From the NCBI RefSeq assembly GCF_003268595.1, contig NZ_CP029797.1, positions 2,625,501 through 2,689,500 of the forward strand: a stretch of DNA of 64,000 nucleotides, written 5' to 3'. Under the pieces are notes generated by a model. It had not been told where the DNA came from. It searched no databases and saw only the letters and a program-made list of their open reading frames with translations. The translations under genes were made by a program, and so were the position numbers. Position 1 is the stretch's first letter, and each line of letters opens with the position of its first letter. The DNA is from Paraliobacillus zengyii (lineage in GTDB: Bacteria > Bacillota > Bacilli > Bacillales > Amphibacillaceae). Shown piece by piece: positions 1-64,000 of this stretch.

Positions 1-990
1 TAATTTAGTAATTTCTTTTCCGTTCTTCAGTTGTTTCACTTTAGGATCTGCTAAATACAACCCAACTAGACCATTGTGAATCATTTCGTGAAAATGGTGA
101 TGCGGTAATAACTGGACACTTTTATTTGTCTGACGAATGAAATATATTAAGCGATCTTTTAAATGCGACTCGTCTTCGTAGTAATTACAAAAGTTTAAGT
201 CACCTTCCTCCAAATCTTCTTGTTGATCAATGTAATAATCCAACAAAATGTGTAGCCCCTGCATGAAAGGAAAATAGCTATCAAATATTTTTTTTGCTAA
301 TACTTCATCCATCTCTTCATTCATGGCATAAGAAACCATACAGAATATTCCTAATGTGGACCCACTTGAAGCTGAGAATTCATACCAACTTAATGATGGT
401 GACATCTCCTTAAACGTTTTAAACCAGTTTTCTAACCTAGGAATACGTTCTTCTTTTTTGACATGTTTATGTACTTGTAAGTCGCTATATAGCTGTTCCA
501 ACTGTAAAAGGTAATCTTTCATGAGTGGATATTGTGGTAATACACGCAATGAATTCTGACATGTCTTTACTAAGTCAACTAGATAATCGTCATCGTTTTG
601 ATCTTCACGGTGACAATAGTAATTTTTCACTTCACTATCTGGTGTTAAAGCATCTGCCATTGCTTGATGTAACATGCGAAAATCAACTGGATCTAATGAT
701 GTACTGCGATCACATAAATTATCTAAGTAATCACTAATTGTTTGATAAGCAACAATAAAACGAACGGATTCATTCCAATTTGATCCTGCTAAAATGCTAT
801 AAACACTACCACCTTGACAATGGAACTTCTTAGCACTAATGCTTGCTAATGCTTGCTCACGTAATTCTGCATTAGGAATACGCTCCGCTCTTTCTTTCCA
901 ATATGTTAACTCCTCGTTTACCTTAGGAAAAATCTTTCTGAAGACCGAGCGCATTAAAAATGGTGCTGACCGCGGAATATGATAACCCAT
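1..990 (-). CDS. ytpB: Tetraprenyl-beta-curcumene synthase (YtpB family), 3' end outside the window
   Basis: The frame is open from an ATG at 990 to the window edge (330 codons), so the C-terminus is missing. The protein starts MGYHIPRSAPFLMRSVFRKI and matches the YtpB/DUF2600 family as I know it. In Bacillus these are all-alpha terpene synthases that cyclise a C35 prenyl diphosphate into sesquarterpenes. Acidic stretches such as DYLDNLCD and DYYIDQQEDLEEGD are the likely Mg-diphosphate-binding regions (inferred). GAGGAG lies just upstream of the start. In B. subtilis ytpB also neighbours asnB and metK, which supports the call. A dispersed repeat lies immediately upstream. Confidence 0.9.
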   Translation of the reverse strand, partial: MGYHIPRSAPFLMRSVFRKIFPKVNEELTYWKERAERIPNAELREQALASISAKKFHCQGGSVYSILAGSNWNESVRFIVAYQTISDYLDNLCDRSTSLDPVDFRMLHQAMADALTPDSEVKNYYCHREDQNDDDYLVDLVKTCQNSLRVLPQYPLMKDYLLQLEQLYSDLQVHKHVKKEERIPRLENWFKTFKEMSPSLSWYEFSASSGSTLGIFCMVSYAMNEEMDEVLAKKIFDSYFPFMQGLHILLDYYIDQQEDLEEGDLNFCNYYEDESHLKDRLIYFIRQTNKSVQLLPHHHFHEMIHNGLVGLYLADPKVKQLKNGKEITKL

Positions 991-1059
991 TTTGCCACTC
1001 CTCATTTCTTTATTTCTTAAACTCATTTCATAGTTACTTTTAAACATTGTAGTAGATAG

Positions 1060-1480
1060 AAATTGCGACGGAGTTAGACTGACTTTATTACCGCTTCGCT
1101 CCACAAGTAAAATGGGCTCGCTTTCCGTGGGCACGGCTTCAGCTAACTCGGATAAGCAAAGACCGCTTTCCGAGTGGATCTTCAGCCCGTGCTGTGCCCA
1201 CAGAAAGGGAATCCATTTGCTTCCGTAGCGAGTATGTTACACAGTTGATGGAAACTGAAACTGCGACTTATTGAAGCTTTCTTACCTGCTATGTCACGTT
1301 TTCTTATGCACAGCTTCAACTCCCGCTGTTCCCGTTGGACAAGGAAAACTTCGACAGACAGCGATACATCGCACGAAACATCCAAGGCTAAGCTCCACCT
1401 AGCCATTAACTAGCAAAGCCTTTGCTGACGCAGCGGGTATCAAGCACGTTACGCCACAGTTTAGAGTTTTTCCGAAAAGC
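1060..1480. repeat. Dispersed palindromic repeat, copy A (fills the 990-1639 gap)
   Basis: This non-coding stretch carries the core of a repeat family seen four times in the window. The best-preserved unit is about 1091-1232. It contains GGCTTCAGCTAACTCGGA followed by TCCGAGTGGATCTTCAGC, flanked by arms that pair partly with each other (AAATGG..CTTTCCGTGGGCAC on the left, its near-complement on the right). A more degenerate second unit follows to about 1480. A 74-codon open frame inside (1182-1406, minus) is a by-product of the repeat and is not called as a gene. The remainder of the gap to 1639 is AT-rich and probably holds the promoter of the next gene. Confidence 0.75.
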
Positions 1481-1638
1481 AACAATCTAAATTTCTTAGC
1501 TGCGTTTTTTACATTATATCATCAATTTTTACCCTATATTTTCAGTCTTAGACAAAATTCTTAATTTTTTTAAATATATTGATAAAGTTTGACGATACTA
1601 ACAGTATACGTACGCTTTATTTGAAGGAGAAAATTATT

Positions 1639-2511
1639 ATGCTGTTTGTTGTTCTTCTTATTATAAGTTTAAGTTTAACAGTATTGTTGGTCTATTATGC
1701 AAAACAAACACGTTCTCAGATTCACTTTTATGCTTTTCGAATTTATGGTATTTTATTCGGATTATGCAGTATTACACTTGTTTTTATGTTATTTAATACA
1801 AATAAACTCGAGCTAACTACTTGGTTAGAACTACATACCACTTCAAGAACCTACGCTCATGAAAAAGAAAGCTTGATTGTAGAGCCTATAGTAGAAAATG
1901 AGTTTAATCATGAAGCATTTCAAATCGAGGTGCCAGTCATAGGTCAATATCCACAGTTACCGCGCGGATGCGAAGTCACAAGCTTAGCAATGCTTTTAAA
2001 CTATGCTGGTATTGATGTAGATAAAATGGAATTAGCGAATAAAATAAGAAAAGACTCAACACCATACAAAGAAACAAAACAACAGATTTATTTTGGTAAC
2101 CCTAATCAAGGATTTGTTGGTGATATGTATGATTTGTCTAATCCTGGTTATGGCGTATATCATAAACCCATTGCGGATTTAGCAAAAACATATCTTAAAG
2201 ACAGTGTTCATGATTTTAGTGGTTCATTGTTTGATCAAATTCTTTATTATATAAGTCAAGGACAGCCTGTTTGGGTCATTACAAATGCAACGTTTGAAAA
2301 ATTAGCTCCTAATGCGTTTCAAAAATGGGAGACACCTCAAGGTCCTGTTACTATTACGATGCGAGAACATTCCGTTTTGGTTACTGGTTATGATCAAGAG
2401 TATATCTATTTTAATGATCCACTAAATGCAACAAAAAGAAAAGTATCCATTACCTCTTTTGAAGAAGCATGGATACAAATGGGAAGGCAAGCTATTACGA
2501 TTCTACCGTAA
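1639..2511 (+). CDS. Membrane-anchored C39-like (papain-fold) cysteine peptidase
   Basis: The 290-residue protein has two hydrophobic segments near the N-terminus (about residues 1-20 and 31-52) and then an extracellular C39_2-type domain. The likely catalytic Cys is in QLPRGCEVTSLAMLLNYAG and the catalytic His in REHSVLVTGYD, followed by YFNDPL. The preceding GQYPQLP would supply the oxyanion-hole Gln. The frame is open upstream to 1579, but ATG 1639 has AAGGAG nine bases ahead and begins the first membrane helix, so I use it. The substrate is unknown; relatives process peptides or cell-wall proteins. The gene converges on asnB and overlaps its stop by 17 bases inside a shared terminator. 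Confidence 0.8.
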   Translation: MLFVVLLIISLSLTVLLVYYAKQTRSQIHFYAFRIYGILFGLCSITLVFMLFNTNKLELTTWLELHTTSRTYAHEKESLIVEPIVENEFNHEAFQIEVPVIGQYPQLPRGCEVTSLAMLLNYAGIDVDKMELANKIRKDSTPYKETKQQIYFGNPNQGFVGDMYDLSNPGYGVYHKPIADLAKTYLKDSVHDFSGSLFDQILYYISQGQPVWVITNATFEKLAPNAFQKWETPQGPVTITMREHSVLVTGYDQEYIYFNDPLNATKRKVSITSFEEAWIQMGRQAITILP

Positions 2512-2530
2512 TAAGCTTGCTTTTATTTTT
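2487..2530. terminator. Bidirectional terminator shared by the C39 peptidase gene and asnB
   Basis: GCAAGCTATTACG pairs with CGTAATAAGCTTGC (one bulge), followed by a T-run at 2521-2530. The hairpin contains both convergent stop codons. Confidence 0.7.
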
Positions 2531-4411
2531 AGTACCTTCTTGAAATTTTTCTACGTCATACTTTCCTTCAACATAGATTTGGTGCCACAGCATAAAAATG
2601 AGTACAGTCCAAATTTTTCTACTATAATCCGCTTTTCCTAAACAATGATCTTCTAGTAACTGTAATACATAATCTTTCTTTAGTAGATGATCTGTTTGGC
2701 TATCTTTTATTAACGTTTTTGCCCAATCATTTAATTGATTTTTTAACCAATGACGAATTGGTACTGGGAATCCAAGCTTTTTGCGGTTTAATACATCATC
2801 AGGTACAAACCCTCTTGACGCAACGCGTAATATCTGTTTTGTTGTCCCATTTGCAATCTTAAGATCTACAGGTAGTTCGCTCGCCACTTTAAAAACTTCC
2901 TTATCTAGAAATGGTACGCGAAGTTCTAACGAATTTGCCATCGTCATCCGATCTGCTTTTAATAATATATCACCGCGCAACCAGGTTTGAATATCAATAT
3001 ATTGCATTTGATTAACAGGATCTTGTTCTCTTACATCATCATAAAAGGGTGCTGTTATTTGTTGATACGTACTATTTGGATTATAATTTTGTAACAATAC
3101 ACTTTTTTGATTATTTTCAAACATTTTTGCATTTCCTATATAGCGCTCTTCTAATGGTATTGTCCCTCTTTCCAAATAACTTTTCCCACGTACTCCTTCT
3201 GGTAATATACCTGCCAATTGATTTAATAATCGATTGATTGTATTAGGAAGATATTCAAAGCCTTTTAGTGCTTTTGGTTCCCTATAAATATTATATCCAC
3301 CAAATAACTCATCGGCGCCCTCACCAGATAGAACAACCTTGACATGTTTACGTGCTTCTCTTGCAACAAAGTATAGCGGTACACATGCTGGATCTGCTAG
3401 TGGATCATCCATATGCCAAATAATTTTCGGTAAATTACTAACATATTCTTCAGGTGTAATCATGTATGAAATATTCTCTACATTTAGTTTATCTGCTGTT
3501 TCCTTTGCCAGATCAACTTCTGAATAACCTGCTTGTTCAAAACCAACTGAGAACGTTTTAATATTTGGATTGAATTGTTTAGCAATCCCAACTATTAGAG
3601 AAGAATCAATTCCACCAGATAAAAAGGATCCTACAGGAACGTCACTGCGCATATGCACACCAACTGAATCAATCATTGTATTCTGAATACGCTCAATCCA
3701 TTCTGATCGTTCCATACTTACTGGTTGGAAATTAGCTTTCCAATAACAATAAGAACGCATTTGTTCATTTGGCTTTTTAATAAAATAATGCCCAGGTTCT
3801 ACTTTATAAATATCTTTCGTCATCGATAAGGGCTCAGGCACAAATTGAAAACTAAGATAATGTTGCAAGGCTTCTGGATCGACTTCTTCCTGATCATTAT
3901 AATACGTTAGGCTTTTCTTCTCTGAAGCAAAAAAGGTTCCTTCGTTTGTATTTGTATAATACAGTGGTTTAATTCCAAATGGATCCCTAACACCATATAA
4001 TGTTTCTACTTGCTTATCCCAAATTAATAACGCAAACATACCCCTAAAGTACTGAAATGCTTCTTCACGATAAGTTGAAAACATTGCAATCACTACTTCT
4101 GTATCTGAATCTGTCTGAAAAGTATAGCCTTTTTCAATTAACTGATTACGTAGTTCTACATAATTATAAATTTCACCATTGTAGACCATACAATACCTAT
4201 CATTATCGTAAGTAAAAGGTTGATGTCCATTATCAATATCAATAATGCTTAGACGACTAAAACCAAATGATATATAGTCATCATGGTAGTATCCTTCATC
4301 ATCTGGACCTCTATGTTGTATTAAAGAATTAGCTTGATTAAAAAATTCTTTATTTTCTTCTACTGTTATACTTGTTCCATTATTTCGAACCATTCCGATA
4401 AATCCACACAT
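2495..4411 (-). CDS. asnB: Asparagine synthetase, glutamine-hydrolysing
   Basis: This 638-residue class II amidotransferase makes asparagine from aspartate, glutamine and ATP. The N-terminal Ntn glutaminase domain begins MCGFIGMV, so Cys2 becomes the nucleophile after Met removal. RHRGPDDEG-like (residues 33-40) and YNGEIYNY (77-84) are glutaminase motifs. The ATP-pyrophosphatase motif SGGIDSS is at 265-271, and LSGEGADELFGGY follows. Length matches B. subtilis AsnB (about 632). GAGGGA precedes the ATG. In B. subtilis asnB lies beside metK; here an IS separates them. An asnB-versus-asnO distinction rests on synteny. Confidence 0.95.
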   Translation of the reverse strand: MCGFIGMVRNNGTSITVEENKEFFNQANSLIQHRGPDDEGYYHDDYISFGFSRLSIIDIDNGHQPFTYDNDRYCMVYNGEIYNYVELRNQLIEKGYTFQTDSDTEVVIAMFSTYREEAFQYFRGMFALLIWDKQVETLYGVRDPFGIKPLYYTNTNEGTFFASEKKSLTYYNDQEEVDPEALQHYLSFQFVPEPLSMTKDIYKVEPGHYFIKKPNEQMRSYCYWKANFQPVSMERSEWIERIQNTMIDSVGVHMRSDVPVGSFLSGGIDSSLIVGIAKQFNPNIKTFSVGFEQAGYSEVDLAKETADKLNVENISYMITPEEYVSNLPKIIWHMDDPLADPACVPLYFVAREARKHVKVVLSGEGADELFGGYNIYREPKALKGFEYLPNTINRLLNQLAGILPEGVRGKSYLERGTIPLEERYIGNAKMFENNQKSVLLQNYNPNSTYQQITAPFYDDVREQDPVNQMQYIDIQTWLRGDILLKADRMTMANSLELRVPFLDKEVFKVASELPVDLKIANGTTKQILRVASRGFVPDDVLNRKKLGFPVPIRHWLKNQLNDWAKTLIKDSQTDHLLKKDYVLQLLEDHCLGKADYSRKIWTVLIFMLWHQIYVEGKYDVEKFQEGTKNKSKLITVES

Positions 4412-4525
4412 ATCGTTCCCTCTATTCTCCTATTTAATTGTATATATATAGTAGACGAGGTGATTTAGAATAGGTTACATTTTTTAAAAAATAAAAGAGG
4501 CTGGGACAAAACTCAGATAAACAAT

Positions 4526-4570
4526 AAAAAGTTGCATCTTCCAACGGTAGTTGGAAGATGCAACTTTTTT
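4526..4570 (+). terminator. Outer hairpin-terminator upstream of the IS transposase
   Basis: GTTGCATCTTCCAAC (4531-4545) pairs perfectly with GTTGGAAGATGCAAC (4550-4564) and is followed by six Ts. It would stop transcripts entering from outside before they reach the transposase. Copies 2 and 3 have the same structure; in copy 2 a C-G pair replaces a T-A pair in the stem. Confidence 0.75.
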
Positions 4571-4598
4571 ATAAAATCGAAAATTTTAGTAAGTAAAA

Positions 4599-4654
4599 AA
4601 GGATACCTTCTGATAAAATTAAAGTACCACACAATAACAATCGGAGGTATCCTT
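4599..4654 (+). promoter_or_regulatory. RBS-sequestering inverted repeat of the IS transposase
   Basis: AAGGATACCTTC (4599-4610) can pair over 12 positions, one a G-U wobble, with GGAGGTATCCTT (4643-4654). The second arm contains the whole Shine-Dalgarno sequence and ends at the start codon (4655). A transcript starting outside the element would carry both arms and hide the ribosome site. One starting between the arms would not. The intervening AT-rich segment could hold the transposase promoter (inferred). All three IS copies keep both arms. Confidence 0.65.
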
Positions 4655-6369
4655 ATGTTTAAAGATTATAACATGAATCAAGTAATTTTGCCGTTAGATT
4701 TTGAAATGAAATTACAAAAAATGATATTGCCTATACGATCCATGACTTAGTAGAACAAATACCTGATAAAGCATTTTCTGTTTTCTTACATGAAACAGGT
4801 TGTCCTGCTTATCATCCACGCATGATGATGAAGGTTATTTTATGTGCTTACACGCAATCTGTTTTCTCTGGAAGAAAAATTGAATCATTACTGAAAGATA
4901 GTGTACGTATGATGTGGTTAGCGCAAGGTTATGAGCCAAGCTATCGAACGATTAATCGTTTTCGAGTCAATGAAGAAGTACAAGAACTGTTACGCCAATG
5001 TTTTGTACAATTTCGATGCCAACTGGTGAAAGAAGAGCTGATTGACCAGGAAGCGATCTTTATTGATGGCACCAAAATAGAAGCAAATGCCAATAAATTT
5101 ACGTTTGTTTGGCGAAAAGCGATTGAAAAATACAGTGCGAATTTGGTGGAGAAATCAAATCAACTGTACGATGAATTATTGGCAAACGAAATTATTCCAG
5201 AAATAGAACGCGAAAGTACGGAAGAACTATCCACTAAAGAACTCGAAAAAGTAGTTGAGAAACTAGAGAAGACCGTTGAAGGATACGACAAACAGATCGA
5301 AGAAAGTAAAGATGTCAGCAAACGGAAGCAGCTTCGCTCTGCAAGGAAAACACCAAAAAAATACCGCAAACAGTTTAAAGATTACGTAGCACGCAAACAA
5401 AAATACGAAAAGGATAGGCTTATATTTGAAGCGCGCAATAGTTATTCAAAGACAGACCATGATGCCACCTTTATGCGCATGAAAGACGATTATATGAAGA
5501 ATGGCCAATTAAAAGCAGGTTACAATGTACAAATTGCGACCGAAGGACAATATACACTCGCATATGACGTATTTCCCAATCCAACTGATGTACGCACATT
5601 CACTCCTTTTCTAGATAAAATCGAGGAAAGCTTCTTTGAACTTCCCACATATATCGTAGCTGATGCAGGGTATGGAAGTGAACAGAATTATGAAGATGTC
5701 CGCATTAATCGGGAGCGCATCCCGCTGATTACATACAATAGGTATCGAAAAGAGAAGACAAAGAAATATAAGCAAGACCCTTTTAACACAATGAACTGGG
5801 CGTATGATGAAGCGAGTGATTCTTTCCGTTGTCCAAATGATAAAAAAGTGGCTTTCCAGTATCTATCTAATCGAACAGGTAAAGATAACTTCACCCGATC
5901 CTTTAAAGTCTATGAATGTGAAGACTGTTCGGATTGTCCGTTGCGTTCCCACTGTACAAAAGCAAAGGAAGGAAATAATCGAAAAATTTATTATAATGAA
6001 AAATGGGAACAACAAAAAGCATACACAAAACAGCAGCTTTCAGAAAAAGAAACCGGTAAAATTTATGGCAAACGAAAAATAGATGTAGAACCAGTCTTCG
6101 GATTTTTGAAGGCTAATTTGCGTTTCACTCGTATGTCAGTAAGAGGCAAGAAGAAAGTGGAAAATGAATTAGGATTTGCATTCATGGCGGTGAACTTGAG
6201 AAAGTACACGGCTAAGCATGCGCATGGTCCAACAAATCCTGAAAATAATCCAACAAAAAAAGATTCCGACCATCTTCCTAAGATGATCGGAATCTTTTTC
6301 GTTATTTTGGCTAGTTATGTCCCAGCCTCTTTACATTTCTTATTATTTAATTTTTACATAGGATTGTAG
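4655..6369 (+). pseudogene. IS1182-family transposase, frameshifted (copy 1)
   Basis: The protein starts [15 protein letters not shown] and should continue as in copies 2 and 3, but the A-run after codon 21 has six As (4716-4721) where the other copies have seven. The frame therefore ends after [12 protein letters not shown] at 4750. The correct frame resumes at once and is open from 4822 ([12 protein letters not shown]) to 6369. That part keeps the DDE-type landmarks: [25 protein letters not shown], the Cys cluster [13 protein letters not shown] and [16 protein letters not shown]. No stop lies inside the element; the frame leaves through the inverted repeat and ends in metK antisense. Slippage at the A-run could in principle rescue it. 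Confidence 0.9.
6258..6299 (+). terminator. Internal terminator of IS copy 1, inside the transposase reading frame
   Basis: GATTCCGACCATCTT pairs with AAGATGATCGGAATC (one mismatch), followed by five Ts. The hairpin encodes transposase residues [12 protein letters not shown], so transcription would end before any in-frame stop codon. Confidence 0.7.
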
Positions 6370-7545
6370 TGCTTCTACTTTATCGGTTTTCTCCCAAGGA
6401 AACTCAATATCTGTTCGACCAAAATGTCCGTATGCTGCAGTGTCTCGATAAATAGGTCTGCGCAAATCAAGCATCTTTATGATACCTGCTGGACGTAAAT
6501 CAAATAATGCTCGAACAGCTTCTACTAATTTTTCCTCGCTAACTTGTCCACTATTAAACGTATTAATAGCAATTGAAACTGGGTCTGCGACACCAATAGC
6601 ATAAGCTAGCTGTACTTCACAAGCATCAGCAAGTTTTGCTGCTACAATGTTCTTTGCAACATAACGCGCTGCATATGCTGCAGAACGATCTACTTTTGTT
6701 GCATCTTTCCCACTAAATGCACCACCGCCATGACGGGCGTAACCACCGTATGTGTCCACGATAATCTTTCTACCTGTTAGCCCTGCATCACCCTGTGGTC
6801 CACCGATAACAAATCGACCAGTTGGATTAATAAAATACTTTGTGTCTTCATCTAATAATTCAACTGGTACGATTGGATTAATAACATGCTCTTTTAAATC
6901 AGCCTGAATTGTTTCCAATTCTATATCTGGATGATGTTGTGTTGAAATAACAATGGTGTCAATTCGTAATGGCTTATCTTGCTCATCATACTCTACTGTA
7001 ACTTGTGTCTTGCCATCTGGACGTAAATAGTCAACAGTTTTATCTTTTCTTACATCTGCAAGACGTTTAGAAAGCTGATGTGCTAGAGCTATTGGTAAGG
7101 GCATCAATTCAGGTGTTTCATTATTGGCATAACCAAACATAAGACCTTGATCCCCTGCTCCAATAGATTCAAGCTCGTCATTCGTCATATTTCCTTCTCT
7201 TGCTTCTAGAGCTTGGTCAACTCCACCAGCAATGTCAGGTGATTGTTCATCAATTGCTGTTAGTACCGCACATGTTTCAGCATCAAAACCATATTTAGCT
7301 CTTGTATAACCAATTTCTTTTATTGTTTTACGTACAATTTGTGGAATGTCAACGTAAGTAGAGGTAGTTATTTCCCCCGCTACTAAGACTAAACCTGTTG
7401 TTACAATTGTTTCACACGCTACACGTGCATTTGGATCATGTGTTAAAATCTCATCAAGAATCGCATCAGAAATTTGATCACTTATTTTATCTGGGTGCCC
7501 TTCTGTTACTGATTCCGAGGTGAATAATCGACGATTTGCAGTCAT
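6343..7545 (-). CDS. metK: S-adenosylmethionine synthetase
   Basis: The 400-residue cytosolic enzyme makes SAM from methionine and ATP. It shows the family motifs GHPDK (16-20), GAGDQG (129-134), HHPD (204-207) and the P-loop-like GGGAFSGKD (273-281). Length is typical. AGGGGAGA precedes the ATG. The 227 bases upstream contain no recognisable S-box riboswitch, unlike B. subtilis metK. An IS ends 13 bp after the stop codon, where the metK terminator should be, so the hairpins of the IS probably terminate its transcript. pckA, next to metK in B. subtilis, is absent here. Confidence 0.97.
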
Positions 7546-7772
7546 TCTGCTAAATCTCCCCTTCCTAAATCACTTGCCCGACCATTTTTATGTCGAATAG
7601 ATATATTTTACGTCTTCCTTTTTTGAACTGCAATAGTTATTTCAATTTTATAATTGCTAGATATCCATTATGAAGCCATTATAAATTTAATTTTGCTTTT
7701 TATTTAATGGAAGGTGCTCGAATGTTATCGTAACGGAACCAATAACAGTTGTCAATAAAACATTCTAAAATA

Positions 7773-8153
7773 CTAGTGAATTCGACAGGTGCCATTTTCA
7801 CATTTATTTTTAAATAAATGATAACGATTCTTAGCGACCCAACGATATAATGGATTTCCAATTAAATCTGCCTTTGGTAAATAGGCTAGTACTCCCAACA
7901 AAAATGTTAGAACACAACGAAGCAAAACAAAACGAACTGCATAAAAGCCTGTTAAAGTTTCACCATTTTTCTTTCTTAAATGAATCTCTCCTACTAATTC
8001 TTGTTTCTCTTCCTCCGATAGCTTGTTTGTTGCTTGATAGGACTGTAAAGATTTCCATTCAAAGACATTGAACCAGTCCAGTGCGGTTATGATCTTTTTA
8101 CTTTGTTGACAGAGGTAACAAAATTGATCATATAAAATAATATTCTTAGCCAC
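7773..8153 (-). CDS. DCC-family thiol-disulfide oxidoreductase-like protein (DUF393)
   Basis: This is a 126-residue protein with an N-terminal C-x-x-C in LYDQFCYLCQQ (Cys12, Cys15), as in the DCC/YuxK family. The family normally reads DGxCxxC; here Asp9 is kept but the next residue is Gln. A hydrophobic stretch (FVLLRCVLTFLLGVLAYLP) and a basic end with RYHLF and CENGTC follow. The enzymatic role of the family is unproven. The gene stands alone, divergent from the ABC importer genes, with AGGAGG-like sequence upstream. Confidence 0.8.
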   Translation of the reverse strand: MAKNIILYDQFCYLCQQSKKIITALDWFNVFEWKSLQSYQATNKLSEEEKQELVGEIHLRKKNGETLTGFYAVRFVLLRCVLTFLLGVLAYLPKADLIGNPLYRWVAKNRYHLFKNKCENGTCRIH

Positions 8154-8291
8154 TTTTAGCCTCCTTATTTTACTTTTCCACTACTATACCATTATTAATC
8201 CTATTTTTTAAAAACTTATACTTATAGGCAGGCACACATTTTCCGCCCATGAATAAAGTAAAGAAAGACAAAATAAAAAGGGGATAAAATA

Positions 8292-9281
8292 ATGAAAAAA
8301 TGGCTTGTTTGTCTTATATTACTTTTATCACTAGCAGTATTTAGTGCCTGTTCAGATAATTCTTCGATTACAAAAATTAAGGTTGCAGAAGTTACACGTA
8401 GTATCTTTTATGCACCGCAATATGTTGCACTTGAAGAAGGGTTTTTCGAAGAAGAAGGACTAGACGTCGAATTACAAACAATTCCTGGTGGAGATAAAGT
8501 AATGACCTCCATTTTATCTGATAACTCAGATATCGGCCTTGTAGGATCAGAAACATCTATCTATGTAGGCGCCCAAGGTTCCGAAGATCCTATTATTAAT
8601 TTTGCACAGTTAACACAAACAGATGGAACTTTTCTTGTAGCTAGAGAACCTAACGATGATTTTACGTTTGAAGATCTAAAGGATACTGATTTTTTAGGGC
8701 AACGAAAAGGCGGCATGCCACAAATGGTTGGAGAATACGTATTGAAACAGAATGAAATTGATCCACAGAATGATTTGAATTTAATTCAAAACATTGACTT
8801 TGCTAATATCGCTAGTTCTTTCCTATCTGGTACGGGTGATTACGTTCAACTATTTGAACCAATTGCTAGTCAATTCGTCCAAGATGGCAATGGTCATATT
8901 GTTGCATCTTTTGGTGAAGAATCTGGTCATGTCCCTTATACCGTATTCATGGCTAAGCAAAGTTTTCTAGAAGAGAATGAAGAAGCTGCAATTAAATTTG
9001 CTCGCGCAATATACAAAGCCCAACAATTTGTGCAAGAACATGAAGCCGAAGAAATTGCTGAAATAGTTCAACCATATTTTGAAGAAACCGACATCGCGTT
9101 ATTAGTTTCTTCCGTAGAACGCTATAAAGCACAAGGTTCTTTTGCTGAAAATCCACTTTTAGATGAAGAAGAATGGAATAACTTAAAATCTATTATGGAT
9201 GAAGCTGGTGAATTACCAGCAGATATTATGCATGATGAATTAGTAAACACGGAAATAGCCGAAGAGGTCATGAACGAATAA
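8292..9281 (+). CDS. ytlA: ABC importer substrate-binding lipoprotein (NMT1/THI5-like, YtlA type)
   Basis: The 329-residue protein has a lipoprotein signal MKKWLVCLILLLSLAVFSAC with the lipid-acceptor at Cys20. The mature part is an NMT1/SsuA-like binding fold (APQYVALEEGFFEEEGLDVE, then GSETSIYVGAQG). It heads a three-gene importer operon: the ATPase follows 13 bp later and the permease overlaps that. Order and position between metK and ytkD match B. subtilis ytlA-ytlC-ytlD, whose ligand is unknown to me. Pyrimidine precursors or sulfonates are typical for the fold. No thiamine or S-box riboswitch is visible upstream, so the ligand is left open. Confidence 0.85.
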   Translation: MKKWLVCLILLLSLAVFSACSDNSSITKIKVAEVTRSIFYAPQYVALEEGFFEEEGLDVELQTIPGGDKVMTSILSDNSDIGLVGSETSIYVGAQGSEDPIINFAQLTQTDGTFLVAREPNDDFTFEDLKDTDFLGQRKGGMPQMVGEYVLKQNEIDPQNDLNLIQNIDFANIASSFLSGTGDYVQLFEPIASQFVQDGNGHIVASFGEESGHVPYTVFMAKQSFLEENEEAAIKFARAIYKAQQFVQEHEAEEIAEIVQPYFEETDIALLVSSVERYKAQGSFAENPLLDEEEWNNLKSIMDEAGELPADIMHDELVNTEIAEEVMNE

Positions 9282-9294
9282 GGAGGTTTTATGC

Positions 9295-10077
9295 TTGAGC
9301 TTTTTGCAAATAAAGCAGATCTCACATTATTACTTTAACCGAGAAAGTTATACAAAAGCACTAAATAATATCTCATTTTCTGTTGAAGAGGGCGCATTTA
9401 TTTCCTTGTTAGGACCGAGTGGTTGTGGTAAAAGTACCCTTTTATCTATTATAGCAGGTATTATTGCCCCAACTCACGGTGCTATTACGCTTCAACAACA
9501 GAACTTAATTAAAAACCGCTCAGAAATCGGTTATATGCTTCAACAAGACTACCTTTTTCCGTGGAAGACCATTCTTGAAAACACATTAATTGGACCAAAA
9601 GTACAGCAAAATCAAGATAAGGCAACCATTGAGAGGGCTAAAGGTCTTTTGAAAGAAATGGGTCTAGAAGATGTTACAGATGCTTATCCAAGTAATCTTT
9701 CTGGTGGAATGCGTCAACGTGTTGCACTCATTCGTACGCTATTAACAAATCCACAACTACTTTTACTTGATGAACCATTTTCTGCACTCGATTTTCAATC
9801 AAAATTAAAACTAGAAGATTTGGTTTCTAACTTATTAAAAAGTTATCATAAAACATCTATCCTGGTCACCCATGATATTGGAGAGGCAATTGCCATGAGT
9901 GATCGAATTTATCTCATGCGTGCAAACCCAGGTGAGATTCACCAACAATTCGAAGTTCCAGTTGAAGTTCGAAATTTAACGCCATTTGAGGCAAGAAAAC
10001 ACATCAAATATCAAAACTTATTTGATCGGATATGGGAGGAGTCGAATAGCCTTGAGTCAAAAGCAACAGTCCGATAA
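9295..10077 (+). CDS. ytlC: ABC importer ATP-binding protein (YtlC type)
   Basis: This 260-residue NrtD/SsuB-type ATPase has Walker [10 protein letters not shown] (40-48), signature LSGGMRQR (135-142), Walker B LLLLDEP (155-161) and an H-loop in LVTHD. It powers uptake with the flanking binding protein and permease. The start is TTG 9295, eight bases after AGGAGG at 9281-9286. The nearer ATG at 9291 is in another frame and stops after 15 codons. The SD overlaps the stop codon of the binding-protein gene, so translation is probably coupled. Confidence 0.9.
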
Positions 10078-10861
10078 CAGTCTGTTTCTAAACCATATTA
10101 AAAAGTTAAAATCCGATCGAAGGAATACGCTATATTGGCAGCTGTTTATTTTTATTGTTTTCATCATAACGTGGGAAACAACTAGCAGATTAGCTTGGAT
10201 AGATCCGTTGATTTTTAGTTCACCTTCCAAAGTTGCAAGTTTATTTTTATCGAATTTAGTTGATGGCTCACTTTGGTTTCATTTACGAATCACACTTCTT
10301 GAAACAATTGCCGGGTTCGTTGTCGGAACAGTACTTGGAATATTTTTAGCGTTTTTGTTGTGGAATTCTAAGAAACTTTCTGACGTTCTTGATCCGTATC
10401 TTGTTGTACTAAATGCTTTACCTAAAGTAGCTTTAGGTCCTATTATAATTGTGGCTCTAGGTCCTGGGTATGTCTCTATTATTATGATGGGTGCGATTAT
10501 CTCTTTTATTATTACAGCACTCGTTGTATACAGTGCTTTTAGGGAGGTTGATCCTAACTATTTAAAAGTTCTTCAAAGTTTTGGTGCAACAAAATGGCAA
10601 TGCTTTAAAGAAGCAGTCTTTCCAGCTTCTTTCCCCGCAATGATTTCAACTTTCAAAGTAAACGTCGGTTTGTCATGGGTGGGTGTCATTGTAGGTGAGT
10701 TTCTTGTTGCCTCAAAAGGACTAGGTTATTTAATCGTTTACGGATTTCAAGTGTTTAACTTTACACTTGTGCTATACAGTCTTGTTGTTATAGCTATTTT
10801 AGCTTCACTTATGTATCAGGGGGTAGAGAGATTAGAGAAGTGGTTAATCAAACAAAATTAA
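10052..10861 (+). CDS. ytlD: ABC importer permease (YtlD type)
   Basis: The 269-residue BPD_transp_1 permease has about six membrane helices. The ATPase-contact loop is in [20 protein letters not shown], close to the EAA motif. An ATG at 9986 would add 22 non-hydrophobic residues and a long overlap. TTG 10052 has GGGAGGAG ten bases upstream and is preferred. It overlaps the ATPase gene by 26 bp. A bidirectional terminator follows. Confidence 0.88.
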
Positions 10862-10868
10862 TTAAGTA

Positions 10869-10908
10869 AAAGCCGTCCTGATTGCTGAAAAGCATCTTGG
10901 ACGGCTTT
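10869..10908. terminator. Bidirectional terminator between ytlD and ytkD
   Basis: AAAGCCGTCC pairs with GGACGGCTTT across a 20-base loop region. Its right arm reaches the ytkD stop codon. Confidence 0.75.
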
Positions 10909-11380
10909 ATGAGTCAACTAATTCTTGCACTCGTTCTAAACTATACGGTAATACTTTATCCTTCATCATAAAACTAAAAGCGGGATTTGTTCGCAATTTT
11001 TCGGGGAGTTCTTTGAATAACACTGGCCCCTCTGTTTCAAAATAACTGGCTTGTTTTGGTAATGAGTCAATCACGGCAAAATAAATATTCTTTACTACAT
11101 CTTCACTTTTTCCCTTTACATAATATTGACCAATATAAGTTAGAGAATGAACCCGACCACCAGTTTCTTCTTTTACTTCTCGAATTGCAGCTATTTCAGC
11201 AGTTTCTCCTGGTTCGACTTTCCCGCCTGGAAACTCAATTCCTCTTTCCTTATGCTTGGTTAACAACCACTGTGTTTCCCATCGACAAATTACCCAGACA
11301 TGTTTCGGTTCCTTTTTGAATGGGTGATCATCGAATGATAATTTAACTTCATTATGATAATAATCGTGAAATATCTTCAT
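10907..11380 (-). CDS. ytkD: Nudix hydrolase, YtkD/8-oxo-dGTPase family
   Basis: The 157-residue protein carries a complete Nudix box at about 52-74 (GGKVEPGET then REVKEETGG). B. subtilis YtkD has the same length and lies next to ytlD as here. Family members hydrolyse 8-oxo-dGTP, and some act as RNA pyrophosphohydrolases, so the gene is probably in nucleotide-pool or RNA 5'-end housekeeping. The gene follows an exported-protein gene by 14 bp on the same strand and may be co-transcribed with it. Confidence 0.92.
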
Positions 11381-11394
11381 ACTTACCGCTACCT

Positions 11395-12021
11395 TTATAC
11401 TTGATTTCCTTCTATTGTATCATTATTTTGATCACTATGATCAATATTTGTTATTTTCCAACCTTTCTCACTGTATGTTAATTCGATCTCAATTGTATAT
11501 GCACCATACAGATCACTTTCATTCTGTTGTGTGATTTTCACTTTATTTTCTTCGATACTTTCCTTTTCATACGCTTCAGATTCCATAAACCATGGTGGCG
11601 TTTCTGTTGGTATGATATATAGTCCATCTTCTTTTTCTTCATAATAATATGACACATATTCTTCTGCAATTTCTGCTGTTGTAATAGCTGTGAATTTATC
11701 GATTAATTCCGCTTTGGTCTCTATTCCATTAACTTTATATTGCTGATTAACATCTTGAACAAGAATGTCCATAAATTTATTGGTAATATCAATAAGTTCA
11801 TTATGCTCTAAAACGGGTGTTTTTATTTCTTCTTGAGAACTTGCTAATCGATTCGTTTCAACATTCGTTAATATTTGCTTTTTTTCTATCTGATTATTGC
11901 TTAATTCTTTTGATGTAAGTGATTCTTTTACATTCCCATTAGTTTGTCCTTGATAAGAAAATAATAGCAGTGGAATAATTGCTGTAAAAGCAAGTATTAT
12001 CTTTACTTTCTGCTGCTTCAT
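11395..12021 (-). CDS. Secreted protein of unknown function
   Basis: I do not recognise this 208-residue protein. It has a signal peptide ([21 protein letters not shown], no lipobox Cys) and a polar, low-complexity linker to about residue 60. A globular C-terminal part follows from [20 protein letters not shown]. Alternating acidic strands ending [20 protein letters not shown] would fit a small NTF2-like or similar alpha+beta fold, but that is a guess. It lies just upstream of ytkD with a 14-bp gap. GGGGGG-rich sequence precedes the start. Confidence 0.6.
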
Positions 12022-12210
12022 TTTCTAACCCCCCATCTGTTGTTACTATACCTTTCCTTTTTATATGTTATATCAAACATTTTTATTCAATTAATTTATT
12101 TGCTCTTATATACTATATAAACGGCTCGCATGATGGAATAGTTTCATTTATTTTAAAGGTTGTTTTTAAAAGCTTATTGTTTATGACTAAATTAACATAG
12201 ACTACGACGT

Positions 12211-12713
12211 AACGTTCCTTGCGCCGGAATTATCATCAACTGTGACATAACAGAATCTCCTAACCGACCCGCTACTCAAGTGAAATTGACTCCCTTTCCG
12301 CAGGCACGGCTTCAGCTAACTCGGAAGAAAAAACGCTTCCGAGTGGATCTTCAGCCCGCGCTGTTCCTGCAGGAGTCTCGCCAATTTCACTTGATACGCT
12401 AGTTTTGAAACACTGTAATAATAAGAGTATAGATTGCCTTGTTATTAATTGAAACGACAGTTAGAAAAACTAACAATTATAATACATAAGTACGTCGAAA
12501 AGATACGCTAACCAGCGAAGGAAGCAAATGGATGACACTCCTGTGGGAACAGCAAATGTTTTAGGGTGGGATGAGTAATCGCAATCCCACAAGTTGAAGA
12601 TCCACTCGGAGAGCGACCTTTGCTTATCCGAGTTAGCTGAGACTGTGCCCACGGAAAGGGAATCCATTTGCTGACATAGCGTGTAAGGAAGTTTCACTAT
12701 GTCACAGTTTCTA
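12211..12713. repeat. Dispersed palindromic repeat, copy B (composite of two inverted units)
   Basis: About 503 bp, nearly identical to copy D (48519-49022) in the same orientation. Unit alpha (12276-12394) has perfect 13-bp ends TCAAGTGAAATTG / CAATTTCACTTGA and an apical stem ACTCGGAAG / CTTCCGAGT. Unit beta (12533-12672) is an inverted relative with different ends, AGCAAATGGAT / ATCCATTTGCT, and the same core CCACTCGGA / TCCGAGTTAGCTGA. Beta also carries a hairpin with loop GAGTAATCGCA (12573-12583) on a stem GTGGGAT / ATCCCAC. It fills most of the gene-free 12022-12775 interval. A 75-codon frame inside (12470-12697, minus) is judged non-coding. Confidence 0.85.
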
Positions 12714-12775
12714 TCAAATTCGTCTATTGTAAAGTAAAATATTTGCGAAAAGAGTTATTTTTAATAAGACTAATC

Positions 12776-14494
12776 TTAACAAGAGCGTCTTATATTTTTA
12801 GATTTCCCGCAAAACAAAGAGGCTGGGACATAATTAGCCAAAATAACGAAAAAGATTCCGATCATCTTAGGAAGATGGTCGGAATCTTTTTTTGTTGGAT
12901 TATTTTCAGGATTTGTTGCACCATGCGCATGCTTAGCCGTGTACTTTCTCAAGTTCACCGCCATGAATGCAAATCCTAATTCATTTTCCACTTTCTTTTT
13001 GCCTCTTACTGACATACGAGTGAAACGCAAATTAGCCTTCAAAAATCCGAAGACTGGTTCTACATCTATTTTTCGTTTACCATAGATTTTACCGGTTTCT
13101 TTTTCTGAAAGTTGTTGTTTTGTGTATGCTTTTTGTTGTTCCCATTTTTCGTTGTAATATATCTTTCGATTCTTTCCTTCCTTTGCTTTTGTACATTGTG
13201 AGCGTAATGGACAATCCGAACAATCTTCACATTCATAGACTCTAAACGCTCGAGTGAAGTTGTCTTTACCTATCCGGTTGGAAAGATACTGGAACATTAC
13301 TTTTTTGTCATTTGGACAGAGGAAGGAATCAGTCGCTTCATCATACTCCCAGTTCTTTGTGTTAAAAGGATCTTGCTTATATTTCTTTGTCTTCTCTTTT
13401 CGATACATATTGTATGTAATTAGTGGAATGCGCTCCCGATTAATTAGGACATCATCGTAATTTTGTTCACTTCCATAACCTGCATCAGCGACAATATATT
13501 TAGGAAGCTCAAAGAAGCTTTCCTCGATTTTATCTAGAAAAGGAATGAATGTGCGTACATCGGTTGGATTAGGAAATACATCATAAGCGAGTGCATATTG
13601 TCCTTCTGTCGCAATTTGGACATTATAACCAGCTTTCAATTGGCCATTCTTCATATAATCGTCTTTCATTCGCATAAATGTGGCATCATGATCTGTCTTT
13701 GAATAACTGTTACGCTCTTCAAATATGGCCATATCATTTTCGTATTTTTGTTTGCGTGTTGCATAATCCTTAAACCGTTTGCGATATTGTTTTGGTGTTT
13801 TGCGTTCAGAACGAAGTTGCTTACGTTCGCTTACATCTTCACTTTCTTCGATCTTTTTGTCGTATGCTTCAACCGTCTTCTCTAGTTTCTCCAAAACTTT
13901 TTCGAGTTCCTGGGTGGTTAGTTCTTCCATACTTTCACGTTCGATTTCTGGGATAATTTCGTTTGCTAGCAATTCATCATACATTTGATTTGATTTTTCC
14001 ACCAAATTGGCACTGTATTTTTCAATCGCTTTTCGCCAAACAAACGTAAATTTGTTGGCATTTGCTTCAATCTTGGTACCATCAATAAAGATCGCTTCTT
14101 CATCAATCAGTTCTTCTTTCACCAGCTGGCATCGAAATTGCACAAAACATTGGCGTAACAGGTCTTGTACTTCTTGATTGACTCGAAAACGGTTAATTGT
14201 ACGATAGCTTGGCTCATAACCTTGCGCTAACCACATCATACGTATACTATCTTTCAGTAATGCTTCAATTTTTCTTCCAGAGAAAACAGATTGCGTATAA
14301 GCACATAAAATAACCTTCATCATCATTCGTGGATGATAAGCAGGACAACCTGTTTCATGTAAGAAAACAGAAAAAGCTTTATCTGGTATTTGTTCAACTA
14401 AGTCATGGATTGTATAGGCAATATCATTTTTTTGCAATTTCATTTCTAAATCTAACGGCAAAATTACTTGATTCATGTTATAATCTTTAAACAT
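12776..14494 (-). CDS. IS1182-family transposase, intact (copy 2)
   Basis: The 572-residue transposase has an N-terminal DUF772-like region ([20 protein letters not shown]), then [12 protein letters not shown], a Lys/Glu-rich coiled-coil insertion (about 165-225) and [15 protein letters not shown] zinc-ribbon-like Cys cluster [13 protein letters not shown] and a C-terminal DDE region [17 protein letters not shown] complete it. The ATG at 14494 directly follows GGAGGTATCCTT. The A7 run that is broken in copy 1 is intact. It belongs to a different subgroup from copies 1 and 3 (for example KQYRKRFKDYATRKQKYEND). There is no stop inside the IS; the frame exits the left inverted repeat and ends 43 bp outside. 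Confidence 0.92.
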   Translation of the reverse strand: MFKDYNMNQVILPLDLEMKLQKNDIAYTIHDLVEQIPDKAFSVFLHETGCPAYHPRMMMKVILCAYTQSVFSGRKIEALLKDSIRMMWLAQGYEPSYRTINRFRVNQEVQDLLRQCFVQFRCQLVKEELIDEEAIFIDGTKIEANANKFTFVWRKAIEKYSANLVEKSNQMYDELLANEIIPEIERESMEELTTQELEKVLEKLEKTVEAYDKKIEESEDVSERKQLRSERKTPKQYRKRFKDYATRKQKYENDMAIFEERNSYSKTDHDATFMRMKDDYMKNGQLKAGYNVQIATEGQYALAYDVFPNPTDVRTFIPFLDKIEESFFELPKYIVADAGYGSEQNYDDVLINRERIPLITYNMYRKEKTKKYKQDPFNTKNWEYDEATDSFLCPNDKKVMFQYLSNRIGKDNFTRAFRVYECEDCSDCPLRSQCTKAKEGKNRKIYYNEKWEQQKAYTKQQLSEKETGKIYGKRKIDVEPVFGFLKANLRFTRMSVRGKKKVENELGFAFMAVNLRKYTAKHAHGATNPENNPTKKDSDHLPKMIGIFFVILANYVPASLFCGKSKNIRRSC

Positions 14495-14658
14495 AAGGAT
14501 ACCTCCGATAGTTATTGTTTCGTCACTTTAATTTTATCAGAAGGTATCCTTTTTTGCTTACTTAAATTGTTTCAATTTTATAAAAAAGTTGCACCCTCCA
14601 ACCATAAATTTGGAAAGGTGCAACTTTTTATTGTTTATCTGGGTTTTGTCCCAGCCTC
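12819..14658 (-). mobile_element. IS1182-family insertion sequence, copy 2
   Basis: 1840 bp between GAGGCTGGGACA (12819-12830) and TGTCCCAGCCTC (ending 14658). Flanks are ACAAA on the left and AATTATTG on the right, with no target duplication. The right end lies two bases from the stop codon of the ABC ATPase gene. Read in that gene's direction, the distal flank is TTTGTTTTG, like a terminator tail. The outer hairpin (about 14581-14632), the RBS-masking arms (AGGTATCCTT at the start codon) and the terminal hairpin (about 12848-12891) match the other copies. Confidence 0.92.
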
Positions 14659-14660
14659 AA

Positions 14661-15500
14661 TTATTGTGCTTGCGCAGTTTTCTTTTGGGATTCTGCTACT
14701 ACGTCTTTTATTAAACAACGACCACGTCCATGTGGGATACACATTGGTGTACCAAACATTGGATCATAGGTTACGTCACATTTCATTTGAAATACATCAT
14801 GAACCATATTGCAACTAATGATTTCTTCTGGTTTCCCTTGTACATGGACCTTTTTATCTTTAATTGCAACGATATGGTGAGCATAACGACAAGCAAGATT
14901 CAAATCGTGCAATACCATTACAATGGTACTATTATGCTTTTCATTTAATTCAAACAACAGATCGAGGATTTCAATTTGATGGGTCATATCTAAGTAAGTA
15001 GTAGGCTCATCTAATAAAATAGTATCCGTTTTTTGCGCTAAAATCATTGCAATCCAAGCACGCTGTCGCTGTCCGCCTGATAGCGAATCAACTGCCCGGT
15101 ATTTTAAGTCCATCATATTGGTTGATTCTAATGCTTCATTTACTGCATCATCATCTTCACTCGACCATTTATTAAAAATGCTTTTATATGGATGGCGTCC
15201 TTGTTTAACTAAGTCTTGTACTGTCAAACCTTCTGGACTTATCGGACTTTGCGGGAGAATAGAAAGTTGTCTTGCCACTTCTTTTGTTGGCATTTTCGCA
15301 ATGTTTTCTCCGTTAAGCACGACGCCACCTTCTTTTGGCTTTAAAAGTCTTGCCATTGAACGAAGTAAGGTAGATTTACCGCAACCATTTGCACCGATGA
15401 AAACTGTGATTTCACCTTTAGGTACAGTCATATTTAAATCCTCTATAATAACATCATCACCGTATCCTAGTGTTAAATCTTTCGTAGCGATCGTTTCCAT
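14661..15500 (-). CDS. Siderophore/Fe-type ABC transporter ATPase (FecE/YusV family), orphan
   Basis: The 279-residue ATPase has Walker A GANGCGKST (36-44), signature LSGGQRQR (140-147), Walker B ILLDEPTTYLD (161-171) and H-loop VLHDLN, typical of iron-siderophore uptake. The frame opens at 15518, but the ATG at 15500 (METIATKDL) has GGGAGA at good spacing. No binding protein or permease is nearby. In B. subtilis the orphan YusV serves several siderophore importers, and I infer a similar shared role. A Fur-box-like site lies 137 bp upstream. IS copy 2 starts two bases after the stop. Confidence 0.88.
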   Translation of the reverse strand: METIATKDLTLGYGDDVIIEDLNMTVPKGEITVFIGANGCGKSTLLRSMARLLKPKEGGVVLNGENIAKMPTKEVARQLSILPQSPISPEGLTVQDLVKQGRHPYKSIFNKWSSEDDDAVNEALESTNMMDLKYRAVDSLSGGQRQRAWIAMILAQKTDTILLDEPTTYLDMTHQIEILDLLFELNEKHNSTIVMVLHDLNLACRYAHHIVAIKDKKVHVQGKPEEIISCNMVHDVFQMKCDVTYDPMFGTPMCIPHGRGRCLIKDVVAESQKKTAQAQ

Positions 15501-15636
15501 TTGCAATCTCTCCCTCACGAGCGTTGCTGATTTATATCAGAAAAATAAGTAACTGTATTTCAAACTATATTGTAAGTAGTAATATTTTTATCAGTAACTC
15601 TAGTTTATTGGCTATTAACTAATTCGTCAATGATTT

Positions 15637-15651
15637 TGAGAATCTTTATCA
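15637..15651 (-). promoter_or_regulatory. Probable Fur box upstream of the siderophore ATPase gene
   Basis: On the minus strand the site reads TGATAAAGATTCTCA. This matches the 7-1-7 Fur consensus TGATAAT-N-ATTATCA at 12 of 14 defined positions. A possible promoter follows immediately: TTGACG, 17 bases, TAAACT. The downstream gene is an iron-uptake ATPase, as expected for the Fur regulon. Confidence 0.65.
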
Positions 15652-15683
15652 ATTAATTTTATCACTCGCTTCGGGAAATCCGA

Positions 15684-16040
15684 CTACATATTACCATTTT
15701 CTAATGATAAATCAAGTATGTTATGAAGCGACACCCAGTGGATTCCATCGGTTGTTTCTAATTTAATTTGTTGTTGCATTCCATCTATTTTTTTTACTTT
15801 CCCAATAATATATAGTGGTTGATAAGGGTCAAACACTTTAATTTTAATTGTTTTGTCAAAATACGTAGCTTCTGCAACTAACTCAGAAAAAAGCATTATT
15901 TGTTGTTCATCTAAAATGGGTTTTACCTGTTTTTTTAATTCTTTTTGATGTGCTTGTAAGACTTGTTTATGTTCAGGGAGCATCATTCTGCTTGATTCCC
16001 ACATCAGATTGTATCCAGGTGTTAATTTATTTGGCTTCAT
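15684..16040 (-). CDS. YolD-like protein, partner of UvrX
   Basis: The 118-residue protein starts MKPNKLTPGYNLMWESSRMMLPEHKQVL, which matches the YolD family. YolD-like genes typically sit directly downstream of a Y-family polymerase gene of the uvrX type. Here the gene begins one base after the uvrX stop, so they form one operon. Function is not settled; it probably assists or regulates the polymerase in the SOS response (inference from context). Confidence 0.85.
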   Translation of the reverse strand: MKPNKLTPGYNLMWESSRMMLPEHKQVLQAHQKELKKQVKPILDEQQIMLFSELVAEATYFDKTIKIKVFDPYQPLYIIGKVKKIDGMQQQIKLETTDGIHWVSLHNILDLSLENGNM

Positions 16041-17282
16041 CTATAATCCCGCTCCTTTATCATGTCCGCCAATCTTGCCCGCTCGTACATGTGCTTGCCC
16101 TGCCTCCATAAGAGATGAAGCTCGCACAATCGCTGTAGGTCCATATTTTTGATAAATACCGTCCATCGTTTCATTTAATCTAACTTTTTCTAAAGTATCA
16201 TCGAATAAAGATAACTGATAAGCATCTGCTATTTCTAACTGCGATAAAGTTATACCAATACTCCTGACAGGTAGACCGTCCCAATACTTGTGAAATAACT
16301 GTAAAGCTACTTGATAAATATCGACACCAAAGGATGTTGACGTAGCTAACTTCTTTTGACGATTAAATCCAGTTGATACTTCCGAAGCACTACCTTGTAC
16401 ATGGATTGAAACAGTCTGTCCTATATAGTGGTGTGCACGTGCTCGACGTCCAACTTCTTCACTTAGTTCTAGTACAATAACTTTAATCTCATCTAGTTTT
16501 TGATAGTCCCTTGGTAGTGTCATATGATGTCCTACTGCTTTTTGTTCTTGATGGGTAGTGGGTGTAACGGGACTTTCATCGATACCATTTGCTGTACGCC
16601 ATAACAATTCTCCGTTTATTCCCCAGCGCTTTTGCAACCACTTCACAGGGTGATTAGCTAAATTACCAATCGTATGTAGCCCCATCTTCTGCAAATGTGC
16701 TTCCATTCTTCGTCCCACACCAAATAAATCACCAATTGGAAGTGGCCATAATTTTTCTTGTAAATTACTTTGATCTAATCGAAATATTCCGTTCGGGGAT
16801 TTTTTTGCAAATGCATCACAGGCCATTTTAGCCAACACTTTGTTCGGTCCTATTCCTATTCTTGCTTTTATCCCAACATCCTCAAAAATAGTTTGTTGGA
16901 TTTTTTCCGCTATTCGTTGTGGTGTACCAAATAAATGTTGACTACCAGTAATATCAATAAATTGCTCATCAATAGAGTACACTTCAATACAATCAGTAAA
17001 TTGTTCTAAAATCTTTGTGATTTGATAGGAGACATCAATATACAACTGCATACGCGGTCTTACAATTATTGCTTCTGGACATTTAAGTTGTGCTTCCCAT
17101 AATGTTTCAGCTGTTTTAATCCCATATTCTTTTGCAATTGGGCATGCAGCTAAAATAATGCCGCTTCTTCTGGATGGATCACCAGACACCACAAGTGGCT
17201 TATTCTGATAGTCTGGGTTTGTTGCCTTTTCAATGGAGGCGTAGAAAGATTGCATATCAACCAAAAAGATAACTTTAGACAT
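16041..17282 (-). CDS. uvrX: Y-family translesion DNA polymerase, UvrX/YqjW type
   Basis: The 413-residue polymerase has catalytic carboxylates at Asp9 (FLVDMQSFYAS) and in YSIDE (Asp105, Glu106). It has a helix-hairpin-helix region (LFGVGRRMEAHLQKMGLHTIG) and a little-finger domain. The clamp-binding motif QLSLF lies near the C-terminus. It copies damaged DNA and is normally SOS-induced. The frame runs upstream to 17351, but that part lies across the operator palindrome. ATG 17282 has GGGAG nine bases upstream and starts the conserved MSKVIFLVDM. yolD follows directly. The gene occupies the place where menC would be expected next to menE. Confidence 0.93.
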   Translation of the reverse strand: MSKVIFLVDMQSFYASIEKATNPDYQNKPLVVSGDPSRRSGIILAACPIAKEYGIKTAETLWEAQLKCPEAIIVRPRMQLYIDVSYQITKILEQFTDCIEVYSIDEQFIDITGSQHLFGTPQRIAEKIQQTIFEDVGIKARIGIGPNKVLAKMACDAFAKKSPNGIFRLDQSNLQEKLWPLPIGDLFGVGRRMEAHLQKMGLHTIGNLANHPVKWLQKRWGINGELLWRTANGIDESPVTPTTHQEQKAVGHHMTLPRDYQKLDEIKVIVLELSEEVGRRARAHHYIGQTVSIHVQGSASEVSTGFNRQKKLATSTSFGVDIYQVALQLFHKYWDGLPVRSIGITLSQLEIADAYQLSLFDDTLEKVRLNETMDGIYQKYGPTAIVRASSLMEAGQAHVRAGKIGGHDKGAGL

Positions 17283-17300
17283 TCTTAACATCTCCCAAAA

Positions 17301-17343
17301 AGAACCTACGTTCGTATGTATAGTATATACGAACGTAGGTTCT
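17301..17343 (-). promoter_or_regulatory. Double LexA (DinR) operator in a 43-bp palindrome over the uvrX promoter
   Basis: The two arms carry AGAACCTACGTTCG (17301-17314) and its reverse complement CGAACGTAGGTTCT (17330-17343). Each fits the Gram-positive SOS box CGAAC-N4-GTTC. On the minus strand a promoter TTGATA (17346-17351), 18-bp spacer, TATACT (17322-17327) overlaps both boxes. The palindrome also reads as a hairpin followed by five Ts just before the uvrX ribosome site, so it could act in RNA as well. Confidence 0.8.
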
Positions 17344-17366
17344 TTTATCAATGGGAATTGTTTACT

Positions 17367-18851
17367 CTATTCTTTTATGTAACGATCAAGTTGCTTCACT
17401 AATTGATGGCGGAGCAGCTTATTAGAGGCATTACGAGGCAAACTTTCTACTATATAAAAAGCCTTCGGGACTTTATACTTTGCTAATAATTCTCTACACT
17501 GTTGTTTTACTAAATCTAAATTCAGTTTATCTTCAACTATAATAAAAGCTACGGGAACCTTGCCCCACTTGGGATCTTTTTGACCAACAACTCCAGCCTC
17601 TTTAATTCCATCTATACTTCCTAAAACGTTTTCTATTTCAGCAGGATAAACATTCTCCCCACCAGAGATGATTAAATCCTTTCTTCGATCAACAACATAT
17701 AAAAAACCTTCCTCATCAAGATAACCTAGATCACCAGTGGCAAGCCAACCTTGACGTAAGACAGTTTGATTGGCGGATTCGTTTTGATAATAACCCTTTG
17801 TCACCATTGGGCCTTTCACAAAAATTTCACCAATTTCTAATGGATTGGCTTCTTGCTTGTCATTCATCACTTTCATTTGCGCGGTAAAAAGAGCCTTTCC
17901 TGCTGATCCAATTTTTCTTAATGCTTCATTCGGACTTAAGGTTACAACTTGCGAACTCGTTTCGGTCATTCCGTAAGTTTGAAAAACTGGAATGTGTTTT
18001 TTTCTTGCCTTTTCTAACAAATAAGCGGAAGCTGGTCCTCCACCAAGTAACATACATCTAAATTCTTCTGGATAGCTTTTAGTAGCCAATTTCTCCATTA
18101 AGCGATCTAACATAACGGAAACAACAGAAACGATTGTAACACCTTTAGCCATAATCGCTTGATGAATATCCTCCACTTCAAACTTCTCTAGTAAGTAGAT
18201 TGGCATACCATAAATAACGCTCTTCATTAGTAACGAGAACCCACCAACATGGAATAACGGTAAAGTTGCTAGCCATTTATCTTGCTTATCAATACCTAAA
18301 TTTAAAGCAGAAGCAATTGCACTCGACCAATGATTACCATATGTATGGACAACACCTTTTGGTTTTCCTGTCGTTCCAGACGTATAAATAATTGTAAATA
18401 TATCATCGAGATTCAGTTCTTTTTTTAAATCACTAGCCATTTCTGGTTGTTTTTCTACTGTTAAAAACGAGAAAACTTTTACGATATCTGAGTTCACTAA
18501 CCCTTCCAAATAAGGTTGATCTTCGGTTGTAGTTATAAGATACCTAGCGTTTGCATCATCTAGTTGAAAAGCTAATTCACTTTTAGAAAGACGTGTATTG
18601 AGTAAAACAATAACTGCACCCAAATACGATAAACCATGAATAGCTATAATCATCTCAAGACTATTTTTAGAATGAATAGCAACATGTTCACCCTCTTGTA
18701 CACCGAGAAATCGAAGCTTTTTAGCGAATTTTTGTGCACGGTCTCGAAGAATAGAAAATGTGACCGGAGCAATTAAAGGTGATTCAATTGCGATTTCATT
18801 TGGTGTAAGAGTTGCTTGTTTGTCTAACCAATGAGGCGTTTTTTCAATCAT
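17367..18851 (-). CDS. menE: O-succinylbenzoate-CoA ligase
   Basis: The 494-residue acyl-adenylate-forming enzyme has the AMP-binding signature YTSGTTGKPKG (156-166), TYGMTETSS and GWLATGDLGYLDEEG. A C-terminal DRRKDLIISGGENVYPAEIE completes the family set. It activates O-succinylbenzoate for naphthoate-ring formation in menaquinone synthesis. Position after menB in the men cluster fixes the call over other acyl-CoA ligases. A weak terminator separates it from menB. The gene after it is uvrX (divergent promoter region between), not menC. Confidence 0.93.
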   Translation of the reverse strand: MIEKTPHWLDKQATLTPNEIAIESPLIAPVTFSILRDRAQKFAKKLRFLGVQEGEHVAIHSKNSLEMIIAIHGLSYLGAVIVLLNTRLSKSELAFQLDDANARYLITTTEDQPYLEGLVNSDIVKVFSFLTVEKQPEMASDLKKELNLDDIFTIIYTSGTTGKPKGVVHTYGNHWSSAIASALNLGIDKQDKWLATLPLFHVGGFSLLMKSVIYGMPIYLLEKFEVEDIHQAIMAKGVTIVSVVSVMLDRLMEKLATKSYPEEFRCMLLGGGPASAYLLEKARKKHIPVFQTYGMTETSSQVVTLSPNEALRKIGSAGKALFTAQMKVMNDKQEANPLEIGEIFVKGPMVTKGYYQNESANQTVLRQGWLATGDLGYLDEEGFLYVVDRRKDLIISGGENVYPAEIENVLGSIDGIKEAGVVGQKDPKWGKVPVAFIIVEDKLNLDLVKQQCRELLAKYKVPKAFYIVESLPRNASNKLLRHQLVKQLDRYIKE

Positions 18852-18935
18852 TACTCAATATCCCCTATCTCACGTAGTCGCGTAATTAAATCTTTTTAAC
18901 ACCGGCTACTTGCATAATTTCCCTTTATGTAAGAA

Positions 18936-18969
18936 AGAGACGAACATTTTCTTTCTCATGCTCGTCTCT
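18936..18969 (-). terminator. Hairpin between menB and menE
   Basis: AGAGACGA pairs with TCGTCTCT around a pyrimidine-rich loop. On the minus strand it is followed by TTTCTT. It may attenuate rather than stop transcription into menE. Confidence 0.5.
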
Positions 18970-18984
18970 TGTTTGATTAATATA

Positions 18985-19803
18985 TTAAGGAAAACGTGGA
19001 AACTGTTTAAAGTCTGGATCACGTTTCTCTTTAAATGCGTCACGGCCTTCTTTCGCTTCGTCTGTTGTATAATAAAGCAAGGTCGCATCTCCACCCATTT
19101 GTTGCATACCTGCTATACCATCCGTATCTGCATTTAGAGATGCTTTAATAAAACGTAGCGCAGTTGGAGATTTCTCTAACATTTCTTGACACCATTGCAC
19201 AGTTTCAGCTTCCAATTGGTCTAATGGAACCACTGTATTAACTAAGCCCATATCCATTGCTTCTTGGGCATTGTATTGGCGACATAGAAACCAAATTTCT
19301 CTTGCTTTCTTGTGCCCAACGATACGTGCTAAATAGCCAGCACCATAACCAGCATCAAAACTACCTACTTTAGGACCTGTTTGACCAAAGATAGCATTAT
19401 CAGCTGCAATTGTTAAATCGCAGACAATATGTAAAACATGCCCGCCACCAATTGCATATCCTGAAACCATTGCTACAACAGGCTTTGGAATAACACGAAT
19501 TAAACGTTGTAAATCTAAAACATTTAAACGTGGAATTTGGTCATCGCCTACATAACCACCGTGGCCTCGAACCTTTTGGTCACCACCTGAACAAAATGCA
19601 TCATCTCCAGCACCTGCAAGAACGATAACACCTATATTTGAATCATCTCGTGCATGTGCGAATGCATCAATAAGTTGATGCACCGTTTGTGGACGAAATG
19701 CATTGCGTACCTCTGGTCGATTAATTGTTATTTTAGCAATTCCATCATATGTGTCATATAAAATATCGCTATATTCTCTTACACTTTCCCATTTTACTGT
19801 CAT
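18985..19803 (-). CDS. menB: 1,4-dihydroxy-2-naphthoyl-CoA synthase
   Basis: This is a 272-residue crotonase-fold enzyme that cyclises O-succinylbenzoyl-CoA. Diagnostic segments are SGGDQKVRG (72-80), [16 protein letters not shown] and [13 protein letters not shown], which separate MenB from fatty-acid enoyl-CoA hydratases. Length is normal (B. subtilis about 271). It begins two bases after the menH stop, in the same operon. Confidence 0.97.
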
Positions 19804-19805
19804 CG

Positions 19806-20618
19806 TTATTCCTCCATATCATTAATAAAATCTTTTACTATTGTATCAAACTTTTCCTTTTGTTCCACATGAACTGCATGACCTGCATCAGAAACAATAT
19901 GTAGCTGTATTCTTTTTGAACGCTTTGCCATCTTTTTAGCAATTGTAACAAATTTATCATCTAACGCGCCCACAATGACCGAAACTGGTACAGAAATCGT
20001 TGCTAATTGATCCCACCATGAAGGTTGCTTGCCTGTTCCCATACCACGTAATGACGATGCAAGTCCCTTTTTAGATTGTGCTAAACGCTCGGTTCTTATT
20101 TCATTTTTCACTACATATGGTAACGCTTGTTGTGTAGCAAACAATGGCAAGCTCTCCCATTGATCAACAAACGCTTGGACGCCATCTCTTTCTATTTTCC
20201 CTGCCCAGCTATCATCTTTTGTTTGTCGAGCTACTTGTTCATTTGGTGAATCGAGGCCTGGTGAAGTACTCTCTAATGTTAGCGAGGCAACCTTTTTAGA
20301 ATGTAAAAGTGTAAATGATAAAGCTGCCCTACCACCCATCGAATAACCAATCAGATGAACTTTCTCTATCGCTAATTGATTAAGGATCAAGGCCAAGTCT
20401 TCACAAAAGTCTTCCATACGGACAGGCTCATTGCATTTTGTTTGACCATGACCAGGTAAATCAATCGCAATACAACGATAAGAAGAAAAAGATTCAATCG
20501 TATTACGCCATGTTTTATGACTTCCAGTAAATCCATGTAAAAAAAGAAGCGGGATGCCTGTGTCTTCACCATATTCTTCTATCCAATAAGATCGATCATT
20601 TACGGTTAGGTCCATCAT
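19806..20618 (-). CDS. menH: SHCHC synthase-type alpha/beta hydrolase
   Basis: The 270-residue alpha/beta hydrolase removes pyruvate from SEPHCHC in menaquinone synthesis. Visible elements are the oxyanion region LHGFTGS (27-33), nucleophile elbow GYSMGG (Ser93), an acid in GALDDKF and the base in [10 protein letters not shown]. The frame is open to 20675, but ATG 20618 (or the adjacent ATG 20615) follows GGAGGGAG and starts at the conserved fold. It overlaps the menD 3' end by 23 bp, indicating coupled translation. Confidence 0.9.
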
Positions 20619-22350
20619 ACTCTCCCTCCAAATGGCTAGCAATAGTTTGCCATTTTTCTTCATGCCAAGCAACATTATCGCTGCGATCGGTTTTTAATTC
20701 AATAACCGAAAGACCTTCTGTTTGATAGCTTTTTTCTAATGCTGACTGAAAGGTTTGCCAATCAGTTGGGCTTTCATATAGTCCTTCATATAACTCTACC
20801 ACATGAGAAAAGTCCAAATCCATCGGTGTACCAAATAACTCTTCATAATGCGGTACGTCTTGTTTAGCCTGTGGTAAAAAGGAAAAAATACCGCCACCAT
20901 TATTATTGATCAAAACAATCGTTATGTTCAAGGAATAGCGCTTTGTCATTAACAAGCCATTTTGATCATGAAAAAAAGATAAATCACCTAGCAATAATGT
21001 TACGCGCTCAGCAGAAGAAGCTGCACCTAGAGCACTAGATGTCACACCGTCAATTCCATTAGCACCCCGATTGGCTAAAATACGAATTTGTTTGTCCGTA
21101 TTAAACCAAAAAGTATCCACATCACGAATCGCCATGCTGTTTCCAACGAAAAAGGTGCTATTATTTGGTATGATTTCTTCAATGTACTGGACAACATCTC
21201 CCTCTGTTATTACTTGAGAAGCACTTTTTCGCAAAACCTTTTTTGCCACACTGTTTCCTTTTTGCCACTCCTTCAACCAATTTTGATCAAAATCTGGGAC
21301 AGGATTTGATACTAATCCTTGACAAAAAAGTTGGGGATCCGCGTATATCACAGTAGATTGATGACCAATAGGTTCACGATATCCTTCTGCTTCTTCTACT
21401 ACGTAATGATCAATTTGCGGATTTTCCTTTAACCACAATGTATAAGGTTTCGATACAGGTTGAGCACCGAAACGAATAACAAAATCTGGTCTAAATAGAT
21501 CTCTTGTTTGTTTATGCTTTAAAATAGCATCATAACTCTCAATCACATTACTTTTATCATAATCACCTGAACGTAATTGTGATAATGGATCAGCTAATAA
21601 TGGTAATTGCCACGCATTTGCTAGTGCAATGATTTCCTTTTGAGCCTGTTGGTCTTCCATAGGCCCACACACAATAAGACCTTTTTGCTTCGTTAAAAAT
21701 TGTTTATGTAAAGCTATTAACTGTTCCGCTGAAAGCTGTTTCTTCCCTTGTTTCACTTCCAGATGTGCTGTTTCTTTATTTTCACCCCACAAATTATCCA
21801 ATGAAAAATCTGGCACTAAAGGCTCTCGAAAGGGGAAGTTGATTTGCACCGCAGCACGATTAGCTGTATTTGCAATTTTATATGCAGCTGCCGCCTTTCC
21901 TCTCACATAATTTCCCTGCTGATCTGTTAATTCAGGTAGACTCATATCATGAAACCATTTTACATAATCGCCATATAAATGTATCTGATTAATGGCTTGT
22001 GGGGCCCCTACATCTCTTAGTTCATGAGGACGATCCGCCGTTAGTATAAGTAATGGCACCCTACTGTAGAAAGCTTCAATAATTGCTGGATAATAGTTAG
22101 CTGCTGCTGTACCAGAAGTACAAACAAGTGCAACAGGACGTTTCGTTTGTTTGGCTATACCAAGTGCAAAAAAAGCAGCAGAGCGTTCGTCCATATTAAT
22201 CCAATGCTTGACAGACCGATAGGCCGCAAAAGTCATGGCAAGTGGTGTTGATCGAGAGCCTGGCGAAATGACTACATCTCTCAATCCATTTTGATAAAGT
22301 TCATCAACAAAACTGGTAACGTAGCGTGTTAAACTTTCAGTATGATTCAT
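20596..22350 (-). CDS. menD: SEPHCHC synthase, thiamine-diphosphate dependent
   Basis: The 584-residue enzyme joins 2-oxoglutarate to isochorismate. It has the N-terminal VISPGSRSTPLAMTFA, then VCTSGTAAANYYPAI and LTADRPHELRDVGAPQ. A C-terminal ThDP/Mg region contains GANGIDG and LLGDLSFFHDQNGLL. It starts three bases after the menF stop and overlaps menH. Full length for the family. Confidence 0.97.
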   Translation of the reverse strand: MNHTESLTRYVTSFVDELYQNGLRDVVISPGSRSTPLAMTFAAYRSVKHWINMDERSAAFFALGIAKQTKRPVALVCTSGTAAANYYPAIIEAFYSRVPLLILTADRPHELRDVGAPQAINQIHLYGDYVKWFHDMSLPELTDQQGNYVRGKAAAAYKIANTANRAAVQINFPFREPLVPDFSLDNLWGENKETAHLEVKQGKKQLSAEQLIALHKQFLTKQKGLIVCGPMEDQQAQKEIIALANAWQLPLLADPLSQLRSGDYDKSNVIESYDAILKHKQTRDLFRPDFVIRFGAQPVSKPYTLWLKENPQIDHYVVEEAEGYREPIGHQSTVIYADPQLFCQGLVSNPVPDFDQNWLKEWQKGNSVAKKVLRKSASQVITEGDVVQYIEEIIPNNSTFFVGNSMAIRDVDTFWFNTDKQIRILANRGANGIDGVTSSALGAASSAERVTLLLGDLSFFHDQNGLLMTKRYSLNITIVLINNNGGGIFSFLPQAKQDVPHYEELFGTPMDLDFSHVVELYEGLYESPTDWQTFQSALEKSYQTEGLSVIELKTDRSDNVAWHEEKWQTIASHLEGEYDGPNRK

Positions 22351-22353
22351 GCA

Positions 22354-23745
22354 TTACAAACCTCCCAAGGCTGTCAGCATCGGTGTGAACTTCATCATTG
22401 TTTCTTCATATTCCTCTTCTGGAATTGAGTCTTTTACAACACCGCACCCAGCAAACAATGTTGCTTTTTTATTCTTAACGACTGCAGAACGAATTGCTAC
22501 AGCAAATTCTCCATTTGCATACGCGTCCAACCAACCAATCGGAGCGCCATACCAACCACGATCCAATGATTCAAATTCCCGAATAAAAGTCAATGATGCT
22601 TCTCGCGGTAAACCACCTAATGCCGGTGTCGGATGAAGATCACTTAAAACATCAAATATCGTGAAGCCTTCCTTGAGTTTTGCTACCACGGGTGTATATA
22701 AATGTTGTAAGTTCTTTAATGGATAAACAACTGGTTCATCGGGAATATCAATTGCTTCAGAGTAGGATTCTAATGCTCCACGAATCATATGAACAACATG
22801 ATTATGCTCTTCTCTATTCTTCTTATCTTCCCATAGCGCCTGTCCAATTTTTTCATCTTCTTCTTTTGATTTGCCACGCGGTGCAGTTCCTGCTAAACAC
22901 GCTGAAAATAACTGTTGATTATCAATACGTACTAATCTTTCTGGTGTCGCACCGACAAAACAATCCTGTTCTTTTTCAATCGCAAAAACAAAACTTAATG
23001 TTTGATTACTTGTTAATTCTTTTAAAATAGAAACAATAGCTGGCGCTTCAGCAAAGTCCACTTCCATTTTTCTTGCTAATACAATTTTAACCGCTTGTCC
23101 TTGATTAATTTTCTCTGTCGCTTGTTTCACCAGTTGTTTCCACATTACTGCATCGCTCTCCAATTTGTTTTTAAGAATTGGTAGCTCATGTTCTAGTTTA
23201 CGTGGCGAAATAAGTATATCTTTTTGTTTTTCAATCTCGTCTCGTAACTGTTGATTCTGATCTGAGTCTTTTATTTGCAAATTAACCGTGAAATAAAAAT
23301 CATCTTTGTCTTTCGTTAACAAATAAGTAGGCACGCGAAAATAGCTACCATTAAAATTATCCCATAGTGGTGTTTTGCTACTGGTAGTATCAAACGGAAA
23401 AGCACCAATCGCGATTGGACCTGTGCCAGGCTGTTCATACTCATTATAAATAATAGCTTCTTCTAAAAGCTTTTTCCATTGATTTTCAGTATTTTGATAA
23501 TAATCATCATCTGCATGCATAGAAATTGCTGTTCCAGCACCAACTAAATAAAAATCGTCTGGTACGCTAGCCCAAAATAAACGATTTCCTTCTAGATACT
23601 TTGCTTGTTCAAAAAAAACATGCGGATCAACTGGATCAATTTTTTCTGTGAAACTTAGCATTTGTACAGTATTGTTATTTATCTTTGCTTTTTTTATTGC
23701 CTCATCTAATAAAAGATCTAGTTGTTTTTTTTCTATTTCAATCAT
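22354..23745 (-). CDS. menF: Isochorismate synthase
   Basis: This 463-residue chorismate-binding enzyme has conserved segments KIVLARK, FVGATPERLV, GTAPRG, KNLQHLYTPV and LHPTPALGGLPR in its C-terminal half. It starts the minus-strand men operon menF-menD-menH-menB-menE. In other settings a similar enzyme could be dhbC/entC (siderophore), but the men context decides. GGAGGG lies upstream of the ATG. Confidence 0.95.
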   Translation of the reverse strand: MIEIEKKQLDLLLDEAIKKAKINNNTVQMLSFTEKIDPVDPHVFFEQAKYLEGNRLFWASVPDDFYLVGAGTAISMHADDDYYQNTENQWKKLLEEAIIYNEYEQPGTGPIAIGAFPFDTTSSKTPLWDNFNGSYFRVPTYLLTKDKDDFYFTVNLQIKDSDQNQQLRDEIEKQKDILISPRKLEHELPILKNKLESDAVMWKQLVKQATEKINQGQAVKIVLARKMEVDFAEAPAIVSILKELTSNQTLSFVFAIEKEQDCFVGATPERLVRIDNQQLFSACLAGTAPRGKSKEEDEKIGQALWEDKKNREEHNHVVHMIRGALESYSEAIDIPDEPVVYPLKNLQHLYTPVVAKLKEGFTIFDVLSDLHPTPALGGLPREASLTFIREFESLDRGWYGAPIGWLDAYANGEFAVAIRSAVVKNKKATLFAGCGVVKDSIPEEEYEETMMKFTPMLTALGGL

Positions 23746-24055
23746 GTGTGCTTACCCTCCAATAATGATAGGGGTTATCTATTAAGGCATTGATCCATAA
23801 TATTACGATATATCTATTCACTATTTTTATTAACTTAAAACTTTCCCCTTTTATATTTTATGCTGTTTTTCAATCTTTCTCAACAATCATGATTATTTAC
23901 CAATAATTTATTATTCAATTTGATTGACACGACTTCTTTCCTTCTCTAAACTTATAATGATATTATAGATTATATTAGCGTAATTATCAGGTTTAAAGAC
24001 AAGATAATAAAAAGAATTTGTGCGTTAAACGTTAGTTAGGAGAGAAATAAGGATT
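23746..24055. other. Divergent promoter region between menF and menA (310 bp)
   Basis: AT-rich and gene-free. It must hold the promoters of both men transcription units. I see a TTGACA at about 23932 and TATAAT-like sequence at about 23955, but no pair with standard 16-18 bp spacing that I trust. No riboswitch or clear repeat is recognised. Confidence 0.5.
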
Positions 24056-25003
24056 ATGCAATCATTACAAAATAATACCATAAAATCAACTTTGAACGAA
24101 AAACCAGGTTTTCATGTATGGTGGAGGCTACTTCGTCCACATACTTTAACTGCATCTTTTGTTCCAGTATTTATCGGGAGTATGTTAGCTATACTAGATG
24201 GCTCAATTAATTTCTTGCTTTTTTCTGCAATGCTTTTAGCTGCCATGCTTATTCAAGCAGCAACGAATATGTTTAATGAGTATTACGATTATGTACGCGG
24301 ACTCGATAACGAAAACTCTGTTGGAATCGGTGGAACAATCGTCCGTGATGGAATTGCAGCCAAAACTGTATTAACTCTGGCTTGTAGTTTCTTTGCATTC
24401 GCCATGTTATTAGGTGTTTATATTTGTTTAGAATCTAATTGGTGGGTTTGTGCTGTCGGTCTGTTTTGTATGTTAATTGGTTATTTATATACCGGTGGGC
24501 CATATCCAATTGCGTCCACACCGTTTGGAGAAATTGTTTCTGGATTTTTCATGGGTACAATGCTAATCGGATTTAGTTATTTCGTACAGACAATGGAAAT
24601 ATCAAGTGACATGCTTTTAATTTCCATTCCTGTAGCGATATTTATCGGGCTAATTATGCTTTCTAATAACATTCGTGATTTAGAAGGTGATAAAGCGAAT
24701 GGTCGTAAAACAATCGCTATCTTACTTGGGCATGAAAAAGCAGGCAAATTGCTTGGCTCATTATTTTCTATTAGTTACCTTTTAACTATGCTATTTATTG
24801 GTGTTGGACTTTTACCATTATGGTCAATTATTACATTACTGAGCATAAAGAAAGCGAAGCAAGCTATAAATGGATTTAAAGGGAAAACCACAAACGTCGA
24901 AATGATTCCAGCTATGATAGCAACGGCACAGACGAATACAATTTACGGCTTTCTACTAGGTTTATCTTTGTTAATACAGATCTTTATTCCTTTTTCTTTA
25001 TAA
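24056..25003 (+). CDS. menA: 1,4-dihydroxy-2-naphthoate polyprenyltransferase
   Basis: The 315-residue UbiA-superfamily membrane enzyme has about eight or nine helices and attaches the polyprenyl chain to DHNA. The two Asp-rich active-site motifs are NEYYDYVRGLDNE and NNIRDLEGDK. GGAGAGAAATAAGG precedes the ATG. It is divergent from the menF operon, as in B. subtilis. A terminator follows, then a menI-like thioesterase. Confidence 0.95.
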   Translation: MQSLQNNTIKSTLNEKPGFHVWWRLLRPHTLTASFVPVFIGSMLAILDGSINFLLFSAMLLAAMLIQAATNMFNEYYDYVRGLDNENSVGIGGTIVRDGIAAKTVLTLACSFFAFAMLLGVYICLESNWWVCAVGLFCMLIGYLYTGGPYPIASTPFGEIVSGFFMGTMLIGFSYFVQTMEISSDMLLISIPVAIFIGLIMLSNNIRDLEGDKANGRKTIAILLGHEKAGKLLGSLFSISYLLTMLFIGVGLLPLWSIITLLSIKKAKQAINGFKGKTTNVEMIPAMIATAQTNTIYGFLLGLSLLIQIFIPFSL

Positions 25004-25026
25004 CAAGTAGTAAATATTAAACAAAA

Positions 25027-25055
25027 GCAGACATTGAAATTGTGTCTGCCTTTTT
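25027..25055 (+). terminator. Terminator after menA
   Basis: GCAGACA pairs with TGTCTGC and is followed by five Ts after a C. Confidence 0.75.
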
Positions 25056-25076
25056 CATAAGAAAGGTGGTATTTAA

Positions 25077-25466
25077 ATGGATTTAAATGGAACATTAATG
25101 CAAGCATTGGAAATGGAAGTTATGGTAAGTCAGGCAGATCTAGTTGAAATTAAAATGCCTGTTAACGAAAAAACACGCCAACCAATAGGTTATTTACATG
25201 GCGGTGCAAGTGTGGCACTAGCTGAATCAGCGGCAAGCATCGGCGCCTTATTAAATGTTGATGCGAGTAAATATAACATTTTTGGAGTTGAAATAAACGC
25301 TAATCATATAAAAAGCAAGCAGAATGGTTGGGTGATTGCTCGAGCAAAACCTGTACATATTGGTAGAACAACGATGGTATGGCAAATTGATATTATAGAT
25401 GAATCAGACCAATTAATTGCTACCTCACGCTCTACAATAGGCATTGTAGAGAAACGTAATTTTTGA
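25077..25466 (+). CDS. menI: Hotdog-fold thioesterase, probable DHNA-CoA hydrolase (YuxO/MenI type)
   Basis: The 129-residue PaaI/YbgC-like hotdog protein has the active-site segment YLHGGASVALAESAAS; the Glu of ALAES is the usual catalytic residue. In menaquinone synthesis a thioesterase must release DHNA from DHNA-CoA, made by MenB, before MenA acts. The position directly after menA makes this the obvious candidate (inference). B. subtilis YuxO is the close family member. The gene lies beyond the menA terminator but may receive readthrough. Confidence 0.75.
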   Translation: MDLNGTLMQALEMEVMVSQADLVEIKMPVNEKTRQPIGYLHGGASVALAESAASIGALLNVDASKYNIFGVEINANHIKSKQNGWVIARAKPVHIGRTTMVWQIDIIDESDQLIATSRSTIGIVEKRNF

Positions 25467-25477
25467 TTGATTAAATT

Positions 25478-25540
25478 ATTACGCTTTATTCGATTATCTG
25501 CGCTTTCGCTCGATTCGAGCTGTGTTCGCCCGATTACAGT
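25478..25540. repeat. Degenerate 21-bp tandem repeat
   Basis: Three successive copies share the pattern (T)GCGCTTTCGCTCGATTC: ACGCTTTATTCGATTATC, GCGCTTTCGCTCGATTCG and GTGTTCGCCCGATTACAG. The stretch is GC-richer than its surroundings and lies between the menI stop and the shared terminator. Confidence 0.5.
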
Positions 25541-25551
25541 ATACAACTGAA

Positions 25552-25586
25552 AAAGCTGGCCTCCCTTTTCAGGGAAAGCCAGCTTT
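25552..25586. terminator. Bidirectional terminator between menI and ribU
   Basis: AAAGCTGGC pairs perfectly with GCCAGCTTT across a 17-base loop that contains a smaller CCCTTTTCAGGG hairpin. Confidence 0.75.
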
Positions 25587-25599
25587 CATTTTATATTTT

Positions 25600-26187
25600 T
25601 TATCCTATCATTGCCTTTTTCTGATCAATCCATGGTTTAAGCTTAATAAATAACGGAACAAAAAGCACTGCTAGAATAATTCCCTTCACGACGTTAAATG
25701 GTAAGACACCAACGATAACTGTACTTAACTTCACTGTACTACTCATTGTTTCCCAGCCCATAAACCAGCTATACGCTGGTAAAATAACAAAGTAATTTAG
25801 GACACTCATGCCTAAAGCCATCACGACAGTACCAGTTGCCAAACCTGAAACGAGACTCTTATTTCCTTTAAATTTATGATATAACATCGATACAGGAACA
25901 ACGAATAACACGCCAGCGATAAAGTTTGCAACTACTCCAATTGGATCTCCAGCACCTGTAAAGATTAAATATAATAAGTTTTTAATTGCTTCGACAATTA
26001 TCCCAGCCATAGGTGTAAACAATAGTGCTGCGATTAATGCTGGAACTTCACTAAAGTCAATTTTTAAATATGGTGGTAAAAAAGGTAATGGAAAGTTAAT
26101 AAATAATAATACTAATGAAATTGTACCTAATAGAGCAAGAATAATTAATTTTAATAAGTTTGATGATTGCGATTTAGTTGTTTGCAA
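25600..26187 (-). CDS. ribU: Riboflavin ECF transporter S component
   Basis: The 195-residue membrane protein has five or six helices and binds riboflavin for uptake with the shared ECF module, which is not encoded here. Family landmarks are FPLPFLPPYLKIDFSEVPALI and GDPIGVVANFIAG. The frame opens at ATG 26205, but AAGGAGG lies inside its first codons and would then be useless. TTG 26187, eight bases after AAGGAGG, is the better start. An FMN riboswitch and terminator upstream confirm the substrate class. Confidence 0.93.
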   Translation of the reverse strand: MQTTKSQSSNLLKLIILALLGTISLVLLFINFPLPFLPPYLKIDFSEVPALIAALLFTPMAGIIVEAIKNLLYLIFTGAGDPIGVVANFIAGVLFVVPVSMLYHKFKGNKSLVSGLATGTVVMALGMSVLNYFVILPAYSWFMGWETMSSTVKLSTVIVGVLPFNVVKGIILAVLFVPLFIKLKPWIDQKKAMIG

Positions 26188-26255
26188 TCTCAATTCCTCC
26201 TTCATCTTTATCGATTCTAATCTTGATGAAGGCAGAGCAATCCTTTAGACATTAT

Positions 26256-26291
26256 AAAAACCCTAAAACCAAATGGGGGCTTTTAGGGTTT
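26256..26291 (-). terminator. Expression-platform terminator of the ribU FMN riboswitch
   Basis: On the minus strand AAACCCTAAAA pairs with TTTTAGGGTTTTT around a C-rich loop. It sits between the aptamer and the ribU ribosome site, so FMN binding would be expected to favour termination. Confidence 0.85.
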
Positions 26292-26339
26292 ACACATATC
26301 AAGAAATAAAGGTATATAAATATACCAAATTTTGCTCCT

Positions 26340-26474
26340 TATCTTCTCCCATCCAGACTTTAACTGTCGGTCCCGGATTTGCACCAGGTCCACCACTATG
26401 AAAGTGGGTCACGGACTAAAAGCGATTTAACGCTTATCACCGTCGGTCGGGAATTACACCCTGCCCCGAAGATA
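26340..26474 (-). promoter_or_regulatory. FMN riboswitch (RFN element)
   Basis: Read on the minus strand, the conserved blocks occur in order: TATCTTCGGGGCAGGGTG, then ATTCCCGACCGACGGTGA, GTGACCC, GGACCTGGTGCAAATCCGGG and ACAGTTAAAGTCTGGATGGG, ending GAGAAGATA. The terminal P1 helix TATCTTC/GAAGATA closes it. This is the standard RFN aptamer and controls ribU. Confidence 0.97.
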
Positions 26475-26576
26475 GAATCGATATTTAATTAATTATATTA
26501 TACAATAAGTTAAAAAGTTTGTGAAGTGTTTTACATGTGTTTTTTTTCACAAAGTTCATATTTCATAAAAATACTT

Positions 26577-27635
26577 TTATTCATCCAAGGGATTTAAGCT
26601 TTCTTTCCCTGTCATACCTGCAATCATCGCAACTAATAAATCAATTTCTTCATCGATATCTTTAATACTCGCCGTTTCAACGGGAGAATGCATATAACGT
26701 AGCGGTAAGGAGACTAGACTCACTGGTACTCCACGACCAGTTAAGCGCATTTTGTCAGCATCTGTTCCTGTCATGCGGGGAGTCAGCTCATACTGCACGT
26801 CCATATTTAACTGTTTTGCAGTTTTCTCTAATAAGATATTCATTTTACGATTAATTGGTGCACCTTTCGCTAAAACTGGGCCACCATCTAACCGGATATC
26901 GCCATGTTTGTTTTTATTAACACTTGGATAATCAGTAGCGAACGTTACATCACAAGCAATTGCCATCGTCGGTGAAATTCCTGCTGCTGCAAAATAAGCA
27001 CCACCCATGTTCGTTTCTTCATTCACTGTACTAGCCGCATAGACACCTACCTTTAAATCTTTATCAGAAAGTCTACGCAATACCTCAGCAACGATAAATG
27101 CACCTGTACGGTTATCTAAACCTCGTCCCGTTATGTACCGATCCATCAATACTTCTGGTTCGCGTTGATAAACCGCAAGATCACCAATTTGCACAAATGC
27201 TGCGATTTCTTCTTTTGATTGTGCACCACAATCTATAAAAAGATCTTCCACATCAAAGTCACCTTTTATACCACCATGATGTTGAGCGTTAACACCGATA
27301 ACACCAGTGATTTTCTTGCCATAACCTAAAACATCTACCTTCATGCCAACAGCCGCTTTTGGATTAATTCCACCCATTTTATCAAAATATAAAAAACCTT
27401 GTTCATCTAAACGATTGATTACAAGTGCAATTTCATCACTATGACCAGCTAATAAAATTTTAAAATCAGCTTCTTTATTCAACACACCTATTACGTTACC
27501 TGCATGATCTGTCATGATCTCATCAGCAAAAGGCTCAACATAACGCATCCATTTTTTTTGAATCTCCATTTCCATACTTGATGGAGATGGTGTTTGTAAT
27601 AGTTCCATTAAAAACTGTTGTCTCTCTTTTTCCAT
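26577..27635 (-). CDS. M42-family metallo-aminopeptidase (YsdC/FrvX type)
   Basis: The 352-residue protein has binuclear zinc ligands: His in LLAGHSDEIAL, bridging Asp in GRGLDNRTGA, the Glu pair in TVNEETNMGGA, Asp in ACDVTFATDYP and His in YMHSPVET. M42 enzymes are cytosolic, often dodecameric aminopeptidases; some relatives are endoglucanase-annotated. The frame opens at 27671, but ATG 27635 (MEKERQQF) has TAGGAGG upstream. It stands alone, divergent from the channel gene. Confidence 0.9.
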   Translation of the reverse strand: MEKERQQFLMELLQTPSPSSMEMEIQKKWMRYVEPFADEIMTDHAGNVIGVLNKEADFKILLAGHSDEIALVINRLDEQGFLYFDKMGGINPKAAVGMKVDVLGYGKKITGVIGVNAQHHGGIKGDFDVEDLFIDCGAQSKEEIAAFVQIGDLAVYQREPEVLMDRYITGRGLDNRTGAFIVAEVLRRLSDKDLKVGVYAASTVNEETNMGGAYFAAAGISPTMAIACDVTFATDYPSVNKNKHGDIRLDGGPVLAKGAPINRKMNILLEKTAKQLNMDVQYELTPRMTGTDADKMRLTGRGVPVSLVSLPLRYMHSPVETASIKDIDEEIDLLVAMIAGMTGKESLNPLDE

Positions 27636-27730
27636 TTTTGTATGACCTCCTAAATAATCTATTATCATCATATCAAATTTTTTGGTAAATACTAATCTTT
27701 AACTTTAATTTTTGGATAGGAAGTGAGAAA

Positions 27731-28729
27731 TTGCACCTTTATAAATTTTGGCAGTATTATTTTCGTTTACCTAGTTTACTACGATTACTAGCGACAGTAT
27801 TCGTACTAATGTTTAGCTTTGGGCTCCTTATACACTTAATCGAACCCGAGCACTTCACTACTATTTTTGATGGGATTTGGTGGGCATTTGTAACAGGATC
27901 AACGGTTGGTTATGGTGATTATATCCCATTAAGCACATTAGGAAAAACACTTGGCATTCTTTTAATTCTAACTGGTGGAGGGGTTGTAACTTTTTATATG
28001 GCAACCATTTCGGCTACAACAATCAAACAAGAAGAGTCCCTTTCAAAAGGTGATATTACATTTAAAGGAGAAAATCATATTATCTTCATCGGTTGGAATG
28101 AACGAACAAGACAGCTACTCGAAATGATGCATAAACATCATAAGAAGGAGGAGTTTGTCTTAATTGATCATTCGCTAAATCAACTTCCCTACAAAGACCA
28201 TAACCTTCATTTTATTCATGGTGATCCAACAGCTGATGAAGTCTTACAAATGGCTAACGTGCAGGCTGCTAAATATGCAATTGTGACAGCTGATCCTGCA
28301 AAAAAGGAACGTCAAGCAGATCAAACAAGCATCTTAACAACAGTAGCATTACGTGGAAACAATTCAACTATTCAAATCATCACAGAAATACTTACAAAAA
28401 GCCAGATTTCTAATGCGAAACGTGCTGGTGCAGACGCAATTATACGTTCCAATGACTTTATGAGCACCTTGTTTTATCATGAAATCTTTCGAACATCATC
28501 AGTACAACCATTCGAATTATTACTAGAAATACTATCGAATCAACAATTTTCTCAATGTGCTTTACCTGAAAAATTAGTAGGAAAAAACTTTTTAGAAGTA
28601 TCCGATTACTATGTTTGCTCAGAACGCTTACTTATCGGAATAATTTCTAATGGGGAAGTGCAATTAAATCCATCTTTTGAACAACCTTTAACTGAAAAAG
28701 ACACACTTCTTTTGTTAGAAGGCATGTAA
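27731..28729 (+). CDS. yugO: Potassium channel protein with RCK (TrkA-N) domain, YugO type
   Basis: The 332-residue protein has two membrane helices around a pore with selectivity filter TVGYGD (in GSTVGYGDYIP). A cytosolic Rossmann RCK domain starts at about residue 115 (HIIFIGWNERTRQLLEMM). It probably gates K+ flow in response to nucleotides or ions. B. subtilis YugO, near pgi as here, is the K+ channel linked to biofilm signalling. The start is TTG 27731 with AGGAAGTGAG upstream. Confidence 0.9.
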   Translation: MHLYKFWQYYFRLPSLLRLLATVFVLMFSFGLLIHLIEPEHFTTIFDGIWWAFVTGSTVGYGDYIPLSTLGKTLGILLILTGGGVVTFYMATISATTIKQEESLSKGDITFKGENHIIFIGWNERTRQLLEMMHKHHKKEEFVLIDHSLNQLPYKDHNLHFIHGDPTADEVLQMANVQAAKYAIVTADPAKKERQADQTSILTTVALRGNNSTIQIITEILTKSQISNAKRAGADAIIRSNDFMSTLFYHEIFRTSSVQPFELLLEILSNQQFSQCALPEKLVGKNFLEVSDYYVCSERLLIGIISNGEVQLNPSFEQPLTEKDTLLLLEGM

Positions 28730-28760
28730 AAAGGCTCTCAATTTAATGAGAACCTTTTTT
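28728..28760. terminator. Bidirectional terminator between yugO and pgi
   Basis: AAAAAGGCTCTCA pairs with TGAGAACCTTTTTT (one mismatch). Confidence 0.8.
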
Positions 28761-28768
28761 ACTATACC

Positions 28769-30115
28769 TTATAATCTTTTCTCTAGTTCTTCTTTTTCTT
28801 TTTCAAACCCTGGCTTTCCAAGCAATGCGAACATATTCTTTTTATATGCCTCAACACCTGGTTGGTCAAATGGATTAACACCTAGTAAATAACCACTAAT
28901 TGCACATGCTTTTTCAAAGAAATAAACAACATACCCAAATGTATAAGCATCTAATTTAGGTAAATGAACAATTAAGTTTGGTACTTGACCATCTGTGTGT
29001 GCAAGCATCGTACCCTGGTAGGCTTTTTCATTTACAAAATCAACTGTTTCACCAGCAAGATAATTTAAACCATCTAAATCTTGTCCATCTTTTTCAATCG
29101 TAATTTCAGATGGAGATTCAAGTACATGTAAAACTGTTTCAAAAATATCACGGCGACCTTCTTGTACGTATTGTCCTAATGAGTGCAAATCAGTTGAGAA
29201 GTTTGCTGAAGAAGGATAGATCCCTTTAAAATCTTTTCCTTCACTTTCACCAAATAATTGTTTCCACCATTCAGAGAAGTACTGTAATGATGGTTCATAA
29301 TTAATTAACATTTCAATTGTTTTCCCTTTATTATATAACACATTACGAACAGCTGCATATTGGTAAGCAGGATTCTTATCCATATCTGGTTCACTTAAGT
29401 CCTGCTGCGCTGCTTGTGCACCTTTCATCATTGCATCGATATCAACACCACTTGCAGCTATTGGAAGTAAACCTACAGCTGTCAAGACAGAATAGCGACC
29501 GCCAACATCATCAGGAATGATAAATGATTCATACCCTTCTTCAGTAGCCAATGTTTTCAAAGCACCTTTTGCTTTATCTGTTGTTGCATAAATACGGCCT
29601 TTTGCTTCTTCCACACCATATTTTTCTTCTAAAAATTTACGGTAAATACGAAAAGCTAAAGCAGGTTCTGTTGTTGTACCACTTTTTGAAATAACATTAA
29701 TCGAAACATCTTTATCTTTTAATAAATCAAATAAGTCATTCATATATTTTGAACTAATACTATTACCAACAAAAATAATCTGAGGCGTATCTCGTTGTTC
29801 TTTAGGCAACGCATTATAAAAAGAATGAGTTAACATTTCAATGGCAGCACGTGCACCTAGGTAAGAACCACCAATTCCAACTACTAACAAGACGTCAGAA
29901 TCTGATTTTATTTTTTCTGCAGATTTTTTAATTCGTGCAAATTCTTCTTTATCATAATTTTCCGGAAGATCTATCCATCCAAGAAAATCACTTCCAGCTC
30001 CTGTCTGGTTATGTAACATATCATGCGCCAATTTTACCGGTTCTTTTAAATAATCTAATTCATGTGTACCGAAGAAAGATAACGCTTTATCATATTCAAA
30101 ACTTACATGTGTCAT
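28769..30115 (-). CDS. pgi: Glucose-6-phosphate isomerase
   Basis: The 448-residue glycolytic enzyme interconverts glucose-6-phosphate and fructose-6-phosphate. Motifs: [46 protein letters not shown] and the C-terminal catalytic Lys in [14 protein letters not shown]. Length equals the Bacillus enzyme. GGAGGG lies upstream of the ATG. Neighbours (yugO, yugI) match the B. subtilis yug locus. Confidence 0.97.
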
Positions 30116-30321
30116 TCTTAACCCTCCATTTTTTATTAACTTTTACTATACTAAATGTACCTAAAGATACCAGTTAAATCAAGTAAGAATAATAAGTAAG
30201 TGTTAGGAATGGTGACATTGTAAAGAAAAATATCTTTTATTCATTAAAAAATACTTCGCTTCGCATATTTTCGGCAAAATTAGTTAGGCTATAGAAGAAT
30301 TAAAAAAAAGGAGGAGTTTAT

Positions 30322-30561
30322 TTGAACACGATACAACGTATTACATTACTTCTTATTATAGTTGGTGCAATTAATTGGGGACTTATCGGATTGTTTCAGT
30401 TTGATTTAGTCGCTGCTATTTTTGGAGGCGGCGAACAAAGCGGTGCATTTGCACGTGTAATTTATACGCTAGTTGGTATTAGTGGGCTAGTTTGTATATC
30501 ATTGTTATTTAAACCATCTGAAGAAACAGTTGGTGCTAGAAGTCCCCAACCCGAAAAATAA
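30322..30561 (+). CDS. DUF378 small membrane protein (YuzA family)
   Basis: This 79-residue protein has two membrane helices, with the family hallmark VGAINWGLIGLFQFDLVAAIFG and a second helix VIYTLVGISGLVCISLLF. Function is unknown. TTG 30322 follows AAAGGAGGAG. A strong terminator lies right after the stop. Confidence 0.85.
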   Translation: MNTIQRITLLLIIVGAINWGLIGLFQFDLVAAIFGGGEQSGAFARVIYTLVGISGLVCISLLFKPSEETVGARSPQPEK

Positions 30562-30570
30562 ATATTTAAA

Positions 30571-30603
30571 AAAAGCCTTTCAGAATTCTGAAAGGCCTTT
30601 TTT
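30571..30603. terminator. Bidirectional terminator between the DUF378 gene and yugI
   Basis: AAGCCTTTCAG pairs with CTGAAAGGCCTT around AATT, with A- and T-rich flanks. Confidence 0.85.
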
Positions 30604-30609
30604 CTTATT

Positions 30610-31020
30610 TTACTTTTTGTTAAAAGATTGTGAGCGTTCTTCGGACTGTTCAATCCACTCGTTTAATTTATCTTTTAATGTGTTAAAACCAGCTTCGTCT
30701 TGTTGTTGTTGCTGATATTGCTTAAAGTTTCCACCTTGAGCTTGTGCTTTACTTGGTTTTTCCTGCTGTTTCGGTGCTTCTTCTGTAGCGCGAATAGATA
30801 GTGAGTATTTATTTTTAGCTTCATCAATAGATAAGATTTTAACTTTCACTTCATTACCTACTGCAATAAACTCATTAATGTCTTTAACAAATCCGTGTGT
30901 TACTTCAGAAATATGAACCAACCCTTGAATCTGATCATTTAATGCTACAAAAGCCCCGTATGGTTGAACACCGGTTACTTTTCCATCTACTACTTGACCT
31001 TCTACAAACTTCTCTGACAT
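30610..31020 (-). CDS. yugI: General stress protein 13, S1 RNA-binding domain (YugI)
   Basis: The 136-residue protein has a single S1 domain at about 5-75 (VDGKVTGVQPYGAFVALN, GLVHISEVTHGFV). A Gln/Lys-rich low-complexity tail follows (FKQYQQQQQDEAGF). B. subtilis YugI is a ribosome-associated general stress protein. The location next to pgi matches. The start has AGGAG-like sequence upstream. Confidence 0.92.
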   Translation of the reverse strand: MSEKFVEGQVVDGKVTGVQPYGAFVALNDQIQGLVHISEVTHGFVKDINEFIAVGNEVKVKILSIDEAKNKYSLSIRATEEAPKQQEKPSKAQAQGGNFKQYQQQQQDEAGFNTLKDKLNEWIEQSEERSQSFNKK

Positions 31021-31429
31021 GCTAACAACTCCTATTTTTTAATCTCATTGCATCTACTATTTAGACTTATGCTTGTATTTACTATTTTCCTTACACGCAA
31101 TTATTAATTTTAACATAACTGTCATAAATAGCACAATATAATTTTTATAAAAATAAAAAATGAGGTTTAATATACTTATATTAAGGTAATAATAATCTAT
31201 GTAAAGGTAAGACTTTCTCGTATTCCCCCTGTAAAAGCAAAGCGCTCGTTTAGGCTTTGCTTATTTTTTTGTTCACCTCACTTTAAAAACTTTTCGCAAA
31301 GTAGACCCTATGTGTAATTTAACGTGACTACTTTTCATTTTTAAATGATTTTTAAAGAATCGAAGTTTTTTCCTAATCATGATATAATTTGTAAAATATC
31401 GATATCTTTTTAAAAGGAGGAAGTTGTAT
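31021..31429. other. Gene-free 409-bp interval between yugI and patB
   Basis: AT-rich. The left part should hold the yugI promoter and the right part the patB promoter. In the middle is a hairpin (31234-31270) that resembles a terminator although no open frame ends there. No riboswitch class was recognised. Confidence 0.5.
31234..31270 (+). terminator. Orphan terminator-like hairpin, possible 3' end of a small RNA
   Basis: AAGCAAAGC pairs with GGCTTTGCTT (one end G-C slip) and is followed by ATTTTTTT. Nothing protein-coding precedes it on the plus strand. About 80-100 bp of upstream sequence could be transcribed, but no promoter is certain. Confidence 0.45.
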
Positions 31430-32599
31430 ATGTCATCATTATTTGAAAAGTTGCCCAAAAGAGAAAATACCCGCTCGGTAAAATGGGATAGTGTCAAAGC
31501 ATTGTACGGAGCAGAAGATGTACAACCAATGTGGGTGGCCGATATGGATCTTCCCATTGCTGAACCAATAAAAGACGCATTGGTAAACAGAGCGGAACAT
31601 GCAATATTTGGATACACGCTTACCGACGATAAACTAAACCAAACAGTAAAAGATTGGCTCCTTCGTCGACATAATTGGGATATTAAAAAAGAATGGATTA
31701 TTTACAGTCCTGGAGTAATTCCCACTTTACATATGGCGATCTTAAACGTAACAAATCCAGGAGACAGTGTGCTAATTCAAACACCTGTTTATCCACCTTT
31801 TTATGATATTGTTAAAAGTCATGACCGCAAGTTAGTGACAAATCCACTCCAATACAAAAATGGAGCCTACGAAATTGACTTTGATGATTTAGAAACTAAA
31901 TTCAAACAAGGAGTAAAAGCGTTTATTCTTTGCAACCCACATAATCCAGTAGGAAAAGTTTGGTCAAAACAGGATTTGGAAAAAATAGCTGCACTTTGTT
32001 TACAATATGACGTATTCATTTTATCAGATGAAATACATGCTGATTTAATTTATGATGGTAACGAGCATATTCCAATGGGCACTCTTTCAAAAGAAGTCAA
32101 TAATCGCACAATCACGTGTATGTCACCTACCAAAACGTTTAATTTAGCTGGATTAAATGTTTCTTATGCGGTAGTTCCAGATAAGGATATTCGAGTGGCA
32201 ATGCAAAAGGAATTCAGAAAATACGGCATGACAATGTTAAATGCTATGGGAATAACTGCACTCGAGGCTGCTTATACAGATGGTGAGGAATGGTTAGAGG
32301 ATCTACTGACACTCTTACAACATAATCGCAACATTCTCATAGAAGCGTTTCAAGAGCGATCAGAGATAACCGCAATCCGCGCTGAGGGTACTTACCTCAT
32401 TTGGCTTGATTGTACGAATATGGGGCTTACTCATACGGACTTAAAGAAATTCATGCAAGATGAAGCCAAAGTTGGTTTAAACGACGGGATTTCATTTGGT
32501 GAAGAAGGTGAAGGGTTTATGCGTATGAATATTGCAAGCCCAACAGCTTATGTACAAGAAGGTATTAACAAAATTATAGCCGCATTAGATAAAAGATAA
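31430..32599 (+). CDS. patB: MalY/PatB-family PLP-dependent cystathionine beta-lyase
   Basis: The 389-residue fold-type I enzyme has the cofactor Lys in SPTKTFNLAGLNVSYA, substrate motif ILCNPHNPVGKVW, and SDEIHADLIY. MalY/PatB enzymes cleave cystathionine or cysteine C-S bonds. B. subtilis patB lies in the same yug neighbourhood. ATG 31430 has AAAGGAGG nine bases upstream; the TTG at 31424 is too close to it. Confidence 0.9.
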   Translation: MSSLFEKLPKRENTRSVKWDSVKALYGAEDVQPMWVADMDLPIAEPIKDALVNRAEHAIFGYTLTDDKLNQTVKDWLLRRHNWDIKKEWIIYSPGVIPTLHMAILNVTNPGDSVLIQTPVYPPFYDIVKSHDRKLVTNPLQYKNGAYEIDFDDLETKFKQGVKAFILCNPHNPVGKVWSKQDLEKIAALCLQYDVFILSDEIHADLIYDGNEHIPMGTLSKEVNNRTITCMSPTKTFNLAGLNVSYAVVPDKDIRVAMQKEFRKYGMTMLNAMGITALEAAYTDGEEWLEDLLTLLQHNRNILIEAFQERSEITAIRAEGTYLIWLDCTNMGLTHTDLKKFMQDEAKVGLNDGISFGEEGEGFMRMNIASPTAYVQEGINKIIAALDKR

Positions 32600-32643
32600 A
32601 GAAGAAGAGTAGTACATTGGATGTACTACTCTTCTTCTTTTTT
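32600..32643. terminator. Bidirectional terminator between patB and sodC
   Basis: A 19-bp nearly perfect stem, AAGAAGAAGAGTAGTACAT with its complement, followed by Ts. Its right arm encodes the last residues (KKEEE) and stop of the SodC lipoprotein. Confidence 0.9.
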
Positions 32644-33198
32644 GTTTTCTGTTGGATCTGTAGGTGCTTCATCATTTTTTGCTTCTTCTACAGTAATCAA
32701 TCCACAGGCAATCCGTTCTCCTGCATCACCTGCTGGTTGCGTTACACCATCATCTTGTTTCGCATGAATAATAAGTGATGTTCCATCACCTTCGAGTAAA
32801 GATTTCTGACCCTCGACTAAAGTAGCGCCACCAATAAGTAATTCAGCTTCAACTAAGCCATCATCTTCAGCCTCAATATTAGGCATATCACCTAAATGTG
32901 CACCTTCTGGAGACATTAGTCCATGCTCTTTGTTTTCTGGGTTATAATGATTTCCCGCAGATTGGAAATCAGGTGACTCACATTTAGCATATTCATGAAT
33001 ATGTATTCCATGTAAGCCTGGTTCTAAACCTTCTACAGAGACTTCAACTGAGACACCTTCTGGCTTTTCGGTGAGTATCGCCGTACCTATCGCATCATTT
33101 GAGCTATTATACATTGTCACTGTCAGAGGAGAATAATCATCCTGTTGACAAGCCACTAAAGCAAGTATGCAAATCAAAAATAAACTGGATTTTTTCAT
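32626..33198 (-). CDS. sodC: Cu/Zn superoxide dismutase-like lipoprotein
   Basis: The 190-residue protein has a lipobox in LALVACQQ, so it is anchored outside the membrane. All copper ligands appear present: GIHIHEY (two His), the bridging His in AGNHYNP and His in LIIHAKQDD. The zinc ligands also appear present: KEHG, GAHLGD. The disulfide Cys pair (YAKCES, RIACG) and active-site Arg (GERIACG) are there too. B. subtilis YojM, by memory, lacks part of this set, so this copy may be a genuine enzyme. The C-terminus is Glu/Lys-rich. Confidence 0.88.
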   Translation of the reverse strand: MKKSSLFLICILALVACQQDDYSPLTVTMYNSSNDAIGTAILTEKPEGVSVEVSVEGLEPGLHGIHIHEYAKCESPDFQSAGNHYNPENKEHGLMSPEGAHLGDMPNIEAEDDGLVEAELLIGGATLVEGQKSLLEGDGTSLIIHAKQDDGVTQPAGDAGERIACGLITVEEAKNDEAPTDPTENKKEEE

Positions 33199-33281
33199 CT
33201 AATAACAGCTCCTTTTCATGAAATTCGCTGATTATCAGTATATCCAGGTATGGTATTCTCTAATCAAATTGAGTTAGAAAA

Positions 33282-34484
33282 TTAATAGATTTGTTTCTCA
33301 TCTTTTGAAGTAGGAACACGTAAATCTTTTTTCTTTGGTAGCGGTTTTCCATACACCTTATTTGTTATTTTCGGAGCCCAATCAAACAAAAGCATGCCAA
33401 TAAAAGCCGCACCTATAATATAAATTCCGCTTAATATTTGAGCTGTTCCTGTTGCAACTGTAGCAATAACTACTGAAAATTCACCCCTTGCGCATAAAGA
33501 AAGACCGGCTCGCAATGATACTCTTTTTGATAAGCCATACCATCTTCCACCAATTACACCGACAAGCACCTTAGAGAATACGGACCATATGAGTAAAGTC
33601 AGTAATAAAAGTGGCATCGGAAATCCTGCACCTAATTCAATAGATGTTCCAAAATATAAAAAGAAAGTCGGTAGTAAAAGATTTCGAATTGGAATAACTG
33701 CATGTTCCACTCTCTCAATCTTGCCTATTTCAGCTAACATCATGCCTGCTAAAAATGCACCTAATACTTCTGAAAGATCAAGCAATAATGCCAGTCCACC
33801 AAATGAAACAGCAATTCCTATTAGTAATGCGAATTTAAAGTCCTCGTCGTCTATTCTTTCAATAAATGTTCCAAAACGTTTGAAGAGCGTTTTACCAAGT
33901 AAAATTGCAAGTACAATAAGTCCAATAACTTTTAATAGGATAAAGGCTAAATCCGATGGAACAAATTCTCCGCCACCTACACTCATTCCAATTAAAACCG
34001 CAATAATAATTGGGGCAACTAAATCCTCAAAAATCAAGACAGCTAAAATAAATTCCGTTTCCTTATTTGCCATTCTACTTTTATCATCTAACAGTTTGGC
34101 TGTAATTGAGGAGCTTGTTGCATAAGCCACCCCACCAACTAAAAAGGCGTTAAATAAACTCATTCCAAATCCAAATGCTATAAGTGTAGACACACCAAGG
34201 CTTAAAACTACATCCAATAAACCCGATGTCCAGATTTTTTTCGCAATACTTCCAAGCCTATTTATACTAAACTCTAATCCTAATATAAAAAATAAAAGAA
34301 CAATTCCAATTTCACTAACAAAGTGCAAAATTTCATTATGACTCAATTGATCAGCCAAAAGTACGCCAAATAAAATATAAAGAATAACACTTGGAAAATT
34401 TATTTTTAAACTTAAATAACCCAAATAGAATATGCCAAGTAAAACAAGACCTGCTACTAGTAAAGTTGGAAAATCACTTAGCAC
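33282..34484 (-). CDS. khtU: Monovalent cation/proton antiporter, CPA2 family (KhtU type)
   Basis: The 400-residue protein has about 11-12 membrane helices and CPA2 signature regions GIVLLFFILGLEFS, AYATSSSITAKLLDD and VLGAFLAGMMLAE. It probably exports K+ (and ammonium) in exchange for H+. The gene upstream by 7 bp is a KhtT-like regulator, as in B. subtilis khtSTU. Confidence 0.9.
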   Translation of the reverse strand: MLSDFPTLLVAGLVLLGIFYLGYLSLKINFPSVILYILFGVLLADQLSHNEILHFVSEIGIVLLFFILGLEFSINRLGSIAKKIWTSGLLDVVLSLGVSTLIAFGFGMSLFNAFLVGGVAYATSSSITAKLLDDKSRMANKETEFILAVLIFEDLVAPIIIAVLIGMSVGGGEFVPSDLAFILLKVIGLIVLAILLGKTLFKRFGTFIERIDDEDFKFALLIGIAVSFGGLALLLDLSEVLGAFLAGMMLAEIGKIERVEHAVIPIRNLLLPTFFLYFGTSIELGAGFPMPLLLLTLLIWSVFSKVLVGVIGGRWYGLSKRVSLRAGLSLCARGEFSVVIATVATGTAQILSGIYIIGAAFIGMLLFDWAPKITNKVYGKPLPKKKDLRVPTSKDEKQIY

Positions 34485-34491
34485 AACCGAA

Positions 34492-34980
34492 TCATTCCTC
34501 TCCTTTACACAATGCTTCTAACATTGCTAATTGATCTTTTTTACCAATTGCCATCAGCACATCTCCTGGTTCTAGGATATGGTCTGCTTCCGGGATTGCA
34601 ATCATCTCATCCCCTTGGACAATTCCAATAATTGTTGTACCTGTTCTATTTCGGATTTCTGATTCTTCAATTGTTTGATGTGTAATCGATGCTTTATCTG
34701 TTAAGGTGATGTAATCAATCACAATTTGTTTTTTAAACATCTTTAATTGATGTGCATTAACAGGTTGGTATGTTGCCCCCAACAATTGGGCTCCTAATTC
34801 TCTTGTTTCATCTGAAGTAAGATCCATTGCAAAATCCGCTTCATCACCGTCCACATCATCAAAAAAATATAATTCGCGCTTTCCAGTATGATGTACAATA
34901 ACCACAAGCATGCTATCTTCAGCAGTCTTCAATGTGATTTTTTGGCCAATACCTGGAAGCTGCGATACAGAAACATTCAT
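34492..34980 (-). CDS. khtT: K+/H+ antiporter regulatory subunit (KhtT type, TrkA-C domain)
   Basis: The 162-residue soluble protein has an N-terminal domain (MNVSVSQLPGIGQKI) and a C-terminal RCK_C/TrkA-C domain (TGTTIIGIVQGDEMIAIPEA, then LEPGDVLMAIGKKDQLAML). It gates KhtU in response to pH or c-di-AMP in relatives. GGTGTGAGAT precedes the ATG. The small third partner KhtS is absent: the region upstream goes straight to ptsH. Confidence 0.9.
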   Translation of the reverse strand: MNVSVSQLPGIGQKITLKTAEDSMLVVIVHHTGKRELYFFDDVDGDEADFAMDLTSDETRELGAQLLGATYQPVNAHQLKMFKKQIVIDYITLTDKASITHQTIEESEIRNRTGTTIIGIVQGDEMIAIPEADHILEPGDVLMAIGKKDQLAMLEALCKGEE

Positions 34981-35084
34981 ATCTCACACCTCTTATATTT
35001 TCAAAGTTATCCTTGGTTATTAGTATACCATATCAATTATTTCCCAAACAAAAAAGCTAGAATATACTCCTAGCTCCAAGTTTC

Positions 35085-35348
35085 TTACTCACCTAAGTGT
35101 TCTTTAATTGTATCTGAAATCCCTTGAATCGCTTGCTCTTCATCCGTACCATCTGCAGTTATTGTAACTTCTGCACCTTTAGGAACACCAAGTGACATAA
35201 CACCCATAATCGACTTTAAGTTAACCGCTTTACCATTAAAATGCATTTCAACATGAGACTCATATTGTCCAGCTTTATTTACTAATAACGTTGCAGGTCT
35301 AGCGTGGATACCTGTATCATCTGTAATTTTAAATTTCTGTTCTTTCAT
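35085..35348 (-). CDS. ptsH: Phosphocarrier protein HPr
   Basis: The 87-residue protein has the PTS phosphorylation site His15 (GIHARPAT) and the HPr-kinase site Ser46 ([11 protein letters not shown]). It is therefore HPr and not Crh, which lacks His15. The frame is open to 35363, but ATG 35348 has GGAGGAG upstream and gives the exact HPr numbering. ptsI and ptsG do not lie next to it, unlike B. subtilis ptsGHI. A cre-like site lies 18 bp upstream of the ATG. Confidence 0.92.
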
Positions 35349-35365
35349 TCTTTTCTCCTCCAATT

Positions 35366-35379
35366 TATAAACGTTTTCA
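35366..35379 (-). promoter_or_regulatory. cre-like CcpA site upstream of ptsH
   Basis: TGAAAACGTTTATA on the minus strand matches the consensus TGWAANCGNTNWCA except for one base. It lies between the likely promoter and the ribosome site, a position typical for roadblock repression. Confidence 0.45.
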
Positions 35380-35610
35380 TTTATCTTTATACAAAATATT
35401 CCACTAATTAAAAACTGTGGAAGTGTTACTTAAATATATTATATACGAAAACACAATCGGAAGAAACAAAAAAACGCAATATTTATAAAACGATTTCATT
35501 TTTATTCCTCTTATATGATTAGCATAGTCACTTTTGCGAAATTTGTATTCGACTTATTGTTACGTTATTATTAATATTATATAGTGAAATGATTTATAGG
35601 AGGCAGAAAA

Positions 35611-36318
35611 ATGAGTGTACATATTGGAGCAAAACAAGGTGATATTGCAGATAAAATCCTATTGCCAGGAGACCCATTACGCGCTAAATATATTGCAGAA
35701 ACATTTTTAGATAACGCGTTTTGTTATAACGAAGTCCGTGGAATGTATGGCTATACTGGTACATATAAAGGAGAAAGAATTTCCGTACAAGGAACTGGTA
35801 TGGGAGTGCCTTCAATATCTATTTATGCCAATGAATTAATGCAAAGTTACAATGTACAAAAGTTAATTCGTGTAGGTACATGTGGGGCCATTCAAAAAGA
35901 TGTAAAAGTCAGAGATGTTATTCTTGCTTCAACATCTTCAACAGATTCACAAATGAATCGTATGGTGTTTAACGGCATTGATTATGCACCTACTGCGAAT
36001 TTTGAACTACTTAAGAACGCATATGATACTGGTATAGAAAAAGGCTTGCATTTACGTGTAGGAAATGTCTTCACAAGTGATAGTTTTTATCGCGATAACG
36101 CTCCAGAACTATTAGAACTATTAGCAAAGTATAATGTACTAGCGATTGAGATGGAAACTACTGCATTATATACACTAGCAGCTAAATTTGATCGTCAAGC
36201 TCTTTCTGTTTTAACTGTTTCTGACCATATTATAACAGGGGAAGAAACGAGTGCAGAAGAACGTCAAACAACATTCAATGAGATGATAGAAGTTTCACTT
36301 GACGCAGCAATAAAATAG
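35611..36318 (+). CDS. deoD: Purine-nucleoside phosphorylase, DeoD type
   Basis: The 235-residue hexameric PNP cleaves purine nucleosides to base and ribose-1-phosphate. Motifs: [45 protein letters not shown] and [11 protein letters not shown]; the catalytic Asp is in [18 protein letters not shown] precedes the ATG. It stands alone with a terminator after it. Confidence 0.96.
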
Positions 36319-36325
36319 AAATCAG

Positions 36326-36362
36326 AAAAGGATTACGTCGTTCTCTCACGTAGTCCTTTTTT
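36326..36362 (+). terminator. Terminator after deoD
   Basis: AAAAGGATTACGT pairs with ACGTAGTCCTTTT, followed by TT. Confidence 0.8.
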
Positions 36363-36369
36363 ATTATCT

Positions 36370-36422
36370 ATCGTTAACCACATAAAATTCAGGTTGACAA
36401 TAGGTTGTGGATCTTTTATGAT
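36370..36422 (+). promoter_or_regulatory. bioY promoter with BirA-like operator
   Basis: ATCGTTAACC (36370-36379) and GGTTGACAAT (36392-36401) form an inverted repeat matching at 8 of 10 positions, like the BirA operator half-sites TTGTTAACC/GGTTAACAA. The spacer is 12 bp. The right half overlaps a strong promoter: TTGACA (36394-36399), 17-bp spacer, TATGAT (36417-36422). Biotin-loaded BirA would block it. Confidence 0.65.
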
Positions 36423-36440
36423 CTGTGCAGGAGGTGTCGT

Positions 36441-37031
36441 ATGAAAAGATTAACTGCACTTGATATTACATATGGTAGTGTTTTTGTTTGTTTAATGGCA
36501 ATTGGCGCAAACATAGCTATTTGGTTCCCCTTTTTAGCAATTCCGATTGGTGGCGTTTCTGTACCATTGTCATTACAAACCTTTTTTGCAATTATGGCTG
36601 GACTCTTATTAGGTAGAAAACTAGCAGTGTTATCGATATGCGCTTATATATTAATTGGTATTGCAGGTGTACCTGTATTTGCAAATATGCATGCTGGATT
36701 ATTTGTTTTATTTGATTATACTGGTGGTTTTATATTATCTTATATTTTTGTAGCTTATGTAACTGGTTGGTTAACGGAAAGACAAAAAACAGTGCGATTA
36801 GGATCATCATTTAAAATTGCACTTATTGGTGTAATTATTAATTATTTAATTGGCGTTCATTACATGTATCTAGCCATGAACACCTGGCTAGGGTTAACCA
36901 TTTCCTATTCGATAACTTGGCTAAGTATGATACCGTTTTTCGTAAAAGATATAGGAATAGCAATTATTGCAGCTTTTCTCATTATTAAAATAATAGATCG
37001 TATACCTAAACCAACTATTCGATCTGCCTAA
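36441..37031 (+). CDS. bioY: Biotin transporter BioY
   Basis: The 196-residue integral membrane protein has about six helices. It matches the BioY family in PFLAIPIGGVSVPLSLQTFFAIMAGLLLG and FDYTGGFILSY. It takes up biotin, alone or with an ECF module that is not encoded here. ATG 36441 follows GGAGGTG. A frame extension to 36405 would start inside the promoter and is rejected. The upstream BirA-like operator supports the substrate. Confidence 0.93.
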   Translation: MKRLTALDITYGSVFVCLMAIGANIAIWFPFLAIPIGGVSVPLSLQTFFAIMAGLLLGRKLAVLSICAYILIGIAGVPVFANMHAGLFVLFDYTGGFILSYIFVAYVTGWLTERQKTVRLGSSFKIALIGVIINYLIGVHYMYLAMNTWLGLTISYSITWLSMIPFFVKDIGIAIIAAFLIIKIIDRIPKPTIRSA

Positions 37032-37170
37032 AAAGCAATGCTTCTTTCTTATACAAAAAAACAGATTGATTCCGTTCAATTAATTGCTGTGCTATAATAA
37101 TAGTTATAAATTTGTTAACAGCTATGAACAAATTTAAACTTAAAGGTACAAATGAAAGGATGAATATCGG

Positions 37171-37644
37171 TTGGCTTTGTTTGAAAATTTCCCATTGTGG
37201 GCAGCCTTAATTTCAATTATCTTCGCACAAGTGGTTAAGATTCCAATTCATTTTATTGCAACAAAAGAATTTAATCCAGGTTTAGCCTTTAGTACTGGTG
37301 GGATGCCGAGTAGTCATTCTGCAGCTGTTGCTGCTGTTACAACTGGAATTGGTATAGAGCACGGTGTGTCTTCCGGTTTGTTTGCTGCAGCTTGTGTTTT
37401 TAGTATTATTATTATGTTTGATGCTACTGGAATAAGAAGACAAGCTGGTGAACAAGCTATTATTTTAAATATGCTCGTCAAAGATTTTAATTATTTTATC
37501 GAAGAAGCTAAGGTCTGGTCAAAAAAAGAAGAATACCAGAAAAAAGAAGAGTTAAAAGAATTACTCGGGCATCAGCCCATTGAAGTTTTCTTTGGTTGTA
37601 TGACAGGTATTATACTTGCACTAATAATTTATCCACTCTTTTAA
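37171..37644 (+). CDS. yuiD: Divergent PAP2-family membrane protein (YuiD, DUF212)
   Basis: This 157-residue membrane protein has the family motifs GGMPSSHSAAVAAV and FDATGIRRQAGEQA, which resemble the acid phosphatase/PAP2 active site. The substrate is unknown. The start is TTG 37171 with AAAGGATG upstream. B. subtilis yuiD lies in the corresponding yui region. A strong terminator follows. Confidence 0.9.
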   Translation: MALFENFPLWAALISIIFAQVVKIPIHFIATKEFNPGLAFSTGGMPSSHSAAVAAVTTGIGIEHGVSSGLFAAACVFSIIIMFDATGIRRQAGEQAIILNMLVKDFNYFIEEAKVWSKKEEYQKKEELKELLGHQPIEVFFGCMTGIILALIIYPLF

Positions 37645-37689
37645 AGTAAAAAGAGGTTACCTAGTATTAAATGTATAAATGTAAGGCTT

Positions 37690-37728
37690 AAAGATAGTTG
37701 GGATAATTATCCCAACTATCTTTTTTTA
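37690..37728. terminator. Strong terminator after yuiD
   Basis: AAAGATAGTTGGGAT pairs perfectly with ATCCCAACTATCTTT around AATT, then further Ts. Confidence 0.9.
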
Positions 37729-37849
37729 TAATTTCGTAAATTTTGCAGAGTGAATTAAGAAATATTCCTTTTTAAGCAAGAAAGCCTCGCATTCAAAATT
37801 GAAGTTGATTTAGTGCTCTTTTCGTATGCATCATTGCATTTTACCTTAC

Positions 37850-38225
37850 GTACTTGAGAGAAACTGCGACGTAACATTCTTTATATAAATTGCAATACAA
37901 CAGAATTCATGCCCCGCTCCTCAAGCGAAATGGGTTCCCTTTCCGCAGGATATGCGTTAAAAGTAATACGTGGTCTACTGATCATAAATTTTAATTGTGC
38001 TTATGACAACAGCTATTCAGGTTATGCTGATTGATTGTAGCGTAGGACAGTCGACTCCTGCGGGAAAAGCAACAGCTGAAAATCCCGCAGGAAGTGCTTT
38101 TTGCTTCCGAGGAAGTTGAAGCGTTGGGTCTGCGATTACTCGACCCATCGAAAAGACTTGCCCGCGGAAAGCGACTGACCGAAGCGAAAATCAACATGGC
38201 GGTTTACGTCACAGTTGATGGTTAT
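37850..38225. repeat. Dispersed palindromic repeat, copy C
   Basis: The left part starts like copy B (CAACAGAATTCATGCCCCGCT, CAAGCGAAATGGGTTCCCTTT). The right unit (about 38047-38183) has arms CAGTCGACTCCTGCGGG and CCCGCGGAAAGCGACTG. An internal hairpin has stem TTGGGTC / GACCCA around TGCGATTACTC, the exact reverse complement of the copy B/D loop GAGTAATCGCA. Nothing coding is apparent between yuiD (37644) and 38401. Confidence 0.75.
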
Positions 38226-38302
38226 ATCGTCGTAAGATTATTTCTGAGAAGTTGAATCATCCAGTTGAGTTAAATAATTAGTTCATTATGAAATTCCGCC
38301 AA

Positions 38303-38348
38303 AAAAGCCTGTATCGTAGATTCTCAAGTAATCATTGATACAGGCTTT
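38303..38348. terminator. Terminator of the 3D-domain protein gene (bidirectional)
   Basis: AAAAGCCTGTATC pairs with GATACAGGCTTT around a 21-base loop. Confidence 0.75.
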
Positions 38349-38400
38349 ATCTATCGATAGCTCGTTTCTCTTACTTGAAAATTCTAGCCACCGATATTCT

Positions 38401-39087
38401 TTAACTCTCTTTTACTTGATCTCTGAAAACTTGTAAAGATTCATTTTCATTTAAACTTTTAAGTGTTTCTTTAGCAAGTACCCCTGTTCCTTTTTCAATC
38501 AAATAAACTTCTACATCTTTCTTACCCCACTTTTGATACACATCTTCAACTGTAGGATAATATAAGTCAATTTTATTTCCCTTGATTGCTCCACCTTTAT
38601 CAGCCACAACACCATATCCATAACCAGGTATATAAAGAATAGATCCTATTGGATAAACTGTTAAATCTGCAGCAATAGTAGAATATAAGTCTCTCGTTAC
38701 TTCGACACCAGAATAAGTTATCCCATATTGTGGATGATCTGAAGTTTTACCAGTCGACTCAACTCCTGCTGTATAACCCGTAGCTATAACGGTTTCGCTT
38801 GGGTATGCCTCAAGATCAATCGTATCTTCTAATTTATCAGGAATTACTACCTGTTCACTAGATATATACGATTGTTTTGGTTGTTTATTATTTAATTCTT
38901 TTTTTGTTAATTCTACTTGTTTAACAGGCTGTTCTGTGATGGTTCGTGTGAGTGAATTATCATCTTCCATTCCCTCTAAAAATTCTTGTGCGGAAACATT
39001 CGTCATTGCTGTTAGCGTTGTGAGACATGCCGCAAAGAAAACAAATGTCATGCCAAATCGTCTTAAACAGGTTTTAAACCAAACCAT
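38401..39087 (-). CDS. yuiC: Secreted 3D-domain protein (YuiC-like cell-wall enzyme)
   Basis: The 228-residue protein has a signal peptide or anchor ([24 protein letters not shown]) and a linker. A C-terminal 3D domain follows at about 115-215 ([41 protein letters not shown]) with the three conserved Asp. It resembles MltA-type double-psi barrels that cleave peptidoglycan; B. subtilis YuiC is a muralytic Sps-like protein. ATG 39087 with AGAGGGTG upstream is preferred over 39123. Confidence 0.85.
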
Positions 39088-39170
39088 TTTTATTACACCC
39101 TCTCTGGGTGTCAGCTTTACCAAAATGATTTGATTTTATACATTGTTTCAAAGAAAACCAGTTTATTTAC

Positions 39171-40385
39171 TTAATGAAAGAGTTTAAACTTTCCTTTTTT
39201 GAATAAGAGCGACCAACCACCAATTTGATATAAGACTCGATTATCAATAATCTGCTTTAAAATTATTGCTTCCTTACCAAATATTTTTCTGTTATTCAGT
39301 ATACTTCCGATCGCATCTTTTCTTCCTAAAGAAGCAATTGTTCCGCGGTCCTTAAAATAAAATGAATCTAATTTGGAATCACCTTTTAATAATTTCACTA
39401 AATTACTTGCACAAAGTTTAGCTTCTTGTATTGTCATTTGGGCAGTTGGAGGATATATATCACCGTCCTCAGAAAAAATCAGTGCACAATCACCTATCAC
39501 AAAAACATTATCATAGCCTGGTGCTCTTAAGTCTACATTAACTTTAACACTACCCTTTTCATTTGAAATACCCGATTTCTCCATCAGTTTATTCGCACGA
39601 ACACCTGCTGACCACACAAAGGTGGAAGCTGGTATCTCTTCCACTGCCCCTGCTTTTTCCACAACAATATAATCACGTTTAACCATTTTCACCTTTGTTC
39701 CTAACCGAAATTCAACACCACGCTCTTCTAAATAGTGCATCGCATATTCTCCAAGTTCAGGATCAAATCCTGGCATAACAGTCTGTTCAGCTTCAATTGC
39801 AATGATTTTTACGTTTTCCTGATCTACATCATATGTTTTACATAAAGTAGGTAGTTGATCTGTTAACTCTCCTAAATACTCTACACCTGTAAATCCACCT
39901 CCACCAACAATAATTGTTAATGGATACGTATTTGTTCCAGTGTGTGTGTATGTAGCAAACTGACTTTCTACCTGTTCTCTTAATACTCTAGCTTGATTAG
40001 CAGTTCCCATTGAAAAACTATACTCTTTTAATCCAGGTATTTGGAACGTTTCCATCTCAAATCCTAATGCCACAACAAGATAATCATAGTTCAATTCTGT
40101 CTGCAGTAAATTAATTTTCTTTTGATCTACATCAATATGCATTACAGTATCTTGAATAAATTCAATCTTACGTGGATCAATCAACTGATCAATGGCTATT
40201 TTTGTTCGCTCGTCAGCTAAGGTACCAGCTGCGTTTTCATGTAACCATGTTGTCTGATAATGATAGGCATGTTTATTAATTAATTGAATAACCGCATCAT
40301 CTTTTTTTAACTGCTTTTGTAGTGTTACTGCGGTCATAATTCCTGCGTAACCTGCACCTAATATAACTATTCTCGACTTTCCCAA
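39171..40385 (-). CDS. yumB: NAD(P)/FAD oxidoreductase, type II NADH dehydrogenase-like (YumB)
   Basis: The 404-residue flavoprotein has the FAD-binding VILGAGYAGIMTAV at the N-terminus, the NADH-binding IIVGGGGFTGVEYLGEL and the C-terminal FAD segment NVFVIGDCALI. A membrane-associating end (GGWSLLFKKGKFKLF) is as in Ndh. It would pass electrons from NADH to menaquinone, which fits the men genes in this window. It is divergent from yumC, as in B. subtilis. Confidence 0.9.
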   Translation of the reverse strand: MGKSRIVILGAGYAGIMTAVTLQKQLKKDDAVIQLINKHAYHYQTTWLHENAAGTLADERTKIAIDQLIDPRKIEFIQDTVMHIDVDQKKINLLQTELNYDYLVVALGFEMETFQIPGLKEYSFSMGTANQARVLREQVESQFATYTHTGTNTYPLTIIVGGGGFTGVEYLGELTDQLPTLCKTYDVDQENVKIIAIEAEQTVMPGFDPELGEYAMHYLEERGVEFRLGTKVKMVKRDYIVVEKAGAVEEIPASTFVWSAGVRANKLMEKSGISNEKGSVKVNVDLRAPGYDNVFVIGDCALIFSEDGDIYPPTAQMTIQEAKLCASNLVKLLKGDSKLDSFYFKDRGTIASLGRKDAIGSILNNRKIFGKEAIILKQIIDNRVLYQIGGWSLLFKKGKFKLFH

Positions 40386-40576
40386 TGTGTCACTTCCATC
40401 CTATACATTCCTTGTCACATTTTCGTAATATTTAATCTAAACTCATCTTAGATGGTTTTAGTCGATTTTTCAACCCACCTAATCACTTTATTTAAGAACT
40501 GAGATTTCTATTTTAACAATAAAGTATGTTAAAATATTTATGTCTACATATGTTTTCAATATAGGAGGAATCAGGA

Positions 40577-41566
40577 ATGACTGATCAACACGTTTATGAT
40601 ATTACTATTATTGGTGCGGGACCTACCGGGCTATTTACTGCCTTCTACGGTGGACTTCGACAAGCCAGTGTTAAAATAATTGAGAGCTTACCACATATTG
40701 GCGGGCAACTTAGTGCACTATATCCAGAGAAATATATTTATGATGTGGCTGGTTTTCCTAAAATTGGAGCGCAAGAACTTGTAAATAATTTAAAGGAACA
40801 ACTTGATATGTTTGATCCTTCTATTGTCTTAGATCAAGAGGTACAAGAAGTTGAACGACAAGAGGACGGATCGTTTAAATTAACAACACAGACAGAAATA
40901 CATTATACAAAAACCATTATCATTACAGCAGGAAACGGTGCATTTCAGCCACGCAAATTAGCTTTAAAAGAAGCAGAGGCATATGAAAGTCGTAATCTAC
41001 ACTATTTTGTTGATAACATGATGAAATTCAAAGGAAAACGTGTGGTATTATTTGGTGGTGGAGATTCTGCAGTTGATTGGGCATTGATGTTGGAATCAAT
41101 CGCAGCTGAAGTAACACTTATTCATCGTCGTGATAAGTTTCGCGCACATGAGCATAGTGTTGAAAAATTAATGAATTCAAATGTTCGTATTTTAACTCCT
41201 TATGTACCTGAAGCACTTATTGGAACAGATTTGATCGAACAAGTTAGAGTAAGCGAGGTAAAAGGCGATAATGAAGTTATCATTGATGTCGATGATGTAA
41301 TAGTTAATTACGGGTTTATTTCGTCACTGGGTCCAATCAAGAGTTGGGGAATGGATATTGATAAAAATAGTATTGTTGTTAACCCAAAAATGGAATCAAC
41401 TGTTGAAGGTATTTATGCAGCTGGTGACATTTGTACATATCCAGGAAAAATCAACTTAATAGCAACAGGATTTGGTGAAGGTCCAACCGCCATTAATAAC
41501 GCGAAAGCTTATATAGAACCAGACGCTCGTGTCCAGCCAAAACATTCAACTAGTTTATTTGAATAA
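40577..41566 (+). CDS. yumC: Ferredoxin--NADP+ reductase, thioredoxin-reductase-like (YumC)
   Basis: The 329-residue flavoprotein has FAD motif [21 protein letters not shown] motif [15 protein letters not shown] and [14 protein letters not shown]. It lacks the redox CxxC of thioredoxin reductase, which marks the YumC-type ferredoxin/flavodoxin reductase. AGGAGGAATCAGG precedes the ATG. Confidence 0.94.
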
Positions 41567-41570
41567 ATAA

Positions 41571-41595
41571 TGCCACCCATGTGGGTGGTATTTTT
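41571..41595 (+). terminator. Terminator after yumC
   Basis: TGCCACCCA pairs with TGGGTGGTA, followed by five Ts. Confidence 0.8.
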
Positions 41596-41707
41596 AGTTT
41601 GACAATGCTCTAGTTCAATAATAATGCGTGATACAAGGAAATAAATGAATAGTATGCTTCTTCTTGGATAATTTATAAAAAAGAGTTGTATCTAAGGAGG
41701 GCATACA

Positions 41708-42274
41708 GTGCAAGCACAAATTGATAATTTTAATAAAATAAAAACATTGCAAGAAGAAGTAGCAAAACTCCAGCATGAATATTGGATTACCTATAGTAGT
41801 ATTGACACATGGCAATTTTGGTTAATGGTTATGATGCTTATTCTACCATTAATAGTACTACTTATCGCAATTGATAAAACTAAGCTATTCCTTATTTTAT
41901 TCTTTACATTTAATATCCATGTTTGGTTTGCCTATATCGATTCCTTCGGTGTAAGAAGAGCTTTTTGGGAATATCCATATTCTCTAACACCATATTTTCC
42001 GTTTAGTCTGTCACTAGATGGCTCATTAGTTCCTGTCGCATTTATGCTAGTTTATCAGTGGTCGCTTAATAAAATGAAGAACTTTTATCTCTATTCGACT
42101 GGTTTGGCTGCGCTCTTTTCATTTGTCTTTAAACCCTTTTTGGTAAGCATAAACCTTTTTCATCTAAATAATGGTTTTAATTACTTTTATCTATTCCTCC
42201 TCTATTGTTTACTTTTCTTAGTTTCGATAGCTATTACAAACTTCTTTATAAAACTAAAAAAACTGCCTAATTAA
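41708..42274 (+). CDS. CBO0543-like integral membrane protein, function unknown
   Basis: The 188-residue protein has a short N-terminal coiled-coil (FNKIKTLQEEVAKLQHEYW) and then five or six hydrophobic helices. Features such as FWEYPYSLTPYFPFSLSLDGSLVPVAFML recall the CBO0543 family of Firmicute membrane proteins; no function is known to me. The start is GTG 41708 with AAGGAGGGC upstream. Its stop lies inside a bidirectional terminator. Confidence 0.7.
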   Translation: MQAQIDNFNKIKTLQEEVAKLQHEYWITYSSIDTWQFWLMVMMLILPLIVLLIAIDKTKLFLILFFTFNIHVWFAYIDSFGVRRAFWEYPYSLTPYFPFSLSLDGSLVPVAFMLVYQWSLNKMKNFYLYSTGLAALFSFVFKPFLVSINLFHLNNGFNYFYLFLLYCLLFLVSIAITNFFIKLKKLPN

Positions 42275-42316
42275 TAGTGTTAGTAACAATCACTATCGAT
42301 TAGGCAGTACTTTTTG
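42262..42316. terminator. Bidirectional terminator between the membrane protein gene and yutM
   Basis: ACTGCCTAATTAATAGTG pairs with CACTATCGATTAGGCAGT (two mismatches), then ACTTTTTG. Confidence 0.8.
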
Positions 42317-42333
42317 TATTGGACTCGTTCATA

Positions 42334-42693
42334 TTAACAGTCTCCTGGTGTACCTTCTCGGTCTTTGGCTTTAAATGAAGAGCCACAACCACAGGATACA
42401 ATGGCGTTCGGATTATCGATCGTAAATCCGCCACCCATCATGTTTTGCTTGAAGTCAATTGTTGTACCTTCAATTACAGCTATGTCCTGTTTAAAAATAG
42501 TTAATGGTATACCGTTAACTTCTTCTGTTGTATCTAAATCTTTATTAATATCATAATCAAAACCTAGAGAATAAGAAAGACCACTACATCCCCCACCTTT
42601 AACTCCAAAACGAAGGCGAACCGTTTCCTGGTCCTCTTCTTTTAACATCTCTTCTATTTGTAAACGAGCATTATCTGTAATGTTTAAGACCAT
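42334..42693 (-). CDS. yutM: HesB/IscA-family iron-sulfur carrier (YutM)
   Basis: The 119-residue A-type carrier has the three conserved Cys in GGGCSGLSY and SCGCGSSF, which bind Fe or an Fe-S cluster for delivery. ATG 42693 has GAAGGAAGG upstream; 12 extra codons to 42729 are unlikely. It lies close to the NifU-type yutI in the same yut locus, so both probably serve Fe-S maturation. Confidence 0.92.
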   Translation of the reverse strand: MVLNITDNARLQIEEMLKEEDQETVRLRFGVKGGGCSGLSYSLGFDYDINKDLDTTEEVNGIPLTIFKQDIAVIEGTTIDFKQNMMGGGFTIDNPNAIVSCGCGSSFKAKDREGTPGDC

Positions 42694-42771
42694 TTTATTA
42701 CCTTCCTTCTCCATAATCATTATCTTCAAGTATACTAATAAATAGTGATTGATTCAAATATAGTGAATGAT

Positions 42772-43629
42772 TCACCTATTCCAAATAAATACACCTTCAA
42801 TAGTAGTCTCTGCTTTTCCTTTCATCCATACATGGTTATCCAATCCCCAACGAATAAATAAATCACCACCACTTAAGTGGACTGTCACGACTTCGTCTTT
42901 AGTAGCATGACCATTAAGAATTGCAGCAACTGCTGCAGCACATGCACCTGTACCACAAGCTTGTGTAATTCCCGATCCACGTTCCCACACACGAAAGTGC
43001 ATTTCTGTTTGATTTATAATTTCCACAAATTCTACATTAACACCTTCAGGAAAGCGATGATCATGTGTAATAATCGGTCCAAGATCACTTAATGGTGCTT
43101 CCTCAATATCATCTACAAAAAAGACTGCATGTGGATTCCCCATTGATATAGCAGTTAATTGTAAAGGATGATGACTAACTTGAAAATCTTCTAATACAAC
43201 TTGTGCATCGTCCTCACCTATCATTGGGATTCTTTTACGGTTTAAAATAGGCTCACCCATATCAACCGTTACTTCTTCAACTAAATCTTTGGTTCCATGA
43301 ACTTCAGCAGTTACATTGCCTGCTTTTGTTTCTATCTCAAATGTTTTTTGCTTAACTAATTGATTTTCAAAGGCATATTTTGCAACACAGCGAATGCCAT
43401 TTCCACACGTTTTTCCCTCTGAACCATCTTTATTAAAAATACGCATACCAACCGGTGCTTGTTTACTAGGATGAATTAAAATCAAACCATCTGAACCAAT
43501 TCCAATATCCTTATTTGCAACAGTAATTGCCAATTGTGGTAGACTCTTTTCATCAAGTTGTGTATCAAATGTATTAATAAATATATAGCTATTGCCTAAT
43601 CCATGCATTTTCGTAAATGGTATTCTCAT
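42772..43629 (-). CDS. dapF: Diaminopimelate epimerase
   Basis: The 285-residue enzyme converts LL- to meso-diaminopimelate for cell wall and lysine. The two catalytic Cys are in GKTCGNGIRC (Cys75) and QACGTGACAAA. It starts MRIPFTKMHGLGNSYI at ATG 43629, with GGAGG upstream; the frame is open to 43662. Standard length. Confidence 0.95.
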   Translation of the reverse strand: MRIPFTKMHGLGNSYIFINTFDTQLDEKSLPQLAITVANKDIGIGSDGLILIHPSKQAPVGMRIFNKDGSEGKTCGNGIRCVAKYAFENQLVKQKTFEIETKAGNVTAEVHGTKDLVEEVTVDMGEPILNRKRIPMIGEDDAQVVLEDFQVSHHPLQLTAISMGNPHAVFFVDDIEEAPLSDLGPIITHDHRFPEGVNVEFVEIINQTEMHFRVWERGSGITQACGTGACAAAVAAILNGHATKDEVVTVHLSGGDLFIRWGLDNHVWMKGKAETTIEGVFIWNR

Positions 43630-43702
43630 CGTTACCTCCACTGTTGGCTCATCATGCACCAAAGTATTTATATCTTATTATACAAACATATTCAGTGTTA
43701 TG

Positions 43703-44023
43703 CTATGCATGTGCATTAATTCGTTGCTCGATTTGCTGATAAACCACTTTAATCCGTGGATCACCTTCACATACAAACTGATCATCGATAACAATAATAG
43801 GGTAAAATAAATTATCCTTTTGTATCTGATCAATCCAGTTTTGCTCTTTGCTATTATTTGTCTGCTTAAATATATCTACATATACATATTCAAAATCATC
43901 AAAGTTAGGAAATTTTCTAGGTACTGCTGCTTTTATCCAATCAAATGTCTCTTTAGAACTTGGGGCATTTATGCAACTCGAACATATTTTTTCTGCACCA
44001 TATACTGCTATTGTAATTGACAT
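43703..44023 (-). CDS. yuzD: YuzD-like protein (DUF1462), thioredoxin-like
   Basis: The 106-residue protein has GAEKICSSCINAPSSKETFDW with a C-x-x-C (in CSSC), followed by PRKFPNFDDFEYVYVDIF. This is the YuzD/DUF1462 family. The CxxC and fold suggest a redox role, unproven. It lies back to back with yutI (nfuA type), as in B. subtilis. Confidence 0.88.
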   Translation of the reverse strand: MSITIAVYGAEKICSSCINAPSSKETFDWIKAAVPRKFPNFDDFEYVYVDIFKQTNNSKEQNWIDQIQKDNLFYPIIVIDDQFVCEGDPRIKVVYQQIEQRINAHA

Positions 44024-44189
44024 TTCTCTCGCACCTCACTGTAACAAATTTCAATTAAAATTATTAATTCTATTTTACAAAACATTATTAAAAAGGTAAA
44101 ATAGATATAACTAAAAAAGTAAATCTCCAGAATAGATTTTTGATAAAAACATGTTATACTGTTAATGAAAGTAAGAAAGGGGAAGATGG

Positions 44190-44414
44190 ATGATGCAAGA
44201 GCAAGTACAAGAAGTATTAAACAAATTACGTCCATTTTTACTACGTGATGGTGGCGATGTTGAATTAGTAGATGTTGATGAAGGTATTGTACGTCTTCGT
44301 TTAATGGGAGCATGCGGGAATTGCCCAAGTTCAACAATCACATTGAAGGCTGGTATAGAGCGCGCATTAATGGCTGAAGTTCCAGGCGTAGCAGAAATTG
44401 AACAAGTATTTTAA
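44190..44414 (+). CDS. yutI: NifU C-terminal-domain iron-sulfur scaffold (YutI)
   Basis: The 74-residue protein has the Nfu cluster-binding CxxC in [15 protein letters not shown] and [19 protein letters not shown]. It carries Fe-S clusters to target proteins. The start is ATG 44190 or the next codon, both after AAAGGGGAA. IS copy 3 begins 20 bp after the stop, and the IS transposase frame continues into this gene on the other strand. Confidence 0.93.
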
Positions 44415-46109
44415 AACTATAGATGATAAAAAAGAGGCTGGGACATAACTAGCCAAAATAACGAAAAAGATTCCGATCATCTTAGGAAGATGGTCGGAAT
44501 CTTTTTTTGTTGGATTATTTTCAGGATTTGTTGCACCATGCGCATGCTTAGCCGTGTACTTTCTCAAGTTCACCGCCATGAATGCAAATCCTAATTCATT
44601 TTCCACTTTCTTCTTGCCTCTTACTGACATACGAGTGAAACGCAAATTAGCCTTCAAAAATCCGAAGACTGGTTCTACATCTATTTTTCGTTTGCCATAG
44701 ATTTTACCGGTTTCTTTTTCTGAAAGCTGCTGTTTTGTGTATGCTTTTTGTTGTTCCCATTTTTCATTATAATAAATTTTTCGATTATTTCCTTCCTTTG
44801 CTTTTGTACAGTGGGAACGCAACGGACAATCCGAACAGTCTTCACATTCATAGACTTTAAAGGATCGGGTGAAGTTATCTTTACCTGTTCGATTAGATAG
44901 ATACTGGAAAGCCACTTTTTTATCATTTGGACAACGGAAAGAATCACTCGCTTCATCATACGCCCAGTTCATTGTGTTAAAAGGGTCTTGCTTATATTTC
45001 TTTGTCTTCTCTTTTCGATACATATTGTATGTAATCAGCGGGATGCGCTCCCGATTAATGCGGACATCTTCATAATTCTGTTCACTTCCATACCCTGCAT
45101 CAGCTACGATATATGTGGGAAGTTCAAAGAAGCTTTCCTCGATTTTATCTAGAAAAGGAGTGAATGTGCGTACATCAGTTGGATTGGGAAATACGTCATA
45201 TGCGAGTGTATATTGTCCTTCGGTCGCAATTTGTACATTGTAACCTGCTTTTAATTGGCCATTCTTCATATAATCGTCTTTCATGCGCATAAAGGTGGCA
45301 TCATGGTCTGTCTTTGAATAACTATTGCGCGCTTCAAATATAAGCCTATCCTTTTCGTATTTTTGTTTGCGTACTACGTAATCTTTAAACTGTTTGCGGT
45401 ATTTTTTTGGTGTTTTCCTTGCAGAGCGAAGCTGCTTCCGTTTGCTGACATCTTTACTTTCTTCGATCTGTTTGTCGTATCCTTCAACGGTCTTCTCTAG
45501 TTTCTCAACTACTTTTTCGAGTTCTTTAGTGGATAGTTCTTCCGTACTTTCGCGTTCTATTTCTGGAATAATTTCGTTTGCCAATAATTCATCGTACAGT
45601 TGATTTGATTTCTCCACCAAATTCGCACTGTATTTTTCAATCGCTTTTCGCCAAACAAACGTAAATTTATTGGCATTTGCTTCTATTTTGGTGCCATCAA
45701 TAAAGATCGCTTCCTGGTCAATCAGCTCTTCTTTCACCAGTTGGCATCGAAATTGTACAAAACATTGGCGTAACAGTTCTTGTACTTCTTCATTGACTCG
45801 AAAACGATTAATCGTTCGATAGCTTGGCTCATAACCTTGCGCTAACCACATCATGCGTACACTATCTTTCAGTAATGATTCAATTTTTCTTCCAGAGAAA
45901 ACAGATTGCGTGTAAGCACATAAAATAACCTTCATCATCATGCGTGGATGATAAGCAGGACAACCTGTTTCATGTAAGAAAACAGAAAATGCTTTATCAG
46001 GTATTTGTTCTACTAAGTCATGGATCGTATAGGCAATATCATTTTTTTGTAATTTCATTTCAAAATCTAACGGCAAAATTACTTGATTCATGTTATAATC
46101 TTTAAACAT
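44367..46109 (-). CDS. IS1182-family transposase, intact (copy 3)
   Basis: The 580-residue protein is the same as copy 1 without its frameshift (A7 run intact) and with only scattered residue differences ([14 protein letters not shown] against [14 protein letters not shown]). It shows the same [25 protein letters not shown] and [13 protein letters not shown] landmarks. The ATG 46109 follows GGAGGTATCCTT. The open frame upstream to 46292 lies across the outer hairpin and is not used. As in the other copies, no stop exists inside the IS; the frame runs 68 bases into flanking DNA, antisense to yutI. Confidence 0.93.
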
Positions 46110-46267
46110 AAGGATACCTCCGATTGTTATTGTGTGGTACTTTAATTTTATCAGAAGGTATCCTTTTTTACTTACTAAAATTTTCGATTTTATAAAAAAG
46201 TTGCATCTTCCAACTACCGTTGGAAGATGCAACTTTTTATTGTTTATCTGAGTTTTGTCCCAGCCTC
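44435..46267 (-). mobile_element. IS1182-family insertion sequence, copy 3
   Basis: 1833 bp bounded by GAGGCTGGGACA and TGTCCCAGCCTC. It lies between two convergent genes: 20 bp after the yutI stop and 5 bp before the chemoreceptor stop (46273). Immediate flanks are AAAAAA on the left and TTTTTTT on the right, exactly what a bidirectional terminator would show around its stem. There is no target duplication. Internal hairpins match copy 1. Confidence 0.93.
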
Positions 46268-46272
46268 TTTTT

Positions 46273-48312
46273 TTATGTTCTGAATTTCTCAATTAGTTTT
46301 TCTAACTCTTCACCAGTTTCTTGAAGACTTTCTGCTGAAGTTGTTATTGTTCTTAGAGCCGTCAACTGTTCTTCTGACGAGGCGTCAACCTCCTCAGCTG
46401 CTGCCGCACTATTCTCAAGAATACTTGCTATATAACTAATAGCTTCTACAACACTATCTTTATACGTATTAATATTTTCAATATCATTTGAAATTTTTTG
46501 AATTGATTCAACCATTCGATCATTTTCATTTGAGATTGCTTTAAATGCTTGAGAGGAGTCCTCAGCTGCTTTGTTTTGTGCTTCTGACATTTCTCTTGAT
46601 GACGAAATTTGTTTAACTGCATCTTTTGACTCCAGTTGAACACTTTTAATTGTACTACTGATATTTTCTGTTGCGGAAGACGTTTCATCCGCTAGTTTTC
46701 TTACCTCTTCTGCGACAACAGCAAAACCTTTACCATGTTCTCCTGCTCTTGCAGCTTCAATGGATGCATTTAGAGCTAACAAATTAGTTTGTTCTGAGAT
46801 AGCACTAATTGTGTTAACAATTTCATCAATTCGATTCATCTTTTCAGAAAGGTTCTGAATTACCTTTTCTACTGACAAAATAACAACATTAGATTGATCT
46901 GATGTATCCTTTAGAATCTCTATCTGATCCACACCGTGAAGATTAAGTTTTTGAACCTCGCTAGAATTCTCTTTTAATTGGTTTGTTTGATTTACTAAAC
47001 TAGACAATTGATCTGATAAGGCTGCGGTTTGTGTATTCGTCTTTTCCGCATAACTTGAGGCCTCTGTAGCGCCATTAGCAGCACTATTCATTGCACGACT
47101 TATTTCTTCACTAGACGCCGTTGTTTCTTCAGAGACCGCACTTAATTGTCCTGTTGATTCTGAAACCGTATAAACCGAAGACCTTACGGAAGTTACTAAT
47201 TCTTTGATATTTTTGACCATACCATTAAAATTTGTAGTTAATTCGCCAATTTCATCATTCGTGCTCGCTTCCATAGTCGATGAGAAATCCCCTGTGGCAA
47301 CTTTACTAACCTCTTCATTAAGAAATTTAATTGGTTTTGTGAGTCTTCTGGCAAGAATTAAAGCAAGAATTACAAATAAAATTATTATAACTATTGACAC
47401 AATGACAATCTGGGTTAATAATCCATCTAAAGAGGCATATGCTTCATTATCCGGAATAACTAAACCTAGTGTCCAATCCGTTCTTGGTATATGTTGATAA
47501 TAAACATGTGCATCCCCATCTTCTAAGGTTACGATATCAACACCTGACTCTTGTTGTTCAATAGCACCATTTAAAGATTGCAATGTCTCATCTTCTGCTA
47601 GCGTCCTATCTAGACTATTCTCTTCATTAGGATGAACAAGAAATTGCTGATCTGAACCTGTTAAGAACGCCCATCCTGTTTCACCTGTGTCAATTGTTTT
47701 AACCATCTCTTGGAGATTACCTATATCAATATCGCTTGAGATTACGCCTTCCAGTTCTGCCGATTGATTGTAAAATGGAATACTAGTCGTAATTAATGTC
47801 GTATTAAGTGCTTCGTCAAAATAAGGTGCTGTCCAAACTATTTCACCAGCATCTGCACCTGCCGTATACCATCCTTGATTAGGATAATCATACTCCGGCG
47901 TTTCATATTCATCGGTAAAGATTACATCGTCTCCGTCTTTGTATCCATAAGGACCAAAATACTCTTGATCTTCATCATATTGAAACGGTTCATACCAAAC
48001 ACCCATTCCAAATGTATCCGGATTTAACGCGAGTAATCTTTCAAATAAGCTTGCATACTCTTCTTCCGTTATATTCGTACCACTAGTTCCTACTATTTCA
48101 CTTAAAGATTCTCCTAAACGTTGATGACTAATTAGTTGTCCATCAATATCGTTAACAACCTCTTCTGATAAATAAGACATCTTTTCTGATATTTCCGATT
48201 GTAATTCTGTTTTTGCAAACGAATAGCTAAATAATGATAATATGATAATTGCTATTAATACAACTGGAACAAAAATCAGAATCTTCATCTGTATACTACT
48301 TTTTCTTTTCAA
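46273..48312 (-). CDS. Methyl-accepting chemotaxis protein
   Basis: The 679-residue receptor has TM1 (about 9-33) and an extracellular double-Cache sensor (about 36-285, with [19 protein letters not shown] and [14 protein letters not shown]). TM2 follows ([20 protein letters not shown]), then HAMP and a long cytoplasmic coiled coil. The signalling tip is [20 protein letters not shown], then [17 protein letters not shown]. Double-Cache domains of this family often bind amino acids; the ligand is unknown. No C-terminal CheR-tether pentapeptide is seen. No other chemotaxis gene is near. Confidence 0.93.
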
Positions 48313-48518
48313 TCTGCAACCCCCCTATTTCCTCTAATATCGACATTAATCTACAAGAATAAAGCGATTTTCGGAATTCTAATATTGATTTCGCTTTCAT
48401 ATAATTAATCGATTTGTAATCTTTTCTTAATACAATGATTTTTTATGAATTTTAATAATTTATTAGACTGTTTGCTAAAAGATTGTACTTTATGAATAAA
48501 TTTTATGAACTCAAACAT

Positions 48519-49022
48519 AACGTTCCTTGCGTCGGAATTATCATCAACTGTGACATAACAGAATCTCCTGAACCGCTACTCAAGTGAAATTGACTCCCTT
48601 TCCGCAGGCACGGCTTCAGCTAACTTGGAAGCAAAGAACGCTTCCAAGTGGATCTTCAGCCCGCGCTGTTCCTGCAGGAGTGTCGCCAATTTCACTTGAT
48701 ACGCTAGTTTTGAAACACTGTAATAATAAGAGTATAGATTGCTTTGTTATATGTAATTGAAACGACAGTTAGAAAAACTAACAATTATAATATATAAGTA
48801 CGTCGAAAAGATACGCTAACCAGCGAAGGAAGCAAATGGATGACACTCCTGTGGGAATAACAAATGTTTTAGGGTGGGATGAGTAATCGCAATCCCACAA
48901 GTTGAAGATCCACTCGGAAAGCGACCTTTGCTTATCCGAGTTAGCTGAGACTGTGCCCAGGGAAAGGGAATTCATTTGCTGACATAGCGTGTAAGGAAGT
49001 TTCACTATGTCGTAGTTTCTCT
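48519..49022. repeat. Dispersed palindromic repeat, copy D (near-identical to copy B)
   Basis: About 504 bp in the same order and orientation as 12211-12713. The alpha-unit apical stem reads ACTTGGAAG / CTTCCAAGT, where copy B has ACTCGGAAG / CTTCCGAGT. Both partners of one pair changed (T48626 and A48646 against C12322 and G12341). The beta hairpin with loop GAGTAATCGCA is at about 48872-48898. It fills the gap between the chemoreceptor and the thrB terminator. A 97-codon frame inside (48778-49071, minus) is judged non-coding. Confidence 0.85.
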
Positions 49023-49073
49023 CAAGTCCGTATATGGAAAAGCAACAATGTTTATGAAAAGAGTTGTTCATTA

Positions 49074-49115
49074 AAAAATCCCGATTTCAGTTTGGGGACT
49101 GAAATCGGGATTTTT
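49074..49115 (-). terminator. Terminator of the hom-thrC-thrB operon
   Basis: AAAAATCCCGATTTCAGT pairs perfectly with ACTGAAATCGGGATTTTT around TTGGGG-type loop; works on either strand. Confidence 0.92.
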
Positions 49116-49116
49116 A

Positions 49117-50004
49117 TCATTGCTGTATTGTTAGTACACCTTTATTTTCAACTGCTAAAGGTAGCCAGTTCATTTCAGGCATAGATGCTTGCCATTCCAT
49201 TAATTTTCGATCGATTACCTCTTTAGTTGTTAATGCGATCATTGTAGGACCAGCACCACTTAAAAATGTGCCATATACATCCTCTTTTAATAAATTAACA
49301 AGCTGATCATAATGTGGTATTAGCTTCTTTCGATAAGGCTGATGAAAATAATCCTTTTCCATCATCTTACCAAGAAGTCTCCAATTCCCTTGACAAATAG
49401 CAGCAACACTGACATTTGCAACACTACTAGCTTGAACACTTTCCTTATAAGCAAATTCTTCTGGTAAAACTGCTCGCGCTTCTTTTGTTTTTAATTGAAA
49501 AGAAGGGATGATTGCTAAAAATACCAAATCATGAATTGGAACGTTAATCCAATCCAAATTCTTATCATAATGTCCAATGACACAGCCACCTAATAAGGAT
49601 GGTGCGACATTATCAGGATGACCTTCAATTGCCGTTGCAAGTTCTAATTTATCTTCCATTGAAAGATTTAATTGAAGTAAACAATTCGCTAGCTCAATTC
49701 CTCCCACAATAGCTGTTGCACTACTTCCAAGTCCACGTGCTAAAGGGATATCACTTGTCATTTCAACCCGAGAAGTTGGTAATTGAGCATGTCCAAATTG
49801 ATTTGCAGTTTGTAATGCAATTTGATAAATTAAATTTTCTTCATCAAGTGGTAGATCATCCATTCCATCTGAACATGGAATAAACTCCCATTTATCCGCT
49901 TGATCAACTTTTAAAGATAAATATAATTGTAAAGCAACACCAATCGAATCAAAGCCAGCACCTATATTTGCAGTTGTTGCTGGCACTTTGATTAGCCAAC
50001 TCAT
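49117..50004 (-). CDS. thrB: Homoserine kinase
   Basis: The 295-residue GHMP kinase has the ATP-binding motif [17 protein letters not shown]-terminal [19 protein letters not shown] and C-terminal [14 protein letters not shown]. It phosphorylates homoserine in threonine synthesis. The ATG overlaps the thrC stop (ATGA), so the two are translationally coupled. It is last in the operon, before a strong terminator. Confidence 0.95.
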
Positions 50005-51062
50005 ACCGATACACTACCTAAGATTACTTTCATCACAGTTTCTTCTTCATTTGGAAGTACACGTGGTTTGATATCATTATAGTCAATTGCAGTGTTAGGA
50101 TCTTTTAATCCATTCCCTGTCATGACACAAACAACTTTTGAACCTTTAGGCACTTTTCCTTCTTCTAATGCTTTAAATAATCCAGCTACAGAAGCATTCG
50201 ATGCTGGCTCAGCAAAGATACCTTCATTTCCAGCCATCCATTGGTAGGCTGCAATCATTTGTTCATCCGTAATTTCGTCAATAGTACCTGCTGATTCATC
50301 ACGAGCTTTTAAGGCCTTGTCCCAGCTTGCTGGGTTACCAATTCGAATAGCAGTACCTACTGTTTCTGGATTTTCAAATACACGATCATGGACAATTGGT
50401 GCAGCACCACTTGCTTGATAACCCATCATTTTCGGTAAACCAGTTTGTTTCTCTTCATTGTACTCTTTAAAACCTTTCCAATATGCCGTGATATTACCAG
50501 CATTACCAACAGGAATAAATAGGTAATCAGGTGCGTGTCCTAACACATCACAAACTTCAAATGCACCAGTCTTTTGACCTTCAATTCGATAAGGATTAAC
50601 AGAGTTAACTAATGTAATACCATCTTGTTCGCCAAGTTTTCTAACAATACGCAGGGCATCATCAAAGTTACCTTCAATAGAATAAATTTCTGCTCCATAC
50701 ATAACTGCTTGAGCTAATTTACCTTGCGCAATTTTCCCCTCTGGTATAACAATAATACAACGTAAACCTGCTCTTGCTGCATAGGCAGCCGCTGATGCGG
50801 AAGTATTACCAGTCGATGCGCATATAACAGCTTCTGCTCCATCTTCAATTGCCTTAGCCATCGCCATCACCATACCGCGATCCTTAAAAGAACCAGTTGG
50901 ATTAATTCCTTCTACTTTAGCATATCCTTCAATATCATACTTTTTTGATAAGTTTTCTAATTTTATTAAAGGCGTATTACCTTCATGTAAACTAATAAGT
51001 GGTGTTTGATCATTCACTGGTAAATACTTTTTATATTCTTTTAATAAACCTTCCCATGCCAT
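50001..51062 (-). CDS. thrC: Threonine synthase
   Basis: The 353-residue PLP enzyme converts O-phosphohomoserine to threonine. The cofactor Lys is in [11 protein letters not shown], and the phosphate loop is in [15 protein letters not shown] 51062 ([10 protein letters not shown]) has GGGGAGG nine bases upstream, better than the in-frame ATG at 51080. It starts four bases after the hom stop. Confidence 0.96.
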
Positions 51063-51066
51063 TTCT

Positions 51067-52359
51067 TTATTCCTCCCCATCTACACGATAATGACTAATT
51101 AAACGTTTCACAACATCTAATCCTTTTAAATTAGCTAAGCTTTTTAATAGTTGCTCTCTACTAATTTTATGTGTGACCATGACTATCTCAGCTATTTTCT
51201 CACGATCACCTGGTAATTGTAGTATTTTTGCAAAACTAACTTTTTCATCAGAGAAAACATTTGTGATTTCCTGGAACGCACCTGCTTGGTCTTCAACTTC
51301 TAATCGAATAAAATGACGCGAGAATTTTTCGCTATCACTCTTTAAATGATGATCAAATTGAGGATCAATGTACGTGTTTCCACTAATGCCAAGACGAATA
51401 TTCTTAACTACTTCCATTAAATCAGATACCACAGCAGTTGCAGTTGGTAAACTTCCTGCTCCTGGTCCGTAAAACATTGTCTCACCGACAGCTTCTCCAT
51501 ATACATACACCGCGTTATACTCATTTTTCACTAAAGCTAATGGATGGTCTTTAGGTAGTAATGTCGGTTCTACTGTTACCTCTGCCTTACCATCTTGCAT
51601 CGAAGCAATACCAATCAGCTTAATTGTGTAATCTAAGCTTTCAGCAAAATTTATATCTTCCTGTGTAATACCGCGAATACCAACCATACGAACGTCTTCT
51701 AAGTTAAGCTCCATTCGAAAAGCAATATTAGCTAACAGCGTCATCTTACGTGCAGCGTCAAGTCCATCCACATCAGATGTTGGGTCCGCTTCTGCAAAAC
51801 CTAGAGCTTGAGCTTCTTCTAGGACCTCATCAAATGGCAGTCCTTCATCGGTCATTTTTGTCATAATATAATTAGTTGTACCGTTCACGATTCCCATGAT
51901 TTTCTGAATATGATCAGATGCTAGTCCATCAGATAATGAACGCAAAATTGGAATACCACCAGCAACACTTGCATCATATAAAATATCACATTTATTTTCT
52001 TTTGCTAATCTTAACAACTTCTGACCATGTACAGCCATAAGGTCTTTATTAGCTGTTACAATATGTTTTTTGTTTCGAATTGCACGTTCTAACAATTGGT
52101 TCGTATCTTCAATTCCACCCATTACTTCAATGATAACATCAATCTCAGGGTTATCAACAAGGTCAGCAGGATCAATTGTTAGCCAATCTTGTTTAATGAC
52201 AACATCTCTCGTTTTTTCAAGATTACTAACTAGGATTTTTGAAATTTCAATTTCACAACCTACCTTATGCTTGATCTGTTCTTGATGATCCTCTAATACT
52301 TTTACAACACCCGTTCCAACTGTGCCTAATCCACATAAACCTACTTGTATCTTTTTCAA
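51067..52359 (-). CDS. hom: Homoserine dehydrogenase
   Basis: The 430-residue enzyme has the NAD(P) motif [17 protein letters not shown], catalytic region [14 protein letters not shown] and [18 protein letters not shown]-terminal ACT domain ([18 protein letters not shown]) probably mediates threonine feedback. The frame runs to an ATG at 52443, but TTG 52359 lies eight bases after GGGGGAGG and directly before the Rossmann fold, so it is used. It is first in the hom-thrC-thrB operon. Confidence 0.95.
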
Positions 52360-52477
52360 ATTAAACGCCTCCCCCTGTGTTTTTAAAAAGCACATGTGTA
52401 TATCTATAGTGGACATTATACCGCTCTCCATGTACTTATTCAAGATGCAATTGCCTAAAGTTTCTGAAAAAACAGTC

Positions 52478-53452
52478 TTACCACTCTAAGAAAGGAATTT
52501 GATTGGAATTCGGATCAATCCCGAGACGGAAAAAGAAGCCTTTTAATTGTCTCTCATAGTTGCTTTGTTTTTCAAGTAAATCCTGATATGCATAAAAAGT
52601 TTCTTCCTTATCTGTTACGTCCATTGATGCCTCAATGAAGTCAAATAAGTGAATTGGACATAAAAGCCGAGCAAATAGTAATCGCCAACTAAAAACAGAT
52701 AAAGGTTGACGTTTTTCGTATTCCGTTAAAAATAGATATACTGGATCGTTCGCTTTTGTTTGCTTCTCGTTATTTAATAAATAAGGCCGTACGTATTCTG
52801 CTAAGTCTCTTGTAGGATGATCGTAAACGAATTGATCAGAGAAAATGACATCTCGTTCAAGTTGATTGTTATACCTTTGAAATGTGATACACCCTTGATC
52901 CACCCTATCAAATCGGTGTTCTTGATTGGTTTCTTGTACATACTGTATTGCATTTTCTGTTAAACCAATCAAATAGGGAAACGTATCGATAAATAAACGG
53001 AGATACCTTGAGACAGGCCGAACTTCTATTTGCTTCTCATAATAGGCTTCAAACGTGCCTAACCTTTCTGCCCATAATGATTGCCATATACCATAGGTTG
53101 AAATATAGTTTGGGGTATAAGGATATAATCCTCCTGTTTGGTGAAATTCTGCAAGCTGTGCTGCATCTAATTCGTTATTTCTTTGTGTTTTCTTTGCTTT
53201 TAGAACAATATAGTTTTTACCGTTTTCAACAGTAATTAATTGCTCTTGTAGATTTTGAATCGGCTTCGCTATTCGAAGATAACCTTTATTAATCAAATAA
53301 TCTGCACACCAACCTTGTTCCAAATGTACCACTTCTGGTTGAGTCGTTGGCACAATAAAGTATGTGTGATCCGCTGTCTGATAACCATAATAATTATCAA
53401 TTCTTATCTCTTCACCATGAAAATTAGCTAGGTAATGGTTTATTATTGACAT
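52478..53452 (-). CDS. yutH: Spore coat-associated kinase-like protein (YutH)
   Basis: The 324-residue protein matches the YutH/CotS group, a degenerate aminoglycoside-kinase fold found in spore coats. Visible are YGIWQSLWAERLGTFEAYYE and a DRVDQGCITFQRYNN segment in place of a canonical catalytic HGD. Enzymatic activity is therefore doubtful. The position beside hom agrees with B. subtilis yutH. AAGGAGAGG precedes the ATG. Confidence 0.85.
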   Translation of the reverse strand: MSIINHYLANFHGEEIRIDNYYGYQTADHTYFIVPTTQPEVVHLEQGWCADYLINKGYLRIAKPIQNLQEQLITVENGKNYIVLKAKKTQRNNELDAAQLAEFHQTGGLYPYTPNYISTYGIWQSLWAERLGTFEAYYEKQIEVRPVSRYLRLFIDTFPYLIGLTENAIQYVQETNQEHRFDRVDQGCITFQRYNNQLERDVIFSDQFVYDHPTRDLAEYVRPYLLNNEKQTKANDPVYLFLTEYEKRQPLSVFSWRLLFARLLCPIHLFDFIEASMDVTDKEETFYAYQDLLEKQSNYERQLKGFFFRLGIDPNSNQIPFLEW

Positions 53453-53605
53453 ATCAATAAATCCTCTCCTTCATGCATATATATAATTAGTTACCTTAGT
53501 CTATGTAAAGGAAAGGTAGGGTTGAACTAAATCAGCTTCTTAGTTTAAGGAAATATCTGATGGGTATAGTATATAGAGATACTTTTAGAGAATGGATGGG
53601 ATTTC

Positions 53606-54115
53606 ATGAAAGATGAAAAAAATAAAACAACACTAGAAACAAAAGCTAGAGAATGGCTGATAGAAAGAGGGGTCACAATTAAAGACATAGCCGACCTTGT
53701 ATATTACTTACAAAATAGTTATCATGATGACTTATCTTTGGAAGTGTGTGAGCATAATGTAGAGAAAGTATTAGGTAAACGTGAAGTTCAAAATGCAATC
53801 TTAACTGGTATTCAACTTGATGTTTTAGCAGAGCAGAAAAAACTAGTTTCTCCTTTGCAAGAAACAATTGAAGTCGACGAAAGCTTGTATGGTATAGATG
53901 AAGTTATAGCTCTTTCAATTGTAAATGTCTATGGCTCAATTGGATTTACAAATTACGGTTATATTGATAAGCAAAAACCAGGAATACTTGAAAAACTAAA
54001 TGATAAATCACGCGGAGAATGTCATACCTTTTTAGATGACATTGTCGGTGCAATCGCAGCTGCTGCTTCCAGTAGATTAGCACATTCAGCAGCAAACGAT
54101 GAAGATTTGGATTAA
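53606..54115 (+). CDS. yutG: Phosphatidylglycerophosphatase A-like protein (YutG)
   Basis: This 169-residue protein has an N-terminal helical region (KAREWLIERGVTIKDIADLVYYLQ) and the PgpA-like C-terminal part ALSIVNVYGSIGFTNYGYIDK...FLDDIVGAIAAAASSRLAH. The family includes PgpA, but no strong membrane helices are seen here, so the true substrate is open. Divergent from yutH as in B. subtilis. A terminator follows. Confidence 0.82.
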   Translation: MKDEKNKTTLETKAREWLIERGVTIKDIADLVYYLQNSYHDDLSLEVCEHNVEKVLGKREVQNAILTGIQLDVLAEQKKLVSPLQETIEVDESLYGIDEVIALSIVNVYGSIGFTNYGYIDKQKPGILEKLNDKSRGECHTFLDDIVGAIAAAASSRLAHSAANDEDLD

Positions 54116-54117
54116 AT

Positions 54118-54147
54118 AAAAAAATCACTCACTTGAGTGATTTTTTT
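54118..54147. terminator. Terminator after yutG
   Basis: AAAAAATCACTC pairs with GAGTGATTTTTTT around ACTT. Confidence 0.85.
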
Positions 54148-54260
54148 ATAGGAGTAAAAGTCCATCTAGATTCAGTATTTCAAATTGTTTATGTTCCAAT
54201 TGTAAGTAGCTTTTTGATTAAATAAATTGACCTATATCAAGTTTTAAAATTACACAGAAA

Positions 54261-54290
54261 AAAACACCTCTTTCTAATAAAGGGTGTTTT
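54261..54290 (-). terminator. Terminator of the methyltransferase gene
   Basis: On the minus strand AAAACACCCT pairs with AGGTGTTTTTTT around a 10-12 base loop, just after the stop codon at 54297. Confidence 0.75.
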
Positions 54291-54296
54291 GAAAAA

Positions 54297-55049
54297 TTAG
54301 TGTTTTCTACTACAAACAGCAATGAAATGTAATGTGTCTTTTTTAGTTTTAAATGTATGAAACATTTGAAAGAACATTGGTCTATTTTCTTTTCTTATTG
54401 CATTTCGAAAAATTTTAAACGTACCAGCAAAACCTTCATCCCTAATCATTCCTTTCGGTGAAAGAAGTGTCATTGGTCCAGAGATATTATTCGTAGCGTT
54501 AAAATGCTTTTCAAATGTCTCCTTCCACTCTTTTTTTGTGAGTGGCTGAACATTAACATTTATCACTTTACGTAATTGCTCCACTACGGCATCATCTTGT
54601 TTCGTTAACATAACGTCATGTGTAAGTAAACATCCACCAGGTTTTAAAACACGATAGTATTCCGCAATCGCTTTTTCCTTCGCATTGTTTTGAAGCATTG
54701 TTAACATCGCTTCATTAATAACAACGTCAAAATGGTTATCAGGAAATGGTAGTTTCATTGCATTACCTTGTAAAACACTAATCTGCCGCTCCAAACCATG
54801 TTTCGCAATATTTAAAGTAGCCTTGTCTAAAGCTGCTTTATCCAGATCAATACCAATAACATGACAGTTATACCTTTTAACAATATCAATCATCGTTGTC
54901 CCCATATTACAAGCAACTTCAAGGACATTGCTGTCAGATGATAAATTCGATTCTTTAATTAACCACTCTGTTGCATTCTTCCCGCCTGGACGTAATCTTT
55001 TTTTCCCTAGACGAGCTAAAAACGTATGACCAACTTCTTTCTTTGACAT
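54297..55049 (-). CDS. Class I SAM-dependent methyltransferase under a Fur box
   Basis: The 250-residue Rossmann methyltransferase has SAM motif I NVLEVACNMGTTMID (unusual CNMGTT in place of GxGxG), acidic loop VIGIDLD, motif LPFPDNHFDVVINEAMLTML and LKPGGCLLTHDVML. The substrate is not clear; UbiE/MenG-like enzymes are similar, but the N-terminus (KKEVGHTFLARLGKKRLRPGG) differs from MenG. ATG 55049 has GGAGGAG eight bases upstream. A perfect Fur box lies in its promoter, so expression should rise in iron starvation. It is the first gene of the accessory block replacing yutF/yutE. Confidence 0.82.
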   Translation of the reverse strand: MSKKEVGHTFLARLGKKRLRPGGKNATEWLIKESNLSSDSNVLEVACNMGTTMIDIVKRYNCHVIGIDLDKAALDKATLNIAKHGLERQISVLQGNAMKLPFPDNHFDVVINEAMLTMLQNNAKEKAIAEYYRVLKPGGCLLTHDVMLTKQDDAVVEQLRKVINVNVQPLTKKEWKETFEKHFNATNNISGPMTLLSPKGMIRDEGFAGTFKIFRNAIRKENRPMFFQMFHTFKTKKDTLHFIAVCSRKH

Positions 55050-55103
55050 AAGTAACACTCCTCCAATTTGATCGATTTTTTAATATCTTGTTAGTTTAAT
55101 TGC

Positions 55104-55132
55104 ATTATATTGATAATGATTATCATTTTCAA
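55104..55132 (-). promoter_or_regulatory. Promoter with a perfect Fur box for the methyltransferase gene
   Basis: TGATAATGATTATCA (55111-55125) is an exact 7-1-7 Fur site. On the minus strand it fills the spacer of TTGAAA (55127-55132), 17 bp, TATAAT (55104-55109), so bound Fur would cover the promoter. Confidence 0.9.
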
Positions 55133-55203
55133 TATAACATGTTAATCGTAAGCTAAAAGTGATTTAAATCACTACGAATTATTATCTGAAAAATTAAAAT
55201 ATA

Positions 55204-55544
55204 AAACAAATTCAATTAATTCATGAACAAGCAACGATTCATGCAGTTTACGGTTATAGCAGAGCAACAGGGAATGTCGGTATTGCCTGAATAACTTCTG
55301 AATATGGCCTAACAAATGTAATTACAGGCATTGGAACAGCACAACTTGATTCTGTTCCAATGCCTGTTTTCATTGAACATCAAACAGATTTGGTCGACCA
55401 ACAATTGATGTAGAAGGTCTTTCAAAAACTAGTGTTAAATATAATTTTTCAATAAAATCATTGGAAGAGCTAATAGGACTAACAAAACGAGGGATTAAAA
55501 TTGCGGATAGTGGCCGAAATAAGAAATACAAAGAAAACACGTAA
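55204..55544 (+). pseudogene. Remnant of an acetolactate-synthase-like (ilvB) gene
   Basis: In one frame from about 55210 the sequence reads IQLIHEQATIHAVYGYSRAT, then GNVGIA, a stop (TGA 55288-55290), and ITSEYGLTNVITGIGTAQLD, SVPMPVFIEHQT. After a frame change near 55385 it reads RPTIDVEGLSKTSVKYNFSI, KSLEELIGLTKRGIKIADSG. These match consecutive blocks of the N-terminal ThDP domain of IlvB-type enzymes (HEQ.A.HAA.GYAR..G, DSVP, the ITK.NF.V segment, IA..GRPGPV). The conserved middle piece after GQ is deleted. It is clearly non-functional and has no start or C-terminal half. Confidence 0.75.
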
Positions 55545-55575
55545 TACCATATGCATAATTACGTGTTTTCTTCGT
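55534..55575 (-). terminator. Terminator after mobA
   Basis: AAAACACGTAAT pairs with ATTACGTGTTTT around an 11-12 base loop. Works for the minus-strand moco operon. Confidence 0.8.
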
Positions 55576-56155
55576 TCTTAATATAGTTGTGATAATCACT
55601 GCGATGATTAATATTTAGAAAGGGGCGATCATCATCAAATTTGCATTCTTTTACAGTAATTTGGTTAAGAAGGTTAAAAACAGAACGCTGATCATTTTCT
55701 AATAAGTGTAATATGACTTTTTGAGTGGAATGATGGTACAAGCCAATAAGCGGTTGCAAATATCCGTTTACGTTAGGAATGATGGCCTGCTTATCATTTT
55801 CTCTTTTGTCCAATAGCTGTTTAATTATCGATTTTTCTATAAACGGTGTGTCAGTTGGAACAACCAAATACCAGTCAGCTGGTTCAGACACCATCCCTGA
55901 TAATATGCCCGCCAAAGGGCCTTGGGATTGGAATGCTTCTAAATCTGTTATTATCTTAACGTTCTGATCTAAATGGAGAAACGCTTTGCACTCGGAAGAT
56001 AGTGATACAATACACGTTTTCGAAACAAATGGGGCTAAAGCTTGTAAACTATGTTTAAAAAAAGCAATACCATTTCTTTCGGCAAACATTTTGGGTGAAC
56101 CAAATCGTTTTGATTGTCCGCCAGCTAACAAAACACCCATAATTTTTTCATCCAT
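55559..56155 (-). CDS. mobA: Molybdenum cofactor guanylyltransferase
   Basis: The 198-residue nucleotidyltransferase has signature LLAGGQSKRFGSPK (residues about 9-22) and the metal-binding VVPTDTPFIE. It attaches GMP to molybdopterin to form the MGD cofactor. ATG 56155 is preceded by GAGGTG; the frame opens three codons earlier. It is last in the moco gene group, separated from mobB by an fnr-like remnant on the other strand. Confidence 0.9.
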   Translation of the reverse strand: MDEKIMGVLLAGGQSKRFGSPKMFAERNGIAFFKHSLQALAPFVSKTCIVSLSSECKAFLHLDQNVKIITDLEAFQSQGPLAGILSGMVSEPADWYLVVPTDTPFIEKSIIKQLLDKRENDKQAIIPNVNGYLQPLIGLYHHSTQKVILHLLENDQRSVFNLLNQITVKECKFDDDRPFLNINHRSDYHNYIKNEENT

Positions 56156-56184
56156 CTTATTCACCTCAAGTTTTAATACTTATA

Positions 56185-56658
56185 AATGGTGCTTTAACTT
56201 CATTGGCAGATGACCCGAGGTTTTTATTAAGTTGTAACGTATTCACCGATGGGGAGGTAATTGCCATTAAGAAGGATCTACTTGAGAAAGAATTATTGTC
56301 TAATAGTATACTAACTCTTGAATTCATGCGTTGGGAAAATGCTCACATGCGGAAATTCCAATCTAAATTCCGGGATCTATTATTAAATGGGAAAAAGGGT
56401 GCGCTCTATTCTACACTAATTCGATTTTCTAATAGTTATGGGGTAGAAAAAAATAATGGAATTTTAATCAATATTGTTATAACAAACCAAGAGCTAGGAG
56501 ATTTTTGCGCCACAACTAAAGAAAGTGTTAATCGTATGTTAAGTGAGCTTAGTCAAAAAAACGTGCTCTCAATTGATGTTAATTCCAAAATTACCATACA
56601 CAATATTGCATTCCTACGAGAAACAATTGGTTGTGAATATTGTCCAATTGAAATTTGA
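56185..56658 (+). pseudogene. Truncated Crp/Fnr-family regulator (fnr-like remnant)
   Basis: The open part (TTG 56203 to TGA 56658, 151 codons) holds only the last strands of a cNMP-fold sensor (DDPRFLLSCNVFTDGEVIAI), the dimer helix and a complete winged HTH (TNQELGDFCATTKESVNRML). The normal N-terminal 80 or so residues are missing; in-frame sequence upstream soon meets mobA. The C-terminus is GCEYCPIEI-stop. Bacillus Fnr, as I recall, binds its 4Fe-4S cluster with three C-terminal Cys spaced C-x2-C-x4-C. Here the third Cys position is exactly the TGA, and three more codons follow before TAG. It may also be translated as a short DNA-binding protein. Confidence 0.7.
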
Positions 56659-56666
56659 AATATCGA

Positions 56667-57164
56667 CTAGCTGAACCATTCCTCATTTAACTTTCTGGCT
56701 AATAGTAACCAATCATCTGGATGATAAATTGGGAAGGGATATTTTTTTTCTTGTATTGGCAGTATGGTTATTACTGCCTTTATATGTGTTAGCTGGTCAA
56801 GTAAAGCAATCTCTTCCTTTTTAGAAATCATTACTATTTTATCTTTCTTCTCCTTTTTATAACCTTCAATAAGAACAATATCTATTGGAAGGGGTGCATA
56901 AAAGGTAAGCATTTTCTCTAAACTCCAAGCCTCATCACCTACAATTTGAAAGACATTCTCACCTTGGACACCAGAAAGCATTGCGCCAGCATGTTGTTGT
57001 CGAACGCTATCTGTCTTTTCCCATCCGACAGGCATGCCACCATGACCATGATGTTTTAAAGTAGCAACCTGTTTACCTTTTTCACAAAAGTAATCAATTA
57101 ACCGCAGCATCATCGTTGTTTTTCCACTATTTTTATAACCAACTACCTGTAAGTAAAACGGCAA
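56667..57164 (-). CDS. mobB: Molybdopterin-guanine dinucleotide biosynthesis adapter protein
   Basis: The 165-residue P-loop GTPase-like protein has VVGYKNSGKTTMM (Walker A) and ATLKHHGHGG; later come DIVLIEGYKKE and a pyrophosphate region. It assists MobA in MGD synthesis. The start is TTG 57164, after AGAAGGGGG, 20 bases beyond the moeA stop. An ATG at 57224 would overlap moeA by 41 bases and add a non-conserved leader. Confidence 0.85.
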   Translation of the reverse strand: MPFYLQVVGYKNSGKTTMMLRLIDYFCEKGKQVATLKHHGHGGMPVGWEKTDSVRQQHAGAMLSGVQGENVFQIVGDEAWSLEKMLTFYAPLPIDIVLIEGYKKEKKDKIVMISKKEEIALLDQLTHIKAVITILPIQEKKYPFPIYHPDDWLLLARKLNEEWFS

Positions 57165-57183
57165 TTTTACGCCCCCTTCTATA

Positions 57184-58452
57184 TTAACGTGGATTTTGAT
57201 AGGAAGTGTCTCCATCAGGATCATCTAATAATAATATCCAGACTTTTTCTCCTGCTTGATATCCCTTTGTTCCACCTGGAAGAACAATCAAAACAGTCGC
57301 ACTTCCAAGAGACGAAACAACATTAGATTTATCCAAACCGACTGGGGTAGCAACTAATTGTGTATCTTGATATGTTGTGCTAGCACGCACGTATCGATCA
57401 AATGGGTTTGGTTTTAAGAAATCTGCGCCTAGAACTGCTTTCACTGTCTTTGGAAATGGCTTTGGGTCTGATAAAAAAGTGCGGATAATTGGTCGAACAA
57501 ACAGTTCAAATCCAACAAAACATGCTGATGGGTTTCCAGATAAACCAAAAAGTAATTTCCCTTCTACTTCAGCCACTGTGGTAACACTTCCTGGCCGCAT
57601 TCCAACTTTGTTAAATAAAACAGTTGCTTCTAATTTACGATAAATAGCTGGTAAATAATCGTAATCTCCGACAGATACGCCACCCGTTGTAATCAAAAAG
57701 TCAAATTGGTTCAATGCCTCTTTCATCTGTTTAAAACATACTTCAATATCATCACTAAACTTTCCAAAATAAGCAGCCTTTGCTCCAACCCGCTTTAATT
57801 GTGCTTGAATCATATACGAATTACTATTACGTATTTTCCCAGGCACGAGCGGTTCATCAACTGTTAATAATTCACTACCTGTTGCAATAACACCAACTTT
57901 TGGTTGCACACTTACTGGAACATTCTTATAGCCAAATGTAGCTAATAAAGCAACCATACCAGGGTTTATTACTGTTCCTTTTTTTGCAATAACTGTCCCT
58001 TTTCCGGTATCTTCCGCTTGAAATGAAATGTTTTCATTTGGTTTTATCTTTCGTTTGATCCTAATTATAGCTTCCGTTCGTTGTTCCTTAACTAGTTCGA
58101 GCATAATCACAGCATCGCATCCAGTTGGAATCTGCGCACCTGTCATAATCCTTACCGCTTGATTATGTTGCACATGTTGCTTAAAAATACTGCCAGCACC
58201 AATTTCTCCAACAACAGATAATGTGACTGGATTATCTCTAGATGCTTCTTTCGTATCACAGGAGCGGATAGCAAAACCATCAAAAGGAGAACGATCAAAT
58301 CGTGGAACATCATGATCTGCAATTATATCTTCTGCTAAATAACGTCGGTAGCTATCTTCAATTGCGACATATTCCTTCTTACCATGATAGCTATATCCCA
58401 TCATTTTTTTAATTGCTTCTGATACTCGTATTAAGTCTCTTTTATTGACCAT
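57184..58452 (-). CDS. moeA: Molybdopterin molybdenumtransferase, first moeA paralogue
   Basis: The 422-residue protein has conserved HDVPRFDRSPFDGFAI, VRIMTGAQIPTGCDAV, FLITTGGVSVGDYDYLP and FGLSGNPSACFVGFELF. It inserts molybdate into adenylylated molybdopterin. It starts five bases after moaD and has a paralogue only 0.7 kb away in the same operon. The two differ throughout, so this is not a recent duplication. Confidence 0.93.
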   Translation of the reverse strand: MVNKRDLIRVSEAIKKMMGYSYHGKKEYVAIEDSYRRYLAEDIIADHDVPRFDRSPFDGFAIRSCDTKEASRDNPVTLSVVGEIGAGSIFKQHVQHNQAVRIMTGAQIPTGCDAVIMLELVKEQRTEAIIRIKRKIKPNENISFQAEDTGKGTVIAKKGTVINPGMVALLATFGYKNVPVSVQPKVGVIATGSELLTVDEPLVPGKIRNSNSYMIQAQLKRVGAKAAYFGKFSDDIEVCFKQMKEALNQFDFLITTGGVSVGDYDYLPAIYRKLEATVLFNKVGMRPGSVTTVAEVEGKLLFGLSGNPSACFVGFELFVRPIIRTFLSDPKPFPKTVKAVLGADFLKPNPFDRYVRASTTYQDTQLVATPVGLDKSNVVSSLGSATVLIVLPGGTKGYQAGEKVWILLLDDPDGDTSYQNPR

Positions 58453-58457
58453 ATAAA

Positions 58458-58688
58458 TTATCCACCACTTACTGGTGGGATTAACGCAACAACATCTCCT
58501 GGTTCAATAATATCTGTATCCATTGCATACGATTCATTTATTGCAATCATAACCTGATCTAACCCTGTTACATTATACACCTCTTTAAATTTAAGCTTGA
58601 ATGCCTCAACAGACTGGGGTTTCCAATCTAATTCTACTTCTGCTGTTCCTAATGACTCCTGTAAATGAGAAAACAACAAAACTTTCAT
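58458..58688 (-). CDS. moaD: Molybdopterin synthase small subunit (sulfur carrier)
   Basis: The 76-residue ubiquitin-like protein ends in PPVSGG; the terminal Gly-Gly is thiocarboxylated by MoeB and donates sulfur. It overlaps the moaE stop by four bases, so both subunits are made together. Confidence 0.95.
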   Translation of the reverse strand: MKVLLFSHLQESLGTAEVELDWKPQSVEAFKLKFKEVYNVTGLDQVMIAINESYAMDTDIIEPGDVVALIPPVSGG

Positions 58689-59161
58689 CCATTAAACACA
58701 TCCTTTTTAGTTGGAGCTCCTTCTGGATAGGAAACCTTACCTGATTGATCACCAATCCACGTTTCACCGTCTTCCCAGTGTTCTTTCTTCCAAATAGGTA
58801 CAACCTGCTTCATTCGCTCAATCACATATTGATTAGCCCTATAAGCCGCTTCACGATGGGGTGAAGATACAGCAATCACAATTGCAACGTCAGATATTTC
58901 TAATCTTCCAATTCGATGTGTTACAGCTATTTTACTGTCTGGCCACTTTTCTAATGCTTCGTTAGCGATTTCTTCCATCTTTTTAATAGCCATCGGTATA
59001 TATGCTTGATACTCAAGATAGAGTGTTTGTTTTCCTTTTGTCCACTCTCTTACCGTTCCAATAAATGTAGTAATTGCCCCAGCTTCTCTTCTTTCTACCT
59101 TATTAACAACGTCGTCTAATTGAATAGCCTGATCCGTTACCACGTACAATTCTGATGTCAT
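58685..59161 (-). CDS. moaE: Molybdopterin synthase large subunit
   Basis: The 158-residue catalytic subunit has GAITTFIGTVREWTKG, HRIGRLEISDVAIVIAVSSP, HREAAYRANQYVIERMKQ and the active-site Lys region VPIWKKEHWEDGETWIG. It converts precursor Z to molybdopterin with MoaD sulfur. It overlaps the upstream moeA paralogue by four bases. Confidence 0.95.
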   Translation of the reverse strand: MTSELYVVTDQAIQLDDVVNKVERREAGAITTFIGTVREWTKGKQTLYLEYQAYIPMAIKKMEEIANEALEKWPDSKIAVTHRIGRLEISDVAIVIAVSSPHREAAYRANQYVIERMKQVVPIWKKEHWEDGETWIGDQSGKVSYPEGAPTKKDVFNG

Positions 59162-60444
59162 TGGTAATCATCTCCTTCATCATCCTTTAAAAAGTCAACT
59201 GTACCTTCTTGATCATCTAATAGTAAGGCCTTAACTAGTTCACCTGCTTTATAGCCTACTTCATTACCAGGTAACACCGTAAGTGCGTCAGCCATTGCTA
59301 ATGACGTTACTGCATTTGATTTATCTAGACCTGAAGGAACCACAGAAATAGAACCTTTTTTATACATTAATTTACTACGAACAAATCGATCAAATTTATT
59401 TGGATTTGCAAAATCTATTCCTAAATGAACAGTAACAACCTTTGGATATACATTGTCAGCATGTAAAAAACGACGAATTACTGGTTTGGTAAAGACTTCA
59501 AATCCAACAAAACAAGAGGATGGATTACCCGAAAGGCCAAATAATAATTTGCCATCAACTGCAGCAACTGTTGTAACACTGCCAGGACGCATACTTACTT
59601 TATTAAATAATACTTCTGCTTCAAGCATCTGATATATTTCAGGTAGATAATCATAATCACCAACCGATACTCCACCAGTTGTGAGTAAGAAATCTACTTT
59701 TCCAAGCCCCTCTTTTACTTGTTTAAAACAAAGCGCTAAATCATCACTAAACTGTCCTAGATTGATTGGCTCGCCACCAGCTCTTTTTATTTGCGCTTCT
59801 AACATAGTAGTATTACTGTTACGAATCTTACCTGGCTCCATTTCCTGATCTATCTCTAGTAATTCACTGCCTGTTGCAATAATACCAACTTTGGGCTTGA
59901 TAATTACCGGGACAGTCTTATAACCAAAAGTAGCTAATAAGGCAACAACGCCCGGCGTAATATAGGTACCTTTTCTTACAAGTGTTTCTCCCTTTTTTGT
60001 ATCTTCTCCTTGAAAAGAGACGTTCTCATCTTTATTTACCTTTTGACTTATAATGACGCGATCTTTTGTTTGATTCGTTGTAACATGTTCTAACATAATT
60101 ATTGCATCACAGCCTATTGGAATGGCTGCACCCGTCATAATTCTAACTGCTTGCCCTGATTCAACTGATTGAGTAAAAACAGTACCAGCGCCTATTTCAC
60201 CAATGACTTTCATTTCAATAGAATTTCCTGTCGATGCATCTGCCGTATCTGAAGCATTGATAGCATAGCCATCATATGGGGAACGATTAAATGGTGGTAC
60301 ATCATGATCAGCTACAATATCTTCTGCTACAAAACGCTGATAACTTTGTTCAATTGGAACCTGTTTCATAATTCCTTGTTTTTTCATAAAAGACATAATT
60401 CGATTTAAAGCAATAGATACTTTTATCGGGTTTCTGCTTTCCAA
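59158..60444 (-). CDS. moeA: Molybdopterin molybdenumtransferase, second moeA paralogue
   Basis: The 428-residue MoeA has the same motif set as the first copy (HDVPPFNRSPYDGYAI, VRIMTGAAIPIGCDAI, LLTTGGVSVGDYDYLP, GLSGNPSSCFVGFE). The start is TTG 60444 after AAGGGGCG, giving LESRNPIKVSIALNRI, the usual MoeA beginning. ATG 60465 overlaps the moeB stop and would place the SD inside the gene. Two MoeA proteins in one operon suggest specialised roles or a heteromer (inference). Confidence 0.92.
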   Translation of the reverse strand: MESRNPIKVSIALNRIMSFMKKQGIMKQVPIEQSYQRFVAEDIVADHDVPPFNRSPYDGYAINASDTADASTGNSIEMKVIGEIGAGTVFTQSVESGQAVRIMTGAAIPIGCDAIIMLEHVTTNQTKDRVIISQKVNKDENVSFQGEDTKKGETLVRKGTYITPGVVALLATFGYKTVPVIIKPKVGIIATGSELLEIDQEMEPGKIRNSNTTMLEAQIKRAGGEPINLGQFSDDLALCFKQVKEGLGKVDFLLTTGGVSVGDYDYLPEIYQMLEAEVLFNKVSMRPGSVTTVAAVDGKLLFGLSGNPSSCFVGFEVFTKPVIRRFLHADNVYPKVVTVHLGIDFANPNKFDRFVRSKLMYKKGSISVVPSGLDKSNAVTSLAMADALTVLPGNEVGYKAGELVKALLLDDQEGTVDFLKDDEGDDYQ

Positions 60445-60457
60445 TTTAATCGCCCCT

Positions 60458-61480
60458 TTAACCAACTAACTGGTAATAAATCTTTTTTGCTAACTCAATT
60501 GAATTTGTACCATGAATAAATGTTCTACCATCTTTAAAGAAGACAAGACGATACGATTGATAGTGTAAAACCAATAGAAAACCATTTTGACTAACATCTC
60601 CAACCTTTTCTAGATGTTTCGCTAAATCTTCTAGTGATATTTCCCGATTGTTTCGAATTTGAACGGTGTCACGACCACATAATATTTCGGTTTTTGTTTG
60701 CTTGTCATATTGTAAATAGGGATAACTTGGATTACTCCCACAAGTAGGACAATCTGGATCTTTAGCTCGATCCATTTTAATTGTTTGGAATTGATTGTGC
60801 CATAAATCAAATGTAACCAAATTAGATCGAAGTGTTTCTCTATCCTCGACGAGTAATTTCAAGACTTCCGTTGTTTGATGTGCAACAACCATTTGAACAG
60901 TAGGACCAATTATGCCAACCGCATCACATGTCGCACCCACAAGTGGAATCGCAGGTAATAAACAGTTTAAACATGGTGTTTCTCCAGGAATAACAGTAAA
61001 GCTCATCCCCGTACTACCAACGCATGCTCCAAATATCCATGGTATTCGTAACTGCTGTAGTAAATCATTTAAGATAAATCGGGTATCGAAGTTATCTGTC
61101 GCATCAATAACAATATCAACATTATCCAATAAGGGGCGTAATGTATTGCTAGTCGCATCCATCACATGGCTGTCAATATGAACTGTTGAATTGATTTGCG
61201 TTAATTTATTTTTGGCAGCTATTACTTTTGGCAAGCTGGAGCGTGCATCTTCTTCTGTAAATAACTGTTGGCGCTGCAAATTACTAAATTCGACATAGTC
61301 ACGATCAATAATAGTTAAATGTCCTATTCCAGCACGTACTAAAGCTTCTGCATTTGCAGAACCTAGGGCACCACAACCAACTAATAAAATGTGTTTATTA
61401 TTTATTTTTTCTTGACCTTCCATACCAATAGGCCGAAATAGGACTTGCCTGGAGTATCTATCATCCACGTTATCAACCAC
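60458..61480 (-). CDS. moeB: Molybdopterin-synthase adenylyltransferase (MoeB/ThiF family)
   Basis: This 340-residue E1-like enzyme has the nucleotide motif [31 protein letters not shown] and two zinc CxxC pairs (CLNC, CPTC). It adenylylates the C-terminus of MoaD for sulfuration. A ThiF role is possible by sequence, but the operon with moaA/D/E favours MoeB. A C-terminal extension of about 80 residues resembles that of Bacillus homologues. It overlaps the moaA stop by eight bases. Confidence 0.9.
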
Positions 61481-62489
61481 CTATATAGGACATTTCAATT
61501 TTTTTGCGATTCTTAACTGTTTCTTCTGTTCGTTCATCTGAATAGCGATCTGTTCTTTTTTCCCATGTAGGAACAATCGCTTCTGTTAGATCTTGATCTG
61601 TTACATTAGAGCGAATAATCTCTTTTAAATCTAAACCTTCAACAGCAAATAAACAGGTGAAAAATTTTCCATCAGCAGAAAGTCGTGCCCTTGTACATGT
61701 GGAGCAGAAAGATTCTGAAACAGATGTAATGAATCCGACTTCACTGTCTGTACCAGCATATTTATAGCGTTTAGCCACCTCACCTAAATAGTCAGGATCA
61801 ACAGGTGTTAATTCGAAATATTTCGATAATTCATCATGTAATTCTTTCTTAGTAATTACTTGACTAAAATCCCAACCATTTGATTGACCTACATCCATAA
61901 ATTCAATATAGCGTAAAGTAATTCCCTTATCTTTAAAGTACTTTGCCATCGGTACAATTTCTTGGTCGTTCATTCCTTTTTTAACAACCATGTTCACTTT
62001 CACACCTAAACCAGCTTCCAGTGCCTTATCAATGCCTTTTAATACTACTTTAGTAGGGACAGCTGTATCATTAATAGAATGAAAAACCTCATCATTTAAA
62101 GCATCTAAACTAACATTTACACGTTTTAATCCTGCATCTTTTAGATCTTTTGCCATCTTCCCTAAAAGTACGGCGTTTGTAGTTAAACCAATATCATCTA
62201 ACCCATCAATAGCATTTAACTTTTTTATTAATTTCGGTAGATCACGTCTCAATAGAGGTTCTCCACCAGTTAATCGTATTTTTTTAACGCCTAATTGAAC
62301 AAAAACGCGTGCTAATCGTTCTATTTCTTCAAAATTTAAAAGTTGATCTTTTTGCATAAAGACATAATCTTTTCCAAATATTTCTCTTGGCATACAGTAG
62401 CTGCAACGAAAATTGCAACGATCTGTTACTGAAATCCTCAAATCTTGCAGAGGTCGTCCAAATTTATCTTCTAATTGCTTGATTTTCAT
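61473..62489 (-). CDS. moaA: GTP 3',8-cyclase, radical SAM
   Basis: The 338-residue enzyme starts molybdopterin synthesis from GTP. The radical-SAM cluster Cys are 25, 29 and 32 ([10 protein letters not shown]), the second cluster is in [18 protein letters not shown], and it ends with the conserved MSYIGG, a Gly-Gly tail. It is first in the operon, with AAGGAGTG upstream. Its partner moaC is not in this window. Confidence 0.96.
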
Positions 62490-62586
62490 TAAACAATCAC
62501 TCCTTAAGATTTTAAGTTATATTATACCAAGAAAACACCATTTATTAAAGTAACAAAATAATAATTTGGTTATATTTGTAAAATAA

Positions 62587-62627
62587 AAAACACATTATTC
62601 AGTTGGATTTACTGAACAATGCGTTTT
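62587..62627 (-). terminator. Terminator of yutD
   Basis: AAAACACATTATTCAGT pairs with ACTGAACAATGCGTTTT (two wobble or mismatched pairs). It overlaps the yutD stop and ends in a T-run on the minus strand. Confidence 0.75.
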
Positions 62628-62884
62628 GCAATAAAATAAGCACAACCAAAATTACAATATTCGTATAAGTAATCATCAATCGTACTTATTTTTGTATCAA
62701 AGGCAGCTTTTGGGTTTTGATCATCATAAAATCCTTTTAATCGAAGTTGTTCATAACCCCAATCACCAACTATAAAGTCGTATTTCGTTAGAATTTCACT
62801 GTAACGTTCTTCGAAAGCCTCTTGCTGAAAACCTTCTTTTACATCTTCTATAACTTCATATTGTTGTCCTGCTACTTCAATCAT
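62609..62884 (-). CDS. yutD: YutD-like protein (DUF1027)
   Basis: The 91-residue protein has the family segments YDFIVGDWGYEQLRLKGFY, DYLYEYCNFGCAYFIAKR. Function is unknown. B. subtilis yutD lies between yutE and yutC-lipA-yunA. Here yutC and lipA are missing and a yunA/lytH-type gene follows directly in the opposite direction. AGGGAGAA precedes the ATG. Confidence 0.88.
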   Translation of the reverse strand: MIEVAGQQYEVIEDVKEGFQQEAFEERYSEILTKYDFIVGDWGYEQLRLKGFYDDQNPKAAFDTKISTIDDYLYEYCNFGCAYFIAKRIVQ

Positions 62885-63112
62885 ATTTATTCATTCTCCC
62901 TTTGTCATCAATCCTCTAACAATATTCAGTAAACCTGTTAATAGCTTGTTTATAGTTTATCATATTCTTACTTCTAAACACTAGACGCTCCTCACTAAAA
63001 AACAAACTTTTACTAATAAATTGATAATTGGTTAGTTTTTCATCTCATCTTTTACAAAAGGTCGTACAAACTATAGTTACTTGTATCCATCTATTTACAG
63101 GAGTTGAATGAC

Positions 63113-64000
63113 ATGTTTAAACGCGTATTAGTTGCCACTTTTCTACTACTATCTTTTTCGATCCCGCATACATTGGCAACGGATGCAACTGATCAAGAAG
63201 AGGATAACGAAAAAATGGCATTATTTAAAAAGACTGAAGCACTTACTCAGATCCCTTGGTATTACCTTGCAGCAATCAATCAATATGAAAAAAATATTGA
63301 GAAAGAAACGGATCCGAAAAAGCGCATTAAAATCAAGTTTTCTGAAGAAAGCTGGTTTGGCATTGCAAATCCAAGCAAAGATACAAATCCTAGTCTAATT
63401 AATCTATTTGAGGGTATTGGTAAAGATGGAAATGGAGATAATCAAGCAGACCGATCAAATGACGAAGACGTAATTTATTCAATGGCAAGTATGCTCGCAA
63501 AAGAAGGAAATACAAAGCAAGATATTAAGATTGCATTATGGAATTATTATCAACGGGCATTAACTGTTCAATCCATTATGCAAATAGCTTCTGTTTATAA
63601 AACATTTGAAACGATTAGTCTCAATGACAGCGATTTTCCTATTCCACTTCAATACAATTACAGTTATCGGAATACATGGGGAGATGCACGTGGATTTGGT
63701 GGTAGACGCATACATGAAGGAACAGATATCTTTGCAAATTACGGAACACCAGTCAAAGCAACAAGGTACGGTGTTGTTGAAATAATGGGTTGGAATAAAT
63801 TCGGTGGATGGCGTGTAGGTATTCGTGACATTTATAATAACTACCATTACTATGCTCATTTAAATGGTTTTCAAGACGATTTAAAAGTTGGAGATGTAGT
63901 AAAACCAGGAGATGTGATTGCATCTGTTGGCGCAACAGGGTATGGTCCACCAGGAACATCTGGTAAGTTCCCCCCTCATCTTCATTATGGTATTTACAAA
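63113..64000 (+). CDS. lytH: M23-family secreted endopeptidase, LytH/YunA type, 3' end outside the window
   Basis: The frame is open from ATG 63113 (after AGGAGTTGA) to the window edge, 296 codons. A signal peptide (FKRVLVATFLLLSFSIPHTLA) is followed by an N-terminal LytH-type domain (about 25-170). A peptidase M23 domain follows with zinc ligands in RRIHEGTDIFA and PPHLHYGIY, plus HYYAHLNG. B. subtilis LytH, encoded at this place in the genome, trims spore-cortex peptides (L-Ala-D-Glu endopeptidase). Only the last residues are lost. Confidence 0.9.
   Translation, partial: MFKRVLVATFLLLSFSIPHTLATDATDQEEDNEKMALFKKTEALTQIPWYYLAAINQYEKNIEKETDPKKRIKIKFSEESWFGIANPSKDTNPSLINLFEGIGKDGNGDNQADRSNDEDVIYSMASMLAKEGNTKQDIKIALWNYYQRALTVQSIMQIASVYKTFETISLNDSDFPIPLQYNYSYRNTWGDARGFGGRRIHEGTDIFANYGTPVKATRYGVVEIMGWNKFGGWRVGIRDIYNNYHYYAHLNGFQDDLKVGDVVKPGDVIASVGATGYGPPGTSGKFPPHLHYGIYK

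Follow-up and report, generated by a model that had tools for sequence, protein, structure and literature searches.

Insertion sequences of the IS1182 family in Paraliobacillus zengyii appear to replace intrinsic terminators and may bring terminators of their own

Introduction

Three insertion sequences (IS) of the IS1182 family lie in the terminator positions of neighboring genes in a 64,000-nucleotide stretch of the Paraliobacillus zengyii genome (the whole stretch analyzed, hereafter the window), which raises the question of how such elements reach these positions and how the genes beside them end their transcripts. The first-pass annotation of this DNA had proposed replacement of terminator hairpins, a mode that it ascribed to the staphylococcal IS1272. 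A report to this effect exists, and the mode is already known for that element (Furi 2016, PMC4923244; Wan 2017, PMC5678879). According to the available excerpts of both papers, IS1272 and TnSha1 insert into hairpins without sequence consensus, and the hairpin is lost wholly or partly with no duplication; five of seven target hairpins were confirmed as terminators by RNA-seq (Furi 2016, PMC4923244).

The Elements and Their Neighboring Genes

All three window copies are complete and carry perfect 12-bp ends. Elements of the IS1182 family have terminal inverted repeats, a length of about 1.8–2 kb and a single transposase. The genome contains 22 copies, of which 20 have two perfect ends and two have one mutated end; the 20 full copies measure 1753–1842 bp with perfect 12-bp terminal inverted repeats, as is typical of the family. 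The two mutated-end copies entered the flank statistics only (n = 22), and all other analyses of own copies used n = 20. The transposase scores 428.7 bits against a cut-off of 270 for the NCBIfam IS1182 model NF033551 and matches the domains DDE_Tnp_1_6, DDE_Tnp_1, and DUF772. Rfam at its gathering cut-off gives no match in the IS copies of the window. The transposase frame reads out of the IS in 11 of 20 own copies, and the updated IS1272 transposase has no stop codon of its own either, according to the available excerpts (PMC4923244, PMC5678879). Because many relatives' frames stop inside the element, 15 or about 93–116 bases before its end, a stop-less transposase was dropped as a defining feature. 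An IS4-family element of the same genome has direct repeats of about 10 bp and lies at a different kind of site.

Copy 1 (4497..6329, plus strand, 1833 bp), whose transposase is frameshifted early, occupies the terminator position of metK (6343..7545, minus strand, assigned by an equivalog model), with 13 bp between its stop codon and the IS; metK has no hairpin of its own past the stop, and one is present at the locus in G001, a genome of the same genus. Copy 2 (12819..14658, minus strand, 1840 bp) takes the same position behind an ABC transporter ATPase gene (14661..15518, minus strand; best model FecE, with a score below the FecE cut-off), 2 bp from its stop; its transposase (12776..14494, minus strand, 572 aa) reads out into the flank, and G001 has a hairpin and a T-tract at the IS position. 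Copy 3 (44434..46267, minus strand, 1834 bp), flanked by A6 and T7 as first annotated, lies between two convergent genes: a yutI-like NifU-domain gene (3′ part, 44196..44414, plus strand; stop codon 44412–44414) and a chemoreceptor gene with an MCP signalling domain (46273..48312, minus strand), whose stop is 5 bp from the IS. Its IS1182-family transposase (44367..46109, minus strand, 580 aa) has its last 22 codons outside the IS. The stop-to-IS distances annotated earlier hold for metK, the ATPase, and the chemoreceptor; for yutI the IS does lie close after the stop, but at 19 bp rather than the 20 bp claimed.

Placement and Flanks

In 17 of the 20 own copies examined, an IS end lies 0–15 bp past a stop codon, a zone that holds about 1.6% of positions (62 window ORFs × 16 bases/64000), and chance placement was rejected. 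Relatives were taken from the best 80 of 484 matching loci, from which nine without a recognizable end were dropped to leave 71; 69 had enough flank for the flank test and 66 for the ORF-context test. By mechanical ORF calls, which wrongly took the yutI side of copy 3 for a 5′ end, an ORF 3′ end is faced by 20/20 own and 62/66 relatives' copies; four of the 66 face none, and 0/20 own copies lie between divergent ORFs.

The elements are preceded by an A-tract and followed by a T-tract, and both occur together at 18 of 22 copies vs. 0.8% of random window positions. An exact direct repeat of more than 2 bp is found at the edges of 0/22 own copies, so the missing target duplication annotated for the three window copies holds genome-wide, and a repeat of 3–4 bp occurs in 1/69 relatives' copies; target duplication was thus rejected for both sets. 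The complementary run between the two flanks is 4.55 in the 22 own copies vs. 2.48 after re-dealing of right flanks (0/5000), and 2.57 vs. 1.35 in the 69 relatives' copies (0/2000). The inverted repeats in the flanks therefore exceed what base composition gives. Some include G/C, as in ATACTAAAAAA to the left and TTTTTTAGTAT to the right of one IS, and no complementary run is seen in 3/22 own copies.

Two other explanations bear on these data. The element might prefer the A-tracts and T-tracts after stop codons for their sequence or bendability, the hairpins being lost separately. A occurs at −2 and −3 and T at +2 and +3 in 95% of 20 own copies, and A/T-tracts alone account for much of the flank complementarity, but true flank pairs beat re-dealt pairs that are equally A/T-rich, G/C positions included, there are no target duplications, and the hairpin stretch itself is missing at site 3177774 (see below), which makes this explanation improbable. 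Alternatively, insertion could be nearly random, with selection purging the copies that break genes or promoters and leaving those after stops. Insertions there would be the least harmful, and convergent-gene placement is over-represented for IS1182, among other families, in the excerpt available (PMC9208149). Selection alone hardly accounts for 17/20 copies within 15 bp of a stop, leaves hairpin loss and the missing duplication unexplained, and sits badly with the direct repeats and the different site of the IS4-family element in the same genome; we consider it highly improbable.

Empty Sites in a Same-genus Genome

Support for hairpin replacement, as the first-pass annotation had proposed it, comes from the single genome G001, in which 10 of the 22 sites were examined by eye. 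At nine, a terminator-like hairpin with a T-rich tail lies shortly past the stop codon (at site 1565672 the T tail is interrupted), and the tenth, site 2379094, shows a palindrome but no T-tract. Because G001 is only about 80% identical, the edges of an empty site can be placed almost exactly only if the flanks on the two sides align. In the best-aligned case, site 3177774, the part missing relative to G001 is the hairpin stretch, a net 34 bases. Loss of the inverted repeat of the empty site after insertion, one hallmark of inverted-repeat replacement, is thus found at nine of ten sites with one ambiguous, together with two others, a lack of target duplication and of primary sequence specificity.

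The earlier expectation that empty sites would bear a GAGGCTGGGACA hairpin failed. It amounted to the idea that targets are hairpins carrying the IS end sequence, and the two IS ends would indeed form such a stem. Yet the G001 stems differ among the examined sites and are by eye unrelated to the IS ends, which refutes the idea for these sites; TnSha1 is also described as lacking primary sequence specificity in the excerpt available (Furi 2016, PMC4923244). The genome-wide comparison suggested with it matches the IS locations but adds no target hairpins: all 42 exact GAGGCTGGGACA 12-mers of the own genome are IS ends (exact matches only), and G001 has one, with no partner shown within 120 bases. 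A GAGGCTGGGACA target is hardly conceivable any more. Since the stems at the empty sites bear no relation to the IS ends, structure rather than GAGGCTGGGACA appears to be the target.

Hairpins Inside the Element Ends

Each window copy carries a terminator-like hairpin inside both ends. In copy 1, the left one (4526..4569) has A-tract and T-tract feet (folded stretch: −30.5 kcal/mol, z −8.0) and the right one (6257..6299) lies in an 81-nt stretch with z −5.4. Copy 2 has a right-end hairpin at 12848..12892 (z −7.8) and a left-end hairpin at 14583..14629 (z −5.6), whose stem differs in sequence from those of copies 1 and 3 with pairing kept. In copy 3, the right-end hairpin (44463..44507, z −7.8) has the same sequence as that of copy 2, and the left-end one (46195..46238) has z −9.4, so that the six stretches range from −5.4 to −9.4. 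A consensus scan of copy 3 found only one of the two, the left, on one strand, and missed the right. The G+C stem, short loop, and A-tract and T-tract feet are those by which intrinsic terminators are recognized in sequence.

For a wider survey, 91 elements (20 own, 71 relatives) were reduced to 61 distinct end pairs, 10 of them own-genome variants. A strict gap-free script found hairpins at 33/61 left and 56/61 right ends, with six hits in interiors and six in one shuffle per element; because it missed bulged stems, fold-based detection was adopted, which gives 50/61 left and 56/61 right ends, against 28/794 interior windows and 12/610 mononucleotide-shuffled end segments. Among the 11 left and five right ends missed by folding, 10 of the left show a hairpin by eye (L118 via an identical left region), and in the relative copy L101 the left hairpin is absent by eye too. 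Grouped at 75% identity, the detected arms make up 21 left and 10 right groups: the stems vary between lineages and pairing is retained. By eye, both hairpins are also present in plasmid copies from Terribacillus, Staphylococcus (two), Ligilactobacillus, Enterococcus, and Lactiplantibacillus; in the Lactiplantibacillus copy the T-tracts are weak. The Pseudomonadota copies L175 and L176 show no obvious end terminators by eye, and the feature is therefore claimed for Bacillota only.

These hairpins would probably terminate transcription, judging from their sequence. They could instead be DNA structures for transposition, acting in synapsis or as mimics of the target hairpin, as might be suspected from their position, about 20–40 nt from the element ends where found, and from the fact that the same enzyme seems to recognize hairpins as targets. 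The A-tract and T-tract feet and the strand symmetry, typical of two-way terminators, and the freedom of hairpin sequence between lineages speak against this, and a role in transposition instead of termination seems rather unlikely to us. The end hairpins may also have both roles.

A Hairpin at the Transposase Ribosome Site

A further predicted hairpin spans the ribosome site of the transposase (copy 1, 4599..4654, plus strand, z −3.95; copy 3, 46110..46166, minus strand, read from the sequence, with arms as in the other copies). In copy 1 an extended −10-like motif, TGATAAAAT, lies between its arms; the consensus scan called no promoter at the −10-like motif of copy 3. Over 32 distinct arm pairs, the pairing is 0.84 vs. 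0.785 when arms are re-dealt (0/2000), and eight columns have double changes vs. a mean of 5.1 (19/2000), while the number of further pair types is not above re-dealing (1543/2000). Such a hairpin may occlude the ribosome site.

Proposed Mechanism

The best reading of these data, and in our judgment probably the right one, is a terminator-replacing IS that recognizes structure and brings its own terminators; its terminator-targeting part is well supported, and the insulating role is what we infer from the end hairpins. The IS1182-family element would transpose into the DNA of an intrinsic terminator, with the transposase recognizing a hairpin or cruciform rather than the stem sequence. The cut would fall near the A/T foot, so that stem and loop disappear, leaving the A-tract and T-tract outside them as IS flanks without target duplication. 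The hairpin inside each terminal repeat would work on both strands, and a gene deprived of its terminator would therefore regain one roughly 35–50 nt past its stop codon. The third hairpin would mask the transposase ribosome site in transcripts entering from outside, and RNA whose synthesis begins at the putative −10 of the element itself, which lies between the arms, would escape this masking.

Relation to Known Elements

IS1272 and TnSha1 of staphylococci share with the present element the transposase family (staphylococcal plasmid relatives are 53–55% identical) and hairpin targets, hairpin loss, and lack of duplication; they differ in that the published accounts, in the excerpts available, cover the target and make no mention of terminators inside the element (PMC4923244, PMC5678879). 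Inspected by eye, two staphylococcal copies, L170 and L171, likewise have a terminator-like hairpin at each end. L171, named in its record as an ISSep1-type IS1182 element, has both end hairpins by fold as well; its left region, however, is longer and by eye contains a stretch resembling a high-copy repeat. Class C bacterial group II introns likewise insert at terminator-like motifs; these are retroelements, however, inserted beside the hairpin without replacing it. In IS10 and IS50, the ribosome site of read-in transcripts is buried in a hairpin, which gives protection from impinging transcription, but these belong to other families and their targets are not terminators. No report of terminators carried by IS1182/IS1272 elements was found in the open-licence PMC literature, as far as its text was available; nor were hairpins inside both ends, lineage-variable yet paired stems, or the ribosome-site hairpin found in print there.

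A Possible Terminator Exchange

More tentatively, and with somewhat less than even confidence, Bacillota IS1182 elements could be seen as exchanging terminators: the host terminator would be destroyed and two of the element's own, kept by selection, supplied, leaving the insertion about neutral. As the end hairpins resemble the targets, such elements would also attack themselves. The relative copy L123 has a 45-bp tandem duplication at its left end, and IS1272L has a 25-bp left-side duplication, according to the excerpt available (PMC5678879); by eye, the 25-bp length would put the edge of the latter within about 3 nt of the left-hairpin foot of L170. Under terminator exchange, both duplications would be footprints of self-attack.

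The range of hairpin replacement, so far staphylococcal, is thereby widened by relatives from 40 further genomes (among the best 80 of 484 matches), with 22 copies in one genome alone. Since the elements seem to carry the very part that they destroy, they may become numerous at terminators while gene expression stays intact. A mobile terminator is an idea easy to test, and it could change the evolution of read-through and operon ends.

Copies of the IS1182-Family Element

The transposase belongs to the IS1182 family. Pattern search of the window found six perfect 12-bp terminal sequences forming three pairs (copy 1, 4497-6329; copy 2, 12819-14658; copy 3, 44434-46267), and the Paraliobacillus zengyii genome (3,728,451 bp) has 42, consisting of 20 pairs, each bounding an element (1753-1842 bp), plus two unpaired ends, which belong to complete copies with one end mutated (genome positions 2230940 and 2689581). 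A DDE_Tnp_1 search of the genome agrees with this count; when its 30 matches are sorted by place, 22 lie in IS1182-family copies, seven in an IS4-family element and one elsewhere.

Each of the 20 copies whose ends are both perfect has an ORF 3′ end facing it on one side or both, and none lies between divergent ORFs; 17 lie 0-15 bp past a stop codon, and the other three are 39 bp and 204 bp from a stop or overlap an ORF by 15 bp. One of the two mutated-end copies adjoins an apparent tRNA gene 3′ end (by eye). In relatives, among the best 80 of 484 matches, 62 of 66 copies face an ORF 3′ end and four do not, and 37 of 66 lie 0-19 bp from a stop (counted from the placement list).

Probable Replacement of Terminators

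At least four A in the last six left bases together with at least four T in the first six right bases are found at 18 of the 22 own copies, and at 0.8% of random window positions. The complementary run outward from the junction averages 4.55 in these copies versus 2.48 when right flanks are swapped among copies (0/5000), ranging from zero (3/22) to 12, several runs including G/C; in 69 relatives' copies from the best 80 of 484 matches, it is 2.57 versus 1.35 (0/2000). No exact direct repeat longer than 2 bp occurs at the edges of the 22 own copies, and a repeat of 3 or more occurs at 1 of those 69 relatives' copies.

The IS4-family element shows that a target duplication, where there is one, can be seen in this genome. 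Its seven copies (L178-L184; 290794, 2979600, 3289720, 884752, 1018394, 1542500 and 3311324) carry 10-bp direct repeats, perfect in five copies, with 9 of 10 bases matching in a sixth and a poor match in the seventh (L181), and all seven lie inside a high-copy intergenic repeat at the same GCCGTGCCC core (both by eye). This element is a second target-specific IS in the genome, and the single copy folded (L182) lacks A/T-footed end hairpins. The repeat occurs at about 12266-12690 and 48556-48999 in the window and genome-wide; its core, TAGCTGARGCCGTGCCCNCGGAAAGC, is found at 124 places with at most three mismatches (58 forward, 66 reverse; reversed control, 0), with many matches in a same-genus genome and some in other family members. 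In the window, Rfam at the gathering cut-off reports nothing besides an FMN riboswitch (26337-26477, minus strand, 113.7 bits).

The same-genus genome, about 80% identical, was compared at 10 of the 22 sites (metK, ABC ATPase, yutI, 816992, 3177774, 2379094, 2386273, 1565672, 2579754 and 809343), and 9 of 10 have a hairpin and T-rich tail shortly past the stop codon (by eye). The tail is interrupted at 1565672, 2379094 has a palindrome without a T-tract, and homology at metK is limited to the metK side. At 3177774 the relative has CTAAAAAAGTACGCTCTCGACTTGAGAGCGTACTTTTTC in place of A5, the IS and T5; the alignment leaves a net 34 bases missing in P. zengyii, and BLAST matches end within about 1 base of either edge of the IS, leaving 30 bases between the two matches. 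Most of the further family relatives compared (10 at metK, 6 at yutI) likewise have terminators at these places, their stems differing; three other relatives were compared at the ABC gene, and two further ones at 816992 (L166, L167) are less clear. Separately, the roughly 4.7 kb enclosed by two IS copies (2380931-2386273) is unmatched at the corresponding place in the same-genus genome, which has one partial 69% match elsewhere.

Hairpin replacement has already been reported for TnSha1/IS1272 (Furi 2016, PMC4923244; Wan 2017, PMC5678879), so the first-pass annotation, which read these copies as replacing terminators in the manner of IS1272, was right and, judging from the portions of those papers available, mostly anticipated. 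In those portions, RNA-seq confirms that five of the seven hairpins are terminators (Furi 2016), and some copies are reported to have targets other than inverted repeats (Wan 2017). The accompanying expectation that empty sites would hold a hairpin of IS-end sequence failed, no stem at the sites compared resembling the IS end.

Hairpin at the Transposase Ribosome Site

The hairpin upstream of the transposase has pairing arms such as AAGGATACCT and AGGTATCCTT, the second of which contains the ribosome site. In 41 of 45 distinct left regions the stretch separating the arms carries TGNTANNAT, an extended -10-like motif; three have TGATAAAGT instead and one is unaligned. Pairing averages 0.84 over 32 distinct arm pairs, versus 0.785 when the arms are re-dealt (0/2000), and double changes fall in 8 columns versus a mean of 5.1 (19/2000), with no excess of further pair types over re-dealing (1543/2000). 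Longer left regions occur in L073, L075, L091, L093, L146, L170 and L171 (extracted loci), several with an extra stretch between left end hairpin and transposase that resembles the high-copy repeat (by eye).

Terminator-Like Hairpins Inside the Ends

In each window copy, folding gives a strong hairpin a short way in from either end, flanked at its feet by an A-tract and a T-tract. In 61 distinct elements (10 own variants and 51 from relatives, the latter from the best 80 of 484 matches), which are related and hence not independent events, a fold-based script found it at 50 left and 56 right ends; for comparison, it appeared in 28/794 interior windows and 12/610 shuffled end segments. With a stricter script the counts were 33 left and 56 right ends. 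A consensus terminator scan of copy 3 marked the left hairpin on one strand and left the right one unmarked. In 11 of 20 own copies the transposase frame stays open to the end of the IS and closes in host DNA (in the window, 12776-14494 and 44367-46109), so that the right hairpin falls within the coding frame; relatives' frames are mixed in this respect. The transposase is frameshifted in copy 1 and has an in-frame TGA in three genomic copies (2164763, 2354017 and 2528450). In the extracted locus L123, 45 bp of the IS left end are duplicated in tandem (about 2293-2380), and the inner junction lies within the 5′ arm of that element's left hairpin (by eye).

By eye, both hairpins are present in plasmid copies 38-72% identical from Terribacillus, Staphylococcus, Ligilactobacillus, Enterococcus and Lactiplantibacillus, the last with weak T-tracts, and were not seen in two Pseudomonadota IS1182 copies. 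This architecture is the part not found in print: the available portions of the literature on TnSha1/IS1272/IS1182, Furi 2016 and Wan 2017 included, say nothing of terminators within the element. Of the arms detected, the left ones form 21 sequence groups and the right ones 10: the sequence of the end hairpins drifts while their pairing stays.
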